From positions 1 to 54,372 of the forward strand of contig JAFSYY010000049.1 of the NCBI GenBank assembly GCA_017455845.1: 54,372 nt of DNA, read 5' to 3'. The notes beneath the pieces were generated by a model. It saw nothing but the letters and a program-made list of their open reading frames with translations, had not been told where the DNA came from and searched no databases. Numbering within the stretch: position 1 is the first letter of the stretch; the number at the start of each line of letters is the position of its first letter. The translations under genes and the position numbers were made by a program. Positions 1-54,372 of the stretch are shown piece by piece. The stretch comes from Prevotella sp. Lineage in GTDB: Bacteria > Bacteroidota > Bacteroidia > Bacteroidales > Bacteroidaceae.

Positions 1-1376
1 CCGCCGGCACACTTCACCTGCGTGCGCACATAGACGTTGAGCATAGAGAAGATAAGGTACATGGAGTATTCGTAGAATCCCTCGGCCGTAGCAGCCTCTT
101 CGAGTTTCTTCTTGAAGCCCTCAACATACGGAATCGTAGCCATGTATGCCTGCATCTCGCGCATGGCAAGGTCGGCATCGTGCTGCTTCAGTGCCCGCCA
201 GAACTTCGCCGCAAAACCTATCTGCACGTCAGACCCTTTCAGTCCGATATATGCCGGCAGCAGGCCCTGGGTGTAGCCGATGCGCACCTCCTGATTGGGA
301 ATGGAAAGCGTGTAGGTCTCTGTGTCACGGTCGTAGTCCTTAATCGTAAGATAGCCGCTCTGGTAGAGCAATGGCAAGGCATCCTCCATATTCTCCGTAG
401 GCTGGTCGAAGGCAGAAGAGGCCACCTCCATCCTGTCGAGCGACATGATGTCGGTGCGGAAGTGCTGCATCTGCCGGATGAGGAAGGTGGGCGTGCCGCT
501 CTCGAACCAGTAGTTGGCCAGCCTGCAGTCGGTGAAGGCGTTGACCAGGCTGTACGGATTATAGATATCCTCCGACTTCTCTGAGAAATGGTAGCCGTCA
601 TAGCGGGTCTTGATGCGCTTGAACATCTCGTCGGCCGAACAGCCGTACTCCACAGCCATGCGCTCGATGCCCTCGGTAAGCACCGTCTTGACCTCATGCT
701 CGGTGATGCCGCAGATGGCGGAGAACTGCGGGAGCATGGTGATGTTCTTCAGGTTGTTGATGGTGGAGAAGATACTCAACTGCGAGAACTTCGTGATGCC
801 CGTGATGAAGCAGAACCGGATCATTGCCTCACAGTCCTTCAGGGGTTGGTAAAACTCCTGCATCACCTTGCGCATGGGGTCAAGCATCTCTTTTTCGTGA
901 AGCACGTCAAGCAGCGGCGCGTCATACTCGTCGATGATGACGACCACCTGTCGCCCTTCTTTCTTGTAGGCCCTACCGATAAGTCCTGCGAGCACGCCTC
1001 CGGGTGTTTTCTCCTCTGGGTCTCTGCCATACTCATCCCTATAGGGCTTTAACAGCAGCAGCAGCCTGTCACGGAGTGCATCGGGAGAGTCCTGGTTCTT
1101 GGCCATGCTCAGCGAAAGCCGTATCACCGGGTACTGCTGCCATTCCTGCTCGAGATTCATAATCTTAAGTCCTTCGAACAGTTCCTTGTCTCCCTTGAAA
1201 TAGGATTCCAGGGTAGTGGTGAGCAGTGACTTCCCGAAGCGGCGCGGGCGGCTCAGGAAGATGTACTTGGCGTAGTGCGTCATCTCCCACACCAGGTCTG
1301 TCTTGTCAACGTAAGTATAACCTCCCCGGATAACCTCCGAGAACGTCTGGATGCCTATAGGATATCTTCTTGCCAT
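1..1376 (-). CDS. AAA-ATPase-like / PD-(D/E)XK nuclease domain protein (3' end outside window)
   Basis: The gene reads leftward from the ATG at 1376 (MARRYPIGIQTF) and runs off the left edge, so the C-terminus is missing. The translation has the hallmarks of the 'AAA-ATPase-like plus DUF1703' family common in Bacteroidales: an early VDKT motif, a P-loop variant RPRRFGKS near residue 45, and a Walker B-like VVVIIDEYDAP near residue 150. It continues with the family's conserved helical region (ITGITKFSQLSIFS, RYDGYHF). Full-length members run to about 520 residues and end in a PD-(D/E)XK nuclease-like domain, which would lie mostly beyond the window. A TTTG-N20-TATCTTTG promoter lies just upstream. 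These genes occur in many copies per genome and their role (mobile element, toxin or defence) is not settled. The family call is firm and the function is unknown. Confidence 0.88.
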   Translation of the reverse strand, partial: MARRYPIGIQTFSEVIRGGYTYVDKTDLVWEMTHYAKYIFLSRPRRFGKSLLTTTLESYFKGDKELFEGLKIMNLEQEWQQYPVIRLSLSMAKNQDSPDALRDRLLLLLKPYRDEYGRDPEEKTPGGVLAGLIGRAYKKEGRQVVVIIDEYDAPLLDVLHEKEMLDPMRKVMQEFYQPLKDCEAMIRFCFITGITKFSQLSIFSTINNLKNITMLPQFSAICGITEHEVKTVLTEGIERMAVEYGCSADEMFKRIKTRYDGYHFSEKSEDIYNPYSLVNAFTDCRLANYWFESGTPTFLIRQMQHFRTDIMSLDRMEVASSAFDQPTENMEDALPLLYQSGYLTIKDYDRDTETYTLSIPNQEVRIGYTQGLLPAYIGLKGSDVQIGFAAKFWRALKQHDADLAMREMQAYMATIPYVEGFKKKLEEAATAEGFYEYSMYLIFSMLNVYVRTQVKCAG

Positions 1377-1399
1377 TGCTTTTTGTATTTATCTTGGCG

Positions 1400-1431
1400 C
1401 AAAGATACAACTTTTTCCTCAAACCGCCAAA
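1400..1431 (-). promoter_or_regulatory. Bacteroidetes-type promoter of the AAA-ATPase-like gene
   Basis: On the minus strand TTTG (1428-1431) is followed after 20 bp by TATCTTTG (1400-1407), matching the TTTG-N19-21-TAnnTTTG consensus. It lies 24 bp before the ATG at 1376. Confidence 0.7.
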
Positions 1432-1518
1432 CTTACACCTCTTTTTTTATGGCCAAAAAGCCCAGGATTCCGATTCATCGTTAACCTGTTCAGGGTCATG
1501 GGTGACAGTATCAAAACT

Positions 1519-1634
1519 GTATACACTTTGTGTTCCGGCTGTATACAAGTTGTATTCAGGCCGAATACAGTTTGTATACAGCCGGAATACTTTTTGTATA
1601 CAGCCTGAATACAACTTGTATTCGGCAGGAATAC
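1519..1634. repeat. 11-bp phased dyad array (G[T/A]AT[A/T]C every 11 bp, eleven units)
   Basis: Hexamers GTATAC, GTATTC or GAATAC start at 1519, 1541, 1552, 1563, 1574, 1585, 1596, 1607, 1618 and 1629; the degenerate GTGTTC at 1530 fills the one gap. That gives eleven units at an exact 11-bp spacing. The 5-bp spacers alternate between T/A-rich and GC-rich, so the true period is 22 bp. Positions 1546-1561 and 1603-1618 are perfect inverted copies of each other, and the whole block is a large imperfect dyad centred near 1582. It lies in the 403-bp divergent gap 1377-1779, between the leftward promoter at 1400 and the rightward one at 1731. It could be a multi-site operator on one DNA face, or a hairpin-forming RNA element. 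The rest of this gap shows only the two promoters. Confidence 0.9.
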
Positions 1635-1730
1635 AAAACTGTTTTCTTTGTTTTTCGTTTTTTTTGGGCACTTTAGACATATAGAAAAACCTATGAGACA
1701 TTTTTCTGCCGCTTTTACATTGTTATACAC

Positions 1731-1738
1731 TACCTTTG
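1731..1738 (+). promoter_or_regulatory. -7 element TACCTTTG before the 721-aa exported protein
   Basis: TACCTTTG matches TAnnTTTG and lies 42 bp before the ATG at 1780. No convincing -33 TTTG is seen at the right spacing, so the call rests on the -7 box and its position. Confidence 0.55.
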
Positions 1739-1779
1739 CAGCCCGAATCATTTAATTATTAACCAAATCTTTATTACAA

Positions 1780-3945
1780 ATGACAAAAATTACAAAATTA
1801 ATGCTCACGCTGGCATTATTAGTTGCCGGAGTGGGGGGGGTAAAAGCCGGTAAACTCTATGCCGACCTGAGCAAACTTGGCAATGGACCTGTAAGTACAT
1901 GGGATGGAACGACCAACACCATGACATGGACTGCAACCAGCAACAACATGATTTCCAACTTCAACTTTGCTGCAGGAAACTATAAGGATTGCTCAACGAT
2001 TTCCATTACGGTCTCCGATTTGAGCAATGCTGTTGGTATCCGTTTGCAAATAAAGGCCAATGGTCAGGAGAAACTGGTTGCACTCAACGGTAATGGAACA
2101 TTTACCAAATATCTGACTGACGACTTCGGTTTTACTGCTTCCGACCTTGCCAAAGTGGAATGGATTAGAGTACTGGGTAGTGCCTGGCAGAATAGTGAGA
2201 ACAACACCATTGATGCTGACCATCCCGCCTCTGCAGTCATCAGCGATGTTTATCTTTCTCAGCCCACGAGAACTTTGGATGTTAACTTGAGCAATATGGC
2301 TGCAAGTGAAGGTGAGGCAACATGGAATTTTTCTACCAAAACATTCGCATGGACATTAACTTATAGCAATGCCATCACGCTTCCTGGTCTGTCGGGCAAT
2401 CTCTCTTCTTTCACAACCGTTAACTTTGAAACATCTGCTGGTACATGCGACCATTTCCGTATTCTTATATATTATAGTAATGGTGCTGCCCAGACCACTT
2501 ATTATGCTTCAGTAGGAAACAAGAGCGTAACCTTTGAAGAGATGGGAGTTGCGACAGAAAACCTTTCTTCTATTGCATCCATCAAGATTTCAGGTGCTAG
2601 TGACGCCACAGGCGACATTAGCCTAAACAGATTCTGGCTCGAAGGCCCGCTGGTGAACTACATCGAGGAGACTAAAGTACAGGTTGCTCCAGAGGGAGTT
2701 ACAGACTTAAATGGCATGACGGGTGCTGATAACAATAAATGGAGTATAGCTTATCCTCTAACCGTCGGTGATGGAACTCAGTTTGGAGGTGATATTGATA
2801 AAGACACTAAGTCTGTAGATATTACGGCTTACGATTATCTTCTTTTTGTTGTATCTGATGCTTCTACAGATGCAAAAACCGGCCTTCGCGTTTTTGTTTC
2901 TACGGAAAGCCGTAGTGATAACAATTCCCGTGTTACTCTATATGCTCATCCAATAGCAGATTATTCATCAGTTTCTGATTGGACTGCCCAGTCGTTTATT
3001 ACTGCTTCAGGTATCTTCGTTGTGAAGATTTCTGACTATCCGCTCTTGAGAGGCATCAAGAACCTTGCTTACTGGCAGGGAAGTGCAGGAACAATTGTCA
3101 TATCGCAGGCTTACGTTGGCAGTGGCTCGCCTGTTGCTCCTACAGAAAGCACTGTTGTTGCCGGGGTCAATGCACTTACTGACGCTAATGCCACATGCTT
3201 TGATGTTACTAGCCTGACAGAAACAGGTCTTTCTTATAATCCTGCCAATCCCAATGCGCTCTTCATCGCAAATAGTGGACAGATGACCAACGCAAACAAC
3301 GTTATCGTTGGCACTACCTGCGCCAACCTTGTGCTGACCGACGGCTACGCTTTCAAGGCTCCAAAGGACTTCACCGCTACCGCCGCAAGTTACGCTACCA
3401 CTATCAACAGCGATGCTCAGGCTGGCACGCTCTGCCTGCCCTTCACTGCTACCCTGCCCGAGAACGTGAAGGCCTATACGCTGGCATATGTCAGCGGTGA
3501 TGCTGCCTCGGCTACGGCAGTAGAGAGCACCATTCCTGCTAATACTCCGGTGTTGCTGAACGGCAGCGGTGCGCAGACGTTTGCAGGTTCTGGCGCTGTC
3601 AGCGCATCGGCCGCCAACCAGAGCGGTGCCCTGACGGGTGTCTTTGAGGCAACTACCGTGCCCGAGGGCAGTTATGTGCTGCAGAACGGCGCACAGGGTC
3701 TGGGCTTCTACAGGGTGGCTTCTTCCGACATCATCGCCAAGCCCTTCCGCGCTTATCTCTCGGCTGAGAGCGCACCTGCCCGTCTGGGTATCGACTTCGG
3801 CGACAACACCACCACGGCCATCACCGCTACGGCTGCTACAGCAGTCGGCAGCACCGTCTACGACTTGCAGGGTCGCCGCGTGGAATCTTCTACGCCGAAG
3901 AGAGGCATCTACGTGAAGGGCGGCAAGAAAGTGGTGATAAAGTAA
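1780..3945 (+). CDS. Exported surface-type protein with conserved C-terminal module and tail
   Basis: This 721-aa protein starts with a clear signal peptide (MTKITKLMLTLALLVAGVGGVKA). The first ~460 residues contain at least two beta-rich repeats ('LYADLSKLGNGPVSTWDG' resembles the later 'LDVNLSNMAASEGEATWN'), which look like binding modules rather than an enzyme. From about residue 530 follows a module shared with other proteins in this window: a beta domain with LCLPF, NTPVLLNG and GLGFYRV, then YDLQGRRV and the tail RGIYVKGGKKVVIK. The tail resembles short sorting or anchoring ends of secreted Bacteroidales proteins and may be a type IX secretion signal; that is inference. The codons of the first two thirds are AT-richer than those of the C-terminal module, as if a passenger had been joined to it. 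A small peptide gene follows 94 bp downstream. No substrate can be named. Confidence 0.8.
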   Translation: MTKITKLMLTLALLVAGVGGVKAGKLYADLSKLGNGPVSTWDGTTNTMTWTATSNNMISNFNFAAGNYKDCSTISITVSDLSNAVGIRLQIKANGQEKLVALNGNGTFTKYLTDDFGFTASDLAKVEWIRVLGSAWQNSENNTIDADHPASAVISDVYLSQPTRTLDVNLSNMAASEGEATWNFSTKTFAWTLTYSNAITLPGLSGNLSSFTTVNFETSAGTCDHFRILIYYSNGAAQTTYYASVGNKSVTFEEMGVATENLSSIASIKISGASDATGDISLNRFWLEGPLVNYIEETKVQVAPEGVTDLNGMTGADNNKWSIAYPLTVGDGTQFGGDIDKDTKSVDITAYDYLLFVVSDASTDAKTGLRVFVSTESRSDNNSRVTLYAHPIADYSSVSDWTAQSFITASGIFVVKISDYPLLRGIKNLAYWQGSAGTIVISQAYVGSGSPVAPTESTVVAGVNALTDANATCFDVTSLTETGLSYNPANPNALFIANSGQMTNANNVIVGTTCANLVLTDGYAFKAPKDFTATAASYATTINSDAQAGTLCLPFTATLPENVKAYTLAYVSGDAASATAVESTIPANTPVLLNGSGAQTFAGSGAVSASAANQSGALTGVFEATTVPEGSYVLQNGAQGLGFYRVASSDIIAKPFRAYLSAESAPARLGIDFGDNTTTAITATAATAVGSTVYDLQGRRVESSTPKRGIYVKGGKKVVIK

Positions 3946-4039
3946 ACCGCAAAAGAGGAAGTAACACACATATTATAACACATAGGAGGTGCGGCCTCCG
4001 TGCCGCACACCTATTTCTAATAATAAGGAGAAAAACAAT

Positions 4040-4231
4040 ATGAAAAAGACATATTCAAGCCCCGTTACCAACATCTTGATGCTCCACACCGTCAGTCATC
4101 TCATGGAGGGCAGCACCGTAGCCGGTACTACCGTCAAGGAAGAAAATGAAGCCAGTGCTGAGTACGACGTGCTGTCGCGCCTCCGCTCCGTCTGGGACGA
4201 CGAGGAAGAAAGCGAGGAGGCAGGATTCTAA
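4040..4231 (+). CDS. Small acidic peptide, MKK...WDDE family (63 aa)
   Basis: The ATG at 4040 has an AGGAG-type ribosome site about 10 bp upstream; a longer in-frame start at 3989 is unlikely. The peptide begins MKKTYSSPVTNIL, has an uncharged middle, and ends VLSRLRSVWDDEEESEEAGF. It shares MKKxYxxP, a Thr near position 17, (L/V)SR and W-D-D-E with three other peptides in this window (26408, 27831, 34014). Each of them lies directly downstream of a large exported protein with the common tail. There is no signal peptide, lipobox or membrane segment. It is followed by a strong terminator, so it is the last gene of a two-gene unit with 1780-3945. The function is unknown. A role as chaperone, regulator or modified peptide is possible but not shown by sequence. 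Confidence 0.82.
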   Translation: MKKTYSSPVTNILMLHTVSHLMEGSTVAGTTVKEENEASAEYDVLSRLRSVWDDEEESEEAGF

Positions 4232-4248
4232 CCTGCTTCATACAAACA

Positions 4249-4297
4249 AAAGACACACCAGCCTTTCCGTATTCATGCGGGAGGCTGGTGTGTCTTT
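4249..4297 (+). terminator. Strong intrinsic terminator after the 63-aa peptide gene
   Basis: A 16-bp perfect inverted repeat (4249-4264 with 4282-4297, AAAGACACACCAGCCT) closes over a 17-nt loop. It ends the 1780-4231 transcription unit. Confidence 0.85.
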
Positions 4298-4397
4298 CTG
4301 ATTGGAAACGTGCGGTGAGTAGCCCTTTTTTTTGTGTATTTGCACAAAATGAAAATACAATGAAACATTATCTAAAGCGTGTTTCATGGAATAATGT

Positions 4398-4405
4398 TAC
4401 CTTTG
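4398..4405 (+). promoter_or_regulatory. -7 element TACCTTTG before the 1260-aa exported protein
   Basis: TACCTTTG lies 50 bp before the ATG at 4456. The position argues for that start rather than the longer in-frame ATG at 4288, which lies upstream of the promoter. Confidence 0.55.
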
Positions 4406-4455
4406 CCGCAAATTTCAATCAATTAACAACATTATTAACCAAAAACAAATTTCAC

Positions 4456-7400
4456 ATGAGAAAATCTTTCCAAATGATTCTTGCACTTGTGCTGATGATG
4501 CTCGGTGCAGTGAATGTGAACGCTCAGGAGCGTGTGGCTATCACCGCCGACATGTTCCACAGTCACACTGAGGATGACTTCAGTGCCGACGCCGCAGACC
4601 TGGGTCCGCTGGAGACGGCCGCCTATATCATCGGCGAGGCCAGCAGTTGTCCTATCGGCGACACCAGTTGTAATGCCTGGGCCGACCTGGGCGACTATTC
4701 AAAGTTGTATGTGAAGATGGAAGGCTGCGATGCCGACGGCAACACCAACGGCTCGAACCCCCGTATCTTCATCAACCGTCTTGAGCATGAGGGCCAGTTT
4801 AATGCCGACAAGGCGCAGGCCAAGTGCCTGGTGATCCCCAATGCCGGCACATGGGCAGAGGACTTCTACACCAAGGAAGGCGACGATGAGTATGTCATCG
4901 ACCTGATTAAGATTAAGAAGGAGTTTGGCTTCGTGCACCTCCATTCCGTCAAGGGCTCCGCGTGGAACACGCAGGCTATTGTCTACAGCATCGAGGCCGA
5001 GAAGGCTAAGCCTTCGCAGCAGGTGGGCTGGGTGAACCTGATTAACAACAGCAGCATGGAAGGTGACGACGTGAGCAGTTTCTTCACGAAGTTGTCGCAG
5101 GGCGACCCCATGCCTTCTGTCATCTCCGACGGCGTCGGTGTTGATGGCAGCCGTGGTATCGTGGTAGAGGCTACTGCCAAGGCAGCCAACGCCTGGGACA
5201 ACCAGTTCTGGTTCCGCTTCAACGAGGATGTGGCCGCCGGTACGAAGTACCGTGTGTCGTTCGACTATCGTGCCGATGCCGATGCCAAGGCTTCTACGCA
5301 GGCACATGCCGAGCCCAGCGACTATATCTGGCATCAGATGCTGGGCGACGTGAACTTCACCAGCGAGTGGCAGACCTTCTCTGCCGAGGGCACCGTGAGT
5401 GCTGAGCAGGCCGAGGGTAAGAATGACGACGGCACTCCAAAGTACTTCCGTTCTGTTGCTTTCAACTTGAACGAGTTTGCTGATGCCAACAACTACTACT
5501 TCGACAACGTGAAGTTTGAGGTGTTCAAACTGGGTACCGTTGTAGAGTACAGTAATATTATTATAAAGGTGGACTTTGGCTTCGACACCAATGTTGCCCA
5601 GATGGTGGAAGCACTGGGCGGTGCCAAGCGTGTGTTCTTCACCGACAAGGGCTGCGCCAAGGTGAAGGTTAACGGCGAGGAGGCCGAGATCTATTCTGTG
5701 GAGGGTCTTGCCGACGGTCGCTTCTATATCTTCCTGACCGAGGCTCCCAGCGATGATGACGTTGTAGAGGTGGCCTTCACCAATACCATCGGTCTGACCT
5801 ATACCTCTGGCGTGAACGCCGGCTCTGCCGTAGGCGACTTCACGATGACCGCTACCTACAACTACGATGTGGAGAATGAGGAGGGTGCCTATCCCTATGA
5901 CGTGGTGATTCCTACGGTTATCAGCACCGATCCCGAGGACGGCTCGTTCAACCTGCCCACCAGCACCGTGTTCACCATCACCTTCGACAAGGAGGTTGAC
6001 TGCTCTGTCCTGGAGGCTACTGCCAACGGCAACGCCATGACCGTGAGCCCTTCTTCCGGCTATGCCAAGGAGGTGACCCTGAGCGGTTCGCTCTCCAATG
6101 GTGTCTGCACCATTAAGATTGACAAGATTGCCCCTGAGTTGAATATGCTTGAGAACTTCGGTTCCTACGAGTTCACCGTAAGCATCGGCAAGGTTGAGAT
6201 CGACCCGAACGACACGGAGGAGGTTCTCCTTACTAACGACTCCTTCGCTGCTTGCGCCGAGGGTGGCATCCCCGAAGGCTTCGAGGTGATGCAGGGCGAG
6301 GAGTTGCGCACTGCCGGCAACAGTTACAGCAGCGGCTCACGTATGTTCAACTTCGGCGAGGGTGGCGACTTCACCAAGGGTCTCTACTTCCGTGAGGGCT
6401 ACTGCCAGACCAATCCTCCTCTGACGATGAAGGCCGGCAAGCCTTATACCATCGCGTTCAACAGTTGTATGTGGAAAGACAATGGTGCTACGCTCGACCT
6501 GAAGGTGCTGGATGCTTTCGACCAGGAGGTGTTCAAGCAGACGGTCAACAACACCCCGAACGTGAACGGCAGCAAGAATGCCGTGAGCGGCAGTACCAGG
6601 ACCGAGGCTGTCTTTACGCCCGAGTCTGACGGCGACTACACCATCCGTTGGGACCGTCCCGGCTTCAACGAGGTTATCATTGCCAATGTGACGGTGAAGT
6701 ACGAGCCCAATGTTCCCGGCCTGAAGGAGATGCGTGCCCTGGAGGCTGCCATCGCTTCGGCCAAGGCTACCCTGGCTGCCAACGAGAATCCCCGCTATCA
6801 GGATGCTGAGTACAGCAACCTGCAGTCGGTCATCAGTTACTATGAGGGCTGGGAATCTACCTCTCCCTCTGCCTACGCCGAAGCCATCGCTGCCCTTAGC
6901 GAGGCTGCCAAGGCTCAGAACGACCACCACGCTAACTGCGACGAGTATGAGACACAGGTGAAGAAGGCTATCGACGTGGTTCGCCAGAACGAGATGCCTG
7001 ACGGTGATCCCGAGAAGGCTACCAAGTTTGTGACCACAGCCTTGTTCGGTCAACTGAAGGATGTCGTTGCCAAGTACCATGGTTCCTCTGAGTGGAGAAA
7101 CATGAACGAGGATCCCGAGGGCGAGGCCCAGTGGCAGTTGTTCTATGAGTTCGACGTGCTGATGAGCGAGGCCGAACTGGTTCCTGCCATTGCCGAACTG
7201 AAGGATATTGCCAACGTGACCAGCCTGCTGTTCACCCAGGGTCCCTCTGAGCCCGAGAACGCCAATGGCGGCAAGGGCACCGGTGTTGCCGTGCTCGTTG
7301 ACCGTCTGCGTCTGGGTGATGCTGCCCTGGCAGCCCTGGGCGTTCCCGAGACTGACACTGCCCGTGAGGCCTTCAAGAAAGCCCTTACCGACGATGACGC

Positions 7401-8238
7401 CTTGGCCGAGAAGATGAAGCGCCACATCAAGCGTGCACTCTACGGTGCGCTGAAGGATCCCGCCAACACTCTGTTTGAGGCACAGGTTAACGGTGAGACA
7501 CTGGAGGAGATTACTCCGACCTATGATATGACCGTGTTCGTGAAGAATCCTAACATCTACAAGCAGTTGCCCAACACAGACTTCACCGAGGAGAACGTTC
7601 CCGGCTGGACCACTCCCGAGGGCTACAACCGTCCGGGCCTGACAGTGGGCTGGGGTGCTGCAAAGAATATTGAAGGCGTGGCCGAGGACTGCATGTTCCA
7701 GACTTGGGGTGGCAGTTATCGCGTAGAGCAGACCATCGAAGACCTGCCTGCCGGTGTCTATAGCATCAGATTTGCCTTTGGCGAGCGCATGAGCGACGAC
7801 GAGAACAACTTTGCAGGCAGTTTCGCATTTGCTACTACCAGCAGTTACGACTATCTGTCTTCCGACGATGGAAATATTCCTGGTATCGGCCAGGCCTTCC
7901 CCTTCGCTTCAAACGACAGCCATGTATGTGTGCTTGAGGAGGTCGATGTTACCGACGGCAACCTGACCATCGGCGTTGAGGGCGGTTCTAGTTCTCATAC
8001 CTTCTTCAACGAGGTGCGCATCCTGCTGACGGCTCCCCTTGCCAAATTCGACTATGCCAAGGCCTTCGATGAGGTGTCGGCAGTGGAGACCGAGAGGATG
8101 ACACCTGCCAAGGTGCGCAGTCTGGAACTCTTCGACCTGAACGGCCGCCGCATGATGACAGCCCAGAAGGGTGTGCAGATTATGAAGAAGCACATGAGCG
8201 ACGGCTCTATCCGTGTGGAAAAAGTAGTAAAGAAGTGA
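4456..8238 (+). CDS. Large exported multidomain protein (CBM-like, Ig-like, helical), second tail class
   Basis: The start at 4456 gives a good signal peptide (MRKSFQMILALVLMMLGAVNVNAQ) and 1260 residues; the upstream in-frame ATG is not credible. Visible parts in order are: an N-terminal beta region; a CBM4/9-like region ('WVNLINNSSMEG', 'FRFNEDVAAGTKYRVSFDYRA'); a bacterial Ig-like domain with VISTDPEDGSFNLPTS and FDKEV; a jelly-roll-like module around residues 600-750 (SYSSGSRMFNFG); an Ala-rich helical region at about 760-830 resembling FIVAR repeats; and a C-terminal beta domain. The 600-750 module is also present in the esterase at 10191, which ties this protein to the glycan locus downstream. 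The end (LFDLNGRRMM...MSDGSIRVEKVVKK) is a variant tail shared with that esterase. No catalytic motif was recognised; glycan binding at the cell surface is the best guess. Confidence 0.75.
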   Translation: MRKSFQMILALVLMMLGAVNVNAQERVAITADMFHSHTEDDFSADAADLGPLETAAYIIGEASSCPIGDTSCNAWADLGDYSKLYVKMEGCDADGNTNGSNPRIFINRLEHEGQFNADKAQAKCLVIPNAGTWAEDFYTKEGDDEYVIDLIKIKKEFGFVHLHSVKGSAWNTQAIVYSIEAEKAKPSQQVGWVNLINNSSMEGDDVSSFFTKLSQGDPMPSVISDGVGVDGSRGIVVEATAKAANAWDNQFWFRFNEDVAAGTKYRVSFDYRADADAKASTQAHAEPSDYIWHQMLGDVNFTSEWQTFSAEGTVSAEQAEGKNDDGTPKYFRSVAFNLNEFADANNYYFDNVKFEVFKLGTVVEYSNIIIKVDFGFDTNVAQMVEALGGAKRVFFTDKGCAKVKVNGEEAEIYSVEGLADGRFYIFLTEAPSDDDVVEVAFTNTIGLTYTSGVNAGSAVGDFTMTATYNYDVENEEGAYPYDVVIPTVISTDPEDGSFNLPTSTVFTITFDKEVDCSVLEATANGNAMTVSPSSGYAKEVTLSGSLSNGVCTIKIDKIAPELNMLENFGSYEFTVSIGKVEIDPNDTEEVLLTNDSFAACAEGGIPEGFEVMQGEELRTAGNSYSSGSRMFNFGEGGDFTKGLYFREGYCQTNPPLTMKAGKPYTIAFNSCMWKDNGATLDLKVLDAFDQEVFKQTVNNTPNVNGSKNAVSGSTRTEAVFTPESDGDYTIRWDRPGFNEVIIANVTVKYEPNVPGLKEMRALEAAIASAKATLAANENPRYQDAEYSNLQSVISYYEGWESTSPSAYAEAIAALSEAAKAQNDHHANCDEYETQVKKAIDVVRQNEMPDGDPEKATKFVTTALFGQLKDVVAKYHGSSEWRNMNEDPEGEAQWQLFYEFDVLMSEAELVPAIAELKDIANVTSLLFTQGPSEPENANGGKGTGVAVLVDRLRLGDAALAALGVPETDTAREAFKKALTDDDALAEKMKRHIKRALYGALKDPANTLFEAQVNGETLEEITPTYDMTVFVKNPNIYKQLPNTDFTEENVPGWTTPEGYNRPGLTVGWGAAKNIEGVAEDCMFQTWGGSYRVEQTIEDLPAGVYSIRFAFGERMSDDENNFAGSFAFATTSSYDYLSSDDGNIPGIGQAFPFASNDSHVCVLEEVDVTDGNLTIGVEGGSSSHTFFNEVRILLTAPLAKFDYAKAFDEVSAVETERMTPAKVRSLELFDLNGRRMMTAQKGVQIMKKHMSDGSIRVEKVVKK

Positions 8239-8256
8239 TAACGAAACATTCTATAA

Positions 8257-8299
8257 AACAAACGAGACGTGGCACAGGGCTACGTCTCGTTTGTTTTTT
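8257..8299 (+). terminator. Strong intrinsic terminator after the 1260-aa gene
   Basis: A 14-bp perfect stem (8257-8270 with 8282-8295, AACAAACGAGACGT) is followed by a run of T. It separates the 4456 gene from the enzyme operon that begins at 8403. Confidence 0.9.
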
Positions 8300-8300
8300 G

Positions 8301-8308
8301 TAATTTTG
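8301..8308 (+). promoter_or_regulatory. -7 element TAATTTTG, candidate promoter of the glycan-enzyme operon
   Basis: TAATTTTG fits TAnnTTTG and lies directly after the terminator and before the first enzyme gene. No matching -33 element is clear, because the upstream bases belong to the terminator stem. The resulting 5' leader would contain the heptamer array at 8321-8383. Confidence 0.45.
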
Positions 8309-8320
8309 CACGGGGAAAAG

Positions 8321-8383
8321 AGTTGAGAGGCTTTAGTTGAGAGTTGAGAGGCTTTAGTTGAGAGTTGAGAGACTTTGGTTGAG
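8321..8383. repeat. Heptamer array (AGTTGAG/AGGCTTT), nine units, in the operon leader
   Basis: Nine 7-bp units run without a break. They form three 21-bp triplets of the pattern AGTTGAG-AGGCTTT-AGTTGAG. The array lies between the -7 element at 8301 and the start codon at 8403, so it would be transcribed as the 5' leader. Confidence 0.9.
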
Positions 8384-8402
8384 AAATAAAAACTTAAAGA
8401 TT

Positions 8403-10181
8403 ATGAGAATATTTACTACGAGTTTGTTGCTGATTGTTTTTTCTTTATGGTTCAGCCCGGCCGGGGCACAACAGCCCGCCGAGGCACAGCCCGGGGTGCA
8501 GCAGCCCGGCGAGGCACCGATAAAGAATCCCATGTTGTGGGCCGATGTGCCCGACCCAGACGTTATCCGTGTGGGCGACACGTTCTACCTGGTCTCTACC
8601 ACCATGCACCTCATGCCCGGTGCGCCCGTCATGGCCTCTAAGGACTTGAAGAACTGGGAGACCGTGGGCTATATCTTCGACCGCCTGACCGACTCGCCCA
8701 AATACGACCTTCCCCTTGAGAAGATAAGCAGCAAGTCTAATCATAATTCTCAATTCCCAATTCTCAACTCTCAATTCAGAAGTCTTGGCACCGTCTATGG
8801 CCGCGGACAGTGGGCCACGTCGCTGAAATATCACGACGGCAGGTTCTGGGCGCTGCTGGCTCCCAACGAGGCCGGTGCCATGGGCGACACGTATATCTTC
8901 ACAGCCGAGAAGGCCGAGGGGCCGTGGACCATCCACTCCCGCCTGCGCCATTTCCACGATGCTACGCTGTTCTTCGACGACGACGGCACGCCATACGTGT
9001 TCTTCGGCACGGGCGAGATGTGCCAGTTGACACGTGACCTGAAGGGCGTCGTGGAGGGCAGCCTGCGCCATTACTTCCAGCGCGAGGCCGACGAGCGCGG
9101 ACTGCTGGAGGGCACCCGTGTCGTCAAGCATAACGGCACGTACTACGCCCTGCTTATCAGTCATGTCTTCGCCCCAGGCCGCCACCGCCGTGAGGTGTGC
9201 TATCGCACCAAGGACCTCAACGCCACGTGGGAGAAGAGCACCATCCTGGAGAGCGACTTCGGCGGCTTCTCGTATCTGGCACAGGGTACCATCGTCGATA
9301 CCGAGGAGGGCGACTGGTATGGCATCATGTTCCAGGACCGCGGCGGCGTAGGCCGTGTGCTCACGCTGAGCCCTGTCCGCTGGATCGACGGCTGGCCTAT
9401 GCTGGGCGACGAAAGCGGCCGTGTGCCCGAGACCATGCGCCCCTATCGTAGCGGCATGCCCGAGACAAGTATCGTGCAAAGCGATGATTTTAGCCCCACC
9501 CCCAGCCCCTCCGCGGGAGGGGCTGGGGGTGGGGCTCTTAAAAAGTGCTGGCAGTGGAACCATAACCCCGTGGACGATGCGTGGAGCCTCACCGAGCGCC
9601 CCGGCTTCCTGCGCCTGAAGACCAGTCGCGTGGTGCCCAACCTCTACCTGGCTCCGAATACCCTGACGCAGCGTATGGAGGGTCCGGTGTGCAGCGGTGC
9701 CGTCTGCCTCGACCTGAGGAAGATGAAGGATGGCGACTGTGCTGGTCTGGCGGCCTTCAATGGCGACAGTGGCGTGCTCACGGTCAAGAGGCAGGGCAGG
9801 AAATATGTCCTGGAGATGAGCGAGCAGAGCGTCGCCCTCACTGAGCGTGAGAAGGCCGTGACCGGTGTAGAGGAAAAGGTTGTTGAAATGGTAGTCCTGC
9901 CCTCTCATCCCTCACCCCTCACCCCTCACCTCTACTTAAAGATCACCGGCGACTTCCAGCCCGGGCATCATGACGTGGCCAACTTCTATTATAGCCTCGA
10001 CGGTGACCACTGGACGCAGATAGGCACCAGGGACTACCGCATGATCTTCGACTATCGCCGCTTCTTCATGGGCACCAAGTTTGCCATCTTCAACTATGCC
10101 ACCAAGAAAGTTGGCGGCTATGTCGATGTGGACTATTTCGAGTATAAAAAATTAAAAAATAATTCTGATAACGATAATTAG
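8403..10181 (+). CDS. Glycoside hydrolase family 43 (beta-xylosidase/alpha-L-arabinofuranosidase type)
   Basis: The start at 8403 gives a signal peptide (MRIFTTSLLLIVFSLWFSPAGA) and 592 residues. The N-terminal five-bladed propeller has the GH43 acidic triad: Asp in VPDPDV (about residue 53), Asp in HDATLFFDDDG (about 187), and Glu in LLEGTRV (about 236). A C-terminal beta-sandwich follows (FNYATKKVGGYVDVDYFEY), as in xylan-active GH43 enzymes with an added sandwich domain. Xylosidase or arabinofuranosidase action on xylan side chains is the likely role. Three repeat inserts lie in frame: a heptamer array (8745-8779) in a propeller loop, a 45-bp GC palindrome (9492-9536) between domains, and another heptamer array (9904-9938) in the sandwich. 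A Gln/Pro-rich linker follows the signal peptide. It is the first gene of the operon and the next gene starts 9 bp later. Confidence 0.88.
   Translation: MRIFTTSLLLIVFSLWFSPAGAQQPAEAQPGVQQPGEAPIKNPMLWADVPDPDVIRVGDTFYLVSTTMHLMPGAPVMASKDLKNWETVGYIFDRLTDSPKYDLPLEKISSKSNHNSQFPILNSQFRSLGTVYGRGQWATSLKYHDGRFWALLAPNEAGAMGDTYIFTAEKAEGPWTIHSRLRHFHDATLFFDDDGTPYVFFGTGEMCQLTRDLKGVVEGSLRHYFQREADERGLLEGTRVVKHNGTYYALLISHVFAPGRHRREVCYRTKDLNATWEKSTILESDFGGFSYLAQGTIVDTEEGDWYGIMFQDRGGVGRVLTLSPVRWIDGWPMLGDESGRVPETMRPYRSGMPETSIVQSDDFSPTPSPSAGGAGGGALKKCWQWNHNPVDDAWSLTERPGFLRLKTSRVVPNLYLAPNTLTQRMEGPVCSGAVCLDLRKMKDGDCAGLAAFNGDSGVLTVKRQGRKYVLEMSEQSVALTEREKAVTGVEEKVVEMVVLPSHPSPLTPHLYLKITGDFQPGHHDVANFYYSLDGDHWTQIGTRDYRMIFDYRRFFMGTKFAIFNYATKKVGGYVDVDYFEYKKLKNNSDNDN
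8745..8779. repeat. In-frame heptamer array (AATTCTC), five units, in GH43
   Basis: Five 7-bp units based on AATTCTC run from 8745 to 8779 and encode Asn/Ser/Gln-rich residues that do not fit the GH43 fold around them. Confidence 0.85.
9492..9536. repeat. 45-bp perfect GC-rich palindrome inside GH43
   Basis: Two 21-bp arms (9492-9512 and 9516-9536) are perfectly complementary around a GCG loop. In frame it encodes a Pro/Ser then Gly/Ala stretch between the propeller and the C-terminal sandwich. Degenerate relatives occur at 12778-12805 and 45150-45164. It resembles a dispersed palindromic element tolerated in a linker. Confidence 0.9.
9904..9938. repeat. In-frame heptamer array (CTCACCC), about five units
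   Basis: Units CTCATCC, CTCACCC, CTCACCC, CTCACCT and CTACTTA follow each other in frame in the C-terminal sandwich of GH43. Confidence 0.75.
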
Positions 10182-10190
10182 AAAACGACA

Positions 10191-11972
10191 ATGAACCATT
10201 TTTCCCGAACCATCCTCCGTATCTGCCTTGTAGGTTACACATTATGCGCATCAGCAGCGTCGGCCTGGGCCGATAATATCACCGTCAACGGCACCAGCCG
10301 TAACTATATCGTCTATGCTCCGGCAAACCTTGGCGAGAACCGCCCGCTGCTCATCTCCTGTCATGGCATGAACCAGGATGCCAATTACCAGAAAGGCATG
10401 CTGGCCATAGAGAGCGTGGCCGACACCGCCAAGTTTGTTACCGTGTTCCCTAACGGCATAGACAAGGGCTGGGACATCAGCGGCGACCGCGACATCAACT
10501 TCGTGCTGGCGTTGATCGACAAGATGGTGCAGCAGTATAAGATAGACCGCAACCGCGTCTTTCTCTCCGGCTTCTCCATGGGCGGCATGTTCACCTACCA
10601 TGCCATGAACAAGATTGCCGACAAGATTGCGGCCTTTGCTCCCATCAGCGGCTATCCCATGGGCGGCACCACGGCCAATGCCAGCGTGCGCCCCATACCT
10701 ATCATCCATACCCATGGCACCGGCGACGATGTGGTGGTGTTCAGTGGCGTGCAGGGTGCGCTGAACGCTTGGATAAAGCATAACGGCTGTCCCACGCAGG
10801 CTCAGGTGACCACCAACTATCGCGGGGCACCCCATATCACCCGCCGTGTGTGGGGACCGGGCAATAGTAACGTGGAGGTGGTGCTGATGGAGATGAAGGA
10901 CAAGGGCCACTGGATCAGCAACGACTACGGCGTGAAGACGGGCGACGAGATATGGAAGTTCTGCAAGCGTTTCTCGCTGGAACTGAAAGACCCGGAGGTG
11001 AGGATCACCGCGCCGAAGGACGGCCTGACCTATATCACCATGGGCGGTGCGGCGGAGGTGCCGGCTTTCTCGTTCAAGGCAACGGCCAGCGACCCCGACG
11101 GCGAGGTGGCGAAGGTGGCGTTCTACGACAATGACGCCCTGCTGCAGGAGTTCACCAAGGAACCCTATACCTTCCAGGTCAGCGGTCTGGCCAAGGGCAC
11201 TCATAAACTGAAGGCCGTGGTCACCGACGATGAAGGACGTACCAGTAGCAGCACCGTGACTGTTACCGTGACAGAGACTAATAATCATGTGGTGTCGAAG
11301 GTGTTTACTACCGAAGGCAGCGTGCCGGAGGGATGGACGGCCTACGACGGCAACGAGAAGCGCACGGGCTTCTCCAGCGGCTACAGTTCCGGGCCGCGTG
11401 TGTTCCATTTCACCGGTTCTACGCACGACTTCGAATGGGGGTTCTATACGCGTAACGTCACCGGTGCAGCCAAGGCTGGCTATGCCCGTTTTGCCGACAA
11501 CGGCACGTCGACCACGCTGACGCTCTATCCCGGCAACTATGCCATCTATCATAAGATTGCCAACTGGAACTGTGCCGAGTTCTCGCCCGTCACAGTGGCA
11601 TTGGAGACTGTCGGCGGGCAGGAGATAGCCTCGCAGACCGTCACGCCGACGGCAAACGTGGGCAATACGGCCAGTAACGATTTCTCTGGTTCCACGATGT
11701 GCAACTTCTCGTTCGACGTGCTGGAGAAAGGGCGTTATGTCATCACCTATTATACCGCCGATGCCGCCTGGGCCGACCTGGTCGTCGGACTGTCGTCCAT
11801 ACGCCGCCTCGGTGATGTGACGGCCGTCAAGGGCATCAGCAGTGCCGGGGCCTGCCGTGCGGAATACTTTAACCTGTCGGGCCAGCGTATAGAGAAGCCT
11901 GCGAAGGGCATGTTCGTGGAGCAGACGGTGATGAGCGACGGCACACGGACGGCAAGGGTTGTCAGGAGATAA
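10191..11972 (+). CDS. CE1-like esterase (feruloyl/acetyl-xylan esterase type) with Ig-like and C-terminal beta modules
   Basis: This 593-aa protein has a signal peptide (ends ASAASAWA). Residues 30-265 form an alpha/beta-hydrolase of the PHB-depolymerase/CE1 kind: an oxyanion region at LLISCHGMNQD, the nucleophile elbow GFSMGG with Ser129, an acid near THGTGDDVV, and a His near DKGHWIS. An Ig-like domain follows (VRITAPKDGLTYI ... VVTDDEGRTSSS, about 270-360). Next comes a jelly-roll-like module (SSGYSSGPRVFHFTG, about 370-540) homologous to one in the 4456 protein. The end carries the variant tail (YFNLSGQRIEKPAKG ... MSDGTRTARVVRR). Removing ferulate or acetate from arabinoxylan side chains is the likely role from family and neighbours. 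The gap to the next gene is filled entirely by an octamer array. Confidence 0.85.
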   Translation: MNHFSRTILRICLVGYTLCASAASAWADNITVNGTSRNYIVYAPANLGENRPLLISCHGMNQDANYQKGMLAIESVADTAKFVTVFPNGIDKGWDISGDRDINFVLALIDKMVQQYKIDRNRVFLSGFSMGGMFTYHAMNKIADKIAAFAPISGYPMGGTTANASVRPIPIIHTHGTGDDVVVFSGVQGALNAWIKHNGCPTQAQVTTNYRGAPHITRRVWGPGNSNVEVVLMEMKDKGHWISNDYGVKTGDEIWKFCKRFSLELKDPEVRITAPKDGLTYITMGGAAEVPAFSFKATASDPDGEVAKVAFYDNDALLQEFTKEPYTFQVSGLAKGTHKLKAVVTDDEGRTSSSTVTVTVTETNNHVVSKVFTTEGSVPEGWTAYDGNEKRTGFSSGYSSGPRVFHFTGSTHDFEWGFYTRNVTGAAKAGYARFADNGTSTTLTLYPGNYAIYHKIANWNCAEFSPVTVALETVGGQEIASQTVTPTANVGNTASNDFSGSTMCNFSFDVLEKGRYVITYYTADAAWADLVVGLSSIRRLGDVTAVKGISSAGACRAEYFNLSGQRIEKPAKGMFVEQTVMSDGTRTARVVRR

Positions 11973-12028
11973 CGAAATGTCGAAATGTCGAGATGTCGAG
12001 ATGTCGAAATAACGAAATAACGAAATAA
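11973..12028. repeat. Octamer array (CGAAATGT/CGAAATAA), seven units, filling an intergenic gap
   Basis: Seven 8-bp units start on the base after the TAA stop of the esterase and end 9 bp before the GH97 start, so almost the whole intergenic space is array. Confidence 0.9.
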
Positions 12029-12037
12029 TAATCCAGA

Positions 12038-14047
12038 ATGAAGAAATCAATGCTATTGATGGCCGCCATGGCCTTGGCCAGCCTGACCACAGTACAGGCT
12101 GCAGAACAGATTAAGAGTCCCGACGGCACGCTGACGGTAACGATAGACAATGCCGACGGAAAGCCAACCTACCGGGTGACACAGGGCGATGTGGTGTTCC
12201 TGGAGCAGTCGCCTCTGGGACTGAAACTCAACTTCGAGGACCTGACGCAGGGACTGACACTGAAGGAATGTAAGGTTGGCCAGGTGGAAGAATCCTACAC
12301 GCTGAAGACCATCAAGCAGGGCACGGTGCACTACGAGGCTACCGAGGCCGTGTGCCAGTTTGAGAAGGTTGCCTGTAGGATGGATGTCATCTTCCGCGTG
12401 AGCAACCGCGACGTGGCCTACCGTTATAAGATCTATCCGAAGAAGGGTAGGGGCGGTGATACCCTCGCCGCTGTCGTAGAGGGTGAGGCCAGTGGCTTCA
12501 TGCTGCCAGAGGGCACCACCACGTTTCTCTGTCCGCAGGCGAAGCCCATGGGCGGCTTCGCCCGCACGTCGCCCAGTTACGAGACACCCTATACCCTTGA
12601 CGAGCCGATGGGCAAGAACGGATGGGGTGAGGGCTATACGTTCCCTTGCCTGTTCAAGGCTCCCCTGACAGCCTCCAAAGGGTCTTCGAAAGTCTCGGAG
12701 GCTGCCTTCGCCTGGATTCTGATTTCTGAGACAGGCACCGATGGCAACTACGTAGGCTGCCGCCTACTGTCTGATGTAGCCCCCTCGGGGGCAGAGGGGG
12801 GGGCTTCTTATAAGATCGGTTTCCCCCAGCAGGGCGAGATGAACGGTTTCGGCACGACGACGGCGGCTGTCAGCCTGCCTGCCGAGACACCGTGGCGCAC
12901 CATCACCGTAGGTACCTCGCTGAAGAATATCGTGGAGACAACGGTGCCTTTCGACCTGGTGAAGCCGAAGTATAAGGCCAGCCGTGACTATACGTATGGT
13001 GCCGGTTCGTGGTCGTGGATCATTGGCATGGATCCCAGTTGTAACTTCGATGAGCAGAAGCGTTATATCGACTTCTCGGCGGCCATGGGCTGGCGCACGG
13101 TATTGATCGATGCCCTGTGGGACAAGCAGATTGGCTATGAGAAGATGGCTGAACTGTCACGCTATGCGCAGTCGAAGGGCGTGGGTATCTTCCTCTGGTA
13201 CAACTCCAACGGCTCCTGGAACGATGCACCGCAGTCGCCGCTGAACAAGATGAACCGCTCGTCTGTCCGTCGTCAGGAGATGAAATGGATGCAGGAGAAT
13301 GGCATCCTGGGTATCAAGGTGGACTTCTTCGGTGGCGACAAGCAGCCCATGATGCAACTCTATGAGGATATCCTCACAGATGCCAACGAGTTCGGTATTC
13401 AGGTCATCTTCCATGGCTGTACGCTGCCTCGCGGCTGGGAGCGGATGTATCCTAACTATGTGGCCAGTGAGGCAGTGCTGGCCAGCGAGAATCTGCACTT
13501 CGGACAGGGTGCCTGTGATGCGGAGGCCTTCAACGGCTGCATCCATCCGTTTATCCGAAATACGGTGGGCTCGATGGACTTTGGTGGTTCTACGCTGAAC
13601 AAATACTATAATGCCGACAACAAGCGTGGCACGCACCGTGTGACGAGCGATGTCTATGCTTTGGCCACGGCCGTGCTGTTCCAGAGCAGTGTGCAGCACT
13701 TTGCCATGGCTCCCAATAACCTGACTGATGCGCCTGCCTGGGCTGTTGACTTCATGAAGAAGGTGCCCACGACGTGGGATGAGGTGAGGTTTATCGACGG
13801 TTATCCCGGCAAGTATTGTATCATGGCCCGTCGCCATGGTAGTCAATGGTTCGTGGCAGGTATCAATGCTGATGGTCAGCCGTTGAAGAAGACCATCACG
13901 CTGCCGATGTTCGAGAAAGGCACGGAACTGACTGTCTATAGCGATGATGTTCAGTTGCAGGGCAGCGTTAAGACTGTGAAGCAGAACAAGAAACAGCAAG
14001 TCACCGTGACCATTCCAACCAATGGTGCCGTGGTGATCAGAGAGTAG
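12038..14047 (+). CDS. Glycoside hydrolase family 97 (retaining, alpha-galactosidase-like)
   Basis: This 669-aa protein has a signal peptide (MKKSMLLMAAMALASLTTVQAA). It shows the full GH97 layout: an N-terminal beta-super-sandwich (SPDGTLTVTID, YRYKIYP), a TIM barrel (WSWIIGMDPSCNFDEQKRYIDF, IFLWYNSNGSWND, LGIKVDFFGGD), and a C-terminal beta domain. Asp429 in KVDFF matches the position of the nucleophile in retaining GH97 enzymes such as the Bacteroides thetaiotaomicron alpha-galactosidase. The inverting SusB type uses glutamates instead. It probably removes alpha-linked galactose or a similar sugar from complex xylan. A GC-rich palindrome-like insert lies in frame at 12778-12805. The next gene starts 32 bp downstream. 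Confidence 0.9.
   Translation: MKKSMLLMAAMALASLTTVQAAEQIKSPDGTLTVTIDNADGKPTYRVTQGDVVFLEQSPLGLKLNFEDLTQGLTLKECKVGQVEESYTLKTIKQGTVHYEATEAVCQFEKVACRMDVIFRVSNRDVAYRYKIYPKKGRGGDTLAAVVEGEASGFMLPEGTTTFLCPQAKPMGGFARTSPSYETPYTLDEPMGKNGWGEGYTFPCLFKAPLTASKGSSKVSEAAFAWILISETGTDGNYVGCRLLSDVAPSGAEGGASYKIGFPQQGEMNGFGTTTAAVSLPAETPWRTITVGTSLKNIVETTVPFDLVKPKYKASRDYTYGAGSWSWIIGMDPSCNFDEQKRYIDFSAAMGWRTVLIDALWDKQIGYEKMAELSRYAQSKGVGIFLWYNSNGSWNDAPQSPLNKMNRSSVRRQEMKWMQENGILGIKVDFFGGDKQPMMQLYEDILTDANEFGIQVIFHGCTLPRGWERMYPNYVASEAVLASENLHFGQGACDAEAFNGCIHPFIRNTVGSMDFGGSTLNKYYNADNKRGTHRVTSDVYALATAVLFQSSVQHFAMAPNNLTDAPAWAVDFMKKVPTTWDEVRFIDGYPGKYCIMARRHGSQWFVAGINADGQPLKKTITLPMFEKGTELTVYSDDVQLQGSVKTVKQNKKQQVTVTIPTNGAVVIRE
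12778..12805. repeat. GC-rich palindrome-like insert in GH97
   Basis: AGCCCCCTC (12778-12786) pairs imperfectly with a G-rich run ending in GGGGCT (to 12805). It adds a short Pro/Ser/Gly stretch in frame and resembles a degenerate copy of the palindrome at 9492-9536. Confidence 0.6.
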
Positions 14048-14079
14048 TTCATAGTTCATCGTTCTGACTATTAAGTAAT

Positions 14080-15663
14080 ATGCAAAAGATTCTCGCACTA
14101 TTCTCGCACCTCGTACCTCGTATCTCGTACCTCGCACTATTGGTCTTGCTGGCCATCCCTGCGTTGGCTGGCGAGGTGCCATTTGGTAAAGGCACGCTGA
14201 GTGTGCGCCAGGTGGCCCGCAATGCCGTGAGGATTCAGTATTGGGAACAGAAGACGACATCCGAACTGCCCAACTGGCTCTATGTGAAGCAAGATGAGGT
14301 GAGCAATCGCGATATGTCGGTCGATATTGATGCGGCCAGGCAGACGTTATGCATCAAGAACAAACAGAGTATTCCCGTCTTTACGGCCACGCTGCATCAG
14401 ATGCAGGGTAGGGAGGCCACGTTGGCTTTCCAGTCCCCGCCCGACGAGCGTCTCTACGGCCTGGGACAGTTTCAGGACGGCTACAATAATGTGCGCGGAC
14501 TGTCGCGCCGTTTGACGCAGGTGAACACTCAGATCTCCATTCCCATGCTGCTGTCGAGCAAGGGCTATGGCGTGCTGTGGAACAACTACGGACTGGTGGA
14601 GTTTAATCCCTGCGACCGTCAGGTCAGGATGACTCTTCTGGATGAGGCTGGCCTGTCTGAGGTGGTGAATGTCACCACGACGGAAGGCGGCCGGCAGGAA
14701 GTACGCCAGCGGAATATCTACGAGGCAACCATCGACCTGGCCGAGGATGGCGACTATTCCTTGTTGTTGGATGTCGGTCAGAAGATGGCACGCCGCCATA
14801 ACCTCTCTATTGATGGGCAGACCGTTCTTGAGATGCAGAACCTCTGGCTGCCGCCCACTGCTTCGGTCATTATACCTCTAAAGGCCGGTCATCATGTGTT
14901 GCGGGCAGAATTGTCAAAGGGTGACAGCCCTATATTATATTATAATAAGGTGGAGAACCAGACGGTGTTGCGCTCGCCGGTGGCTACTGCCGTCGATTAT
15001 ACCGTGTTCGTCGGCTCGCCCGATGAAATCATTGCGGCGTATCGCGAATTGACGGGCAAGGCTCCGCTGATGCCTCGTTGGGCGCTGGGCTATATCCATT
15101 GTCGTGAGCGTTTCCATTCCTCAGAAGAGATCCTCCAGACGGCCAACCGCTTCCGTAGTGAGCAGTTGCCTGTCGATGTCATTGTCCAGGACTGGCAGTA
15201 CTGGGGTAAGTACGGCTGGAACTCCATGCGTTTCGACGAGGATTTCTACCCCGATCCGAAGGCTTTGACCGACAGCCTGCATGCTATGGATATGCGGCTG
15301 ATGGTCAGCGTCTGGTCGAAGATTGACAAGAACTCGGAGGTGGGCCGGCAGATGACGGCCGACAACTATTATATCCCCGGCACCGACTGGATAGACTTCT
15401 TCAACACCGATGCTGCCGCTGCCTACTGGCAGAACTTCAGCACCCGGCTGGTGCCTCTGGGCATTGATGCTTGGTGGCAGGATGCTACGGAACCTGAGAA
15501 CGACGACCTCGTTGGCCGCCGTGTGAACAACGGCCAGTGGAGTGGGGAAGAGGTGCGCAACGTCTATCCACTACTGGTCAACAAAACGGTTTATGAAGGA
15601 CTGATGAGTGAAAAGGCGGAAGCAAACTCTTCACTCTTCACTCTTCACTTAATCGTCCCATGA
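14080..15663 (+). CDS. GH31 alpha-xylosidase/alpha-glucosidase, N-terminal part (frame lost in a heptamer array)
   Basis: The gene begins with a signal peptide whose n-region is encoded by a heptamer array (14103-14137) and whose core is LALLVLLAIPALA. It shows the GH31 N-terminal sandwich, then a PA14-type insert (about residues 200-315: DGDYSLLLDVGQKM ... LKAGHHVLRAELS). The barrel follows, with RWALGYIHCRERF and the nucleophile Asp468 in WWQDATEPE. The PA14 insert and DATEPE motif are like the B. ovatus xyloglucan alpha-xylosidase type. At residue ~515 the frame runs through three CTCTTCA units and stops at 15661-15663, just before the acid/base region. The rest of the enzyme continues in another frame from 15651 on. 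One extra heptamer, or two fewer, would rejoin both parts into 814 residues. It is either an off phase of a switch, a decayed gene, or a sequencing error. Confidence 0.85.
   Translation: MQKILALFSHLVPRISYLALLVLLAIPALAGEVPFGKGTLSVRQVARNAVRIQYWEQKTTSELPNWLYVKQDEVSNRDMSVDIDAARQTLCIKNKQSIPVFTATLHQMQGREATLAFQSPPDERLYGLGQFQDGYNNVRGLSRRLTQVNTQISIPMLLSSKGYGVLWNNYGLVEFNPCDRQVRMTLLDEAGLSEVVNVTTTEGGRQEVRQRNIYEATIDLAEDGDYSLLLDVGQKMARRHNLSIDGQTVLEMQNLWLPPTASVIIPLKAGHHVLRAELSKGDSPILYYNKVENQTVLRSPVATAVDYTVFVGSPDEIIAAYRELTGKAPLMPRWALGYIHCRERFHSSEEILQTANRFRSEQLPVDVIVQDWQYWGKYGWNSMRFDEDFYPDPKALTDSLHAMDMRLMVSVWSKIDKNSEVGRQMTADNYYIPGTDWIDFFNTDAAAAYWQNFSTRLVPLGIDAWWQDATEPENDDLVGRRVNNGQWSGEEVRNVYPLLVNKTVYEGLMSEKAEANSSLFTLHLIVP
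14103..14137. repeat. Heptamer array (CTCGTAC), five units, in the GH31 signal peptide
   Basis: Five 7-bp units (CTCGCAC, CTCGTAC, CTCGTAT, CTCGTAC, CTCGCAC) encode residues between the start and the hydrophobic core of the signal peptide. Confidence 0.85.
15627..15647. repeat. Heptamer array (CTCTTCA), three exact units, at the GH31 frameshift
   Basis: Three identical CTCTTCA units lie where the GH31 reading frame is lost. Each unit shifts the frame by one base, so the copy number decides whether the enzyme is full length. Confidence 0.9.
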
Positions 15664-16517
15664 TTCTCACCCGCTGCGGCTTTCCCGGCATCCAGCGTTA
15701 TGGCTCGGCGATGTGGAGTGGCGATGTGGGCAATGACTGGGAGACGTTCCGTCGTCAGTTGACGGCAGGTCTTGGCATGCAGGCAGCCGGCATTCCCTGG
15801 TGGACGTATGATGCCGGCGGCTTCTTCCGTCCCGGTAATCAATATACCGATGCGGCCTATATCGAGCGGATGTTGCGCTGGATAGAGACCAGCGTCTATC
15901 TGCCCTTGATGCGTGTGCATGGCTATATGAGCAACACTGAACCATGGAACTACGGTCCTGAGGCGCAGGCTGTCATTGCCGGTTGTCTGAAAGAGCGCTA
16001 CCGCTTGTTACCTTACATATATAGTATGGCAGCGGCTATCTCGTTCGACGGCTCTACGCTGATGCGTCCGCTGGTGTTCGACTTTGCTGACGACGCTACG
16101 GCGCTTGACCAGAAATACGAGTATATGTTCGGACCGGCACTGCTCGTCAGTCCTGTGACAGAACCTGATGTAACGACATGGCAGACCTATCTGCCTAAGA
16201 CACAGGGCGGCTGGTACGACTATCACACCGGACAACACTATGATGACGGACAGACGGTGACGACAGCCGTCACCAAGGCCGCCATCCCTGTCTTCGTGCG
16301 TGCCGGCAGCATCATCCCCGTTGCTGGTGACGAGGTGCTGGTCTATCCAGGTGCCGACGGTGCCTTCACGCTCTATGAAGACGATGGCACAACGATGGCT
16401 TATCAGGAGGGACAATGCTCGCGCACCTCTTTCCAATGGAATGATGCCAAGGGTAAGTTGAATATCAGTCCACGTAAGAAACGTTCATTTAAAATCATAA
16501 TTAAAAACACGAAATAA
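15660..16517 (+). CDS. GH31 C-terminal part (acid/base half), overlapping the stop of the first part
   Basis: This 285-aa frame begins at an ATG that overlaps the TGA of the upstream part (ATGA, 15660-15663), so coupled translation is possible. It continues the GH31 barrel exactly where the upstream frame breaks off: the codons before the ATG read N-R-P, giving NRPMILTRCGFPGIQRYG. It contains the acid/base Asp22 in WSGDVG, then WWTYDAGGFF, and the two C-terminal beta domains (GPALLVSPVTEP, PVFVRAGSIIP, LYEDDG). Without the N-terminal half it has no nucleophile and no signal peptide. Whether two co-translated halves could pair is unknown; the cytoplasmic location of this half makes that unlikely. 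The stop codon shares its last A with the ATG of the next gene. Confidence 0.85.
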   Translation: MILTRCGFPGIQRYGSAMWSGDVGNDWETFRRQLTAGLGMQAAGIPWWTYDAGGFFRPGNQYTDAAYIERMLRWIETSVYLPLMRVHGYMSNTEPWNYGPEAQAVIAGCLKERYRLLPYIYSMAAAISFDGSTLMRPLVFDFADDATALDQKYEYMFGPALLVSPVTEPDVTTWQTYLPKTQGGWYDYHTGQHYDDGQTVTTAVTKAAIPVFVRAGSIIPVAGDEVLVYPGADGAFTLYEDDGTTMAYQEGQCSRTSFQWNDAKGKLNISPRKKRSFKIIIKNTK

Positions 16518-18778
16518 TGAAAAAGACAATGATGACAGCAGTCCTACTGGCTATGACGGCCGTGGCTGCCAACGCACAGAACCCCTTTGTGCAGACATGG
16601 TTCACCAGTGATCCCGCTCCAATGGTCGCTGGCGACAGGATGTATGTCTACACCGGACATGATGAGGACAATGCCGACTTCTTCTGGATGCAGGAATGGC
16701 GTGTGTATTCCACCGACGACATGGTGAACTGGACCGACCATGGTTCTCCACTGGCACTGGAGAGTTTCTCATGGGCCGACGACCGCGCCTGGGCCTCGCA
16801 GACCATTGAGCGCGACGGCAAGTTCTACTGGTATATCTGTGCCCACAGCAAGATTTCCAAGGGCATGGCTATCGGCGTGGCGGTGAGCGACTCGCCTACG
16901 GGACCTTTCAAGGATGCAATCGGAAAACCGCTCTTCGAGAACGGCTCGTGGGATCATATCGACCCCACGGTGATGATCGATGATGACGGTCAGGCCTGGC
17001 TGATGTGGGGTAATCCCCAGTGTTACTACCTGAAACTCAACCGCGACATGATTTCCTATAGTGGTGAATTGGGCCGTCTGGACATGACCGAGGAGGCTTT
17101 TGGCGGTCCGATGATGAAGGAGCGTGTGCCTGGCAAGAAATACAAGGACTCATACGTCGAAGGCCCGTGGCTGATGAAAATGAGAAATGAGAAAGGAGAA
17201 ATGACGAATGACCGCCGCTATGCGCTGCTCTATGCTGCCGGCGGCGTGCCCGAGCATATCAGTTACAGCACGGCGCCGTCGCCCACAGGTCCTTGGACTT
17301 ACGCTGGCGAGATTATGCCGCTCTGCGACACCAAGTCGTTTACCAACCACTGTGGCGTAGCCGACTTCAAGGGTCACTCCTATTTCTTCTATCACACCGG
17401 CAAACTGCCGAAGGGCGGTGGCTTCGGCCGTAGCGTGGCCGTAGAGGAGTTCCAGTATAACGCTGATGGCAGTTTCCCCACCATCATGCCTACCGACGAG
17501 GGTGTGAAGCCCATCGCTGTCTTCAACCCCTATCAGAAGGTGCAGGCCGAGACGATGGCTTTCTCTTCTGGTGTGAAGACCGAGCAAAACGATGAGATAG
17601 GCGTCTATGTCAGCGACATCCACAATGGTGACTACATCAAATTACAGAATGTGGACTTTAGCCTTAACGTGCCGAAGAAGTTCATTGCCCGCGTAGCCAG
17701 TGGCTTGCGTGGCGGTCAGATAGAGGTGCGCCTCGACAGTCTGCATGGACAACTCCTTGCTCGCTTGGAGGTGCCTGCCACCGGCGGGTGGGAGAAATGG
17801 CAGACGCTGTCGGTCGATATGGAAAGTCAAATCGTAAATAGTAAATCCGTAAATAGTAAATCCCATGATCTCTACCTTGCCTTCACTGGTCGTAAGGGTC
17901 CCAAACTCTTCAACTTCGACTGGTGGGAGATTCGTGGCCTGCAGTCGCTCGTCGTTGAGGACGGCGGACAGGGTCCCTACAAAGCCATCATGAAGGAAGA
18001 AGAGACGCTCGATGCCCATACCATCTTTGTGCCTCAAGACCTCTCTGCTTTCAACAAGAAGAAGCCGCTGCCGGTGCTTGTCTGGGGCAACGGTGCCTGC
18101 ACCAACTCGCCTTGGGAGCACTATAAGTTCCTCAACGAGATTGCATCTTACGGCTATATCGTATTGGCAACAGGCTATATCCCCATGGAGGAGAAACCCT
18201 ATCAGGGCCCGATGTCTTCCACCCAGCAGCAGATAGAGTCCATCGACTGGATTATTGCGCAGAACGCCGACAAAAACTCACCTTATTACAATAAGATAGA
18301 TGTGAAGAATATCTGCGTGGCAGGTATGTCGTGCGGCGGCTTGCAGACGCTCTACAACTGTGCCGACCCGCGCATCAAGACGCTGATGATCTGCAACAGC
18401 GGACTCTTCAAGAACAGCAACCGTGCACAGGCCGTTGGCGGCATGCCCATGCCCGACAAGTCGAAACTCGACGACATACACACCAGCATCATCTATATCC
18501 TGGGTGGCAAGGAGGATATTGCTTATGAGAACGGCATGGACGACTTCCACAGAATCAACCATGTGCCCTGCTGCGCCACCAACTTCCCCGTAGGTCATGG
18601 CGGCACCTATCGCCAGCCTCATGGCGGCGAGTTCTCGGTGGTGGCCCTGAACTGGCTCAACTGGCAGTTGAAGGGCGACAAGGAGTCGGCCAAGATGTTC
18701 AAGGGCAACGACTGCCTGTTGTCGAAGCGTGATGGCTGGACCATTGAGAAGAATGTGAAGTTTGAATCATTAAAGTGA
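16517..18778 (+). CDS. GH43 - CBM6 - alpha/beta-hydrolase esterase, three-domain secreted enzyme
   Basis: This 753-aa protein has a signal peptide (ends TAVAANAQ). Residues 20-330 are a GH43 propeller with Asp in SDPAPMV, Asp in HIDPTVMIDDDG and Glu in SYVEGPW. Residues 335-475 form a CBM6-like jelly roll (YQKVQAETMAFSSGVKTE, HNGDYIKL, FNFDWWEI). Residues 480-750 are an alpha/beta-hydrolase with nucleophile Ser605 in AGMSCGG and a His near FPVGHGG. Putting an arabinofuranosidase/xylosidase-type domain and an esterase on one chain fits removal of acylated arabinose side chains; the esterase substrate cannot be read from sequence. Heptamer-type inserts lie in frame at 17176-17211 and 17829-17864. 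The start overlaps the upstream stop by one base, and the next frame overlaps this stop. Confidence 0.85.
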   Translation: MKKTMMTAVLLAMTAVAANAQNPFVQTWFTSDPAPMVAGDRMYVYTGHDEDNADFFWMQEWRVYSTDDMVNWTDHGSPLALESFSWADDRAWASQTIERDGKFYWYICAHSKISKGMAIGVAVSDSPTGPFKDAIGKPLFENGSWDHIDPTVMIDDDGQAWLMWGNPQCYYLKLNRDMISYSGELGRLDMTEEAFGGPMMKERVPGKKYKDSYVEGPWLMKMRNEKGEMTNDRRYALLYAAGGVPEHISYSTAPSPTGPWTYAGEIMPLCDTKSFTNHCGVADFKGHSYFFYHTGKLPKGGGFGRSVAVEEFQYNADGSFPTIMPTDEGVKPIAVFNPYQKVQAETMAFSSGVKTEQNDEIGVYVSDIHNGDYIKLQNVDFSLNVPKKFIARVASGLRGGQIEVRLDSLHGQLLARLEVPATGGWEKWQTLSVDMESQIVNSKSVNSKSHDLYLAFTGRKGPKLFNFDWWEIRGLQSLVVEDGGQGPYKAIMKEEETLDAHTIFVPQDLSAFNKKKPLPVLVWGNGACTNSPWEHYKFLNEIASYGYIVLATGYIPMEEKPYQGPMSSTQQQIESIDWIIAQNADKNSPYYNKIDVKNICVAGMSCGGLQTLYNCADPRIKTLMICNSGLFKNSNRAQAVGGMPMPDKSKLDDIHTSIIYILGGKEDIAYENGMDDFHRINHVPCCATNFPVGHGGTYRQPHGGEFSVVALNWLNWQLKGDKESAKMFKGNDCLLSKRDGWTIEKNVKFESLK
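17176..17211. repeat. In-frame heptamer array (GAAATGA), five units, in GH43-CBM6-esterase
   Basis: One 8-bp and four 7-bp units based on GAAATGA lie in a GH43 propeller loop, just after the catalytic Glu motif EGPW. Confidence 0.75.
17829..17864. repeat. In-frame heptamer array (AAATCGT), five units totalling 36 bp
   Basis: Units of 7, 7, 8, 7 and 7 bp add up to 36 bp, exactly 12 codons. The single 8-bp unit keeps the frame. The array lies in the CBM6-like domain. Confidence 0.8.
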
Positions 18779-18783
18779 ATAAT

Positions 18784-21700
18784 ATGATGGGACGGTTTTT
18801 CGAGGTACGAGATTACCTTATATTGTTTCTGATGTTGGTGGGCTTTACCGGTGCGGCATCGGCACAGACCATGACGTCGCCCAACGGCAGACTGACAGTT
18901 GCCACTAAGGGCAAGGGGCTCACGGTGCTCTACCAACAGCAGCCGGTATTGGACATCCCCGTAGTGGGCTATGGCGACGTGAAGACCCTGAAGGCTGGCA
19001 AGGCGCGTAGCGTCAAGGCCGACTACCAGATGCTCACGGGCAAGCGCCTCCACTGCACCAACGAGGCCAACGAGTATCTGCTGACCTTGAACAAACAGAC
19101 GCGCATGGTATTGAGGCTCTATAACGACGGCATCGCCTTCCGCTATGAGACAACCTCCCAAACGGCCAAACAGTCAAACGACCCAACGACCGATAAGGAA
19201 CAGACCACCTATCGTATTCCCGAGGGCAAGAAACGGTGGATGCTTCAGTGGAGCGACTCCTACGAGGGCTTCTTCCCGATGACGACCACGGCACAAGTGA
19301 AGACCCTGGGTGGCTTCGGCGGTTCGGTGGAACAGGACCAAATAAACACCCACTGGGGCTATCCGCTGCTGATGGAGGCCGCCGATGGCATCTTCGTGCT
19401 TATCTCCGAGGCCAATATTTCGAAAGGCCAGGCCGCTTCGAGCCTGTACAGCGACGGCGAGTTGTTCAAGGTTGTGCCCGACCTCGCACCTCGTACCTCG
19501 CACCTCGTACCTCGTACCTCGCACCCCGTACCTCGTACCTCCCCTTGGCGTATCGCCATCATCGGCACGCTGGCCGACATCGTGGAGTCAACGCTGGTCA
19601 CCGATGTGTCGGAACCCAGTAAGATTGCTGATACCAGTTGGATTCACCCCGGCACGGTGTCGTGGATCTATTGGGCTTATAACCATGGCTCTAACGACTA
19701 TAATATCATCAAGAAATACGTGGATATGGCTGTGGCCCTGCATCTGCCCTACGTGCTCATTGATGCCGAATGGGACGAGATGGACGGGGTGGCCTCCAAC
19801 CAAGGCAAGACCATCGAGGATGCCGTTAATTACGCCAAGTCGAAGGGTGTGAAGCCAATGATCTGGTACAACTCTTCTATCGGCTGGGTCAATGGTGCCC
19901 CTGGTCCGAAGTTCCGCCTGAACAAGCCCGAAGACCGCGAGAAGGAGTTCGCCTGGTGTGAGAAGATTGGCGTGGCAGGTGTGAAGATCGACTTTTTCTC
20001 TGGCGACAACCAGCAGAACATGGACTATTGCATCGACCTGCTGGAGAGTGCTGCCCGCCATCATCTGCTGGTCAACTTCCATGGTGCCACCATCCCGCGT
20101 GGCTGGCAGCGCACCTGGCCTAACCTGATGAGCACCGAGGGTGTCTATGGTGCCGAGTGGTACAACAACGTGCCCACCTTTACCAAGAAGGCTGCTGCCC
20201 ATAATGCCACGCTGCCTTTCACACGCAATGTGATTGGGCCGATGGACTATACCCCTTGCGCTTTCAGCGACTCGCAGCATCCGCATATCACTTCCCATGC
20301 CCATGAACTTGCTCTGACCGTGCTTTTCGAGAGTGGCTTGCAGCATCTGGCCGACCGTCCGGAGAGTTATCTGTCGCAGCCCCATGATGTGCAGCAGTTC
20401 CTCTCCACCCTTCCCACCGTTTGGGACGAGACGCATCTGCTCTCCGGCTACCCCGGCGAGTCGGTGGTGATGGCCCGTCGCAGTGGTAAGACCTGGTACA
20501 TAGCCGGCATCAATGGTACCGACGACGAGAAAACGCTTCCTCTCAATCTCTCGCGCCTCGCACCTCGCACCTCGCACCTCGATTCTCATACCTCGCTCCT
20601 CGCACCTCGTACCTCGCACCTCGATCCTCACGGCGACATCGTGCTCTTTGGCGATGGTGGCGAGCGTTCTTTCTTCGTGTCCCTGCTGGAGGATTTCCCC
20701 TCGGAGATGAAATGTCGTCCGCGTGGCGGCTTCGTTCTGGTGGTTCATCCTTACAACGACCCGCTGAGCGTCAACATGCCGCTGTTCCAGACCAAATATA
20801 CGGCCGACCCCTCGCCCATCGTGGTGGGCGACACCTTGTTCTTGTTCACCTCTCACGATGCCTCGCCAGAGGATATCCCCGACGAGAACGAGAAGAATTC
20901 TGCCGGCTTCTTTATGTACGACTGGCTCTTGTGGTCAACTACGGATATGGTCAACTGGACGGAGCATGGTGCCGTGGCCTCATTGAAGGAGTTCGCATGG
21001 CGCAGTCGTGACAACGGTGCCTGGGCTATCCAGACGGTAGAGCGTAACGGCAAGTATTATCTCTATGCTCCCCTGCATGGTCATGGCATCGGCGTGCTGG
21101 TGGCAGACTCCCCCTACGGTCCTTTCCGTGATCCGCTGGGCGAGCCCCTGGTGTGGCAGAAAGAACACTGGGACGACATCGACCCCTCTGTCTTTATCGA
21201 TGACGACGGTCAGGCTTATATGTACTGGGGCAACCCCCATGTGTATTGCATCAAACTCAATGAGGATATGATCTCTACTCAGGGCGACATCTTTGTGGTC
21301 AATCCGCAGGATGGCGTGATGCGTCCCGTCAAGGAGGAGGGTGCCAAGATCGACCTCCGTGTGCCTGGCTCGCAGAAGGCCAACTGGTCGCTGAAAAACT
21401 ATCAGGAGGGTCCGTGGTTCTATAAGCGCAACGGTCATTACTACCTGGCATACGCCACCACCTGCTGTCCCGAGGCTTTGGGCTATGCCATGAGCGATGC
21501 GCCAACAGGTCCCTGGGAGTGGAAGAACTATATCATGCGCCCCACGCAGCGCGACCGTGGCAACCATCCCGGCATCTGCGACTACAAGGGACACTCGTAT
21601 ATTTTCGGTCAGAACTACGACTTGATGCACCTCGACACCTATGTCCATCATGAGCGTCGCACGGTGTCGGCACAGGAGATCACCTATCATGCCGACGGCA

Positions 21701-22182
21701 CCATTCAGGAGATTCCCTATTGGCTCAACCAGAAACCGCTGAAGCAACTGCAGTGGCTGAACCCTTATCGCCGCGTGGAGGCTGAGACGATGGCCTGGGG
21801 CTATGGGTTGAAGACGGCCAAGATGGGCATCGAGAACACAGGCGTTATCAAGGATATGCCAGAATCTACGGGTAAGAGGAATATGTATGTCTTCGACATC
21901 AACGACGGTGAGTTTATCCGTCTGCGTGGTGTGGACTTCGCATCAGGTGCCAGCGAGTTCTCTATCTCTGCTGCCGCAACGGGTTCGTGCACATTGACGC
22001 TTCGTCTGGACAGCAGCGATGGCCCCGTCATCGCCACACTGCCTGTCAGCACTACAGGCTCTGTCGATGCCTACCGTCTGTTCCAGACCAAGGTGTCCAT
22101 CGCCTCCGGCGTTCACGACCTCTACCTCTGTTTCTCCGACACCCACGGCGACATACGTCTGGACTATTGGACTTTTAAATGA
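18784..22182 (+). CDS. GH97 - GH43 - CBM6 fusion, secreted
   Basis: The frame is open from a GTG at 18775 overlapping the upstream stop, but ATG 18784 or 18787 gives a natural signal peptide (MGRFFEVRDYLILFLMLVGF..ASA). The product is about 1132 residues. Residues ~25-650 are a complete GH97 with Asp403 in VKIDFFSGD, the retaining-type nucleophile position. Residues ~660-980 are a GH43 propeller (TADPSPIV, DIDPSVFIDDDG, EGPWFYKRNG). The last ~140 residues are a CBM6-like jelly roll (YRRVEAETMAWGYG ... DIRLDYWTF) much like the one in the previous gene. Fusing an alpha-glycosidase with a GH43 suggests that the two sugars are removed from the same side chain. Two long heptamer arrays (19481-19543 and 20556-20632) lie in frame in the GH97 part. 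Confidence 0.85.
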   Translation: MMGRFFEVRDYLILFLMLVGFTGAASAQTMTSPNGRLTVATKGKGLTVLYQQQPVLDIPVVGYGDVKTLKAGKARSVKADYQMLTGKRLHCTNEANEYLLTLNKQTRMVLRLYNDGIAFRYETTSQTAKQSNDPTTDKEQTTYRIPEGKKRWMLQWSDSYEGFFPMTTTAQVKTLGGFGGSVEQDQINTHWGYPLLMEAADGIFVLISEANISKGQAASSLYSDGELFKVVPDLAPRTSHLVPRTSHPVPRTSPWRIAIIGTLADIVESTLVTDVSEPSKIADTSWIHPGTVSWIYWAYNHGSNDYNIIKKYVDMAVALHLPYVLIDAEWDEMDGVASNQGKTIEDAVNYAKSKGVKPMIWYNSSIGWVNGAPGPKFRLNKPEDREKEFAWCEKIGVAGVKIDFFSGDNQQNMDYCIDLLESAARHHLLVNFHGATIPRGWQRTWPNLMSTEGVYGAEWYNNVPTFTKKAAAHNATLPFTRNVIGPMDYTPCAFSDSQHPHITSHAHELALTVLFESGLQHLADRPESYLSQPHDVQQFLSTLPTVWDETHLLSGYPGESVVMARRSGKTWYIAGINGTDDEKTLPLNLSRLAPRTSHLDSHTSLLAPRTSHLDPHGDIVLFGDGGERSFFVSLLEDFPSEMKCRPRGGFVLVVHPYNDPLSVNMPLFQTKYTADPSPIVVGDTLFLFTSHDASPEDIPDENEKNSAGFFMYDWLLWSTTDMVNWTEHGAVASLKEFAWRSRDNGAWAIQTVERNGKYYLYAPLHGHGIGVLVADSPYGPFRDPLGEPLVWQKEHWDDIDPSVFIDDDGQAYMYWGNPHVYCIKLNEDMISTQGDIFVVNPQDGVMRPVKEEGAKIDLRVPGSQKANWSLKNYQEGPWFYKRNGHYYLAYATTCCPEALGYAMSDAPTGPWEWKNYIMRPTQRDRGNHPGICDYKGHSYIFGQNYDLMHLDTYVHHERRTVSAQEITYHADGTIQEIPYWLNQKPLKQLQWLNPYRRVEAETMAWGYGLKTAKMGIENTGVIKDMPESTGKRNMYVFDINDGEFIRLRGVDFASGASEFSISAAATGSCTLTLRLDSSDGPVIATLPVSTTGSVDAYRLFQTKVSIASGVHDLYLCFSDTHGDIRLDYWTFK
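19481..19543. repeat. In-frame heptamer array (ACCTCGT), nine units, in GH97-GH43
   Basis: Nine ACCTCG[T/C]-type units total 63 bp, exactly 21 codons. They encode repeated A/V-P-R-T-S-H-L residues before the barrel. Confidence 0.92.
20556..20632. repeat. In-frame heptamer array (CCTCGCA), eleven units, in GH97-GH43
   Basis: Eleven 7-bp units based on CCTCGCA lie in the C-terminal beta domain of the GH97 part. The unit family is the same as at 19481 and 14103, although the arrays lie in different genes. Confidence 0.9.
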
Positions 22183-22200
22183 TAAACGAATTTAATATAA

Positions 22201-24246
<2,046 letters not shown>

Positions 24247-24356
24247 TCCTCTATGAATACTCTTTTTCCGCAATCTGTTTGACAGGTTAAAGAATACGCC
24301 GTCACTGAATCTATGTCAAGAATTTTCGGCTGAAATGCAAATAAAGCAGGAAAAAT

Positions 24357-24387
24357 TTTGTCAGTTTAGGAAAATTGAGTACATTTG
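24357..24387 (+). promoter_or_regulatory. Promoter TTTG-N19-TACATTTG of the 24394-24695 RNA/leader
   Basis: TTTG at 24357-24360 and TACATTTG at 24380-24387 are 19 bp apart, a full match to the Bacteroidetes consensus. The nearest downstream gene starts at 25036, so it drives either a separate RNA or a leader of about 640 nt. Confidence 0.75.
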
Positions 24388-24393
24388 CCGCGA

Positions 24394-24695
24394 AGTTTCT
24401 GTGCGTAGGCGCAGGCTGCCCAGAGAGTAAGGACATGCCTCGTGTTTGTCCGGAGGGCAGGGAGGCCGTGAGGCCGGGCCGACTTCAATAACATTGTGGG
24501 TAAAAAATAGGTAGAAGCAAACGCTTCGTCTTGTTATACGAAATCTGGAAAATTTCAATCAACACAAGATGACGTGAGAAGACTTCGCCACGCTATAGCG
24601 TGGGAGTGTTGTATCACTATGTCTTTGTTGATGGGCATTCCAGAGCCTCGTATAAGAGACAGAGTTGACTACGGCTTTTCTGCGCTCTTTTTGTG
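24394..24695 (+). ncRNA. Candidate structured RNA or long 5' leader, about 300 nt
   Basis: Downstream of a good promoter the sequence is unusually self-complementary. CTGCCC (24416-24421) pairs with GGGCAG (24455-24460), enclosing GGACA (24431) with TGTCC (24447). Then ATACGA-TCTGGAA (24536-24550) pairs with TTCCAGA-TCGTAT (24638-24653), enclosing TCAACA (24559) with TGTTGA (24626) and an apical CCACGC/GCGTGG hairpin (24588-24603). It ends at a T-run within TCTGCGCT-CTTTTTGTGT (24679-24696). A near-identical 3' end occurs in the leader at 30927-31148. No RNase P, tmRNA or SRP signature was found. It could be a stand-alone sRNA, a 6S-like RNA or a cis-regulatory leader of the 25036 gene. Confidence 0.5.
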
Positions 24696-24726
24696 TACAT
24701 AAGTGTTCCAAGGAAGTTGCTTTCTT

Positions 24727-24866
24727 TTTAACCCAAAACGGTCGTTAGACCGTTATAAGTTGTCTATGTTGTACATGTTGTTTTAAAAAGGACAAAAGAT
24801 GTTTTTTAAAAGACAACAATGACAATAAAAACAACATTTTCGGTCTAACGACCGATGTGGGTTTAA
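24727..24866. repeat. 140-bp MITE-like palindrome
   Basis: The ends are inverted copies: CGGTCGTTAGACCG (24739-24752), preceded by TTAACCCA, and its complement (24841-24854), followed by TGGGTTTAA. The interior is also imperfectly palindromic. No ORF lies inside. It could be a non-autonomous element or a very large hairpin. No target-site duplication was clear. Confidence 0.55.
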
Positions 24867-24893
24867 CACGCGAATAACCATAAATCGTAGTAG

Positions 24894-24960
24894 GTCACGC
24901 TTCCCAGCGTGACATCATCAGCCCGAGTCGTTCATGCTTCCCAGCACGCTGAAAGCGTGC
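24894..24960. repeat. Two adjacent perfect hairpins with CACGCT/AGCGTG stems
   Basis: GTCACGCT-TCCC-AGCGTGAC (24894-24913) and GCACGCT-GAA-AGCGTGC (24944-24960) are perfect stems with short loops. The string CTTCCCAGC occurs in both. They lie 76-142 bp before the start of the 25036 gene. The rest of 24247-25035, apart from the RNA and the MITE-like element, shows nothing clear. Confidence 0.7.
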
Positions 24961-25035
24961 CCCATCCCCGCAACAAGAACAACAAACAATCACATATACA
25001 ATTATTAATTAACAACTTATAGATTTAAAACGCTT

Positions 25036-26376
25036 ATGAAAAAATTTATTACTTTGCTCCTCGCCTTGGCGGGGATGGTGAGCACGGCAAGTGCAACAGA
25101 TTTTATAATATCTGGTAATCGTGCTATTGTGAATGGTGGTCATACAACTGATTTTTGGTGGGAAGACAATGGAAACTTGCTTACAGAGACAACTTCTAGT
25201 GGTATCTATACTTTGGTAGTTGAAGGTTGTTCATTAACTGCTAACACAGATTATGGCTTTAAAGTAAAGGTAAACGAGAATGCATGGAATGACGGTACCA
25301 CTTTTCCTAGTGATGAATATAGAGTTAATGTTCCATATGATGGAACTTATACACTAATTTACTTTGTTGATATAGATAATAAGGGAATTCGTGTTATCGC
25401 TACCCCTATGTTACGCTGGAGTCTGGGTAATTCTGGTAATGGAAATTGGAATTGGTTGTATGATAGCAGTGCATTTTTTACTAAGAAAGGTGATTTTAGT
25501 TGGACATTTGAGGTCAAATCGGATGATTATACTTCAGACTTCTCTTTTAGGCTTTATTCAGCCATATTCAAGAAATCTGCATATCCTGCTAGTCAGGACT
25601 TAGTTTTAAATTATGGTGATGTGGCTTCCACATCTGCTTACTTTAATACTGCAGAAAGCACTAACTATTCATGGAAATTGACAAAGCCTTCTTATGATTT
25701 TGAGAAAGTTATAATCACTGCCGTTTATAATCCCTTTGCAACCAATGATGGTACATGGAAAGTCTCTGCCGATGCCTACATCTCCAAGACCGTATCAGCC
25801 ACTTACGACTACGCCACCTTTGGTACTTCCGTTCCCGTTGACCTCTCTGGCGTTGCTGCCGAAGGCGTGACTGCCTATTCCGTGACCGCCAATGCCACTA
25901 CCGGCAAGGTTACGAAGACGGAGAAGACCGACGTGCTGGCTGCTAACAAAGGTGTGCTTCTGGAGAACTTAACGAATGCTGATATTACCCTGAGCCTCCC
26001 TGTGTCAGCCGAAGCCGGTGGCAATGAGACTAACGACATGATTGCCTTCACTGGCGGTTCTGAAAAATTATCTCAGACCTCCAAAGAAGATAATAATAAC
26101 TATACCCACTATATTCTTGCGAATGAATCCGCTGGCGTTGGTTTTTATAAAGTGTACAGTGAAGGTAACTCTATGGGCACCAACACTGCATACCTGAAAG
26201 TTCTGACCAGTGTTGATGCTGCCCGCTCGTTCCTGTGGTTCGACGAGTCCACAGGTATTAATGCTGTTGAGAAAGCCAAGATTGACGGCGAGGCTTACAA
26301 TCTGGCAGGTCAGCGCGTGACCAACCCCACGAAGGGCCTCTATATCGTAAATGGCAAAAAAGTAATCAAGAATTAA
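25036..26376 (+). CDS. Exported protein with conserved C-terminal module and K-G-L-Y-I tail
   Basis: This 446-aa protein has a signal peptide (MKKFITLLLALAGMVSTASA). Residues 20-245 contain two aromatic-rich, repeat-like beta units (DFIISGNRAIVNGG; LRWSLGNSGNGNWNW), which suggest carbohydrate-binding or E-set folds. No enzyme motif is visible. From about residue 250 the common module appears: AYSVTAN, NKGVLLEN, GVGFYKVYSEG, AYLKVLTS, ARSFLWFDESTGIN, then YNLAGQRV and KGLYIVNGKKVIKN. Base use changes within the gene: the first ~700 bp are AT-rich, while the module from about 25760 is GC-richer and close to its counterparts. A 53-aa peptide gene follows 31 bp downstream. Surface exposure is likely and the role is unknown. 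Confidence 0.78.
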   Translation: MKKFITLLLALAGMVSTASATDFIISGNRAIVNGGHTTDFWWEDNGNLLTETTSSGIYTLVVEGCSLTANTDYGFKVKVNENAWNDGTTFPSDEYRVNVPYDGTYTLIYFVDIDNKGIRVIATPMLRWSLGNSGNGNWNWLYDSSAFFTKKGDFSWTFEVKSDDYTSDFSFRLYSAIFKKSAYPASQDLVLNYGDVASTSAYFNTAESTNYSWKLTKPSYDFEKVIITAVYNPFATNDGTWKVSADAYISKTVSATYDYATFGTSVPVDLSGVAAEGVTAYSVTANATTGKVTKTEKTDVLAANKGVLLENLTNADITLSLPVSAEAGGNETNDMIAFTGGSEKLSQTSKEDNNNYTHYILANESAGVGFYKVYSEGNSMGTNTAYLKVLTSVDAARSFLWFDESTGINAVEKAKIDGEAYNLAGQRVTNPTKGLYIVNGKKVIKN

Positions 26377-26407
26377 TGTATCAATAAAAAAGAAAGGAAA
26401 ACGAAAT

Positions 26408-26569
26408 ATGAAAAAGAATTATATTGCACCTGTCACAATGACTGTGGTGGTGAAAACTGAAGCCCTGCTGGGCAGTAACAGCACTGGATATCTTCGCAAC
26501 GCCGAGGCTAGCAGCACTTCTGTAGGTCTCTCCCGCGAAGGCGGTAGTTCTTGGGACGACGAAGACTAG
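26408..26569 (+). CDS. Small acidic peptide, MKK...WDDE family (53 aa)
   Basis: The start ATG at 26408 is preceded by GGAAAACG-type purine-rich sequence. The peptide begins MKKNYIAPVTMTVVVKTEALLG and ends VGLSREGGSSWDDED. It matches the other three peptides at MKKxYxxP, Thr17, the hydrophobic pair at 20-21, LSR and WDDE. It is too short for many gene callers. It lies 31 bp after the 25036 gene and before a hairpin terminator (26657), so the two genes form one unit. There is no signal peptide and no cysteine. Function unknown. Confidence 0.8.
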   Translation: MKKNYIAPVTMTVVVKTEALLGSNSTGYLRNAEASSTSVGLSREGGSSWDDED

Positions 26570-26656
26570 AGATATCCCCGAGTTGTGAAACTCCGGCTTT
26601 TAATCATTTAATTAGTTTTTTCATCCGTAAGGGTGAATACGCAAAGTTTTAATGAC

Positions 26657-26692
26657 GTAAGCGGCTGACCGTGAGGTTAGCCGCTTACTTTG
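26657..26692 (+). terminator. Hairpin terminator after the 53-aa peptide gene
   Basis: GTAAGCGGCT (26657-26666) pairs perfectly with AGCCGCTTAC (26679-26688), followed by a short T-rich stretch. Confidence 0.75.
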
Positions 26693-26770
26693 TTTCCTAA
26701 ATTCCGCAATAGCAGACCACATTAGTTGATGATAAAAGACAACTATGACAACAAAGGACAACCTTAGGTG

Positions 26771-27712
26771 CTACAACTGCTGTATCTCGCTGATTGGCAG
26801 TCCTGTGATGTCGGCAATCACGTCATCGGGGATGCCCCTCTCCTTCATCTTTCTTGCATTGTCGCGATTAGTCTCTTCGCGGCCCTCGGCAAGGCCCTCT
26901 TCGCGGCCCTCGGCAAGGCCCTCGGCGCGTCCGTCGGCAAGGCCCTCGGCCCTGCCGTCGGCTTTCGCGGTATCTATGGCATCCTGGGCGGCATGCACGC
27001 TGACCATGTATTCGCGGTAGGCACGGCGCTCCTCGTCCGTCATCTTCATGTACTCCAATTTACGGCGGGCCTCCTGCAGACCCGGCGTGGTGGTGTCGTC
27101 GCGTATGGCACCGTCCTTCAGGTAGACCATCCACTCCTCGATGGGTGTCCTGGCCACCTCGTTGAAGCGGTCTACGATCAGGAGGAAATATTCTGGGAAC
27201 ACCTCCTCGGGGGCGGTCATGCGGCGGCGCTCGCTGTCCATATACTCACGCTCGCTCCTGGTGTTCAACTTCAGTTCCGCATCCTTGTTGGTCATGCCGT
27301 GGAACGTGGTGATGCCGTGGAAGGCATAGTCGTTGCCGGAGCCGAAGTTAAAGTAAAGGATGTTGATGGAATACACCTTCTTGATGACATGATAGTCCTG
27401 GCCGATGCCTATCTGGTCGTTGATGGCCGTCGTCGTGCCGAAGATGATACGCTGGAAGAAGTCGCGCTCCTTGGTCAACTGCACCTCTACGATGATGATC
27501 TCGCCCTTCTCGGTCGTGGCCTTCACGTCCACGCGGTTGCTCTTGTCCTCGAGGCTGTCCTTATTGCTCTCGCTCTCGCTTATCTCGGTGATGGTCACCT
27601 TCTCCTTGATGAGTACCTCGATGAGCCCCTCAAGCACCTCCTTGTTCGCCTTGTCACGTAGGATGCGCTTGATGGCCCAGTCGAAGCGTACATATTTGCT
27701 GTTCTCTGTCAT
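26771..27712 (-). CDS. Rpn-type PD-(D/E)XK nuclease-family protein (PDDEXK_2 'transposase-like')
   Basis: The start is placed at ATG 27712 (MTENSKYVRFDWAIKRILRD); upstream codons in frame precede the promoter. The 313-aa product carries the family core: DWAFK-like DWAIKRIL, the nuclease motif with Asp in RVDVKA and E-V-Q in IIIVEVQL, and FGTTTAINDQIG. The C-terminus has tandem A-E-G-L-A-E-G-R repeats (coding region 26873-26961), then RKMKERGIPDDVIADITGL. This end is typical of the family. Members are multi-copy in Bacteroidales and related to recombination-promoting Rpn nucleases; the function here is unproven. It has its own promoter and is convergent with the 26408 peptide gene. Confidence 0.88.
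   Translation of the reverse strand: MTENSKYVRFDWAIKRILRDKANKEVLEGLIEVLIKEKVTITEISESESNKDSLEDKSNRVDVKATTEKGEIIIVEVQLTKERDFFQRIIFGTTTAINDQIGIGQDYHVIKKVYSINILYFNFGSGNDYAFHGITTFHGMTNKDAELKLNTRSEREYMDSERRRMTAPEEVFPEYFLLIVDRFNEVARTPIEEWMVYLKDGAIRDDTTTPGLQEARRKLEYMKMTDEERRAYREYMVSVHAAQDAIDTAKADGRAEGLADGRAEGLAEGREEGLAEGREETNRDNARKMKERGIPDDVIADITGLPISEIQQL
26873..26961. repeat. Coding tandem repeat (AEGLAEGR) in the Rpn-type gene
   Basis: Degenerate 24-bp-type units (GGCCCTCGGCAAG and variants) encode the repeated A-E-G-R/L-A-E/D-G residues near the C-terminus, a usual length-variable part of this family. Confidence 0.8.
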
Positions 27713-27747
27713 CGTCTGAAATAATATGAATGGTGCACTCTTGGATG

Positions 27748-27778
27748 CAAAGATACAAATAAAGAACCGAACCGCCAA
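27748..27778 (-). promoter_or_regulatory. Promoter of the Rpn-type gene
   Basis: On the minus strand TTG (27776-27778) is followed after 20 bp by TATCTTTG (27748-27755), 35 bp before ATG 27712. The box and the TTGGCGGTT context resemble the promoter at 1400-1431. Confidence 0.7.
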
Positions 27779-27830
27779 GCGATTCGGTGAATATTTTTGT
27801 TAGAAGGTCGAAAAACGATGACCAAGCAGG

Positions 27831-28010
27831 TTAGTCTTCATCGTCCCAGAGGCTGAAACGTGACAAATTATTGTCCACGTCGTTAGTAGTGCCTGTGAAG
27901 TCACTCTGTACTGGACTTGCACCAGTTACATCCAGTGGCGAATTGGCTACCATGTTAGCAGTTCTGACGGCAACCATTGCCATCGCGGGTGTCACATATA
28001 TCTTTTTCAT
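27831..28010 (-). CDS. Small acidic peptide, MKK...WDDE family (59 aa)
   Basis: The ATG at 28010 gives MKKIYVTPAMAMVAVRTANM; an in-frame ATG at 28031 would add only MFKKKKI and is less likely. The end is NNLSRFSLWDDED. The gene lies 182 bp downstream of the 28193-30421 gene on the same strand, the same order as the other three pairs. The intervening 28011-28192 holds repeated CACGAATT-type words and octamers of GAATTAGA (28085-28108), with no other gene. Function unknown. Confidence 0.8.
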   Translation of the reverse strand: MKKIYVTPAMAMVAVRTANMVANSPLDVTGASPVQSDFTGTTNDVDNNLSRFSLWDDED

Positions 28011-28192
28011 AATCTTTTTCTTTTTAAACACGAATTACCATTAATTGACCATGAATTTCATCATGAATGATTTTGTTTATCACGAATTAGAGAATTAGAG
28101 AATTCTGACTATTGATGTTTGAATGATAATCTTAAATTACTGCAAGCACTCGTGGGTCTTCGACAAATCTCGCAAATTCGTGATAGATAATT

Positions 28193-30421
28193 TTACTTGA
28201 TTACTTTCTTGCCGTTCACGATGTACAGGCCCTTCTTCAATTGTGAATTGTGAATTGAGAATCGTGAATTAACCCTGCGGCCCTGCAGGTCGTAGACCTC
28301 ATTATGCATTATGCATTGTGAATTATGCATTGAAGAGATGCCTGCTGTCTCGTCAAAGAACCAGATGAACTCACGTGCACCGGCTACAGCATCTGCGGGC
28401 AGATAGGCAGAGTGAGCACGCACGGTGAAGTTATTATTGTTCTTATAGAATCCAAGACCTTTACTGCCTTTCTTCAGCACGAAGATGGTATTTGCATCCA
28501 TCGGAGTATCTACGGTAACACCCTCAAGCAGGCTGGTTCCTGTACCTGTCGTGACAACAGGGATATTGGTGGTTACACCGCTCACCAGCAGACCAGTATG
28601 TGCGGGAACGGCACCTGTCACCTGGGTGAATATCACGGCATCGCCATCCTTGCTTGCTGTATAGGCCGTCAATGCAGTTATACCCGTGAAATCAAGTGCG
28701 TTATCTGAATAATAAGTGGCCCAACCGACAGAAGTGATGGTTATTTCTTCTTTAACAGAGGTACAATATCCACCATAAGTTGGTACGGGTGCTATATATT
28801 TGTAGAATTTGGGAACAAAGGCATTGTCTGTATTTGTGTATCCACGGAAGTCTTGATTATTATAGATACTTAAGTATCTCGTTGTGTAATTATCCTTTGT
28901 ACAAAGATAATCATTATTATTAATCTTCCAGAGTTTTCTATTACCTGTTCCTACTCTTATGTTATTATTGCTGCCAGAACTTGTTGTTGTGTTGCAATAA
29001 AGCCAATGAGTGGCATCCCCACTTGGATAAAAGGTATATCCATCGGTTGCATTACCGCTTACTTTCCATTTTAAACTATCTGCTACTTCTGAAGTAATCT
29101 TTCTGTTAGCGACTGTAATGGATACTGGTGTCGGAGGATTTGAACCACCCTGGTCATTGTTCATTGCATAAGTGCCATTTGAAATAACAAAAACATCAGT
29201 TGTTGTCATGGAAGTGAGTGCTGCTTCCTCCCAACTCTCAGTAGTATAACTTACAATTTTAGCCAAAACAGCATAGTAGATGATGTCTGTTGTACTTGTG
29301 GCAGATGTCACGTAGTTGGCACTGGGATCTGAATCTGTTGGCGTGTCGATCTTGTTGGCCTCAACAACCCATCCCAGGAAAGAATAGCCAGCAGGGATAC
29401 CAGACTCTGGTGCAGCAAACGAAATGGGCTCTCCGTCCTCAACCAAAACAGATGTCGTCGAACCATTAACATTGTAAGTAATGGTGTGCCTTACAATCTC
29501 CTCGAAACTGGCACGGAATGCCACTGCACTTGTTACTTCGTATGTGGTACCTTCGCCGTCATTCCATCCTGCATTTGCGGCATTATATTCCCATTTAGTC
29601 AGTCTATAGTCTTCATTGGCTGGAGTTGCCACTATTGTCAATACAGTGCCGTCAGAGACTTCTGTGCCACTCGCTATAGGCTCTTCGCCATTCTTAACAA
29701 CAAGAGTACCATTGCTGGGAGCAGAGAACGTTACGGCATATTTGGCAACGGCGGCAGCCTGCGTAATGGTCACGTCTTTGGTAGCATCGCCATAGGTAAG
29801 TGTCACTACGGCTTCACGAGAGTTCTCCGTATCAGTATTCTCTGTTGCAGTGAACGCCACTTTGCCATTTTCAGCATCAACAGCCCCAACGGTCAACCAG
29901 TCGCCCGATTTCTTCGTGGCAGTTAATGTGCTTCCATCTGGATTCGTTATGCTATAACTGATATTGCCTGACAAAACGTCGGCAGCAATATTTACGTCTT
30001 CTGAGTTAATTGAAGGGGCAGAAGGAGTGTAGGTGACAACAACTTTTGTTAATCTAACTTGACCACCTGAAGTGTTAAAAACGACAGAAGAGGTGTTTCC
30101 CGTCCAAGTATCATTGGAAATACTCCCATTCTCGCCACTTTTCAAGGTAAGTGTATTTTGGCTATAAGTAAAGACAATTTTAGAAATATTACCTACTTCT
30201 GAACTCACCGTCAGAGTCGCTCCAGAATAGATTCTATAATTATCCGAACGAGAAAATATTCCACTACTTGCAGTAAGAGAAATACCGTTTTTAGTTAATG
30301 TTGTTGTATTACTAGTCTCAACGTTAACAGTAAAGGTAACGTCTGCCGCCCACACACTCGCGCTTCCCACTACGAGGGCGCATAGCAGGAGCATTGTTTT
30401 TAAAAAGTAAAGTTTTTTCAT
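28193..30421 (-). CDS. Exported protein with BACON-like and InlB-type repeats and conserved tail
   Basis: This 742-aa protein has a signal peptide (LLLCALVVGSASVWA). After an N-terminal beta domain comes a BACON-like domain (about 140-225: SGDWLTVGAV ... VTLTYGDATKDVTITQ). InlB/Listeria-Bacteroides-type repeats follow (about 230-395: HTITYNVNG, GYSFLGWVVEAN), then an AT-rich segment with a lectin-like look. The common module ends it: VGWATYYSDNALDFTG, HTGLLVSG, GLGFYKNN, AREFIWFFDETAGI, YDLQGRRV, KGLYIVNGKKVIK. Two heptamer arrays (28239-28273 and 28301-28335) lie in frame between the module and the tail. It is probably surface exposed; no enzymatic motif was recognised. Its peptide partner lies downstream at 27831-28010. 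Confidence 0.8.
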   Translation of the reverse strand: MKKLYFLKTMLLLCALVVGSASVWAADVTFTVNVETSNTTTLTKNGISLTASSGIFSRSDNYRIYSGATLTVSSEVGNISKIVFTYSQNTLTLKSGENGSISNDTWTGNTSSVVFNTSGGQVRLTKVVVTYTPSAPSINSEDVNIAADVLSGNISYSITNPDGSTLTATKKSGDWLTVGAVDAENGKVAFTATENTDTENSREAVVTLTYGDATKDVTITQAAAVAKYAVTFSAPSNGTLVVKNGEEPIASGTEVSDGTVLTIVATPANEDYRLTKWEYNAANAGWNDGEGTTYEVTSAVAFRASFEEIVRHTITYNVNGSTTSVLVEDGEPISFAAPESGIPAGYSFLGWVVEANKIDTPTDSDPSANYVTSATSTTDIIYYAVLAKIVSYTTESWEEAALTSMTTTDVFVISNGTYAMNNDQGGSNPPTPVSITVANRKITSEVADSLKWKVSGNATDGYTFYPSGDATHWLYCNTTTSSGSNNNIRVGTGNRKLWKINNNDYLCTKDNYTTRYLSIYNNQDFRGYTNTDNAFVPKFYKYIAPVPTYGGYCTSVKEEITITSVGWATYYSDNALDFTGITALTAYTASKDGDAVIFTQVTGAVPAHTGLLVSGVTTNIPVVTTGTGTSLLEGVTVDTPMDANTIFVLKKGSKGLGFYKNNNNFTVRAHSAYLPADAVAGAREFIWFFDETAGISSMHNSQCIMHNEVYDLQGRRVNSRFSIHNSQLKKGLYIVNGKKVIK
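28239..28335. repeat. Two in-frame heptamer arrays in the tail region of the 742-aa protein
   Basis: AATTGTG-type units fill 28239-28273 (five) and ATTATGC-type units fill 28301-28335 (five). The second array is the exact reverse complement of 33857-33891, which has the same place in the 914-aa gene. Confidence 0.9.
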
Positions 30422-30525
30422 AATGTTTTTATTTATAAGGATTATAAGTCTTCTGTCCGGCAGGGGCTGACGTTCCCCCCACGTGTATTAAGCATCATCC
30501 GCGAGTCTTTTCGCGAACATGGGTG

Positions 30526-30557
30526 CAAAGTTACACACTTATTTTGTATTGACCAAA
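30526..30557 (-). promoter_or_regulatory. Promoter of the 742-aa exported protein gene
   Basis: On the minus strand TTTG (30554-30557) is followed after 20 bp by TAACTTTG (30526-30533). The leader would be about 98 nt, with a CGCG...CGCG hairpin. The neighbouring 30558-30912 is AT-rich with one small CCGCC-TCA-GGCGG hairpin (30679-30691) and no supported gene. Confidence 0.78.
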
Positions 30558-30912
30558 GAAAACGCCGAAAAAGTTACTTGTTACTCCCAAAAGCCTCCAA
30601 AAGCCTATATCCTCGCATTTTCAATCTTATGGTTGATTTTTATCTGTTTAATTTTGAATTGAATTCTGTTGGATTTCTCCGCCTCAGGCGGACGAACACA
30701 AAGGAGAATACCATGAGTCAACTGTTTGTTTGTTGGGGTCGCTACGCTCAAAATTAACCAAAATCTGATTCGAAAATTATCATAGTTGCGCATGTTACAA
30801 TATTTTTCTTTTCAATTTTCCTGTAATTTTTAATCATTACTAAATAAAGTTAAAATCGGGGCGTCGCTCTTATTTTTTTATTCTCCCGTACCATTATTTC
30901 ACATAAAATCAG

Positions 30913-30920
30913 TAACTTTG
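30913..30920 (+). promoter_or_regulatory. -7 element TAACTTTG of the 30927-31148 leader
   Basis: TAACTTTG fits the consensus and is followed by GCACCC, as at the promoter facing the other way (30526). The -33 element is weak. Transcription would start near 30927, about 307 nt before the ATG at 31234. Confidence 0.6.
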
Positions 30921-30926
30921 CACCCG

Positions 30927-31148
30927 TGTTTTTCGACGAGCCAAGCGGCCTTAGGGTCGGGCGTAGTATGAGGCACGCTATTTTTTAATTGCTCAATTCT
31001 CTGCCGAACTGCGACCTCGAAAGAGATTTTTACGAGCGAAATCAATATACCGTTGAAGTTGCGCATTGTGCGCAGACTTCATCCATAGGTATATTGAGGC
31101 TGTCGCAGGCCTTGGCAGAGGTATGGCTGGGTCTGCGCTTTTTTGTGT
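30927..31148 (+). ncRNA. Structured leader RNA with alternative pairings (attenuator-like or 6S-like)
   Basis: A long hairpin is plain in the sequence. CTCTGCC (30999-31005) pairs with GGCAGAG (31114-31120), and CTGCGAC (31009-31015) with GTCGCAG (31102-31108). TCAATATACC (31042-31051) pairs with GGTATATTGA (31088-31097), GAAGT (31055) with ACTTC (31076), and GCGCA (31061) with TGCGC (31069). A side hairpin CTCG/CGAG (31016-31036) sits in a bulge. GCAGA (31115-31119) can instead pair with TCTGC (31132-31136) just before six T residues, which would break the closing stem. A rod with a side bulge recalls 6S RNA, and the alternative pairing recalls a riboswitch-like attenuator for the 31234 gene. 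No known class was recognised. Confidence 0.55.
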
Positions 31149-31233
31149 TCCTACGCTCCAGGTGCTCCCCCCCTATATATAATAATGTATATACATATTT
31201 ATTATAACTCAATATTAACTAAAACGAATTAAA

Positions 31234-33978
31234 ATGAAAAAGAAAATCTTTACTCTTTTAACGCTCATGCTAGCAGTATGCAGCGGGGCGTGGGCAGACA
31301 CAGCCATCATCAGTCCTGCCAACATGACATCACAGTCAAGTGGTACATTGGAAAGCACTGTTGCCGGAAATGTATGGTATGGTAATGGTACTAACCTTGA
31401 AACGGGATTTATTATTCAGATTACAGGCAACCTTGGGAAAGCACTTTCAAATCAAAGTACAGTTACTGTTAATAGTAATAGTTACAGTTCTTTCAAAAAT
31501 AGTAACGGAGCTCAGATGACATTAACGCTGCCGTCAGGCTACAAAGCTAAGTCGGTGACATTCTACGTAACAACTAATGCTGATGATGATGCCAATCTGA
31601 GTGAAATCAACGGAACGTCTTGCTCTGATGTAGTGACATCACATAAGGATGGTACCAATCCCACAGTTATTACAAAGGAATTAAGCCGTGTTAATTCGTT
31701 TACCTTTACTTTCTCTACAAAACAGGTATTCTTCGTGGCAGTAGTGGACTATCAGTTGCCTGTACCCGACATCACCACCCAACCCGTTTCTGCTACTTAT
31801 CAGAAGGACGCAACGGCAACGGCCCTGACAGTGGTTGCCACCGCCTCTGCTGGCGACTTGTCCTACCAGTGGTACAGCTGCGACGATGCAAATAAATCAA
31901 ATGCCGCAGTCATCAATGGCGAGACGAGTTCCTCTTATACTCCTTCAACTGCTACTGTTGGCACCTTCTACTATTTCTGCCGTGTAGCCGACACAAACGG
32001 CACGACGGACTCCAACGTTGCTACAATTTCCGTATCCGAAGCATCGGTTCCTACCATTAGCATAGTAGCCTCTGCCACAACAGTCTATGTCGGTAATGCT
32101 GTCAATTTGACCGCTACTGTTAGTGGTGTTCCTACTCCAACTATTCAGTGGTACAGTTGCACGGATGCAGAAAAGACAAATCCCGCCGCCATCGACGGAG
32201 CCATCAATGAGACCTACGCCCCCTCTACCACCACAGAAGGGACATATTACTACTACGCCGTAGCCACCAACAGCGAGGGTAGTGCAACCTCTGATGTTAT
32301 CACGCTTACTGTGAACCCGCTCTACACCGTGACTTTCTCACTCGGTGACGCAACGGGCGTGACGGGTACGGTTCCATCCGCAGTAGAGGTGGAGTCGGCA
32401 GTGACATTGCCCACCAACCAGACGCTCTATAAGGAAGGCTATACGCTGACGGGGTGGAACGACGGCACAACCACTTATGCAGCCGGAGCTTCTGCAACGA
32501 TTACTGCCAATACAACAATGACAGCTGTGTTCACCGCTAACACAGTTGATCTGGGTGTATGCCCTGCCACAATCACTTGGCAGTTCCAGACTGGACAAGG
32601 TGCTCCGGCATGGTCGCATCAAGGAGATGCTGCCTTCCCCTACGTGGCCCAGATGGCTCTTGGCAGCGAGACCATTGACATGGCTCTGACGATGGATGCA
32701 AGCGATGGAAAGATTGCCAATGCTAACTGGACTGACTGGAGCCAGATGAACGGAGGAACAAAACTTACTGCGCCCGTTGTGAAGGGTGCCGTGCTGAAAC
32801 TGTATGTATATGGCGAAGGCAGTACACCCGTCACATTTAACGGCACTGCCGGCACTTACAGTTCAAACATCTATTCCTATACAGCCACGGCTGCCGACGG
32901 AACGACAGGCAGTGTGGAAATCGTTATCGGCGACCAGTCTTATACCAAGTATCTTACAGTCGAATATCCCACAGTGGGCGTAAAGGTCTATGACTATGCT
33001 ACGTCAGTAGGTAATGGAACGGTTGGAAACAGCGATCAGGTTTCCATTGCAGAGCAATCAATCAATGGAACAAAGGTCAATGTCATCAAGTTTAATTCAT
33101 CCTTGAGCAGTGATAAGGCAACCAACTATTGGAAGATAACTCCCGCTGCAGGCAAATTCCAGAAGGGCGACCGTGTCATCTGGACGGGTTGCTACAGCAA
33201 TAGTAGCACTAAGACAACTACCATCGCCATTTACGATGACGATGCCATCAGCAGTGCCATAGTGACGGGTGAGAGTTTTGCCAACGTGAATGGTGGCTCA
33301 GCATCAAGTCCAAAGTCGCTGACAACCGGCTACTTCACTCTTAGTGCCGACGCAGAGGCCCTCTATATCGGGCGCAGCGGTGGTACTGCCACCTATCTGA
33401 CGGCTCTTACAGTGGTTCGCGAGAATGCTACCATCAAGCCTGCCCATAACAAGTCGACCTATGTCGCAAGTACGGCTCTTGATTTCAGCGGTGTTGCTGG
33501 TCTGAAGGCATATAGGGCATCTGACGCATCAGCAGGTAAGGTAACGCTTGACGAAGTGACCACAGTTCCCGCCGGTACTCCATTACTTCTCATTGGAACG
33601 GCTGATACGGAGTATAGTGTACCTGCTCTTGAGACAGCAGATGCAATCGGCACAAACCTCCTCGTTGCTGGTGACGGCTCGACTGAGTTCGATGGCACGA
33701 CCTACGACTATATCCTCTACAGCGACGGTCTGTTCTACCAGATTGGCAGCGGAAGCGTTGCAGTAGGCAAGGCTTATCTGCACTGCGAGAGCGACCCGAC
33801 GGCTGCTGGCTCACGCAGCCTGGCAATCAGTTTCGGCGATGAGACCACAGGCATCTCTTCAATGCATAATTCACAATGCATAATGCATAATGAGATCTAC
33901 AACCTGAGCGGCCAGCGCGTCGGCCAGCCTGTGAAGGGCCTGTACATCGTGAACGGCAAAAAGGTTTTGGTGAAATAA
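31234..33978 (+). CDS. Exported protein with Ig-like and InlB-type repeats and conserved tail
   Basis: This 914-aa protein has a signal peptide (MKKKIFTLLTLMLAVCSGAWA). After an N-terminal beta domain come two Ig-like domains (about 175-375: LSYQWYSCDDA ... YYFCRVADTNG; IQWYSCTDAE ... YYYYAVATNSEG). An InlB-type repeat (YTLTGWNDGTTTYAAG, about 380-440) and further beta domains follow. The C-terminal module has STALDFSGVAGLKAY, PAGTPLLLIG, GLFYQIGSG and AYLHCESD, then TTGISSMHNS, YNLSGQRV and KGLYIVNGKKVLVK. An in-frame heptamer array (33857-33891) precedes the tail. It is likely surface located and may bind glycans or proteins. It is preceded by a long structured leader and followed 35 bp later by a 56-aa peptide gene. 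Confidence 0.8.
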   Translation: MKKKIFTLLTLMLAVCSGAWADTAIISPANMTSQSSGTLESTVAGNVWYGNGTNLETGFIIQITGNLGKALSNQSTVTVNSNSYSSFKNSNGAQMTLTLPSGYKAKSVTFYVTTNADDDANLSEINGTSCSDVVTSHKDGTNPTVITKELSRVNSFTFTFSTKQVFFVAVVDYQLPVPDITTQPVSATYQKDATATALTVVATASAGDLSYQWYSCDDANKSNAAVINGETSSSYTPSTATVGTFYYFCRVADTNGTTDSNVATISVSEASVPTISIVASATTVYVGNAVNLTATVSGVPTPTIQWYSCTDAEKTNPAAIDGAINETYAPSTTTEGTYYYYAVATNSEGSATSDVITLTVNPLYTVTFSLGDATGVTGTVPSAVEVESAVTLPTNQTLYKEGYTLTGWNDGTTTYAAGASATITANTTMTAVFTANTVDLGVCPATITWQFQTGQGAPAWSHQGDAAFPYVAQMALGSETIDMALTMDASDGKIANANWTDWSQMNGGTKLTAPVVKGAVLKLYVYGEGSTPVTFNGTAGTYSSNIYSYTATAADGTTGSVEIVIGDQSYTKYLTVEYPTVGVKVYDYATSVGNGTVGNSDQVSIAEQSINGTKVNVIKFNSSLSSDKATNYWKITPAAGKFQKGDRVIWTGCYSNSSTKTTTIAIYDDDAISSAIVTGESFANVNGGSASSPKSLTTGYFTLSADAEALYIGRSGGTATYLTALTVVRENATIKPAHNKSTYVASTALDFSGVAGLKAYRASDASAGKVTLDEVTTVPAGTPLLLIGTADTEYSVPALETADAIGTNLLVAGDGSTEFDGTTYDYILYSDGLFYQIGSGSVAVGKAYLHCESDPTAAGSRSLAISFGDETTGISSMHNSQCIMHNEIYNLSGQRVGQPVKGLYIVNGKKVLVK
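33857..33891. repeat. In-frame heptamer array (GCATAAT), five units, identical to one at 28301-28335
   Basis: The 35 bp are the exact reverse complement of 28301-28335 and take the same place before the tail in a divergent relative. Confidence 0.9.
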
Positions 33979-34013
33979 TCAATAATAAAAAAGTAAAGAA
34001 AGGAACAACGATT

Positions 34014-34184
34014 ATGAAAAAGCAATATATCAATCCCGTACTGACAGTTATCAACGTCCAAACGCAGCAGATGATTGCTGAGTCCGCCGGCTTCGGCTCT
34101 GGCACAAAGGGCGGTGGCGAGGCCGTCTCACGTCGTGGCTACAACGTCTGGGACGACGAAGATGAATTTGACAGTGAAGAATAG
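34014..34184 (+). CDS. Small acidic peptide, MKK...WDDE family (56 aa)
   Basis: The ATG at 34014 follows an AAAGGAACAACG ribosome site. The peptide begins MKKQYINPVLTVINVQTQQM and ends AVSRRGYNVWDDEDEFDSEE, with a Gly-rich middle. It shares MKKxYxxP, Thr17, the hydrophobic pair, (L/V)SR and WDDED with the peptides at 4040, 26408 and 27831. It lies 35 bp after the 914-aa exported protein gene and before the terminator at 34275. No transport signal or cysteine is present. Function unknown. Confidence 0.82.
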   Translation: MKKQYINPVLTVINVQTQQMIAESAGFGSGTKGGGEAVSRRGYNVWDDEDEFDSEE

Positions 34185-34274
34185 CAAACAAAAACAAAAA
34201 TAGATTTAGCCCCGCCCAATTCGTGAGAACCTGGCGGTGCGTCAATAAAGTTAATTTTTTTTTCATTTTTTTTG

Positions 34275-34312
34275 ATGCCGCTGCTCCGTGAGGAGCGGCG
34301 GCATTGTTCTTT
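34275..34312 (+). terminator. Hairpin terminator after the 56-aa peptide gene
   Basis: TGCCGCTGCTCC-GTGA-GGAGCGGCGGCA (34276-34303) folds into a strong stem, followed by TTGTTCTTTC. The rest of the 34185-34569 gap is AT-rich and holds only the frr promoter. Confidence 0.75.
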
Positions 34313-34512
34313 CTTAGCATTGAGTTTCGGGGCTACGGGGGTGCGAGGATAGAAAAATGTTTTTATTTGTTTTTTTTGTTTTTATTTGTTTTTGATAAGA
34401 CGCGTAGCGTTCCCAAGGGATGAATCTGACCAGGCTCGCAGCGAAAACATGTCAGTTTGCCGCATGACTAAGTAGATTACACAAAATCAAATGAAAAAAA
34501 TCTTGCGATTTG

Positions 34513-34543
34513 TTGCGCAATTCAAATAAAAGTGGTAAATTTG
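34513..34543 (+). promoter_or_regulatory. Promoter of frr
   Basis: TTG (34513-34515), 20 bp, then TAAATTTG (34536-34543), 26 bp before the ATG at 34570. Confidence 0.7.
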
Positions 34544-34569
34544 TCAGCAAAATCTTAAACTGTAACATT

Positions 34570-35130
34570 ATGATAGACGTAAAAGAGACTTTGAAGAAGG
34601 CCGAAGAGCGCATGGAGATGGCTGCGATGTTCCTGGAAGAAGAACTGAACCGCATCCGTGCCGGCCGTGCCAATGTGGCCATCCTGGATGGCGTCCGTGT
34701 TGAATCCTACGGCAGTAAGGTGCCCCTGAACCAGGTGGCCTCCGTGAGTTGTCCCGATGCCCGTACCATTGCCATCAAGCCTTGGGACAGGAAGCAGATC
34801 CGCGACATTGAGAAGGCTATCATGGACAGCGACGTAGGCATCACGCCCGAGAACAATGGCGAGGTGATTCGTCTGGGCATCCCGCAGCCCACCGAGGAGC
34901 GCCGCCGTGACCTGGTGAAGCAGTGCAACAAGATTGCCGAGAAGGCCAAGGTGGAGGTGCGCAATGTGCGTGCCGACATCAAGGACAAACTGAAGAAGGC
35001 CATCAAGGACGGCCTGAGCGAGGACAACGAGAAGGATGCCGAACAGGATCTGCAGAAGGTCCACGACAAGTACATCAAGAAACTGGATGAACTGATCGAG
35101 GCTAAGAACAAGGAGATTATGACAGTGTAA
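34570..35130 (+). CDS. frr: Ribosome recycling factor
   Basis: The ATG at 34570 gives 186 residues (MIDVKETLKKAEERMEMA), the normal RRF length. The longer frame from 34510 crosses the promoter and is rejected. Conserved RRF parts are present: the helix with LNRIRAGRAN, IKPWDRKQIRDIEKAI, SDVGITPENNGEVIRL, PTEERRRDLVKQCNK, RNVRADIKDKLKK and the end HDKYIKKLDELIEAKNKEIM. It works with EF-G to split ribosomes after termination. It stands alone with its own promoter. A large inverted heptamer array (35135-35275) follows and probably serves as its 3' hairpin. Confidence 0.97.
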   Translation: MIDVKETLKKAEERMEMAAMFLEEELNRIRAGRANVAILDGVRVESYGSKVPLNQVASVSCPDARTIAIKPWDRKQIRDIEKAIMDSDVGITPENNGEVIRLGIPQPTEERRRDLVKQCNKIAEKAKVEVRNVRADIKDKLKKAIKDGLSEDNEKDAEQDLQKVHDKYIKKLDELIEAKNKEIMTV

Positions 35131-35134
35131 TATA

Positions 35135-35275
35135 GAAATGAGGAATGAGAAATGAGGAATGAGAAATGTAAATGAAAAAATGAATAAATGATGCCAGACT
35201 GATACGCGCACAACGGCATTTCATCATTTATTCATTTACATTTCTCATTTCTTATTTCTCATTTCTCATTTAAAT
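35135..35275. repeat. Inverted pair of heptamer arrays forming a giant hairpin
   Basis: The left array (GAAATGA/GGAATGA, from 35135) and the right array (TTTCTCA, to 35272) are near-complementary over roughly 50 bp. Matching AAATGATGCC and GGCAT...ATCATTT lie at the apex around a loop at 35196-35214. It occupies the whole gap between frr and the 35286 gene. Confidence 0.88.
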
Positions 35276-35285
35276 TTTAGATGCT

Positions 35286-36476
35286 ATGATGAAACAAAAA
35301 TTTTGGAAGATGGTGATGGCCTCGCTGCTCCTCACCGGTATGCCGTTTCTTGCCGCCTGCGGCGATGACGACGATGATGAGGGGAACAATGGCCAGAACA
35401 GCCAGGAGCAGCCCGGCGGTGAGAAGCCGTCGGACGATAATCCTGCCACTGCAAACTTCGCGCCCGAGGCCTGGTACGAGACCAACTACTGGGACCGCAC
35501 CGACCGCGAGAAGGCCGGTCTGCGCGGCAAGGTGAAGAAATGGCACTTCAACAGCAGCAACTACATGGAGTATGAATACGACGAGGCCGGACACCTCACC
35601 TTTGCCCGCAGGGTGGATAAAGAGAGCAGCCGTGGGGAGTGGTGCACGTGGTACACATACGACAAGCAGGGTCGCCTGGTGAAGATGGTGTATGGACGTG
35701 TGAAGGAGAAAGGCGGCACCACGCTCGACGAGTGGAGCGTTATTGAGACCACGGAGTATGAGTATGACAACGGCGAGAAGTACGTATGGGTGGAGCCGCA
35801 GTCGTTCGACAGCCGCACCTTCGTCAACTTCCTGGGAACGGAGTATCGCGAAGCCCTGTACGACCTCCGCAAGGGCCTCTCCGTACGTAAGTATAGCAGC
35901 GTGATGCGGCAGTCGGGCACCTATACCACATACAACTATCGTTTCGAGGGCAGTCAAATGGTTGTCAGTTATGAGACTTACTCCACCGACGAGAACGGCA
36001 ACCCCAACAACGACCTGGCCACTTATTCCTTTCCGCCGATAACCTACAGCGGCAACTATCCCTACTCGGGAGAGATCAACTGGGCCAATATCATCACCTC
36101 TATGAAGTGGCGCAAGAATGGCATGCCGCTGGCTGTCGACGGCCCGTCGGGGCTGACCGAATACTCCGAGACCGAGAACAGGTATATCAACCCCGTGAAG
36201 TGGACATGCAAGGAGGGCAAGCCCCTTGATGCCTTCTTCGGCTTAACCTTCTCGCGCCAGTGGACCTACGACGACAAGATCGGCGAGGTGACACTGCTGC
36301 AGGAGTGGATGAACCAGACCTCGGAACGGCCCTGGACACGGCCTACGAAATGGGAGTACACCTACGACTCTCACGGCAACTGGATATCTTATAATCAGGA
36401 GTACATGATTCTGATCGACGGTCCCGACGGCCCGGTACATAACGGCAGCCTCAGCAGAACCATCGAATACTATTGA
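35286..36476 (+). CDS. Lipoprotein with YD-repeat-like domain
   Basis: This 396-aa protein starts with a lipoprotein signal ([25 protein letters not shown]) and continues G-D-D-D-D-D-E, the acidic signal seen in surface-exposed Bacteroidetes lipoproteins. A Q/N/E-rich linker follows. The rest carries YD/RHS-like motifs: [56 protein letters not shown]. It is a small, probably self-contained beta structure rather than a toxin; no C-terminal effector domain is present. The end is only 7 bp from rsgA. Function unknown; cell-surface location is inferred from the lipobox context. Confidence 0.8.
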
Positions 36477-36483
36477 TTCCGAG

Positions 36484-37473
36484 ATGGTGAAAGGTCTCGT
36501 TGTGAAGAATACAGGCAGTTGGTACACCGTCCGTACGGACGATGGCCAACTGCTTGACTGTAAGATAAAGGGAAACTTCCGACTGAAAGGCATCCGGAGC
36601 ACCAACCCCGTGGCCGTGGGCGACAGGGTGGTGCTGGAGGAAGGACGAAGGACGAAGGACGAAGGAGGAAGGTCGAAGGAGGAATACTTCTTTATCAAGG
36701 AGATAGAAGACCGCCGCAACTACATCATCCGCAAGAGCATCAACCTGTCGAAGCAGAGCCATATCATTGCGGCCAATGTAGACCAGGCCTTCCTGATTGT
36801 GACCGTGGTCAACCCGCAGACCTCCACCACGTTTATCGACCGTTTCCTCGCCTCGGCAGAGGCCTACCGCGTGCCGGTGGTCCTGGTGTTTAACAAGAGC
36901 GACCTGCTCGACGATGATATGCGCCGCTATCAGGAGGCCTTGGTTCGCCTCTACGAGACCATTGGCTATGAGTGCCGTCAGGTGTCGGCAGAGACGGGTC
37001 AGGGCATCGACGGCCTGCTTCCGTTGCTGCAAGGCAAGATCACGCTGCTCAGCGGCAACAGTGGGGTGGGGAAGTCCACCCTCATCAACCGCCTGGTGCC
37101 GGGTGCCAACCTGCGCACGGCCGAGATCAGCGATGCCCATAACATGGGTATGCACACCACCACGTTCAGTGAGATGATTCCCATTAACCTTCCTTCCTCT
37201 GTCGTCCTTCCTCCCTCCTCCTATCTCATCGACACCCCTGGCATCAAAGGCTTCGGCACGTTTGACATGGAGCCGGAGGAGATTACCGGCTATTTCAAGG
37301 ACATCTTCCATTTCTCCAAGGACTGCCGTTTCTCCAACTGCACGCATACCCATGAGCCGGGCTGTGCGGTGCTGAAGGCCCTGGAGGAACACTATATAGC
37401 CGAGAGCCGCTACCAGTCGTACCTCTCGATGCTCGATGACAAGGACGAAGGTAAATACCGCGAGGCGCAGTAA
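36484..37473 (+). CDS. rsgA: Ribosome small-subunit GTPase RsgA
   Basis: This 329-aa protein has an OB-fold N-terminus ([16 protein letters not shown]), a circularly permuted GTPase (VLVFNKSD, then [10 protein letters not shown], then [10 protein letters not shown]), and a zinc knuckle ([14 protein letters not shown]). It acts late in 30S subunit maturation. Two insertions built of heptamers lie in frame: six GAAGGAC-type units (36640-36681) in the loop before the 'RRNYIIRKS' strand, and CTTCCTC-type units (37193-37227) before the DTPG strand. Both are absent from ordinary RsgA proteins. Their presence in a housekeeping GTPase shows how freely these arrays are tolerated. Confidence 0.96.
36640..36681. 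repeat. In-frame heptamer array (GAAGGAC), six units, in rsgA
   Basis: Six units total 42 bp, exactly 14 codons, and encode a charged E/G/R/K stretch in an OB-fold loop. Confidence 0.9.
37193..37227. repeat. In-frame heptamer array (CTTCCTC), five units, in rsgA
   Basis: Units CTTCCTC, TGTCGTC, CTTCCTC, CCTCCTC and CTATCTC encode a Pro/Ser/Val stretch between the switch region and DTPG. Confidence 0.8.
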
Positions 37474-37513
37474 TCTCGTCGTTTCGTCATCTCGTTATCT
37501 CGCCATCTCGAAA
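37474..37513. repeat. Octamer array (TCTCGTCA), five units, filling the rsgA-TrmH gap
   Basis: It starts on the base after the rsgA stop and ends 4 bp before the next start codon. Confidence 0.88.
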
Positions 37514-37517
37514 AATA

Positions 37518-38411
37518 ATGACAATAGAAATATCATCACTCAATGATCCGGGCGTAGAGGTCTATGGACAGTTGACCGAGGCACAGTTGAGGAATGTGCT
37601 TGACCCGGAGAAGGGCGTCTTCATTGTGGAGAGTCCCAAGGTGATTCGTGTGGCTCTCGATGCGGGTTATGAGCCGCTGTCGCTATTGTGCGAGCGCAAG
37701 CATATCATGGGCGATGCGTCCGACATCATTGCCCGTTGCGGAGACATACCTGTATATACTGGCGAGCGTGAGTTGCTGGCCCGGCTGACGGGCTACACCC
37801 TGACACGCGGTGTGCTCTGTGCCATGCGCCGCCCGAAGGATTCTTCACTCTTCACTCTTCACTCTTCACCGGCGTCAGCCGATTCTTCACTCTTCACTCC
37901 ATTCCCGACCAATGGTCGCCTACCCGTTGCCTTTCACTCTTCACTTTACAGCCGTATCGTGGTTATCGACGGCGTGGTGGACACCACTAATATCGGGGCC
38001 ATCTTCCGCTCGGCGGCAGCCCTGGGCATCGATGCCGTGCTGCTGACGCGCAACTCGTGCGACCCGCTCAACCGCCGTGCCGTGCGCGTGTCGATGGGCT
38101 CGGTGTTCCTCGTGCCGTGGGCATGGCTCGATGACTACAGCCATCTGTCGGCCCTGGGCTTCAAGACGGCAGCCATGGCCCTCACCGACGACTCCATCCC
38201 TCTTGACGACCCCATGCTGAAAGCAGAGCCGCGCCTGGCCATCATCATGGGCACCGAGGGCGACGGTCTGCCGAAGGCTACGATAGCCTCTGCCGACTAT
38301 GTCGTCCGCATCCCGATGGCCCACGGTGTAGACTCCCTCAATGTGGCCGCAGCCGCTGCCGTCGCCTTCTGGGAACTAAGGAAAAATCCTGAAGCATCTG
38401 TTCATTTGTAG
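37518..38411 (+). CDS. TrmH/SpoU-family RNA 2'-O-methyltransferase
   Basis: This 297-aa protein has an N-terminal substrate-binding domain (GVFIVESPKVIRVALDAGYEPLS) and a SPOUT domain with the three family motifs: DTTNIGAIFRSAAALG, IIMGTEGDGL and IPMAHGVDSLNVAAAAAVAFWE. It methylates a ribose in rRNA or tRNA; which RNA cannot be decided from sequence. Between the two domains is an unusual insert (about residues 108-142) encoded by several TCTTCAC heptamers (37842-37944), in frame. The 3' end overlaps the convergent MBL-fold gene by 10 bp. Confidence 0.92.
   Translation: MTIEISSLNDPGVEVYGQLTEAQLRNVLDPEKGVFIVESPKVIRVALDAGYEPLSLLCERKHIMGDASDIIARCGDIPVYTGERELLARLTGYTLTRGVLCAMRRPKDSSLFTLHSSPASADSSLFTPFPTNGRLPVAFHSSLYSRIVVIDGVVDTTNIGAIFRSAAALGIDAVLLTRNSCDPLNRRAVRVSMGSVFLVPWAWLDDYSHLSALGFKTAAMALTDDSIPLDDPMLKAEPRLAIIMGTEGDGLPKATIASADYVVRIPMAHGVDSLNVAAAAAVAFWELRKNPEASVHL
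37842..37944. repeat. In-frame heptamer cluster (TCTTCAC) in the methyltransferase linker
   Basis: Four units (37842-37869), two (37884-37897) and a unit plus a partial one (37932-37944), separated by non-repeat codons, form the linker between the two domains. Confidence 0.88.
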
Positions 38412-39130
38412 TCCCTGATCTTTACCTGTATGCCAGTGCCGGCCAGTTTGATGAGCGCCTGGTTGATAGGTGTCTCGCTGTAGTGATAGGGGAAGAGCAC
38501 CTTCGGGCTGATGGTCTTGGCCGCCTTCACCAGTTGGTCGATGGTCATGGTGTAAGGCTGGTTGCAGGGCAGGAACGCGATGTCTATATTCTTCAGGTCG
38601 GCCATCTCGGGGATGTCCTCCGTGTCGCCGGCGATATAGATGCGCAGGCCGTCGAGCGCGAGGATGTAGCCGTTGTCGCGCCCCTTCGGGTGATACTGCT
38701 CGCGGCCCTCGGTGGTGTTATAGGCCGGCACGGCCCATATCATGATGTCGTCGGCATAGCGTATGCTGTCGCCGTTGTTCATCACCAGTCCGCGGTGCAC
38801 CTTGCCGTTCACGGTCTTGTTGGTATAAACGGCAGTGGCCTCCATACACACCTGCGGCACCACCAGCGGGTCGTAGTGGTCGAAATGCTCGTGGGTGATC
38901 AGCAGGATGTTGGCCTTGGGCAGGATGGAGAAGTCGGTCTCCGGCGGCATCTTCCCTACGGGGTCCACATAGATATGTCGCCCCTCATACTCTATGTGCA
39001 CGCTAGCGTGCTTGATGTGATGGATGGTTACGGTCTTTCCGCCCGGCGTTGTAAACGTGTCGCTTTTCTGTGCGCCCTGTGCCGTCAGTGCGAGGCATAG
39101 CAGCAGGCAGGTAAGAAAATGTTTCATCAT
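38402..39130 (-). CDS. MBL-fold metal-dependent hydrolase, exported
   Basis: This 242-aa protein has a signal peptide (MKHFLTCLLLCLALTAQGAQ). It is related to the UPF0173/L-ascorbate-6-phosphate lactonase (UlaG)-like group: IEYEGRHIYVDPVGKMPP, the metal motif LLITHEHFDHYD, AVPAYNTTEGREQYHPKG, IYIAGDTEDIPEM and LFPYHYSETP. The substrate is unknown; periplasmic location is inferred from the signal peptide. The start could be Met1 or Met2. It is convergent with the methyltransferase gene and its promoter box lies at 39160. Confidence 0.88.
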   Translation of the reverse strand: MMKHFLTCLLLCLALTAQGAQKSDTFTTPGGKTVTIHHIKHASVHIEYEGRHIYVDPVGKMPPETDFSILPKANILLITHEHFDHYDPLVVPQVCMEATAVYTNKTVNGKVHRGLVMNNGDSIRYADDIMIWAVPAYNTTEGREQYHPKGRDNGYILALDGLRIYIAGDTEDIPEMADLKNIDIAFLPCNQPYTMTIDQLVKAAKTISPKVLFPYHYSETPINQALIKLAGTGIQVKIRDYK

Positions 39131-39159
39131 TGCTTAGTATTATAATGTTAATTTGGGCG

Positions 39160-39167
39160 CAAAGTTA
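39160..39167 (-). promoter_or_regulatory. -7 element TAACTTTG of the MBL-fold gene
   Basis: Read on the minus strand the box is TAACTTTG, 30 bp before ATG 39130. Confidence 0.6.
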
Positions 39168-39284
39168 CAAAATAATGCTGACATATGAAAGCATTTTTGG
39201 AGGAATAACATTTTTTTTCCGGGAATTTGAAGAGCAAAAATCAATAGCCATGTCTTTGCAGGTAGAAAATGGCCGTTTTGCAAC

Positions 39285-39325
39285 GCGAAAGAGGCTCCAC
39301 CGCCATGCGATGGAGCCTCTTTCGC
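39285..39325. terminator. Strong hairpin with 15-bp perfect stem
   Basis: GCGAAAGAGGCTCCA (39285-39299) pairs perfectly with 39311-39325 around an 11-nt loop. It lies between two promoters facing away from each other and directly before a tandem array, so its role as a terminator is uncertain. Confidence 0.6.
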
Positions 39326-39331
39326 TATCGA

Positions 39332-39455
39332 TTGACCTAGGTCAATCGATCTGCCGACCTAGGTCAATCGATCTGTCGACCTAGGTCAATCGATCTGTCG
39401 ACCTAGGTCAATCGGTCTGTCGACCTAGGTCAATCGGTCTGTCGACCTAGGTCAC
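39332..39455. repeat. 22-bp tandem dyad array (CCTAGG core), six copies
   Basis: CCTAGG occurs at 39336, 39358, 39380, 39402, 39424 and 39446, an exact 22-bp spacing. Each lies in the palindrome TTGACCTAGGTCAA, reduced at the last copy. ATCGAT and GTCGAC in the spacers are also palindromes. No spacer varies as in a CRISPR. It lies 190-320 bp before the subtilase gene. The rest of 39131-39649 contains two promoter boxes and the hairpin at 39285. Confidence 0.93.
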
Positions 39456-39587
39456 TCGGTCTCTTAACAGTCGTCGGAGGTATCTTTTAGGGTAATAGCC
39501 ATCAATGGAAGAAGCCAACGTGGAAGTAAATGAGCATAAAAATCACAAAATAATCTCGAAAAAGAAGCCTTTTATATAAAAAATGTG

Positions 39588-39595
39588 TAACTTTG
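39588..39595 (+). promoter_or_regulatory. -7 element TAACTTTG of the subtilase gene
   Basis: TAACTTTG followed by GCACC lies 54 bp before ATG 39650; the same context is seen at 30526 and 30913. Confidence 0.65.
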
Positions 39596-39649
39596 CACCG
39601 GATTATGCCTGTAGAGGATAAAATGTTGAAAGATTAAGAAACGAGTGAT

Positions 39650-42600
39650 ATGAAAACGGTATCTGGTATTTTCACGCACCTGGCGGCGAAGGCTCTGACA
39701 GCCTTTGTGCTGCTGACGGTGCCGGTCATGACATTGTGGGCTCAGGAGATGAACAAGAAGTTCTCGATGACCACACAGATTTTTCTCAATAGACAGAAGG
39801 CGTTGGCGGCGGAGGCCGTTAGCGGCAAGCCGCACCGTGTGGCGGAACGCCGTCTGCCCGACGGCACCCTGTTGTGGCAGCCGCCGCGTCTGGTAGCCAG
39901 TGCCGACACGGTGGGCGGCGAGGTCTATATGTCGTGCTTCATCCACCTGCATGATGCGGGCGACCTGGATGCCGTGCGTGGCCTTGGCGTAAAGGTGGAG
40001 GAGACGTTCGAAGACCTCGGCTTCGTCACTGCCCTCGTGCCTGTTGGCCAGTTGGATGCGCTGGCCGCTATCGGCAATGTGACCAGTATCAAGGCGGCAC
40101 AACTGATGCGCCCTCTGACCGATGTCTCGCGCCAGTTGACTCATGTGGACGACCTGCTCGGGCCGTCGGCCAGTGCGCTGGCCCAGGGCGTGGGCAGCCA
40201 GTACGACGGCAGTGGCGTGGTGCTTGGCATTATTGACACGGGCATCGACTTCCAGCATATCGCCTTTAAGGATAAGGACGGCAACTCTCGTATCAAGCAG
40301 GCTTATATCTATGACGGCTCGAGTACCAAGGAATACAATGAGACAAATATCAGTTATGCGACGACCGACGATGATACTCAGGATCACGGCACACATACGG
40401 CCTCTACAGCGGGTGGGTCGAGTGTCGTGGTGAGCGGCACGGGTGTTACGGTGACCGACGACCATGCCGCTGCCACATACGGCGGCATGGCACCAGGTGC
40501 CGACCTCTATCTGGCCGGTATCAAAGGCCTGAAGGATACCTATCTCATCAATGCCCTGAAGAAGATGGTGGCATACGCCGACGAAGAGGGCAAGCCGCTG
40601 GTGGTGAGCAACAGTTGGGGCTCTTCGGTAGGACCTCGTGACGGCACGGGTGAATTGGCAGAGTTGGTGGGCCAGCATTTTGGCGACAGCCATCCCGACC
40701 ATATCATCCTTTTTGCCGCGTCAAACGATGCCGGCCACAGGGCCAACAATGAGGATGGCGGCTTCTTCGTGAAGAAAAGTGATGTGTCGTCAGCCAGTCC
40801 GTTAGGTTCTGTCATCCGTTCAAACAGGTATGGCGGATATTATTACGGCGGCATGATAGCCAGTGCCATTGCATCCAAGAAGATGAACTGTATCATCTAT
40901 GTGCTGGATAATACGTCGGGCAACGTGCTGACATCATGGTCGTTGACTGAACCAACGTCGACGTTCAGTGGCTTAGACGCTTACTATACTGGCGAAATGG
41001 GTGTTCTCTTTGAAGAGGATAACGGCAAATATGTCGTTGCCGTTTATTCTGAGGATGGTATTAGGAGTACGGGATCCTATGACTATACGCTTGCTATTGA
41101 GATATTCCCCTCTTCGGGAACGGCCGACGTTAGCATGTGGGCAGGCGACAGGAGTTACTTTACCGACTGCCTGACCACCTCGGGCCACGTCTGGACTAAA
41201 GGCACCGATGATATGTGTGTGAGCGACGAGGCCACCATACCTGATGCCATCTCGGTGGGTGCCTACGTCTCGAAGAAAAGTTGGAAGGCTGCTTCCGGCC
41301 TTTCCTATACGGCAGACGCTTACACGCTAGGTGATATTGCCTATTTCTCCAGTTATGCCACGGCCGAGATGAGTCCTACAGGCGAGGCCTATCCGTGGAT
41401 CACTGCCCCGGGGGCACGCCTTGCCGCCGGCGTGAACCACTACCATACGCCTTCGGTCGATGATGACAGTTACTATGGTGATGATTATATAGAAGACCTT
41501 GTTGTCAACAATGCCAACTATCCATACGCAATGATGGAGGGCACGTCGATGGCCACGCCAGTGGCGGCAGGCATCGTGGCCCTGTGGCTGCAGGCAGCGC
41601 GTGAAGAGAATATGGAACTGACGGTCAACGATGTAAAGGATATCATGAAGCAGACAGCCATCCAGGACGAGTTTACCTCAGGTTCGAATGCCTCGCATTT
41701 CGGTCATGGCAAGATTGACGCCCTGGCCGGCATACAGTACATCCTTCAGAAGGCTGCCAGCATAGAGCCGACACCCAGCGGTGAGACGCTCCTGTATGAG
41801 GGGATGAGTAAGTATTCTAAAGAAAATGATGGCTCAACTGCAATCGCTATAGATAATACCAGTCTTGATTCCGACCAATGGTCTTCCTTCACCCGTGTTT
41901 TCTCTGGCGGCACCAGCAATGCCTACGGCAATGGCGGCTGTATGAAGTTAGGAAACAGTACTAACTATGGAGAGATGGTAACAAAGGAAATAGCACTCTA
42001 TGGCAATGGCACGCTGACGTTCTATCTGAAGAAATACAGCAACGACACAGGTAACCTGAAAGTTACGGTGACTGGTGCCACGGCCGATAAGACGTCGTTC
42101 ACACCTGCCAGCGAGTGGACGCTCTGCACCGTCAGGCTCACCAAAGCCAAGGGTAAGGTGACCATCTCTTTCGCTACCATTGCTAGACGTGCGTATATTG
42201 ATGAGATTACGCTGACTGGTGGCATATCGCTTGCTCTGGTTGATAATGGCTCTAACAGCACGGCTATCAGCACGGCGGTTGCAAGCCATGGGAAGTATGA
42301 TGTCACCCTTAGTGGGCGCACGCTCTACAAAGACGGGGAGTGGAACACCCTGTGCCTGCCCTTCGACGTGACGCTGGCTGGCAGTCCACTGGATGGTGCC
42401 ATCGCCAAGACGCTGACCGATGCCACGATGACGGCTACCACTGTCGGCCTGACCTTTGGTGAGGCCGTGACGACGCTCACTGCCGGTGTACCTTATATCA
42501 TCAAGTGGGAGAAAGCCAATGGCTACGATGAGGCCGACCCCACCACGCGTGACATCACGAGTCCTGTGTTTGCAAATGTCACAGTGAAAAGCGGCTCCCC

Positions 42601-42964
42601 CGCTGAGATCAGCATGGCCGACGGCCACGTGAAGTTCATTGGCTATTACGATGCCTTCAATATCGACACCCCTGCCAACGACGATATCTACTATATGACC
42701 AGCGGCAATACGCTGAAGCATACGGGCAAGACCCGCACGCTGCTGGCCTGTCGTGCCTACTTCCAGTTCTCGGAGGCCGCGCAGACCCGTGAGTTTGTGC
42801 TCGACTTCGGCGACAACGATGTGGTAACAGGAATAACGACCACGAACTTATCGGATAAGACGAATGAGGACGGTGTCTGGTACACCCTCGACGGTCGTAG
42901 ACTGGACGGGCAGCCGCTGATGAAGGGCGTGTATATACAGAACGGACGAAAGGTGATAAGGTGA
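39650..42964 (+). CDS. Secreted subtilisin-like serine protease (S8) with conserved C-terminal tail
   Basis: This 1104-aa protein has a signal peptide with a longer n-region (MKTVSGIFTHLAAK then ALTAFVLLTVPVMTLWA). An inhibitor-like propeptide may cover residues 40-170. The S8 triad is visible: Asp196 in IIDTGID, His246 in DHGTHTAST, Ser633 in EGTSMATP. The oxyanion Asn lies near 'ILFAASNDAGH'. After the catalytic domain come a jelly-roll-like domain (about 705-865) and the C-terminal beta module (WNTLCLPFDVTL, YIIKWEKANG, CRAYFQFS, TREFVLDFGDN). The tail is YTLDGRRL and KGVYIQNGRKVIR. It differs from the other tail-bearing proteins in having no WDDE peptide gene behind it. Its stop codon lies inside an octamer array. 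Confidence 0.9.
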   Translation: MKTVSGIFTHLAAKALTAFVLLTVPVMTLWAQEMNKKFSMTTQIFLNRQKALAAEAVSGKPHRVAERRLPDGTLLWQPPRLVASADTVGGEVYMSCFIHLHDAGDLDAVRGLGVKVEETFEDLGFVTALVPVGQLDALAAIGNVTSIKAAQLMRPLTDVSRQLTHVDDLLGPSASALAQGVGSQYDGSGVVLGIIDTGIDFQHIAFKDKDGNSRIKQAYIYDGSSTKEYNETNISYATTDDDTQDHGTHTASTAGGSSVVVSGTGVTVTDDHAAATYGGMAPGADLYLAGIKGLKDTYLINALKKMVAYADEEGKPLVVSNSWGSSVGPRDGTGELAELVGQHFGDSHPDHIILFAASNDAGHRANNEDGGFFVKKSDVSSASPLGSVIRSNRYGGYYYGGMIASAIASKKMNCIIYVLDNTSGNVLTSWSLTEPTSTFSGLDAYYTGEMGVLFEEDNGKYVVAVYSEDGIRSTGSYDYTLAIEIFPSSGTADVSMWAGDRSYFTDCLTTSGHVWTKGTDDMCVSDEATIPDAISVGAYVSKKSWKAASGLSYTADAYTLGDIAYFSSYATAEMSPTGEAYPWITAPGARLAAGVNHYHTPSVDDDSYYGDDYIEDLVVNNANYPYAMMEGTSMATPVAAGIVALWLQAAREENMELTVNDVKDIMKQTAIQDEFTSGSNASHFGHGKIDALAGIQYILQKAASIEPTPSGETLLYEGMSKYSKENDGSTAIAIDNTSLDSDQWSSFTRVFSGGTSNAYGNGGCMKLGNSTNYGEMVTKEIALYGNGTLTFYLKKYSNDTGNLKVTVTGATADKTSFTPASEWTLCTVRLTKAKGKVTISFATIARRAYIDEITLTGGISLALVDNGSNSTAISTAVASHGKYDVTLSGRTLYKDGEWNTLCLPFDVTLAGSPLDGAIAKTLTDATMTATTVGLTFGEAVTTLTAGVPYIIKWEKANGYDEADPTTRDITSPVFANVTVKSGSPAEISMADGHVKFIGYYDAFNIDTPANDDIYYMTSGNTLKHTGKTRTLLACRAYFQFSEAAQTREFVLDFGDNDVVTGITTTNLSDKTNEDGVWYTLDGRRLDGQPLMKGVYIQNGRKVIR

Positions 42965-42984
42965 TAAGGTGATAAGGTGAGAAG
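42953..42984. repeat. Octamer array (GTGATAAG), four units, covering the subtilase stop codon
   Basis: Three identical GTGATAAG units and one GTGAGAAG unit; the TGA stop at 42962-42964 is part of the second unit. Confidence 0.88.
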
Positions 42985-42986
42985 GA

Positions 42987-43463
42987 CTATGCGTTGTCCT
43001 TCTCGTCGGCATCGTATTCCTTATGCCAGTGTTTAAAGACACGGTGATGCAGGAAGTTCATGGCCTCCAGACAAGCCAGAACCATGACGGTAGCCGCCAC
43101 GGCTACATCGTACATCCCCACCCCGGCCGTCATGCCGATGGCTGAGGTGACCCATAGGCCGGCAGCCGTGGTGAGTCCCTTCACTACGTTCTTTTGGAAG
43201 ATAATGGTGCCGGCACCTATGAAGCCGATGCCGCTGACCACCTGCGCCGCCATACGGGCAGGGTCACGCTGAATGATGACCCCAGGCTGGGGCTCGAAGC
43301 CGTCGAAGCCATGCATGGAGAGTACCATGAACAGGGCCGAGCCGAGTCCCACGAGGAAATGGGTGCGGAAGCCGGCCTCCTTGGCCCTGTACTCACGCTC
43401 CAGTCCGATAGCGCCACCCAGCAGGGCACCAATGAAAATCGTCAATATATAATTCCAAGACAT
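42987..43463 (-). CDS. MgtC/SapB-family membrane protein
   Basis: This 158-aa protein has four or five hydrophobic segments. The MgtC/SapB signature is GALLGGAIGLEREYRAKEAGFRTH, VGLGSALFM, and the segment around VSGIGFIGAGTI, then GLTTAAGLWVTSAIGMTAGVGMY. The family includes virulence-linked MgtC and general SapB-like proteins; the exact role is unknown. The length equals the membrane-only form without the C-terminal ACT-like domain. It may be the last gene of the leftward group that starts at porD, with a 54-bp gap (array 43467-43501) from the gene before it. Confidence 0.9.
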   Translation of the reverse strand: MSWNYILTIFIGALLGGAIGLEREYRAKEAGFRTHFLVGLGSALFMVLSMHGFDGFEPQPGVIIQRDPARMAAQVVSGIGFIGAGTIIFQKNVVKGLTTAAGLWVTSAIGMTAGVGMYDVAVAATVMVLACLEAMNFLHHRVFKHWHKEYDADEKDNA

Positions 43464-43466
43464 CTT

Positions 43467-43501
43467 TTGAAGGTTGAATGTTGAAGGTTGAATGTTGAAT
43501 G
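43467..43501. repeat. Heptamer array (TTGAATG/TTGAAGG), five units, intergenic
   Basis: Five units lie between the leftward 576-aa gene and the mgtC-like gene, directly at the start codon of the latter. Confidence 0.88.
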
Positions 43502-43517
43502 GTCGCTTCGCGATTAT

Positions 43518-45248
43518 CTATTTTGAATACTTCTCTATCAGGTCATCGGCCTGCGGGTCGCCCAGTTCCTTGGCTTTCTGCAAGTTCTTGAGGCCTTCGT
43601 CTTTCTGTTCTTTCAGACACTGCGCCAGACCGAGGAACAGATAGCCGTCGCTATGGTCGGGAGCCACCTGGATGGCTGCCTTGGCCGTCTCCATAGCCTC
43701 GTCATACTGTCCCACGCGCACCTGCAGCGATGCTTTCTCTGCATAATAGAGATCGGATGTGGGAGCCATCGTGATAGCCTGGTCAATGTCGTTGAGAGCC
43801 TGTTGGAACAAGCGGCCACCCACCTCTGCCTGGAAGCGCAGGTAATAGAAGTTTGCATTCAACTGCGCCTTCATCAATGCCTCATAGTCATGCAGGTCGT
43901 TGACGGCCTGTCGGTGGCGGTTCATATCCATGAGCAGTTGTGCGCGGTGGAGCAGATAAGGCGCCGCCTCCTTCAGATAGGGGCGCGAGAACATGGCCAC
44001 GCAACTGTCGATCAATGCCAACTGGGCCGTGGTGTCGTTGAGTTGCTGCTTACAGACGGATGCCGAATAGAAGAGTTCTGGCGAGCGCAGCGGCGAGTTG
44101 AAAAGTTCCTCGTAGATGGTGTAAGCCTCGTCGTAGCGTTTCTGGGCATAGCGCACCACGGCCTGCTGCTCGCGGTAGGTAGGCAACGGGTTGATGGCGT
44201 ATGCCTCGCCAGCCTCGTCGTAGGCACGATCCATCGACCATGACTCGTAGGGCACGTCGGGTTTGTAGAGTACCTTCTGCATCATCAGCCGCGAATAGGT
44301 GTAGTGCACCTCGTCGGGCTCTTCGGCCACCTTCAGTGCCTGTGCCATATCGCGGTCGGCCTCGGCAAAGAGGTTGCCGTCGACATGCTGCTGTGCACGG
44401 TAGGTATAGCCGTCGGGATGGTTGGGAAACTGCCGGATGAAATCATCAATAAGGCCAGCGTAGGCCAGTGAGTCGAGCGACGATGCTCCCACATAAAGCG
44501 TCAGTATGGCCTGGTTGACATCCTGTGGCAGGGCCTTTTTGATGGCCGTCATGCGGAGCACAGGGTCGTTGATGCTCAGGCCAGTGGTCTTCAGGCTGTC
44601 GGCAAAGAGTGCACTGACGGCATAGCACAGTGTGTCCTTTTCCGACGTGGGCTGCTGCATCAGACCTATTGCCTCGCCTGCCTCGTTGAGCAGCGGCGTG
44701 CCTACAATGGAGGAAGAAGGAAGGAGGAAAGATGAGGAAGGAAAGGATACGGTGTAGTAGGCATTGTCGCCGTTGAAGGTCTCTGTCTTCCTGATCATGC
44801 CCTGCGGCACTCGCTTCACCTCATGGTAGGGCAGCAGCCACACCTGGGCATCTGCCATCTGCTTGTCGGCAGCCAGTGCGAGCGGTTGTGCCTTCGAGGT
44901 TGTCACACGAAACTTCGCCACATCGTAGGTATCGTTGGCACCCATGATACATTCCACGGCCATCTCCTTGCCCGAGGCATCGATGATGACGGCACGCTCC
45001 GCACCCTTGAACGGTGCGAAACTGCTCACGGCCTCGCCATTGGCTCCCACAAAGAAGCCATTGGCACTGCCCAGCAGCGTGCCGTCGGCAGAGAAGGTCT
45101 TCAGCGTGAACACCGACTTCGTGGCTTTCTTTACCCAAGAGGGCGATTGAGCCCCTGCGGGGCTGACAAACAATGAAGAGTGAATAGTGAACAGTGCTAT
45201 CGCCATCCACCACTTCAAACTATTCGGGATATTTTTAAATGTTGTCAT
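43518..45248 (-). CDS. Exported protein with degenerate trypsin-like domain and TPR repeats
   Basis: This 576-aa protein has a signal peptide whose core (ALFTIHSSLF) is encoded by array-like sequence. Residues 40-215 resemble a trypsin-like fold (VFTLKTFSADGTLLGSANGFFV, YDVAKFRV, SIVGTPLLNEAGEAIGLMQQ). The His site reads SSFAPFKG instead of TN-HV, and the Ser site lacks G-N-S-G-G, so it is probably inactive. The rest (about 240-576) consists of tetratricopeptide repeats (FPNHPDGYTYRAQQHV, LYYAEKASLQVRVGQYDEAM, HSDGYLFLGLAQCLKEQ). A scaffold or binding role outside the cytoplasm is likely. An in-frame array lies at 44710-44744. It is probably co-transcribed with recN. Confidence 0.82.
   Translation of the reverse strand: MTTFKNIPNSLKWWMAIALFTIHSSLFVSPAGAQSPSWVKKATKSVFTLKTFSADGTLLGSANGFFVGANGEAVSSFAPFKGAERAVIIDASGKEMAVECIMGANDTYDVAKFRVTTSKAQPLALAADKQMADAQVWLLPYHEVKRVPQGMIRKTETFNGDNAYYTVSFPSSSFLLPSSSIVGTPLLNEAGEAIGLMQQPTSEKDTLCYAVSALFADSLKTTGLSINDPVLRMTAIKKALPQDVNQAILTLYVGASSLDSLAYAGLIDDFIRQFPNHPDGYTYRAQQHVDGNLFAEADRDMAQALKVAEEPDEVHYTYSRLMMQKVLYKPDVPYESWSMDRAYDEAGEAYAINPLPTYREQQAVVRYAQKRYDEAYTIYEELFNSPLRSPELFYSASVCKQQLNDTTAQLALIDSCVAMFSRPYLKEAAPYLLHRAQLLMDMNRHRQAVNDLHDYEALMKAQLNANFYYLRFQAEVGGRLFQQALNDIDQAITMAPTSDLYYAEKASLQVRVGQYDEAMETAKAAIQVAPDHSDGYLFLGLAQCLKEQKDEGLKNLQKAKELGDPQADDLIEKYSK
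44710..44744. repeat. In-frame heptamer-like array (GAGGAAG), five units, in the protease-TPR gene
   Basis: Purine-rich 7-bp units (on the plus strand) encode a Ser/Phe/Leu/Pro stretch in the degenerate protease domain. Confidence 0.7.
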
Positions 45249-45263
45249 TATTTAAGTCCTATT

Positions 45264-45319
45264 TCACTTTTCACTAATCACTATTCACTTTTCACTATTC
45301 ACTATTCACTATTCATTAG
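45264..45319. repeat. Heptamer array (TCACTAT), eight units, covering the recN stop codon
   Basis: Eight 7-bp units fill the recN-to-TPR gap and extend over the recN stop codon (45309-45311), so the last recN codons are array sequence. Confidence 0.9.
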
Positions 45320-46976
45320 CGCAGCGCAACAGTTGTTTTGCATTGGCAATGGCCGCTTCGGTCACGTCGCTGCCACTGAGCATCTGGGCAATCTCGTGGA
45401 TGCGCTCACCGTCGGTGAGCATCTGCATGCGACTGACGGTGCCCTGTGCCGATTCCTCCTTGTACACCTTATAATGGGTAGAGCCGATGGCAGCAATCTG
45501 CGGCAGGTGGGTGATGCTGATGACCTGCCGGTCGGCGCGTCCCATCTCGTCCATCATCCGTGCCATCTGTTCGGCTATCTTGCCGCTCACGCCCGTGTCT
45601 ATCTCGTCGAAGATGATGGTGGGCAGTTTCACAGCACCGCTGATCATCACTTTCAGTGCCAGCATCACACGGGCAATCTCACCACCCGAGGCCACCTGAG
45701 CCACGGGCTGCAAGGGCGTGGAGGTGTTGGCACTGAAGAGGAACGACACGCGATCCTGACCGTTGCGCCCTGGAGCCTCCTGCTCCACACTGATCTCGAA
45801 GCGTACATGGGGCATGCCCAGCGGCACCAACCGTCCACGCATCTGCTTCTCTATGTCGGCGGCGGCCTTGCGGCGTTTTGCTGACAGCACGTCGGCCTTT
45901 GCCTGCACCGTCTTCAGTGCCTCGGCCTTCTGCCGTTGCAGTTCGGCCAGCGTCTCGTCGCTGTTCTCAATATTCGAGAGTTTGCGCTGCAGGTCGGCTT
46001 GTATCTCCAGCAAGGCGGCCACGCTGCCGACGTGGTATTTCTTCTGCAGGTCGTAGATCTTGTCCAGACGGGCGTTCACGCTCTCCAGTTCAGAGGGGTC
46101 GAAGTCTATGTCCTCCAGTTTGGCACTCACGTCTGCTGCCACATCCTTCAGTTCTATATAGCAGCCGTTCATTCGCTCGGCCAGTTCGGCTGCGTCGGGA
46201 TAGACCCGTGCGATGCCCTGCAGGGCGGCGATGCCCTTCTTCAACTGGCTGACGATGCCCGCCTCATCTCCCTGTAGGGCTGTCTCAGCCTCGTAGAGGG
46301 CAGTCTTGATGTCCTCGCTATGGGTCATCGTATCACTGCGCTGCTCCAGTTCCTCCTGTTCGCCGTCGCAAAGACGGGCTTTCTCCAGTTCATCAAACTG
46401 AAACTGCATGAAGTCGGCGTTCTGCCGGCCGGCCTCTATCTCCTCGCGCACCCGCTGCTCTTCCTTGCACAGGTGCTGATAGCGGGCGAAAGTCTGCTGA
46501 TAGTCGTCGCGCTCCCTGGCATCGTCGGCAATGATATCGACCACGCTCAACTGGAAGTCCTGCTTGTTGAGCAGCAGGTTCTGATGCTGCGAATGGATAT
46601 CAACGAGTTGTTCGCCCAGTTCCTTGAGCATGGCCAGAGAGGCGGGCGTGTCGTTGATAAAGGCACGGCTCTTCCCCGAGGCGGTCAGTTCGCGGCGGAT
46701 GATGGTGTCCTGCGCGTCGTATTCTATGTCGTTCTGCTCAAAGAACGGCTCCATCTGATAGCGCGACAGGTCGAAGTGGGCCTCGATAACGCATTTGTCA
46801 CAGCCCGTCTTCACGGTCTTCGAGTCGGCCCGCTGTCCCAGCAGCAGCCCGATAGCCCCGAGGATGATGCTCTTGCCGGCACCCGTCTCGCCCGTGATGA
46901 CCGAGAAGCCGCTGCGAAACTCCATGTCGAGTTCGTCAATCAGCGTAAAGTTCTTGATATATAGTTGCCTCAGCAT
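45309..46976 (-). CDS. recN: DNA repair protein RecN
   Basis: This 555-aa SMC-like protein has the Walker A motif GETGAGKSIILGAIG near the start. A long coiled-coil middle follows (about 155-365). The C-terminal signature is QVASGGEIARVMLALK, with the Walker B region PTIIFDEIDTGVSGKIAEQM and the H-loop ITHLPQIAAIG. It holds broken DNA ends for recombination repair. It lies 15 bp after porD on the same strand, the usual Bacteroidales order. The last residues (ANE) and stop come from a heptamer array. Confidence 0.97.
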   Translation of the reverse strand: MLRQLYIKNFTLIDELDMEFRSGFSVITGETGAGKSIILGAIGLLLGQRADSKTVKTGCDKCVIEAHFDLSRYQMEPFFEQNDIEYDAQDTIIRRELTASGKSRAFINDTPASLAMLKELGEQLVDIHSQHQNLLLNKQDFQLSVVDIIADDARERDDYQQTFARYQHLCKEEQRVREEIEAGRQNADFMQFQFDELEKARLCDGEQEELEQRSDTMTHSEDIKTALYEAETALQGDEAGIVSQLKKGIAALQGIARVYPDAAELAERMNGCYIELKDVAADVSAKLEDIDFDPSELESVNARLDKIYDLQKKYHVGSVAALLEIQADLQRKLSNIENSDETLAELQRQKAEALKTVQAKADVLSAKRRKAAADIEKQMRGRLVPLGMPHVRFEISVEQEAPGRNGQDRVSFLFSANTSTPLQPVAQVASGGEIARVMLALKVMISGAVKLPTIIFDEIDTGVSGKIAEQMARMMDEMGRADRQVISITHLPQIAAIGSTHYKVYKEESAQGTVSRMQMLTDGERIHEIAQMLSGSDVTEAAIANAKQLLRCANE

Positions 46977-46991
46977 GGTATCAATGCGCTT

Positions 46992-47906
46992 TTATTGTTT
47001 GATTTTGTCCCACGTCTGGCTCTGCGAGGCATTGATGCCGAAGAGCAGGTCATAGACGGTTTCCTTCTCCTTCTGAGTGCCTTTGCCCTTATAGATATTG
47101 GTCAGTTCGTCCTTCTTGTAGTCAGTCCATATCTGAGGCAGCAGACTCAACGGCTTGTCTTCGTGGGCTTTCTTCAGTTGCTCCAAGGCGGTGGTCACGT
47201 TGGTGCGCCCGCGCTCCACATTCTGCGCCATCTCGTCCAATCCCGAACGGTAATAGTCGTACTGCAACTGCCGGAACGCCTTCATGCCCTCGTCCAGATA
47301 GTCGTTGATGATGGCAAAGCGGTTGCGCGAGTCCTCAAACGACTTCCAGCCCGCATACTCCAGGTTCTGCGCGTTGTTGGTCAGGTTCATGCAGCGTTGC
47401 AGCACGTCGGTGCCGCCCATGGGCGAGAACGTGTCGAGGTCGAGGCCGATGATGAGATAGGCGTAATAGGCAAAGAGTGCCACCAACTGGTTGTCGATGA
47501 CCTCCTCGTTGAAGTTCAACTGGTCGAACTGCACAAATTCGAAGTCGAAGTTCTTGTCCCTATTATTATATATAGTGGTGGTATAGGCCGAGTTATATAC
47601 CGGTCGGTTGGCCTGTATCAGTGCCGTGCAGTTGAAGCGGTTGTTGCTGGCATCGTATTTGGTCACGGTGATGTTGAACGTGCACTGGATGCGCTCGTTC
47701 TCCTGAAACTGCAGTGCTGTCCACTGCTGGTCGTTGAAAAACTGCTCCAGCGTCTGCTGCAGGTTCTCAAACACCGACTTGTCCGTGCCCTGAATCTGCT
47801 GCGTGTTGAAGTTGATCTTGGCCTCCAGTTCCTGGGCACTCACCTCTTGGCCTCCTATGATGCAGGCGCAAAACAGCCCCCAAAAATAATACAATAATCG
47901 CTTCAT
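46992..47906 (-). CDS. porD: Type IX secretion system protein PorD (DUF4835 family)
   Basis: This 304-aa protein has a signal peptide (LLYYFWGLFCACIIGGQEVSAQ). It matches the DUF4835/PorD family: ELEAKINFNTQQIQGTDKSVFENLQ, NITVTKYDASNNRFNCTALIQANRPVYNS, VALFAYYAYLIIGLDLDTFSPMGG, and LQRCMNLTNNAQ. The gene sits next to recN, as it does in relatives. PorD is needed for type IX secretion in Porphyromonas. Its presence supports, but does not prove, that tail-bearing proteins in this window leave the cell by that route. It has its own promoter at 47926. Confidence 0.85.
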   Translation of the reverse strand: MKRLLYYFWGLFCACIIGGQEVSAQELEAKINFNTQQIQGTDKSVFENLQQTLEQFFNDQQWTALQFQENERIQCTFNITVTKYDASNNRFNCTALIQANRPVYNSAYTTTIYNNRDKNFDFEFVQFDQLNFNEEVIDNQLVALFAYYAYLIIGLDLDTFSPMGGTDVLQRCMNLTNNAQNLEYAGWKSFEDSRNRFAIINDYLDEGMKAFRQLQYDYYRSGLDEMAQNVERGRTNVTTALEQLKKAHEDKPLSLLPQIWTDYKKDELTNIYKGKGTQKEKETVYDLLFGINASQSQTWDKIKQ

Positions 47907-47925
47907 GTTGTCTCTTTTTCGACGA

Positions 47926-47933
47926 CAAAGTTA
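47926..47933 (-). promoter_or_regulatory. -7 element TAACTTTG of the porD-recN unit
   Basis: On the minus strand TAACTTTG lies 19 bp before ATG 47906, with a TTG 18 bp further upstream. Confidence 0.65.
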
Positions 47934-47996
47934 GAGATATTTTTTGATATGAGCAAGTTTTCTTTCAGTTTTCTTGTGAGTGTCAGGGAAAAACAG

Positions 47997-48004
47997 TAAT
48001 TTTG
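47997..48004 (+). promoter_or_regulatory. -7 element TAATTTTG of the DUF4954 gene
   Basis: TAATTTTG lies 24 bp before ATG 48029. It overlaps the in-frame TTG at 48002, which rules that codon out as the start. Confidence 0.65.
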
Positions 48005-48028
48005 CAGCCAGATTATTATTACTTTTTT

Positions 48029-49882
48029 ATGAGAGACTACAGACAACTGACACAAGAAGAGATCCAGGTACTTGAGAACAATGTATGCTGGGCAGAAGAC
48101 TGGAACCGGGTATTGGTGGACAATGAATTCCGTCCTTATAACTTCCATCGCGTGATGTTCTATGGCGACATACGCCTGGGACGGTTTGAGAAGAAGATAG
48201 AGGTGGCCAAGGGCTTCTTCAAGCACTCTGGCATCAACGATGCCACGCTGCGAAACGTGAGCGTGGGCAACGACTGCCTGATAGAGAAGGTGGGCAATTT
48301 CATCAACAACTATACGATAGGCGATGACTGCTATATCTCGAATATCTCGACGATGGAGACCCTCGACGGTGCCAGTTACGGTGCCGGCAGCACCATCAGC
48401 GTGCTCAACGAGATGGGCGACGGCAATATCGTGCTGTTCCGTGAACTCAACTCACAGTTGGCCGCCTTTATGGTGAAATACAACCGCGACAAGGCTCTGG
48501 TGAACTGCCTGCGCCAACTCATAGACGACGAGGTGCGGGTGAGCACGCCCGAGCGCGGCATCATAGGCAACAGTGTGAAGATTATCAACACCAAGGACAT
48601 CACCAATACCGTGATCAAGGGCGACTGCGAGATTGACGGCTGCGCCCGTCTGAACGAGTGTACCATCCTGAGCAGTGAGGACGCGCCGGTATATATCGGC
48701 ACGGGCGTTATCTGCGAGAACTCTATCATCTGCGACGGCTGCTCGATCAACAACTCGGTGAAGATGCAGGACTGCTTCGTGGGCGAGGCCTGCCAGATTA
48801 CCAACGGCTTCACGGCCGAGGCATCGCTCTTCTTTGCCAACTCGTTTATGGCCAACGGTGAGGCCTGTGCCGCCTTCTGCGGCCCCTTCTCAGCCTCGCA
48901 CCATAAGAGTTCACTGCTCATCGGCGGACAGTTCTCGTTCTATAATGCCGGCTCCAACACCAACTTCTCGAATCATGCGTATAAGATGGGACCGTTGCAC
49001 TACGGCACTCTGGAGCGCGGTTCGAAGACTGCATCGGGCGGCTATATCCTGATGCCAGCCACCATCGGTGCCTTCTCGGTGTGCTTCGGCAAACTGATGC
49101 ACCATCCTGACACGCGCAACCTGCCGTTCTCCTATCTCATTGCCTATGGCGAGACGATGTACCTGGTGCCGGGCCGTAACATTACCACCGTGGGGCTGTA
49201 CCGCGACATCAAGAAATGGCCCAAGCGCGACAAGCGCTCGAAACTGTCGAAGAAGAGTATCATCAACTTCGACTGGCTCAGCCCCTTCACCGTGGGCGAG
49301 ATACTGCAAGGCATAGACATCCTGAAGGCACTGCGCAGTGCCTCGGGCGACAATGTGACGACCTATAACTTCCATGAATATGTGATCAACGCCTCCAGCC
49401 TGCGCAAGGGCCTGAAATACTACGACATCGCCCTGCGTATCTATATGGGTGCCGTGCTGAAACGTGCACAGAAGGAGGGCTTCTTCGATCGTCCTACATC
49501 GGATGTAGGCAAGGGGCCTTGGTCAGACCTCAGTGGACTGCTGCTGCCCGAGAGCGAGGAGAAGCGGCTGCTCGACGACATCAAGAACGGCACAATAGAG
49601 AATATCCAACAGGTGCTCGACCGTTTCGAGAACATCAACAACCACTACAGCGACTACCGCTGGGCATGGAGTTACCAACTCATCCTGGACTACTATCACC
49701 TGACCGAACTCGACGAGGCTGCCTGTGAGCGCATACGCGAAGACTATGTCAAGGCACGCCGTGCATGGATTGCCGAGATCCGCAAGGATGCAGAGAAGGA
49801 ATACCAGATGGGCGACGTGGAACAGGAGGTCTATGAGGACTTCCTCTCGAAACTCGACCATGAGATTGACTATGAGAATTAA
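48029..49882 (+). CDS. DUF4954 family protein with left-handed beta-helix (hexapeptide) repeats
   Basis: Start ATG 48029 gives 617 residues (MRDYRQLTQEEIQVLENNVC). The sequence follows the Bacteroidales DUF4954 family along its length: AEDWNRVLV, FYGDIRLG, hexapeptide-type turns (ATLRNVSVGNDCLIEKVGNFINNYTIGDDCYI; SIICDGCSINNSVKMQDCFVGEACQI), CGPFSASHHKSSLLIGGQFSFYNAGSNTN, and LPFSYLIAYG. The beta-helix resembles acyl- or nucleotidyl-transferases, but no donor-binding domain is recognised. The true function is unknown. The C-terminal ~170 residues are helical. It is soluble, with no signal peptide, and a heptamer array follows its stop codon directly. Confidence 0.85.
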   Translation: MRDYRQLTQEEIQVLENNVCWAEDWNRVLVDNEFRPYNFHRVMFYGDIRLGRFEKKIEVAKGFFKHSGINDATLRNVSVGNDCLIEKVGNFINNYTIGDDCYISNISTMETLDGASYGAGSTISVLNEMGDGNIVLFRELNSQLAAFMVKYNRDKALVNCLRQLIDDEVRVSTPERGIIGNSVKIINTKDITNTVIKGDCEIDGCARLNECTILSSEDAPVYIGTGVICENSIICDGCSINNSVKMQDCFVGEACQITNGFTAEASLFFANSFMANGEACAAFCGPFSASHHKSSLLIGGQFSFYNAGSNTNFSNHAYKMGPLHYGTLERGSKTASGGYILMPATIGAFSVCFGKLMHHPDTRNLPFSYLIAYGETMYLVPGRNITTVGLYRDIKKWPKRDKRSKLSKKSIINFDWLSPFTVGEILQGIDILKALRSASGDNVTTYNFHEYVINASSLRKGLKYYDIALRIYMGAVLKRAQKEGFFDRPTSDVGKGPWSDLSGLLLPESEEKRLLDDIKNGTIENIQQVLDRFENINNHYSDYRWAWSYQLILDYYHLTELDEAACERIREDYVKARRAWIAEIRKDAEKEYQMGDVEQEVYEDFLSKLDHEIDYEN

Positions 49883-49883
49883 G

Positions 49884-49918
49884 TGTTGAGAGTTAAGAGT
49901 TAAGAATTAAGAGTTGAG
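49884..49918. repeat. Heptamer array (AGTTAAG), five units, intergenic
   Basis: Units TGTTGAG, AGTTAAG, AGTTAAG, AATTAAG and AGTTGAG begin 2 bp after the DUF4954 stop and end 7 bp before the M16 start. Confidence 0.88.
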
Positions 49919-49925
49919 ATGTGAT

Positions 49926-52919
49926 ATGAATAAGAAACTGTTTTTTTTGCCTTTTTACCTTCTTGCCTTCTTGTTTTTCATGAGCGGTTGCTCAAAGTAC
50001 AAGTATGAAGAGGTGAAGGGCGACCTGGCAAAGACACGCATCTACACCCTGGACAACGGACTGAAGGTGTATCTGAGCGTGAACAAGGAAGAGCCGCGCA
50101 TACAGACGTATATCGCCGTGCGCACCGGTTCGAAGAACGACCCCGCAGAGACCACCGGACTGGCACACTATCTGGAGCACCTGATGTTCAAGGGTACGGA
50201 TAAGTTCGGCGTGAGCGACCCTGTCGCCGAGGCACCCTATCTGGACGAGATAGAGCAGCGCTATGAGGCCTACCGCCTGCTGACCGACCCCGAGGAACGC
50301 CGTCAGGCCTACCATGAGATCGACTCCGTCAGTCAGTTGGCTGCGCAGTATAACATCCCCAACGAGTACGACAAACTCATGGCTGCCATTGGCTCGGAGG
50401 GCTCCAACGCCTTCACGTCGAACGATGTGACATGCTATGTGGAGGACATCCCCTCGAATGAGGTGGACAACTGGGCCAAGATTCAGGCCGACCGCTTCCG
50501 TAACATGGTGATCCGTGGCTTCCATACCGAACTGGAGGCTGTCTATGAGGAGTACAACATCTACCTGACCAACGATGCCGACAAGATGATCAATGCGCTG
50601 AATGCCAAACTCTTCCCCACGCATCCATACGGCACGCAGACCACCATCGGCACGCAGGAGCATCTGAAGAACCCGTCGATTACCAATATCAAGAACTATT
50701 TCAAGAAATGGTATGTGCCTAATAATGTGGCTATCTGCATGGCGGGCGACTTCGACCCCGACGAGGTGATGGCTATCATCGACAAGTATTTCGGCGATTG
50801 GCAGCCGGGCGACGACGTGGCGCAGCCTACCTTCCCCGAGCAGCCGGAAATCACGGCACCCGTCGACACTACCGTCATCGGACTGGAGGCCGAGACCCTG
50901 TGGCTCGGCTATCGCTTCGACAAGGCCAGTTCGTTGCAGACCGACACCCTGAATGTCATCGAGAGCATGCTGAGCAACGGCGTGGCCGGACTCCTTGATC
51001 TGGATATCAATCAGCAGATGAAGATGCTGGGTGCATGGGGTGGCATACAGCCTGGCATGGACTACTCCTTCTTTATCCTTGCCGGAACGCCGAAAGACGG
51101 GCAGACCCTTGACGAGGTGCGCGCCCTGCTGCTTGAAGAAATAGACAAACTGAAGGCCGGCGACTTTAGCGACGACCTCCTGCCGTCGGTCATCAACAAC
51201 CTCAAGTTGCAATACTATAACGCCCTGGAGAGCAACCGCGCCCGTGCCAACATGTATATGCAGGCCTTTATCAACGGCACGCCCTGGGAGCAGGAGGTAA
51301 AGACATTTGACCGCATCGCCGCCATGACGAAGGATGAGATCGTGGCCTTTGCTCAGCGTCATTTTGCCGACAACTATGTGGCTGTCTATAAGCGTCAGGG
51401 CAACGACCCCACCATCAAGAAGATAGAGAAGCCCGCCATCACACCCATACCTACCAACCGCGACATGGTGTCTGACTTTGTTAAGGAGGTGCAGAACACG
51501 GAGGTGAAACCCATTGAGCCGCGCTTCGTGGACTTTAAGAAAGACCTGACCTTTGGTAGTGTGCACGAAGGTTTACCCTTCGTGTATGTCAAGAACACCG
51601 AGAACGGCCGCTTCCAACTGTCTTTCCGCTATGACTTCGGCGAAGAGTCCGACCTGCGCTACCATTATGCTGCGCAGTATCTGGAATTCCTCGGCACAGA
51701 CTCTCTCACGGCTGAGCAGATTAAGCAGCAGTTCTATAAACTGGCATGTAACTACAACATCCAGGTGGGTGGCAGGAATATCTCCGTCAGCCTCAACGGA
51801 CTGAGCGAGAACATGCCGCAGGCCGTCGCGCTGCTCAATCATTTCATGCAGCATGCCGCCGTGGATAATGAGGCCTACGCCATGTTTGTGTCGATGGAAG
51901 CCAAGGAACGTATGGATGCCAAACTCGACCAGAAACGTAACTTCGACGTCCTGGCATCCTACGGCATCTACGGCCAGTACAACCCGAGCCGCAACGACAT
52001 ACCCATCGACACGCTGGCCAACACCAATCCGCAGGAACTGCTCGACCTGCTGAAGAACCTGCCGTACTATCCCCACACCATATTATATTATGGCCCGATG
52101 AGCGAGGACGAGATGACCGCCGCCGTCGCGCAGTATGAAGTCCGTGCCGATGGGTTTGCCCCATCGGATTCCGCGACAGTCCGTGCCGATGGGTTTGCCC
52201 CATCGGATTCCGCGACAGTCCGTGCCGATGGGTTTACCCCATCGGAAATCCCCGCTCCCCGTCACTACGTGCAGCAGCCCACGCCGCAGAACGAAATCCT
52301 CCTGGCCCCCTACGATGCCTCAAACATCTATATGCGCATGTATCACAACGAAGAACGGTCATGGAATCCCGACGAGGCTCCCGTTCAGGCACTCTTCAAT
52401 GAGTATTTCGGCGGCGGCATGAACAGCGTCGTCTTCCAGGAACTGCGTGAGGCCCGTGGCCTGGCATACAATGCTTTCGCCATGTATGTGCAGCCGCAGT
52501 ACACTGACTATAAGGAGATGTTCTTTACGCATATCATCACCCAGAACGACAAGATGATGGACTGCATACGCGAGTTCCACCATATCCTCGACTCCCTCCC
52601 GCAGAGCGAGGGTGCGCTGAATATTGCACGGGAGTCGCTCGTCAAGCGTCTGGCCAGCATGAGAACCACGAAGTTCGGACTCATCAACGCATGGATTGAT
52701 GCACAGGAGAAAGGCATCGACTACGACATCAACCAGCGCATCTACGAGGCACTGCCCTCGCTCACCATGGCCGATCTCCTGAAGTTTGCCGACGAGCGTA
52801 TCGCCCATAAGACCTACCGCTATGTGATCCTGGGCAACGAGGCCGACCTCGACATGGCCGCCCTGCAGCAGTATGGACCCGTCAAGCGCGTGTCAACCAA
52901 GGAAATCTTCGGCTACTAA
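49926..52919 (+). CDS. M16 zinc peptidase, lipoprotein
   Basis: The ATG at 49926 gives a lipoprotein signal (MNKKLFFLPFYLLAFLFFMSGC, then SKYK) and 997 residues. The M16 inverted zinc motif is H81-Y-L-E84-H85 in LAHYLEHLMF, with the distal Glu in ELEAVYEEYN. This is the long M16 form with an inserted helix pair after the motif and four homologous domains; the C-terminal half (FGGGMNSVVFQELREARGLAY) lacks the zinc site, as expected. It should degrade peptides at the periplasmic face or surface. Residues ~739-775 are three copies of a 13-residue repeat (R-A-D-G-F-A/T-P-S...), encoded by the 39-bp hairpin repeat at 52140-52240. They form a linker insert. Confidence 0.92.
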   Translation: MNKKLFFLPFYLLAFLFFMSGCSKYKYEEVKGDLAKTRIYTLDNGLKVYLSVNKEEPRIQTYIAVRTGSKNDPAETTGLAHYLEHLMFKGTDKFGVSDPVAEAPYLDEIEQRYEAYRLLTDPEERRQAYHEIDSVSQLAAQYNIPNEYDKLMAAIGSEGSNAFTSNDVTCYVEDIPSNEVDNWAKIQADRFRNMVIRGFHTELEAVYEEYNIYLTNDADKMINALNAKLFPTHPYGTQTTIGTQEHLKNPSITNIKNYFKKWYVPNNVAICMAGDFDPDEVMAIIDKYFGDWQPGDDVAQPTFPEQPEITAPVDTTVIGLEAETLWLGYRFDKASSLQTDTLNVIESMLSNGVAGLLDLDINQQMKMLGAWGGIQPGMDYSFFILAGTPKDGQTLDEVRALLLEEIDKLKAGDFSDDLLPSVINNLKLQYYNALESNRARANMYMQAFINGTPWEQEVKTFDRIAAMTKDEIVAFAQRHFADNYVAVYKRQGNDPTIKKIEKPAITPIPTNRDMVSDFVKEVQNTEVKPIEPRFVDFKKDLTFGSVHEGLPFVYVKNTENGRFQLSFRYDFGEESDLRYHYAAQYLEFLGTDSLTAEQIKQQFYKLACNYNIQVGGRNISVSLNGLSENMPQAVALLNHFMQHAAVDNEAYAMFVSMEAKERMDAKLDQKRNFDVLASYGIYGQYNPSRNDIPIDTLANTNPQELLDLLKNLPYYPHTILYYGPMSEDEMTAAVAQYEVRADGFAPSDSATVRADGFAPSDSATVRADGFTPSEIPAPRHYVQQPTPQNEILLAPYDASNIYMRMYHNEERSWNPDEAPVQALFNEYFGGGMNSVVFQELREARGLAYNAFAMYVQPQYTDYKEMFFTHIITQNDKMMDCIREFHHILDSLPQSEGALNIARESLVKRLASMRTTKFGLINAWIDAQEKGIDYDINQRIYEALPSLTMADLLKFADERIAHKTYRYVILGNEADLDMAALQQYGPVKRVSTKEIFGY
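52140..52240. repeat. 39-bp tandem repeat with internal hairpin, 2.6 copies, in the M16 gene
   Basis: Copies start at 52140, 52179 and 52218. Each carries the hairpin CCGATGGG-TTTGC-CCCATCGG, the third with one base change. The unit is 13 codons, so any copy number keeps the frame. Confidence 0.93.
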
Positions 52920-52953
52920 CGCCTGTCACCACCAGTGCATAAAAGAAAGAATC

Positions 52954-54372
52954 ATGAGCGAACAACAAGAGAAAAGGATTAACCCGTTTTTCCTGCCATA
53001 CGGCACGCCCCATGACACGCCACCTTTCGACCGTATTCGTCTGGAGGACTATGAGGAAGCCTTCATGGAAGGCATCCGTCGTGACAACGAACAGGTAGAC
53101 AAGACCATCAACAACCCGGCCAAGCCCACGTTCGACAACACTATTATAAATAAGGATGACGATACTGAGGGCTACTACGACCTGCTCGACCGAGTGTCTA
53201 CCGTGTTCTTTAATCTGCTGTCGGCAGAGACCAACGACGAGATGGATGCCTTGGCACAGAAGATGCAGCCCATCCTCACGCAGCATGCCAACGACGTGCG
53301 CCTGAACGAGAAACTCTTTGAGCGTGTGAGGTATGTGCATCGTCATCACCGTAAGTTGACACCAGAGGAAAAAATGCTGCTCGACAACTGCTACGACGGC
53401 TTTGTGCGTAGCGGAGCCCTGCTCGACAAGGCCGGCAAGGACCGTCTGCGCCAGTTGACGGAGGAGGCCAGCATCCTGTCGCTGCAGTTCTCGCAGAACC
53501 TGCTCAAGGAAAACAAAGCCTATACCCTGCACATCACCGACGCGGCACAACTCGACGGGCTGCCCCAGACGGCTATAGAGGCGGCGGCCGAAGAAGCCCG
53601 GCAAAGGGAGATGGACGGCTGGCTGTTTACCCTCGACTTCCCCTCGTACTCGCCGTTTATGACCTATAGCACCCAGCGCGAACTGCGCCGAGAGATGTAT
53701 ATGGCCAAGAATACGGAGTGCATCCACGACAATGAGAACAATAACCTTGAGATATGCAAACGCCTCATCAACCTGCGCCGCGAGATAGCACAGTTGCTGG
53801 GCTTCAAGACCTATGCCGACTATGTGTTGAAAAACCGCATGGCCGGCAATGTGAGGAGCGTATACAAGTTGCTCAACGACCTCATCAAGGCCTATAAGCC
53901 TGCGGCAAAGAAGGAAATGTTGGATGTTGAACCTTGGGACATGGCCTTCTACTCCCACAAACTGAAACTCAAGAAATACAACATCGATGCTGAGATGCTG
54001 AGGCCTTACTTCCAGTTGGAAAAGGTTATTGACGGAGTCTTCGGATTGGCCAACCGTCTCTATGGCATCACGTTCAAGGAAAACAAGGACATACCCGTCT
54101 ATCATCCCGACGTGAAGGCCTACGAGGTCTTTGACCGCGACGGTAGTTATCTGGCGGTCTTCTATGCCGACTTCCACCCGCGTAAAGGCAAGCAGGGCGG
54201 GGCATGGATGACGCAGTACCAGAGCCAGTGCATCGACAAGAAAGGCGAGAACGTGCGACCGCATGTCTCCGTGGTGATGAACCTCACAAAGCCAACGCCC
54301 GAGAAGCCTGCCCTGCTGACGCTGGGTGAGGTGGAGACCTTCCTCCATGAGTTCGGCCACTCGCTCCACGGC
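52954..54372 (+). CDS. dcp: M3-family zinc metallopeptidase (peptidyl-dipeptidase Dcp-like), 3' end outside window
   Basis: The ATG at 52954 starts MSEQQEKRINPFFLPYGTPH, and 473 residues lie inside the window. The family pattern is clear: PFDRIRLEDYEEAFMEGI, NTIINKDDD (in place of the usual E-x-S), LTEEASILSLQFSQNLL, LLGFKTYADYVLKNRMA, AYEVFDRDGSYLAVFYADFHPRKGK and GAWM. The zinc motif HEFGHSLHG appears at the right edge (from about 54349). No signal peptide is seen, so it is probably cytoplasmic and hydrolyses oligopeptides into dipeptides. It follows the M16 gene by 34 bp, suggesting a peptide-degrading pair. Confidence 0.93.
   Translation, partial: MSEQQEKRINPFFLPYGTPHDTPPFDRIRLEDYEEAFMEGIRRDNEQVDKTINNPAKPTFDNTIINKDDDTEGYYDLLDRVSTVFFNLLSAETNDEMDALAQKMQPILTQHANDVRLNEKLFERVRYVHRHHRKLTPEEKMLLDNCYDGFVRSGALLDKAGKDRLRQLTEEASILSLQFSQNLLKENKAYTLHITDAAQLDGLPQTAIEAAAEEARQREMDGWLFTLDFPSYSPFMTYSTQRELRREMYMAKNTECIHDNENNNLEICKRLINLRREIAQLLGFKTYADYVLKNRMAGNVRSVYKLLNDLIKAYKPAAKKEMLDVEPWDMAFYSHKLKLKKYNIDAEMLRPYFQLEKVIDGVFGLANRLYGITFKENKDIPVYHPDVKAYEVFDRDGSYLAVFYADFHPRKGKQGGAWMTQYQSQCIDKKGENVRPHVSVVMNLTKPTPEKPALLTLGEVETFLHEFGHSLHG

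Follow-up and report, generated by a model that had tools for sequence, protein, structure and literature searches.

What joins four very small genes on one contig of Prevotella sp. to the genes for large exported proteins behind which they lie? The stretch of DNA analysed (the window, 54,372 nt) contains the four peptide ORFs that the preliminary description had placed in it, and all of them read MKKxYxxP ... SR ... WDDE. As also reported there, the same-strand gene directly upstream encodes in each case a tail protein that, to judge by eye, has a signal peptide. The features are as follows:

1780..3945, + strand: exported partner of peptide 1, 721 aa; C-terminal domain ~3433-3840 (103.8 bits), tail 3853-3942
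4040..4231, + strand: peptide 1, 63 aa; YxxP leader, candidate acceptor Ser25, WDDEEE end
25036..26376, + strand: exported partner of peptide 2, 446 aa; C-terminal domain ~25864-26270 (68.0 bits), tail 26287-26370
26408..26569, + strand: peptide 2, 53 aa; YxxP leader, candidate acceptor Ser23 or Ser25, WDDED end
27831..28010, - strand: peptide 3, 59 aa; YxxP leader, candidate acceptor Ser24, WDDED end
28193..30421, - strand: exported partner of peptide 3, with BACON domain, 742 aa; C-terminal domain ~28304-28705 (84.5 bits), tail 28196-28303
31234..33978, + strand: exported partner of peptide 4, with Ig-like domains, 914 aa; C-terminal domain ~33466-33880 (84.8 bits), tail 33889-33975
34014..34184, + strand: peptide 4, 56 aa; YxxP leader, candidate acceptor Ser24, WDDEDE end
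39650..42964, + strand: exception, a tail protein with the C-terminal domain (55.6 bits) and no peptide within 420 nt downstream

The four partners end Y-[DN]-L-x-G-[RQ]-R-V ... G-[LI]-Y ... GKK, and the gaps between partner and peptide genes are 94, 31, 182 and 35 nt for peptides 1 to 4. The window tails do not reach the cut-offs of TIGR04183 and PF18962 (the best scores 13.2 bits, against a cut-off of 23). An AlphaFold2 model of 25804-26373, in the partner of peptide 2, has a mean pLDDT of 80.8.

A profile built from the four window peptides finds 20 copies in the host genome, each with E <= 8.1e-7. All 17 host peptides whose upstream gene is on the contig (L014 included; L015, L017 and L020, at contig edges, are left out) have a tail gene upstream, for which the chance is ~1e-26, given 59 tail genes and an assumed 2,000 genes in the genome (73 tail matches have E <= 1; the 59 with E <= 3.5e-4 were examined). 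An independent pattern scan of 84,980 species gave 47 matches. One of them is out of frame, and three of the other 46 lie at contig edges where no upstream ORF is visible; some peptides are repeated across records (L189/L212, L211/L233). 41 of the 43 assessable matches follow a tail gene, a few with a variant tail: 37 tails pass a regular expression (L217 among them, of variant type by eye), two outside it are tails by eye (L201 and L234, the latter from the rumen commensal Prevotella communis E15-14) and two are variant tails (L195, L219), while no tail is found on the upstream gene at L225 and L232. Among the matches listed, a regular tail by this kind of expression lies upstream of 93 of 106 peptides, and a variant tail upstream of three more. 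The loci behind the 106 (60 stretches) are the best profile matches plus listed matches, mostly from peptide-rich genomes; peptides that have no ORF in the 600 nt before them are excluded, as are loci at which the expression misses the peptide (e.g. L057, L070, L077 and L093). The 13 without a regular tail are L061, L065, L087, L110, L115, L117, L142, L162, L163, L166 and the three with variant tails (L080, L098, L145); the domain described below is encoded upstream of the peptide in L166 and downstream of it in L162. The gap between gene and peptide has a median of 32 nt, with overlap in 2 of 93 cases. Within the family, peptides turned up in 74 of the 151 genomes (median of two per positive genome at E <= 1e-4), and a second family has them as well. 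The pairing is thus real and reaches well outside the window (17/17 in the host, 41/43 in the pattern scan, 93/106 among the listed matches): in Prevotella-type gut and rumen bacteria a tiny peptide gene often lies right behind certain exported-protein genes.

The determinant of this pairing is a domain of ~130 residues before the tail, not the tail. In four genomes together, a peptide is present behind 50 of 76 tail genes with the domain and behind none of 98 without the full domain, 15 of the latter being rows with a partial match. By genome, the counts with and without the domain are 18/23 and 0/36 in the host, 19/22 and 0/17 in G437, 13/30 and 0/41 in G373, and 0/1 and 0/4 in G298. The two-component unit proposed in the preliminary description is therefore strongly supported, but with this domain rather than the tail as the pairing partner. 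Domain scores in the host, from a profile trained solely on paired genes of other genomes, have a median of 84.5 bits (minimum 48.3) for paired tail genes, against 0.6 for unpaired ones (p = 3.7e-9). G373 has 17 of its 30 domain genes without a peptide, and none was found behind the five inspected directly. Nine of the 120 rows (four from G298, four from G373 and one from G437) were checked separately; they yielded a single weak peptide candidate (G437 C11:142877, E 0.049), which follows a fragment of the domain; peptide matches with E > 0.02 were not used in the pairing counts.

The variable middle of the peptide co-varies with the domain more than in shuffles made within each genome (r 0.235; null 0.112 +- 0.012; reached by 0 of 500), and it does so also where the protein bodies are unrelated (0/500). 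The middle does not co-vary with the tail (202 of 500 shuffles reach the observed value). It also correlates with the body (r 0.205, 0/500), except among proteins with dissimilar domains (173/500), and leader and C-terminal end correlate weakly with some partner parts (at best 10 to 18 of 500 shuffles reach). Hence the middles, said earlier to differ completely, are not wholly unrelated: their families follow the C-terminal domain of the partner. Joint inheritance of a 3' cassette could account for this co-variation, and for no peptide is the similarity to its own partner greater than to other partners.

The peptide ORFs behave as coding, with a pN/pS of 0.35 over eight close pairs. YxxP is found in 137 of 137 peptides, partly by construction because they were located by YxxP or by a profile containing it. 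136 of the 137 have a Ser 18-21 residues after the Tyr, where ~37% would be expected (four positions, 10.9% Ser): at Tyr+19 in 104, +20 in 23, +21 in seven and +18 in two, with none in one. This Ser was absent from the preliminary description. Ala or Cys precedes it by two residues in 95 of 136. Among 93 peptides not selected by WDDE, other proposed marks have a narrower reach: the Thr near residue 17 is not a general feature (34 have it, at Tyr+12), and WDDE, true of the window four, is no rule (17), whereas a Trp lies within the last 22 residues in 91.

A YxxP leader followed by Ser recalls the Linear Polyphosphorylated Peptides (LPPs) of the lpp cluster of Paenibacillus alginolyticus, in the Bacillota, whose core genes encode a kinase, a signal-peptidase-like protein and a PqqD protein (RRE) (PMC13381572). 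Genes for these three functions are adjacent in six of six peptide-bearing genomes looked at, and at 24 of the 25 loci looked at elsewhere, in other genomes (best kinase matches). The discrete RRE matches PF05402 (58.7 bits, cut-off 23.4). LppB N33, Y60 and D70 hold the Pro and Tyr of the LPP leader (PMC13381572), and the RRE residues aligned to them are invariant in 6/6 (alignment E 0.05; chain-to-paper numbering offset of 18, fitted on N33, V35, C39, Y60 and D70). The HprK-like kinase has TIGR04352 as its best informative family (16-37 bits in three of three proteins, below the cut-off of 200) and an SGTGKST motif invariant in 6/6. The protease scores 35.8 bits (L325) and 15.3 bits (host) with TIGR02228, both below the cut-off of 51.85; its host residues Ser40, His78 and Asp93, matched to LppS S29/H68/D93 by motif alone, are invariant in 6/6, and its model is closest to LexA, the lambda repressor C-domain and type I signal peptidases (S24/S26 folds).

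The evidence that links the peptides to the cassette is circumstantial. Across 151 genomes, those with both Sov and the kinase have peptides in 67 of 99 cases, those with Sov alone in three of 11, those with the kinase alone in four of 23 and those with neither in none of 18. The kinase is also present in 51 of the 77 genomes in which no peptide was detected, and lacks a match in three of 74 peptide-positive genomes; these last two counts are confounded by phylogeny. Candidate precursors with this leader lie within 6 kb of the kinase block at 11 of 20 loci of other genomes versus one of 36 control loci; per ORF this is 11/1030 versus 1/374 (p = 0.20). The value is 0.04 when the control match is left out and the other-PqqD loci are included, and 0.33 when the five strongest matches are taken. 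Six of the 11 have E values of at least 0.01 per 10,000 ORFs, and the lone control match itself sits behind a domain-bearing tail gene. Similar leaders were also seen near kinase/RRE loci beside lipoprotein genes. The host cassette locus (L321, 14 kb) has no transporter, NTP-transferase or lasso enzyme among its 14 ORFs (Pfam), so that export is not accounted for there, and no precursor gene, the host precursors being scattered. Elsewhere an ABC transporter is found in L325, L363 and L367 and NTP_transf_5 in L325 and L363; capsule genes are found at the related loci L372 and L373.

The best explanation, to which we give a probability of roughly 0.6, is that the peptides are dispersed LPP-like RiPP precursors, matured in trans and each serving its own exported protein; of the four roles first suggested, modified peptide is the best, while dedicated chaperone, secretion partner and regulator are possible. 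The N-terminal ~21 residues (MKKxYxxP...[ML][IL]) would be a leader whose Tyr and Pro are gripped by the discrete RRE of a cassette encoded once elsewhere. The RRE would present the precursor to the HprK-like kinase, which would phosphorylate the near-invariant Ser (~Ser24), and to the signal-peptidase-like serine protease, which would cut off the leader around [IL]-A-x-S. What is left, a core made up of A-x-S, the variable middle, in many cases [SA]R, and the Trp-acidic end, would presumably be exported and then act with the product of the gene just upstream, perhaps by direct contact with the ~130-residue domain that precedes the T9SS-like tail. A single cassette could thus be shared by several precursors encoded in different places (20 in the host), each belonging with one cargo protein.

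The gene order, the short gaps and the domain co-variation would also fit an unmodified cytosolic peptide that binds the cargo's C-terminal domain after translation and keeps it competent for export, i.e. a dedicated chaperone in bacteria without SecB; the peptides have no signal peptide by eye, and the SecB profile is absent from seven of eight genomes. We regard this as unlikely: it leaves unexplained both the YxxP leader with its Ser and the similar leaders beside lipoprotein genes, and SecB is absent also from the peptide-free genome G302. Slightly less likely again are LPP-like RiPPs with a role of their own (signal or antimicrobial), for which the cargo gene is a convenient promoter or a linked hitchhiker. 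Cassette and leader would be the same, and linkage alone can produce co-variation; however, among tail genes the peptides follow only those with the domain (0 of 98 others), and the co-variation of middle and domain persists where bodies differ.

Small, variable ORFs 3' of a cargo gene might also be regulatory or decaying and have no role at the protein level, but the pN/pS value and the occurrence in 74 genomes and a second family make this very improbable. Still harder to credit are lasso peptide precursors, suggested by the YxxP leader and PqqD, by a sub-threshold match of peptide 4 to a lasso leader model and by matches of the RRE profile to lasso B1 proteins in the PDB. Neither Asn_synthase nor Transglut_core3 is found (Pfam) in the 14 ORFs of the host locus or in the 10 flanking ORFs of L322 and L323, and the lasso-type cluster seen (Asn_synthase, Transglut_core3 and PqqD) is in G165, a genome without a credible peptide.

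The likeness of these peptides to precursors of the recently described LPPs, together with their place behind exported-protein genes, suggests that certain surface proteins of bacteria come with a processed peptide of their own. A more far-reaching version, which we advance tentatively and hold to be doubtful, is a genome-wide system by which individual surface proteins of Bacteroidota would each receive a phosphorylated peptide of their own as cofactor or ligand, with a single RRE/kinase/protease cassette, several precursors dispersed over the genome, and each core matched to the C-terminal domain of the co-encoded T9SS cargo (or, in related bacteria, of a neighbouring large lipoprotein). The biological role of LPPs is unknown according to their discoverers (PMC13381572); here a precursor of that kind goes with one defined domain of exported proteins, so that its role can be put as a question of binding and display. 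The proposed reading would make sense of many small ORFs found in Prevotella-type genomes of the gut and rumen. LPP-like maturation would then reach past the Bacillota, to which LPPs are said to be restricted (PMC13381572), and type IX cargo would gain a peptide partner that had not been foreseen.

Among known systems LPPs are similar in the YxxP leader, the variable remainder and the Ser soon after the leader, and in a cassette with a discrete RRE, an HprK-like kinase and an archaeal-type signal-peptidase-like protease. The LPP leader consensus, YxxPxVLxHQxIxFETxxS, has its Ser at Tyr+18, and the LppA core starts A-Q-S with phospho-Ser3 (PMC13381572); the full consensus is not matched here, HQ and FET being absent from the position counts and the Ser lying mostly one or two residues farther from the Tyr. 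Unlike LPPs, the present peptides belong to the Bacteroidota, are scattered behind exported-protein genes and have a Trp-acidic end. The host cassette also differs in lacking an MsbA-like transporter, an NTP-transferase and an in-cluster precursor, and the peptides are therefore not filed as LPPs. Phosphorylated lasso peptides of the paeninodin type share the RRE, the HprK-like kinase and the logic of leader recognition (PMC13381572), but no macrolactam cyclase or B2 protease lies beside the cassettes scanned here. The partners resemble T9SS type A proteins (TIGR04183, PF18962) in the G-R-V ... G-x-Y ... K tail, and the genome encodes Sov (PF14349, 2.9e-204) and PorM/GldM (PF12080, 1.7e-34); at E <= 0.1, nine of 126 domain+tail sequences match TIGR04183 (best 1.3e-4) and three of 126 match PF18962 (best 8.9e-5). 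A difference from type A proteins is that the extra domain of ~130 residues, not the tail, marks peptide partners. Finally, the Bacteroidales RiPP precursors with PCAT exporters are likewise small and come from the same bacterial order; those have a GG leader and a C39 peptidase (PMC10352776), whereas the peptides described here have a YxxP leader and an S26-like protease.

The four MKKxYxxP...WDDE-type ORFs of the window proved to have the positions and sequence features claimed in the preliminary description, and immediately upstream of each, on the same strand, lies a gene for an exported protein with a T9SS-like G-R/Q-R-V...GxY C-terminal tail, as also claimed there. A search of the host genome, an incomplete assembly (124 contigs, 2.43 Mb, 68% completeness), with a profile built from these peptides gave 20 copies. 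For 17 of them the contig includes the preceding gene, which is a tail gene every time; an additional, divergent host peptide (at locus L240) also lies behind a tail gene. The ORFs behave as coding sequence (pN/pS 0.35 for eight close pairs), and the gap between cargo and peptide genes has a median of 32 nt (overlap in two out of 93).

Peptide matches (E ≤ 1e-4) occur in 74 of the 151 genomes and 15 of the 30 genera of a family-level sample, with a median of two per positive genome and at least 10 in five genomes; an order-level sample gives matches in five out of 295 genomes, and a single other family accounts for three of the five. Among 106 distinct peptides of fetched loci with an upstream ORF, a set biased towards best matches and peptide-rich genomes, 93 follow regular tail genes and three follow variant tails. 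As an independent test, 84,980 species, each represented by a single genome, were scanned with a DNA pattern blind to tails, giving 47 matches (46 in frame), every one in a record titled Prevotella, Prevotellaceae, Bacteroidaceae or Bacteroidales. The pairing held across genomes: 41 of the 43 matches clear of contig edges follow a tail gene (37 recognized by regular expression, two by eye, two with variant tails) and two do not. A variant cargo tail, of the DGKYLIDGKIVIVKNGVKYSANGQKLN type, likewise has a peptide behind it (L080, L098, L145, L195, L217 and L219). Short YxxP peptides of another class (e.g. MKKQYQSPxMKVV...) adjoin lipoprotein genes, not tail genes (L087, L097, L117 and L163).

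The two-part unit proposed at first stands in that the peptide pairs with tail-bearing genes, but the determinant is a domain of ~130 residues ahead of the tail, not the tail itself. The host genome has 73 tail matches at E ≤ 1, of which the best 59 were examined. A domain profile trained only on 109 paired genes from other genomes scores 48–109 bits for host tail genes followed by a peptide, versus a median of 0.6 for unpaired ones (p = 3.7e-9); at a 25-bit threshold a peptide lies behind 18 of 23 domain-bearing tail genes versus none of 36 others. When the search was started from the domain, peptides were found in 19/22 cases with versus 0/17 without the full domain in genome G437, 13/30 versus 0/41 in G373 and 0/1 versus 0/4 in G298, and the domain is upstream of 33 of the 35 peptides (E ≤ 0.02) in G437 and G373. 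Neither domain nor credible peptide was found in two genomes lacking the T9SS marker Sov. A search for the fold of the domain identified none. One domain-bearing cargo gene is followed by two tandem peptides in L157 and in G373 (C1:1155054-1155340). Inserted repeats reading SMHNSQCIMHNE or NSxFxIHNSQLKKG are present inside tail regions (window 28196-28400, minus strand, and ~33830-33975, plus strand; also L173 and L177), resembling in-frame entry of a short DNA repeat into coding sequence.

The variable middle of the peptide co-varies with this domain. Over 126 gene pairs, between-genome similarities of middle and domain correlate with r = 0.235, versus 0.112 ± 0.012 when partners were shuffled within genomes (reached in none of 500 shuffles), and the correlation persists for partners whose bodies have no similarity (0/500). 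The middle is correlated with the body too (0/500); with dissimilar domains only, no correlation beyond shuffles was seen (173/500), nor was one seen between middle and tail (202/500). The leader and C-end of the peptide give weak signals. For example, peptides with GIxYGGVDxxGxxxP middles from two GTDB families have related partners ~400 residues long, where enough partner sequence is present. A 3' cassette of domain, tail and peptide inherited together can account for the co-variation as well as contact between peptide and domain does; under co-inheritance or contact alike, the unit is this domain-tail-peptide cassette.

YxxP, a motif gripped by discrete RREs, is found in all 137 collected peptides, partly by construction. 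A Ser lies 18–21 residues past the Tyr in 136, with Ala or Cys two residues ahead of it in 95 of these. All six peptide-bearing genomes examined encode a single PqqD-family RRE, within a conserved cassette also containing an HprK-like kinase and a signal-peptidase-like protein; among the 25 loci with the best kinase matches in other genomes, 24 have all three genes. Among peptide-free controls, the RRE of G302 is outside such a cassette and adjoins an MFS-like gene (by eye), and that of G165, from the same family, is in a lasso-type cluster (Asn_synthase, Transglut_core3 and PqqD; L328:4319-6858). The kinase P-loop and the protease Ser, His and Asp (by motif) are invariant in 6/6; the protease model is closest to LexA, the lambda repressor C-domain and type I signal peptidases, and both family assignments have scores under curated cut-offs. 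In Prevotella-type genomes (a label based on record titles from the species scan) the cassette is headed by a conserved secreted-looking protein of ~135-205 aa, MFGxxxSFxDS...DSxW (by eye).

Secreted-looking cassette-head proteins (by eye)
L321 (host cassette locus):8746-9150, minus strand, secreted-looking cassette-head protein
L322:7947-8501, minus strand, secreted-looking cassette-head protein
L323:8465-8905, minus strand, secreted-looking cassette-head protein
L326:4947-5441, plus strand, secreted-looking cassette-head protein
L377:6784-7398, minus strand, secreted-looking cassette-head protein

Kinase, Sov and peptides co-occur, in counts confounded by phylogeny: the kinase is present in 122 of 151 genomes and in 71 of the 74 peptide-positive ones (p = 2e-6), and peptides are found in 67/99 genomes with Sov and kinase, 3/11 with Sov only, 4/23 with kinase only and 0/18 with neither. 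Three of the four peptide-positive genomes having kinase but no Sov have PorM, another T9SS component. Small ORFs matching the profile of T9SS-paired peptides occur at 11 of the 20 kinase loci scanned, which come from other genomes or are paralogous copies, versus one of 36 control loci and neither of two other PqqD loci; the lone control match, L240, follows a tail gene that has the domain. Counted per ORF, the difference between kinase and control loci is 11/1030 versus 1/374 (p = 0.20; p = 0.04 without L240 and with the PqqD loci added), so we take the kinase-locus matches as supporting evidence only. Of these 11 candidates L378 is of the T9SS type, and in L359, L365, L368 and L372 a large lipoprotein gene directly follows the peptide (by eye). 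Candidate YxxP precursors also occur at kinase/RRE loci in capsule-type surroundings (L359, L360, L368, L372, L373 and L374), with a chain-length tyrosine-kinase family recognized by Pfam in L372 and L373 and by eye in the others. At L361:5269-9163 an RRE-kinase-protease cassette is accompanied by a 148-aa Cys-containing YxxP candidate, then a radical SAM protein (PF04055, 1.1e-21).

We propose that neighbouring genes would yield a cargo and a peptide, that the Ser would be phosphorylated under RRE guidance, and that the leader would be cut off near [IL]/A-x-S, a site placed by analogy with LppA. The released core may then act with the domain of its own cargo, as a bound ligand, cofactor or assembly aid; for this step from maturation to binding, pairing and co-variation are the basis. 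No transporter that would account for export was found among the 14 ORFs of the host cassette locus.

The model follows the Linear Polyphosphorylated Peptides (LPP) of Bacillota, in which the LppA leader reads YxxPxVLxHQxIxFETxxS, LppB is the RRE, LppK phosphorylates core Ser3 of A-Q-S, and LppS, an archaeal-type signal-peptidase-like enzyme, cleaves the leader assisted by LppB (PMC13381572). In crystal structure 9x8z the leader Pro and Tyr are contacted by LppB N33, Y60 and D70 (PMC13381572); the Asn, Tyr and Asp aligned to these are invariant in the six RREs, whose profile matches 9x8z at E 0.05 and the lasso RRE 6jx3 at 7e-4. LPPs are said to be restricted to Bacillota, with role unknown, and the main text of that paper has no word starting 'bacteroid' (PMC13381572). 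Our literature search found no paper on the peptides described here; PMC10352776 deals with GG-leader precursors. Since the host has neither the full leader consensus nor an in-cluster precursor, transporter or NTP-transferase, we do not file the peptides as LPP members. Judged by sequence, the host-type cassette matches core genes of the LPP system, and by analogy the peptide system probably works like LPP maturation.
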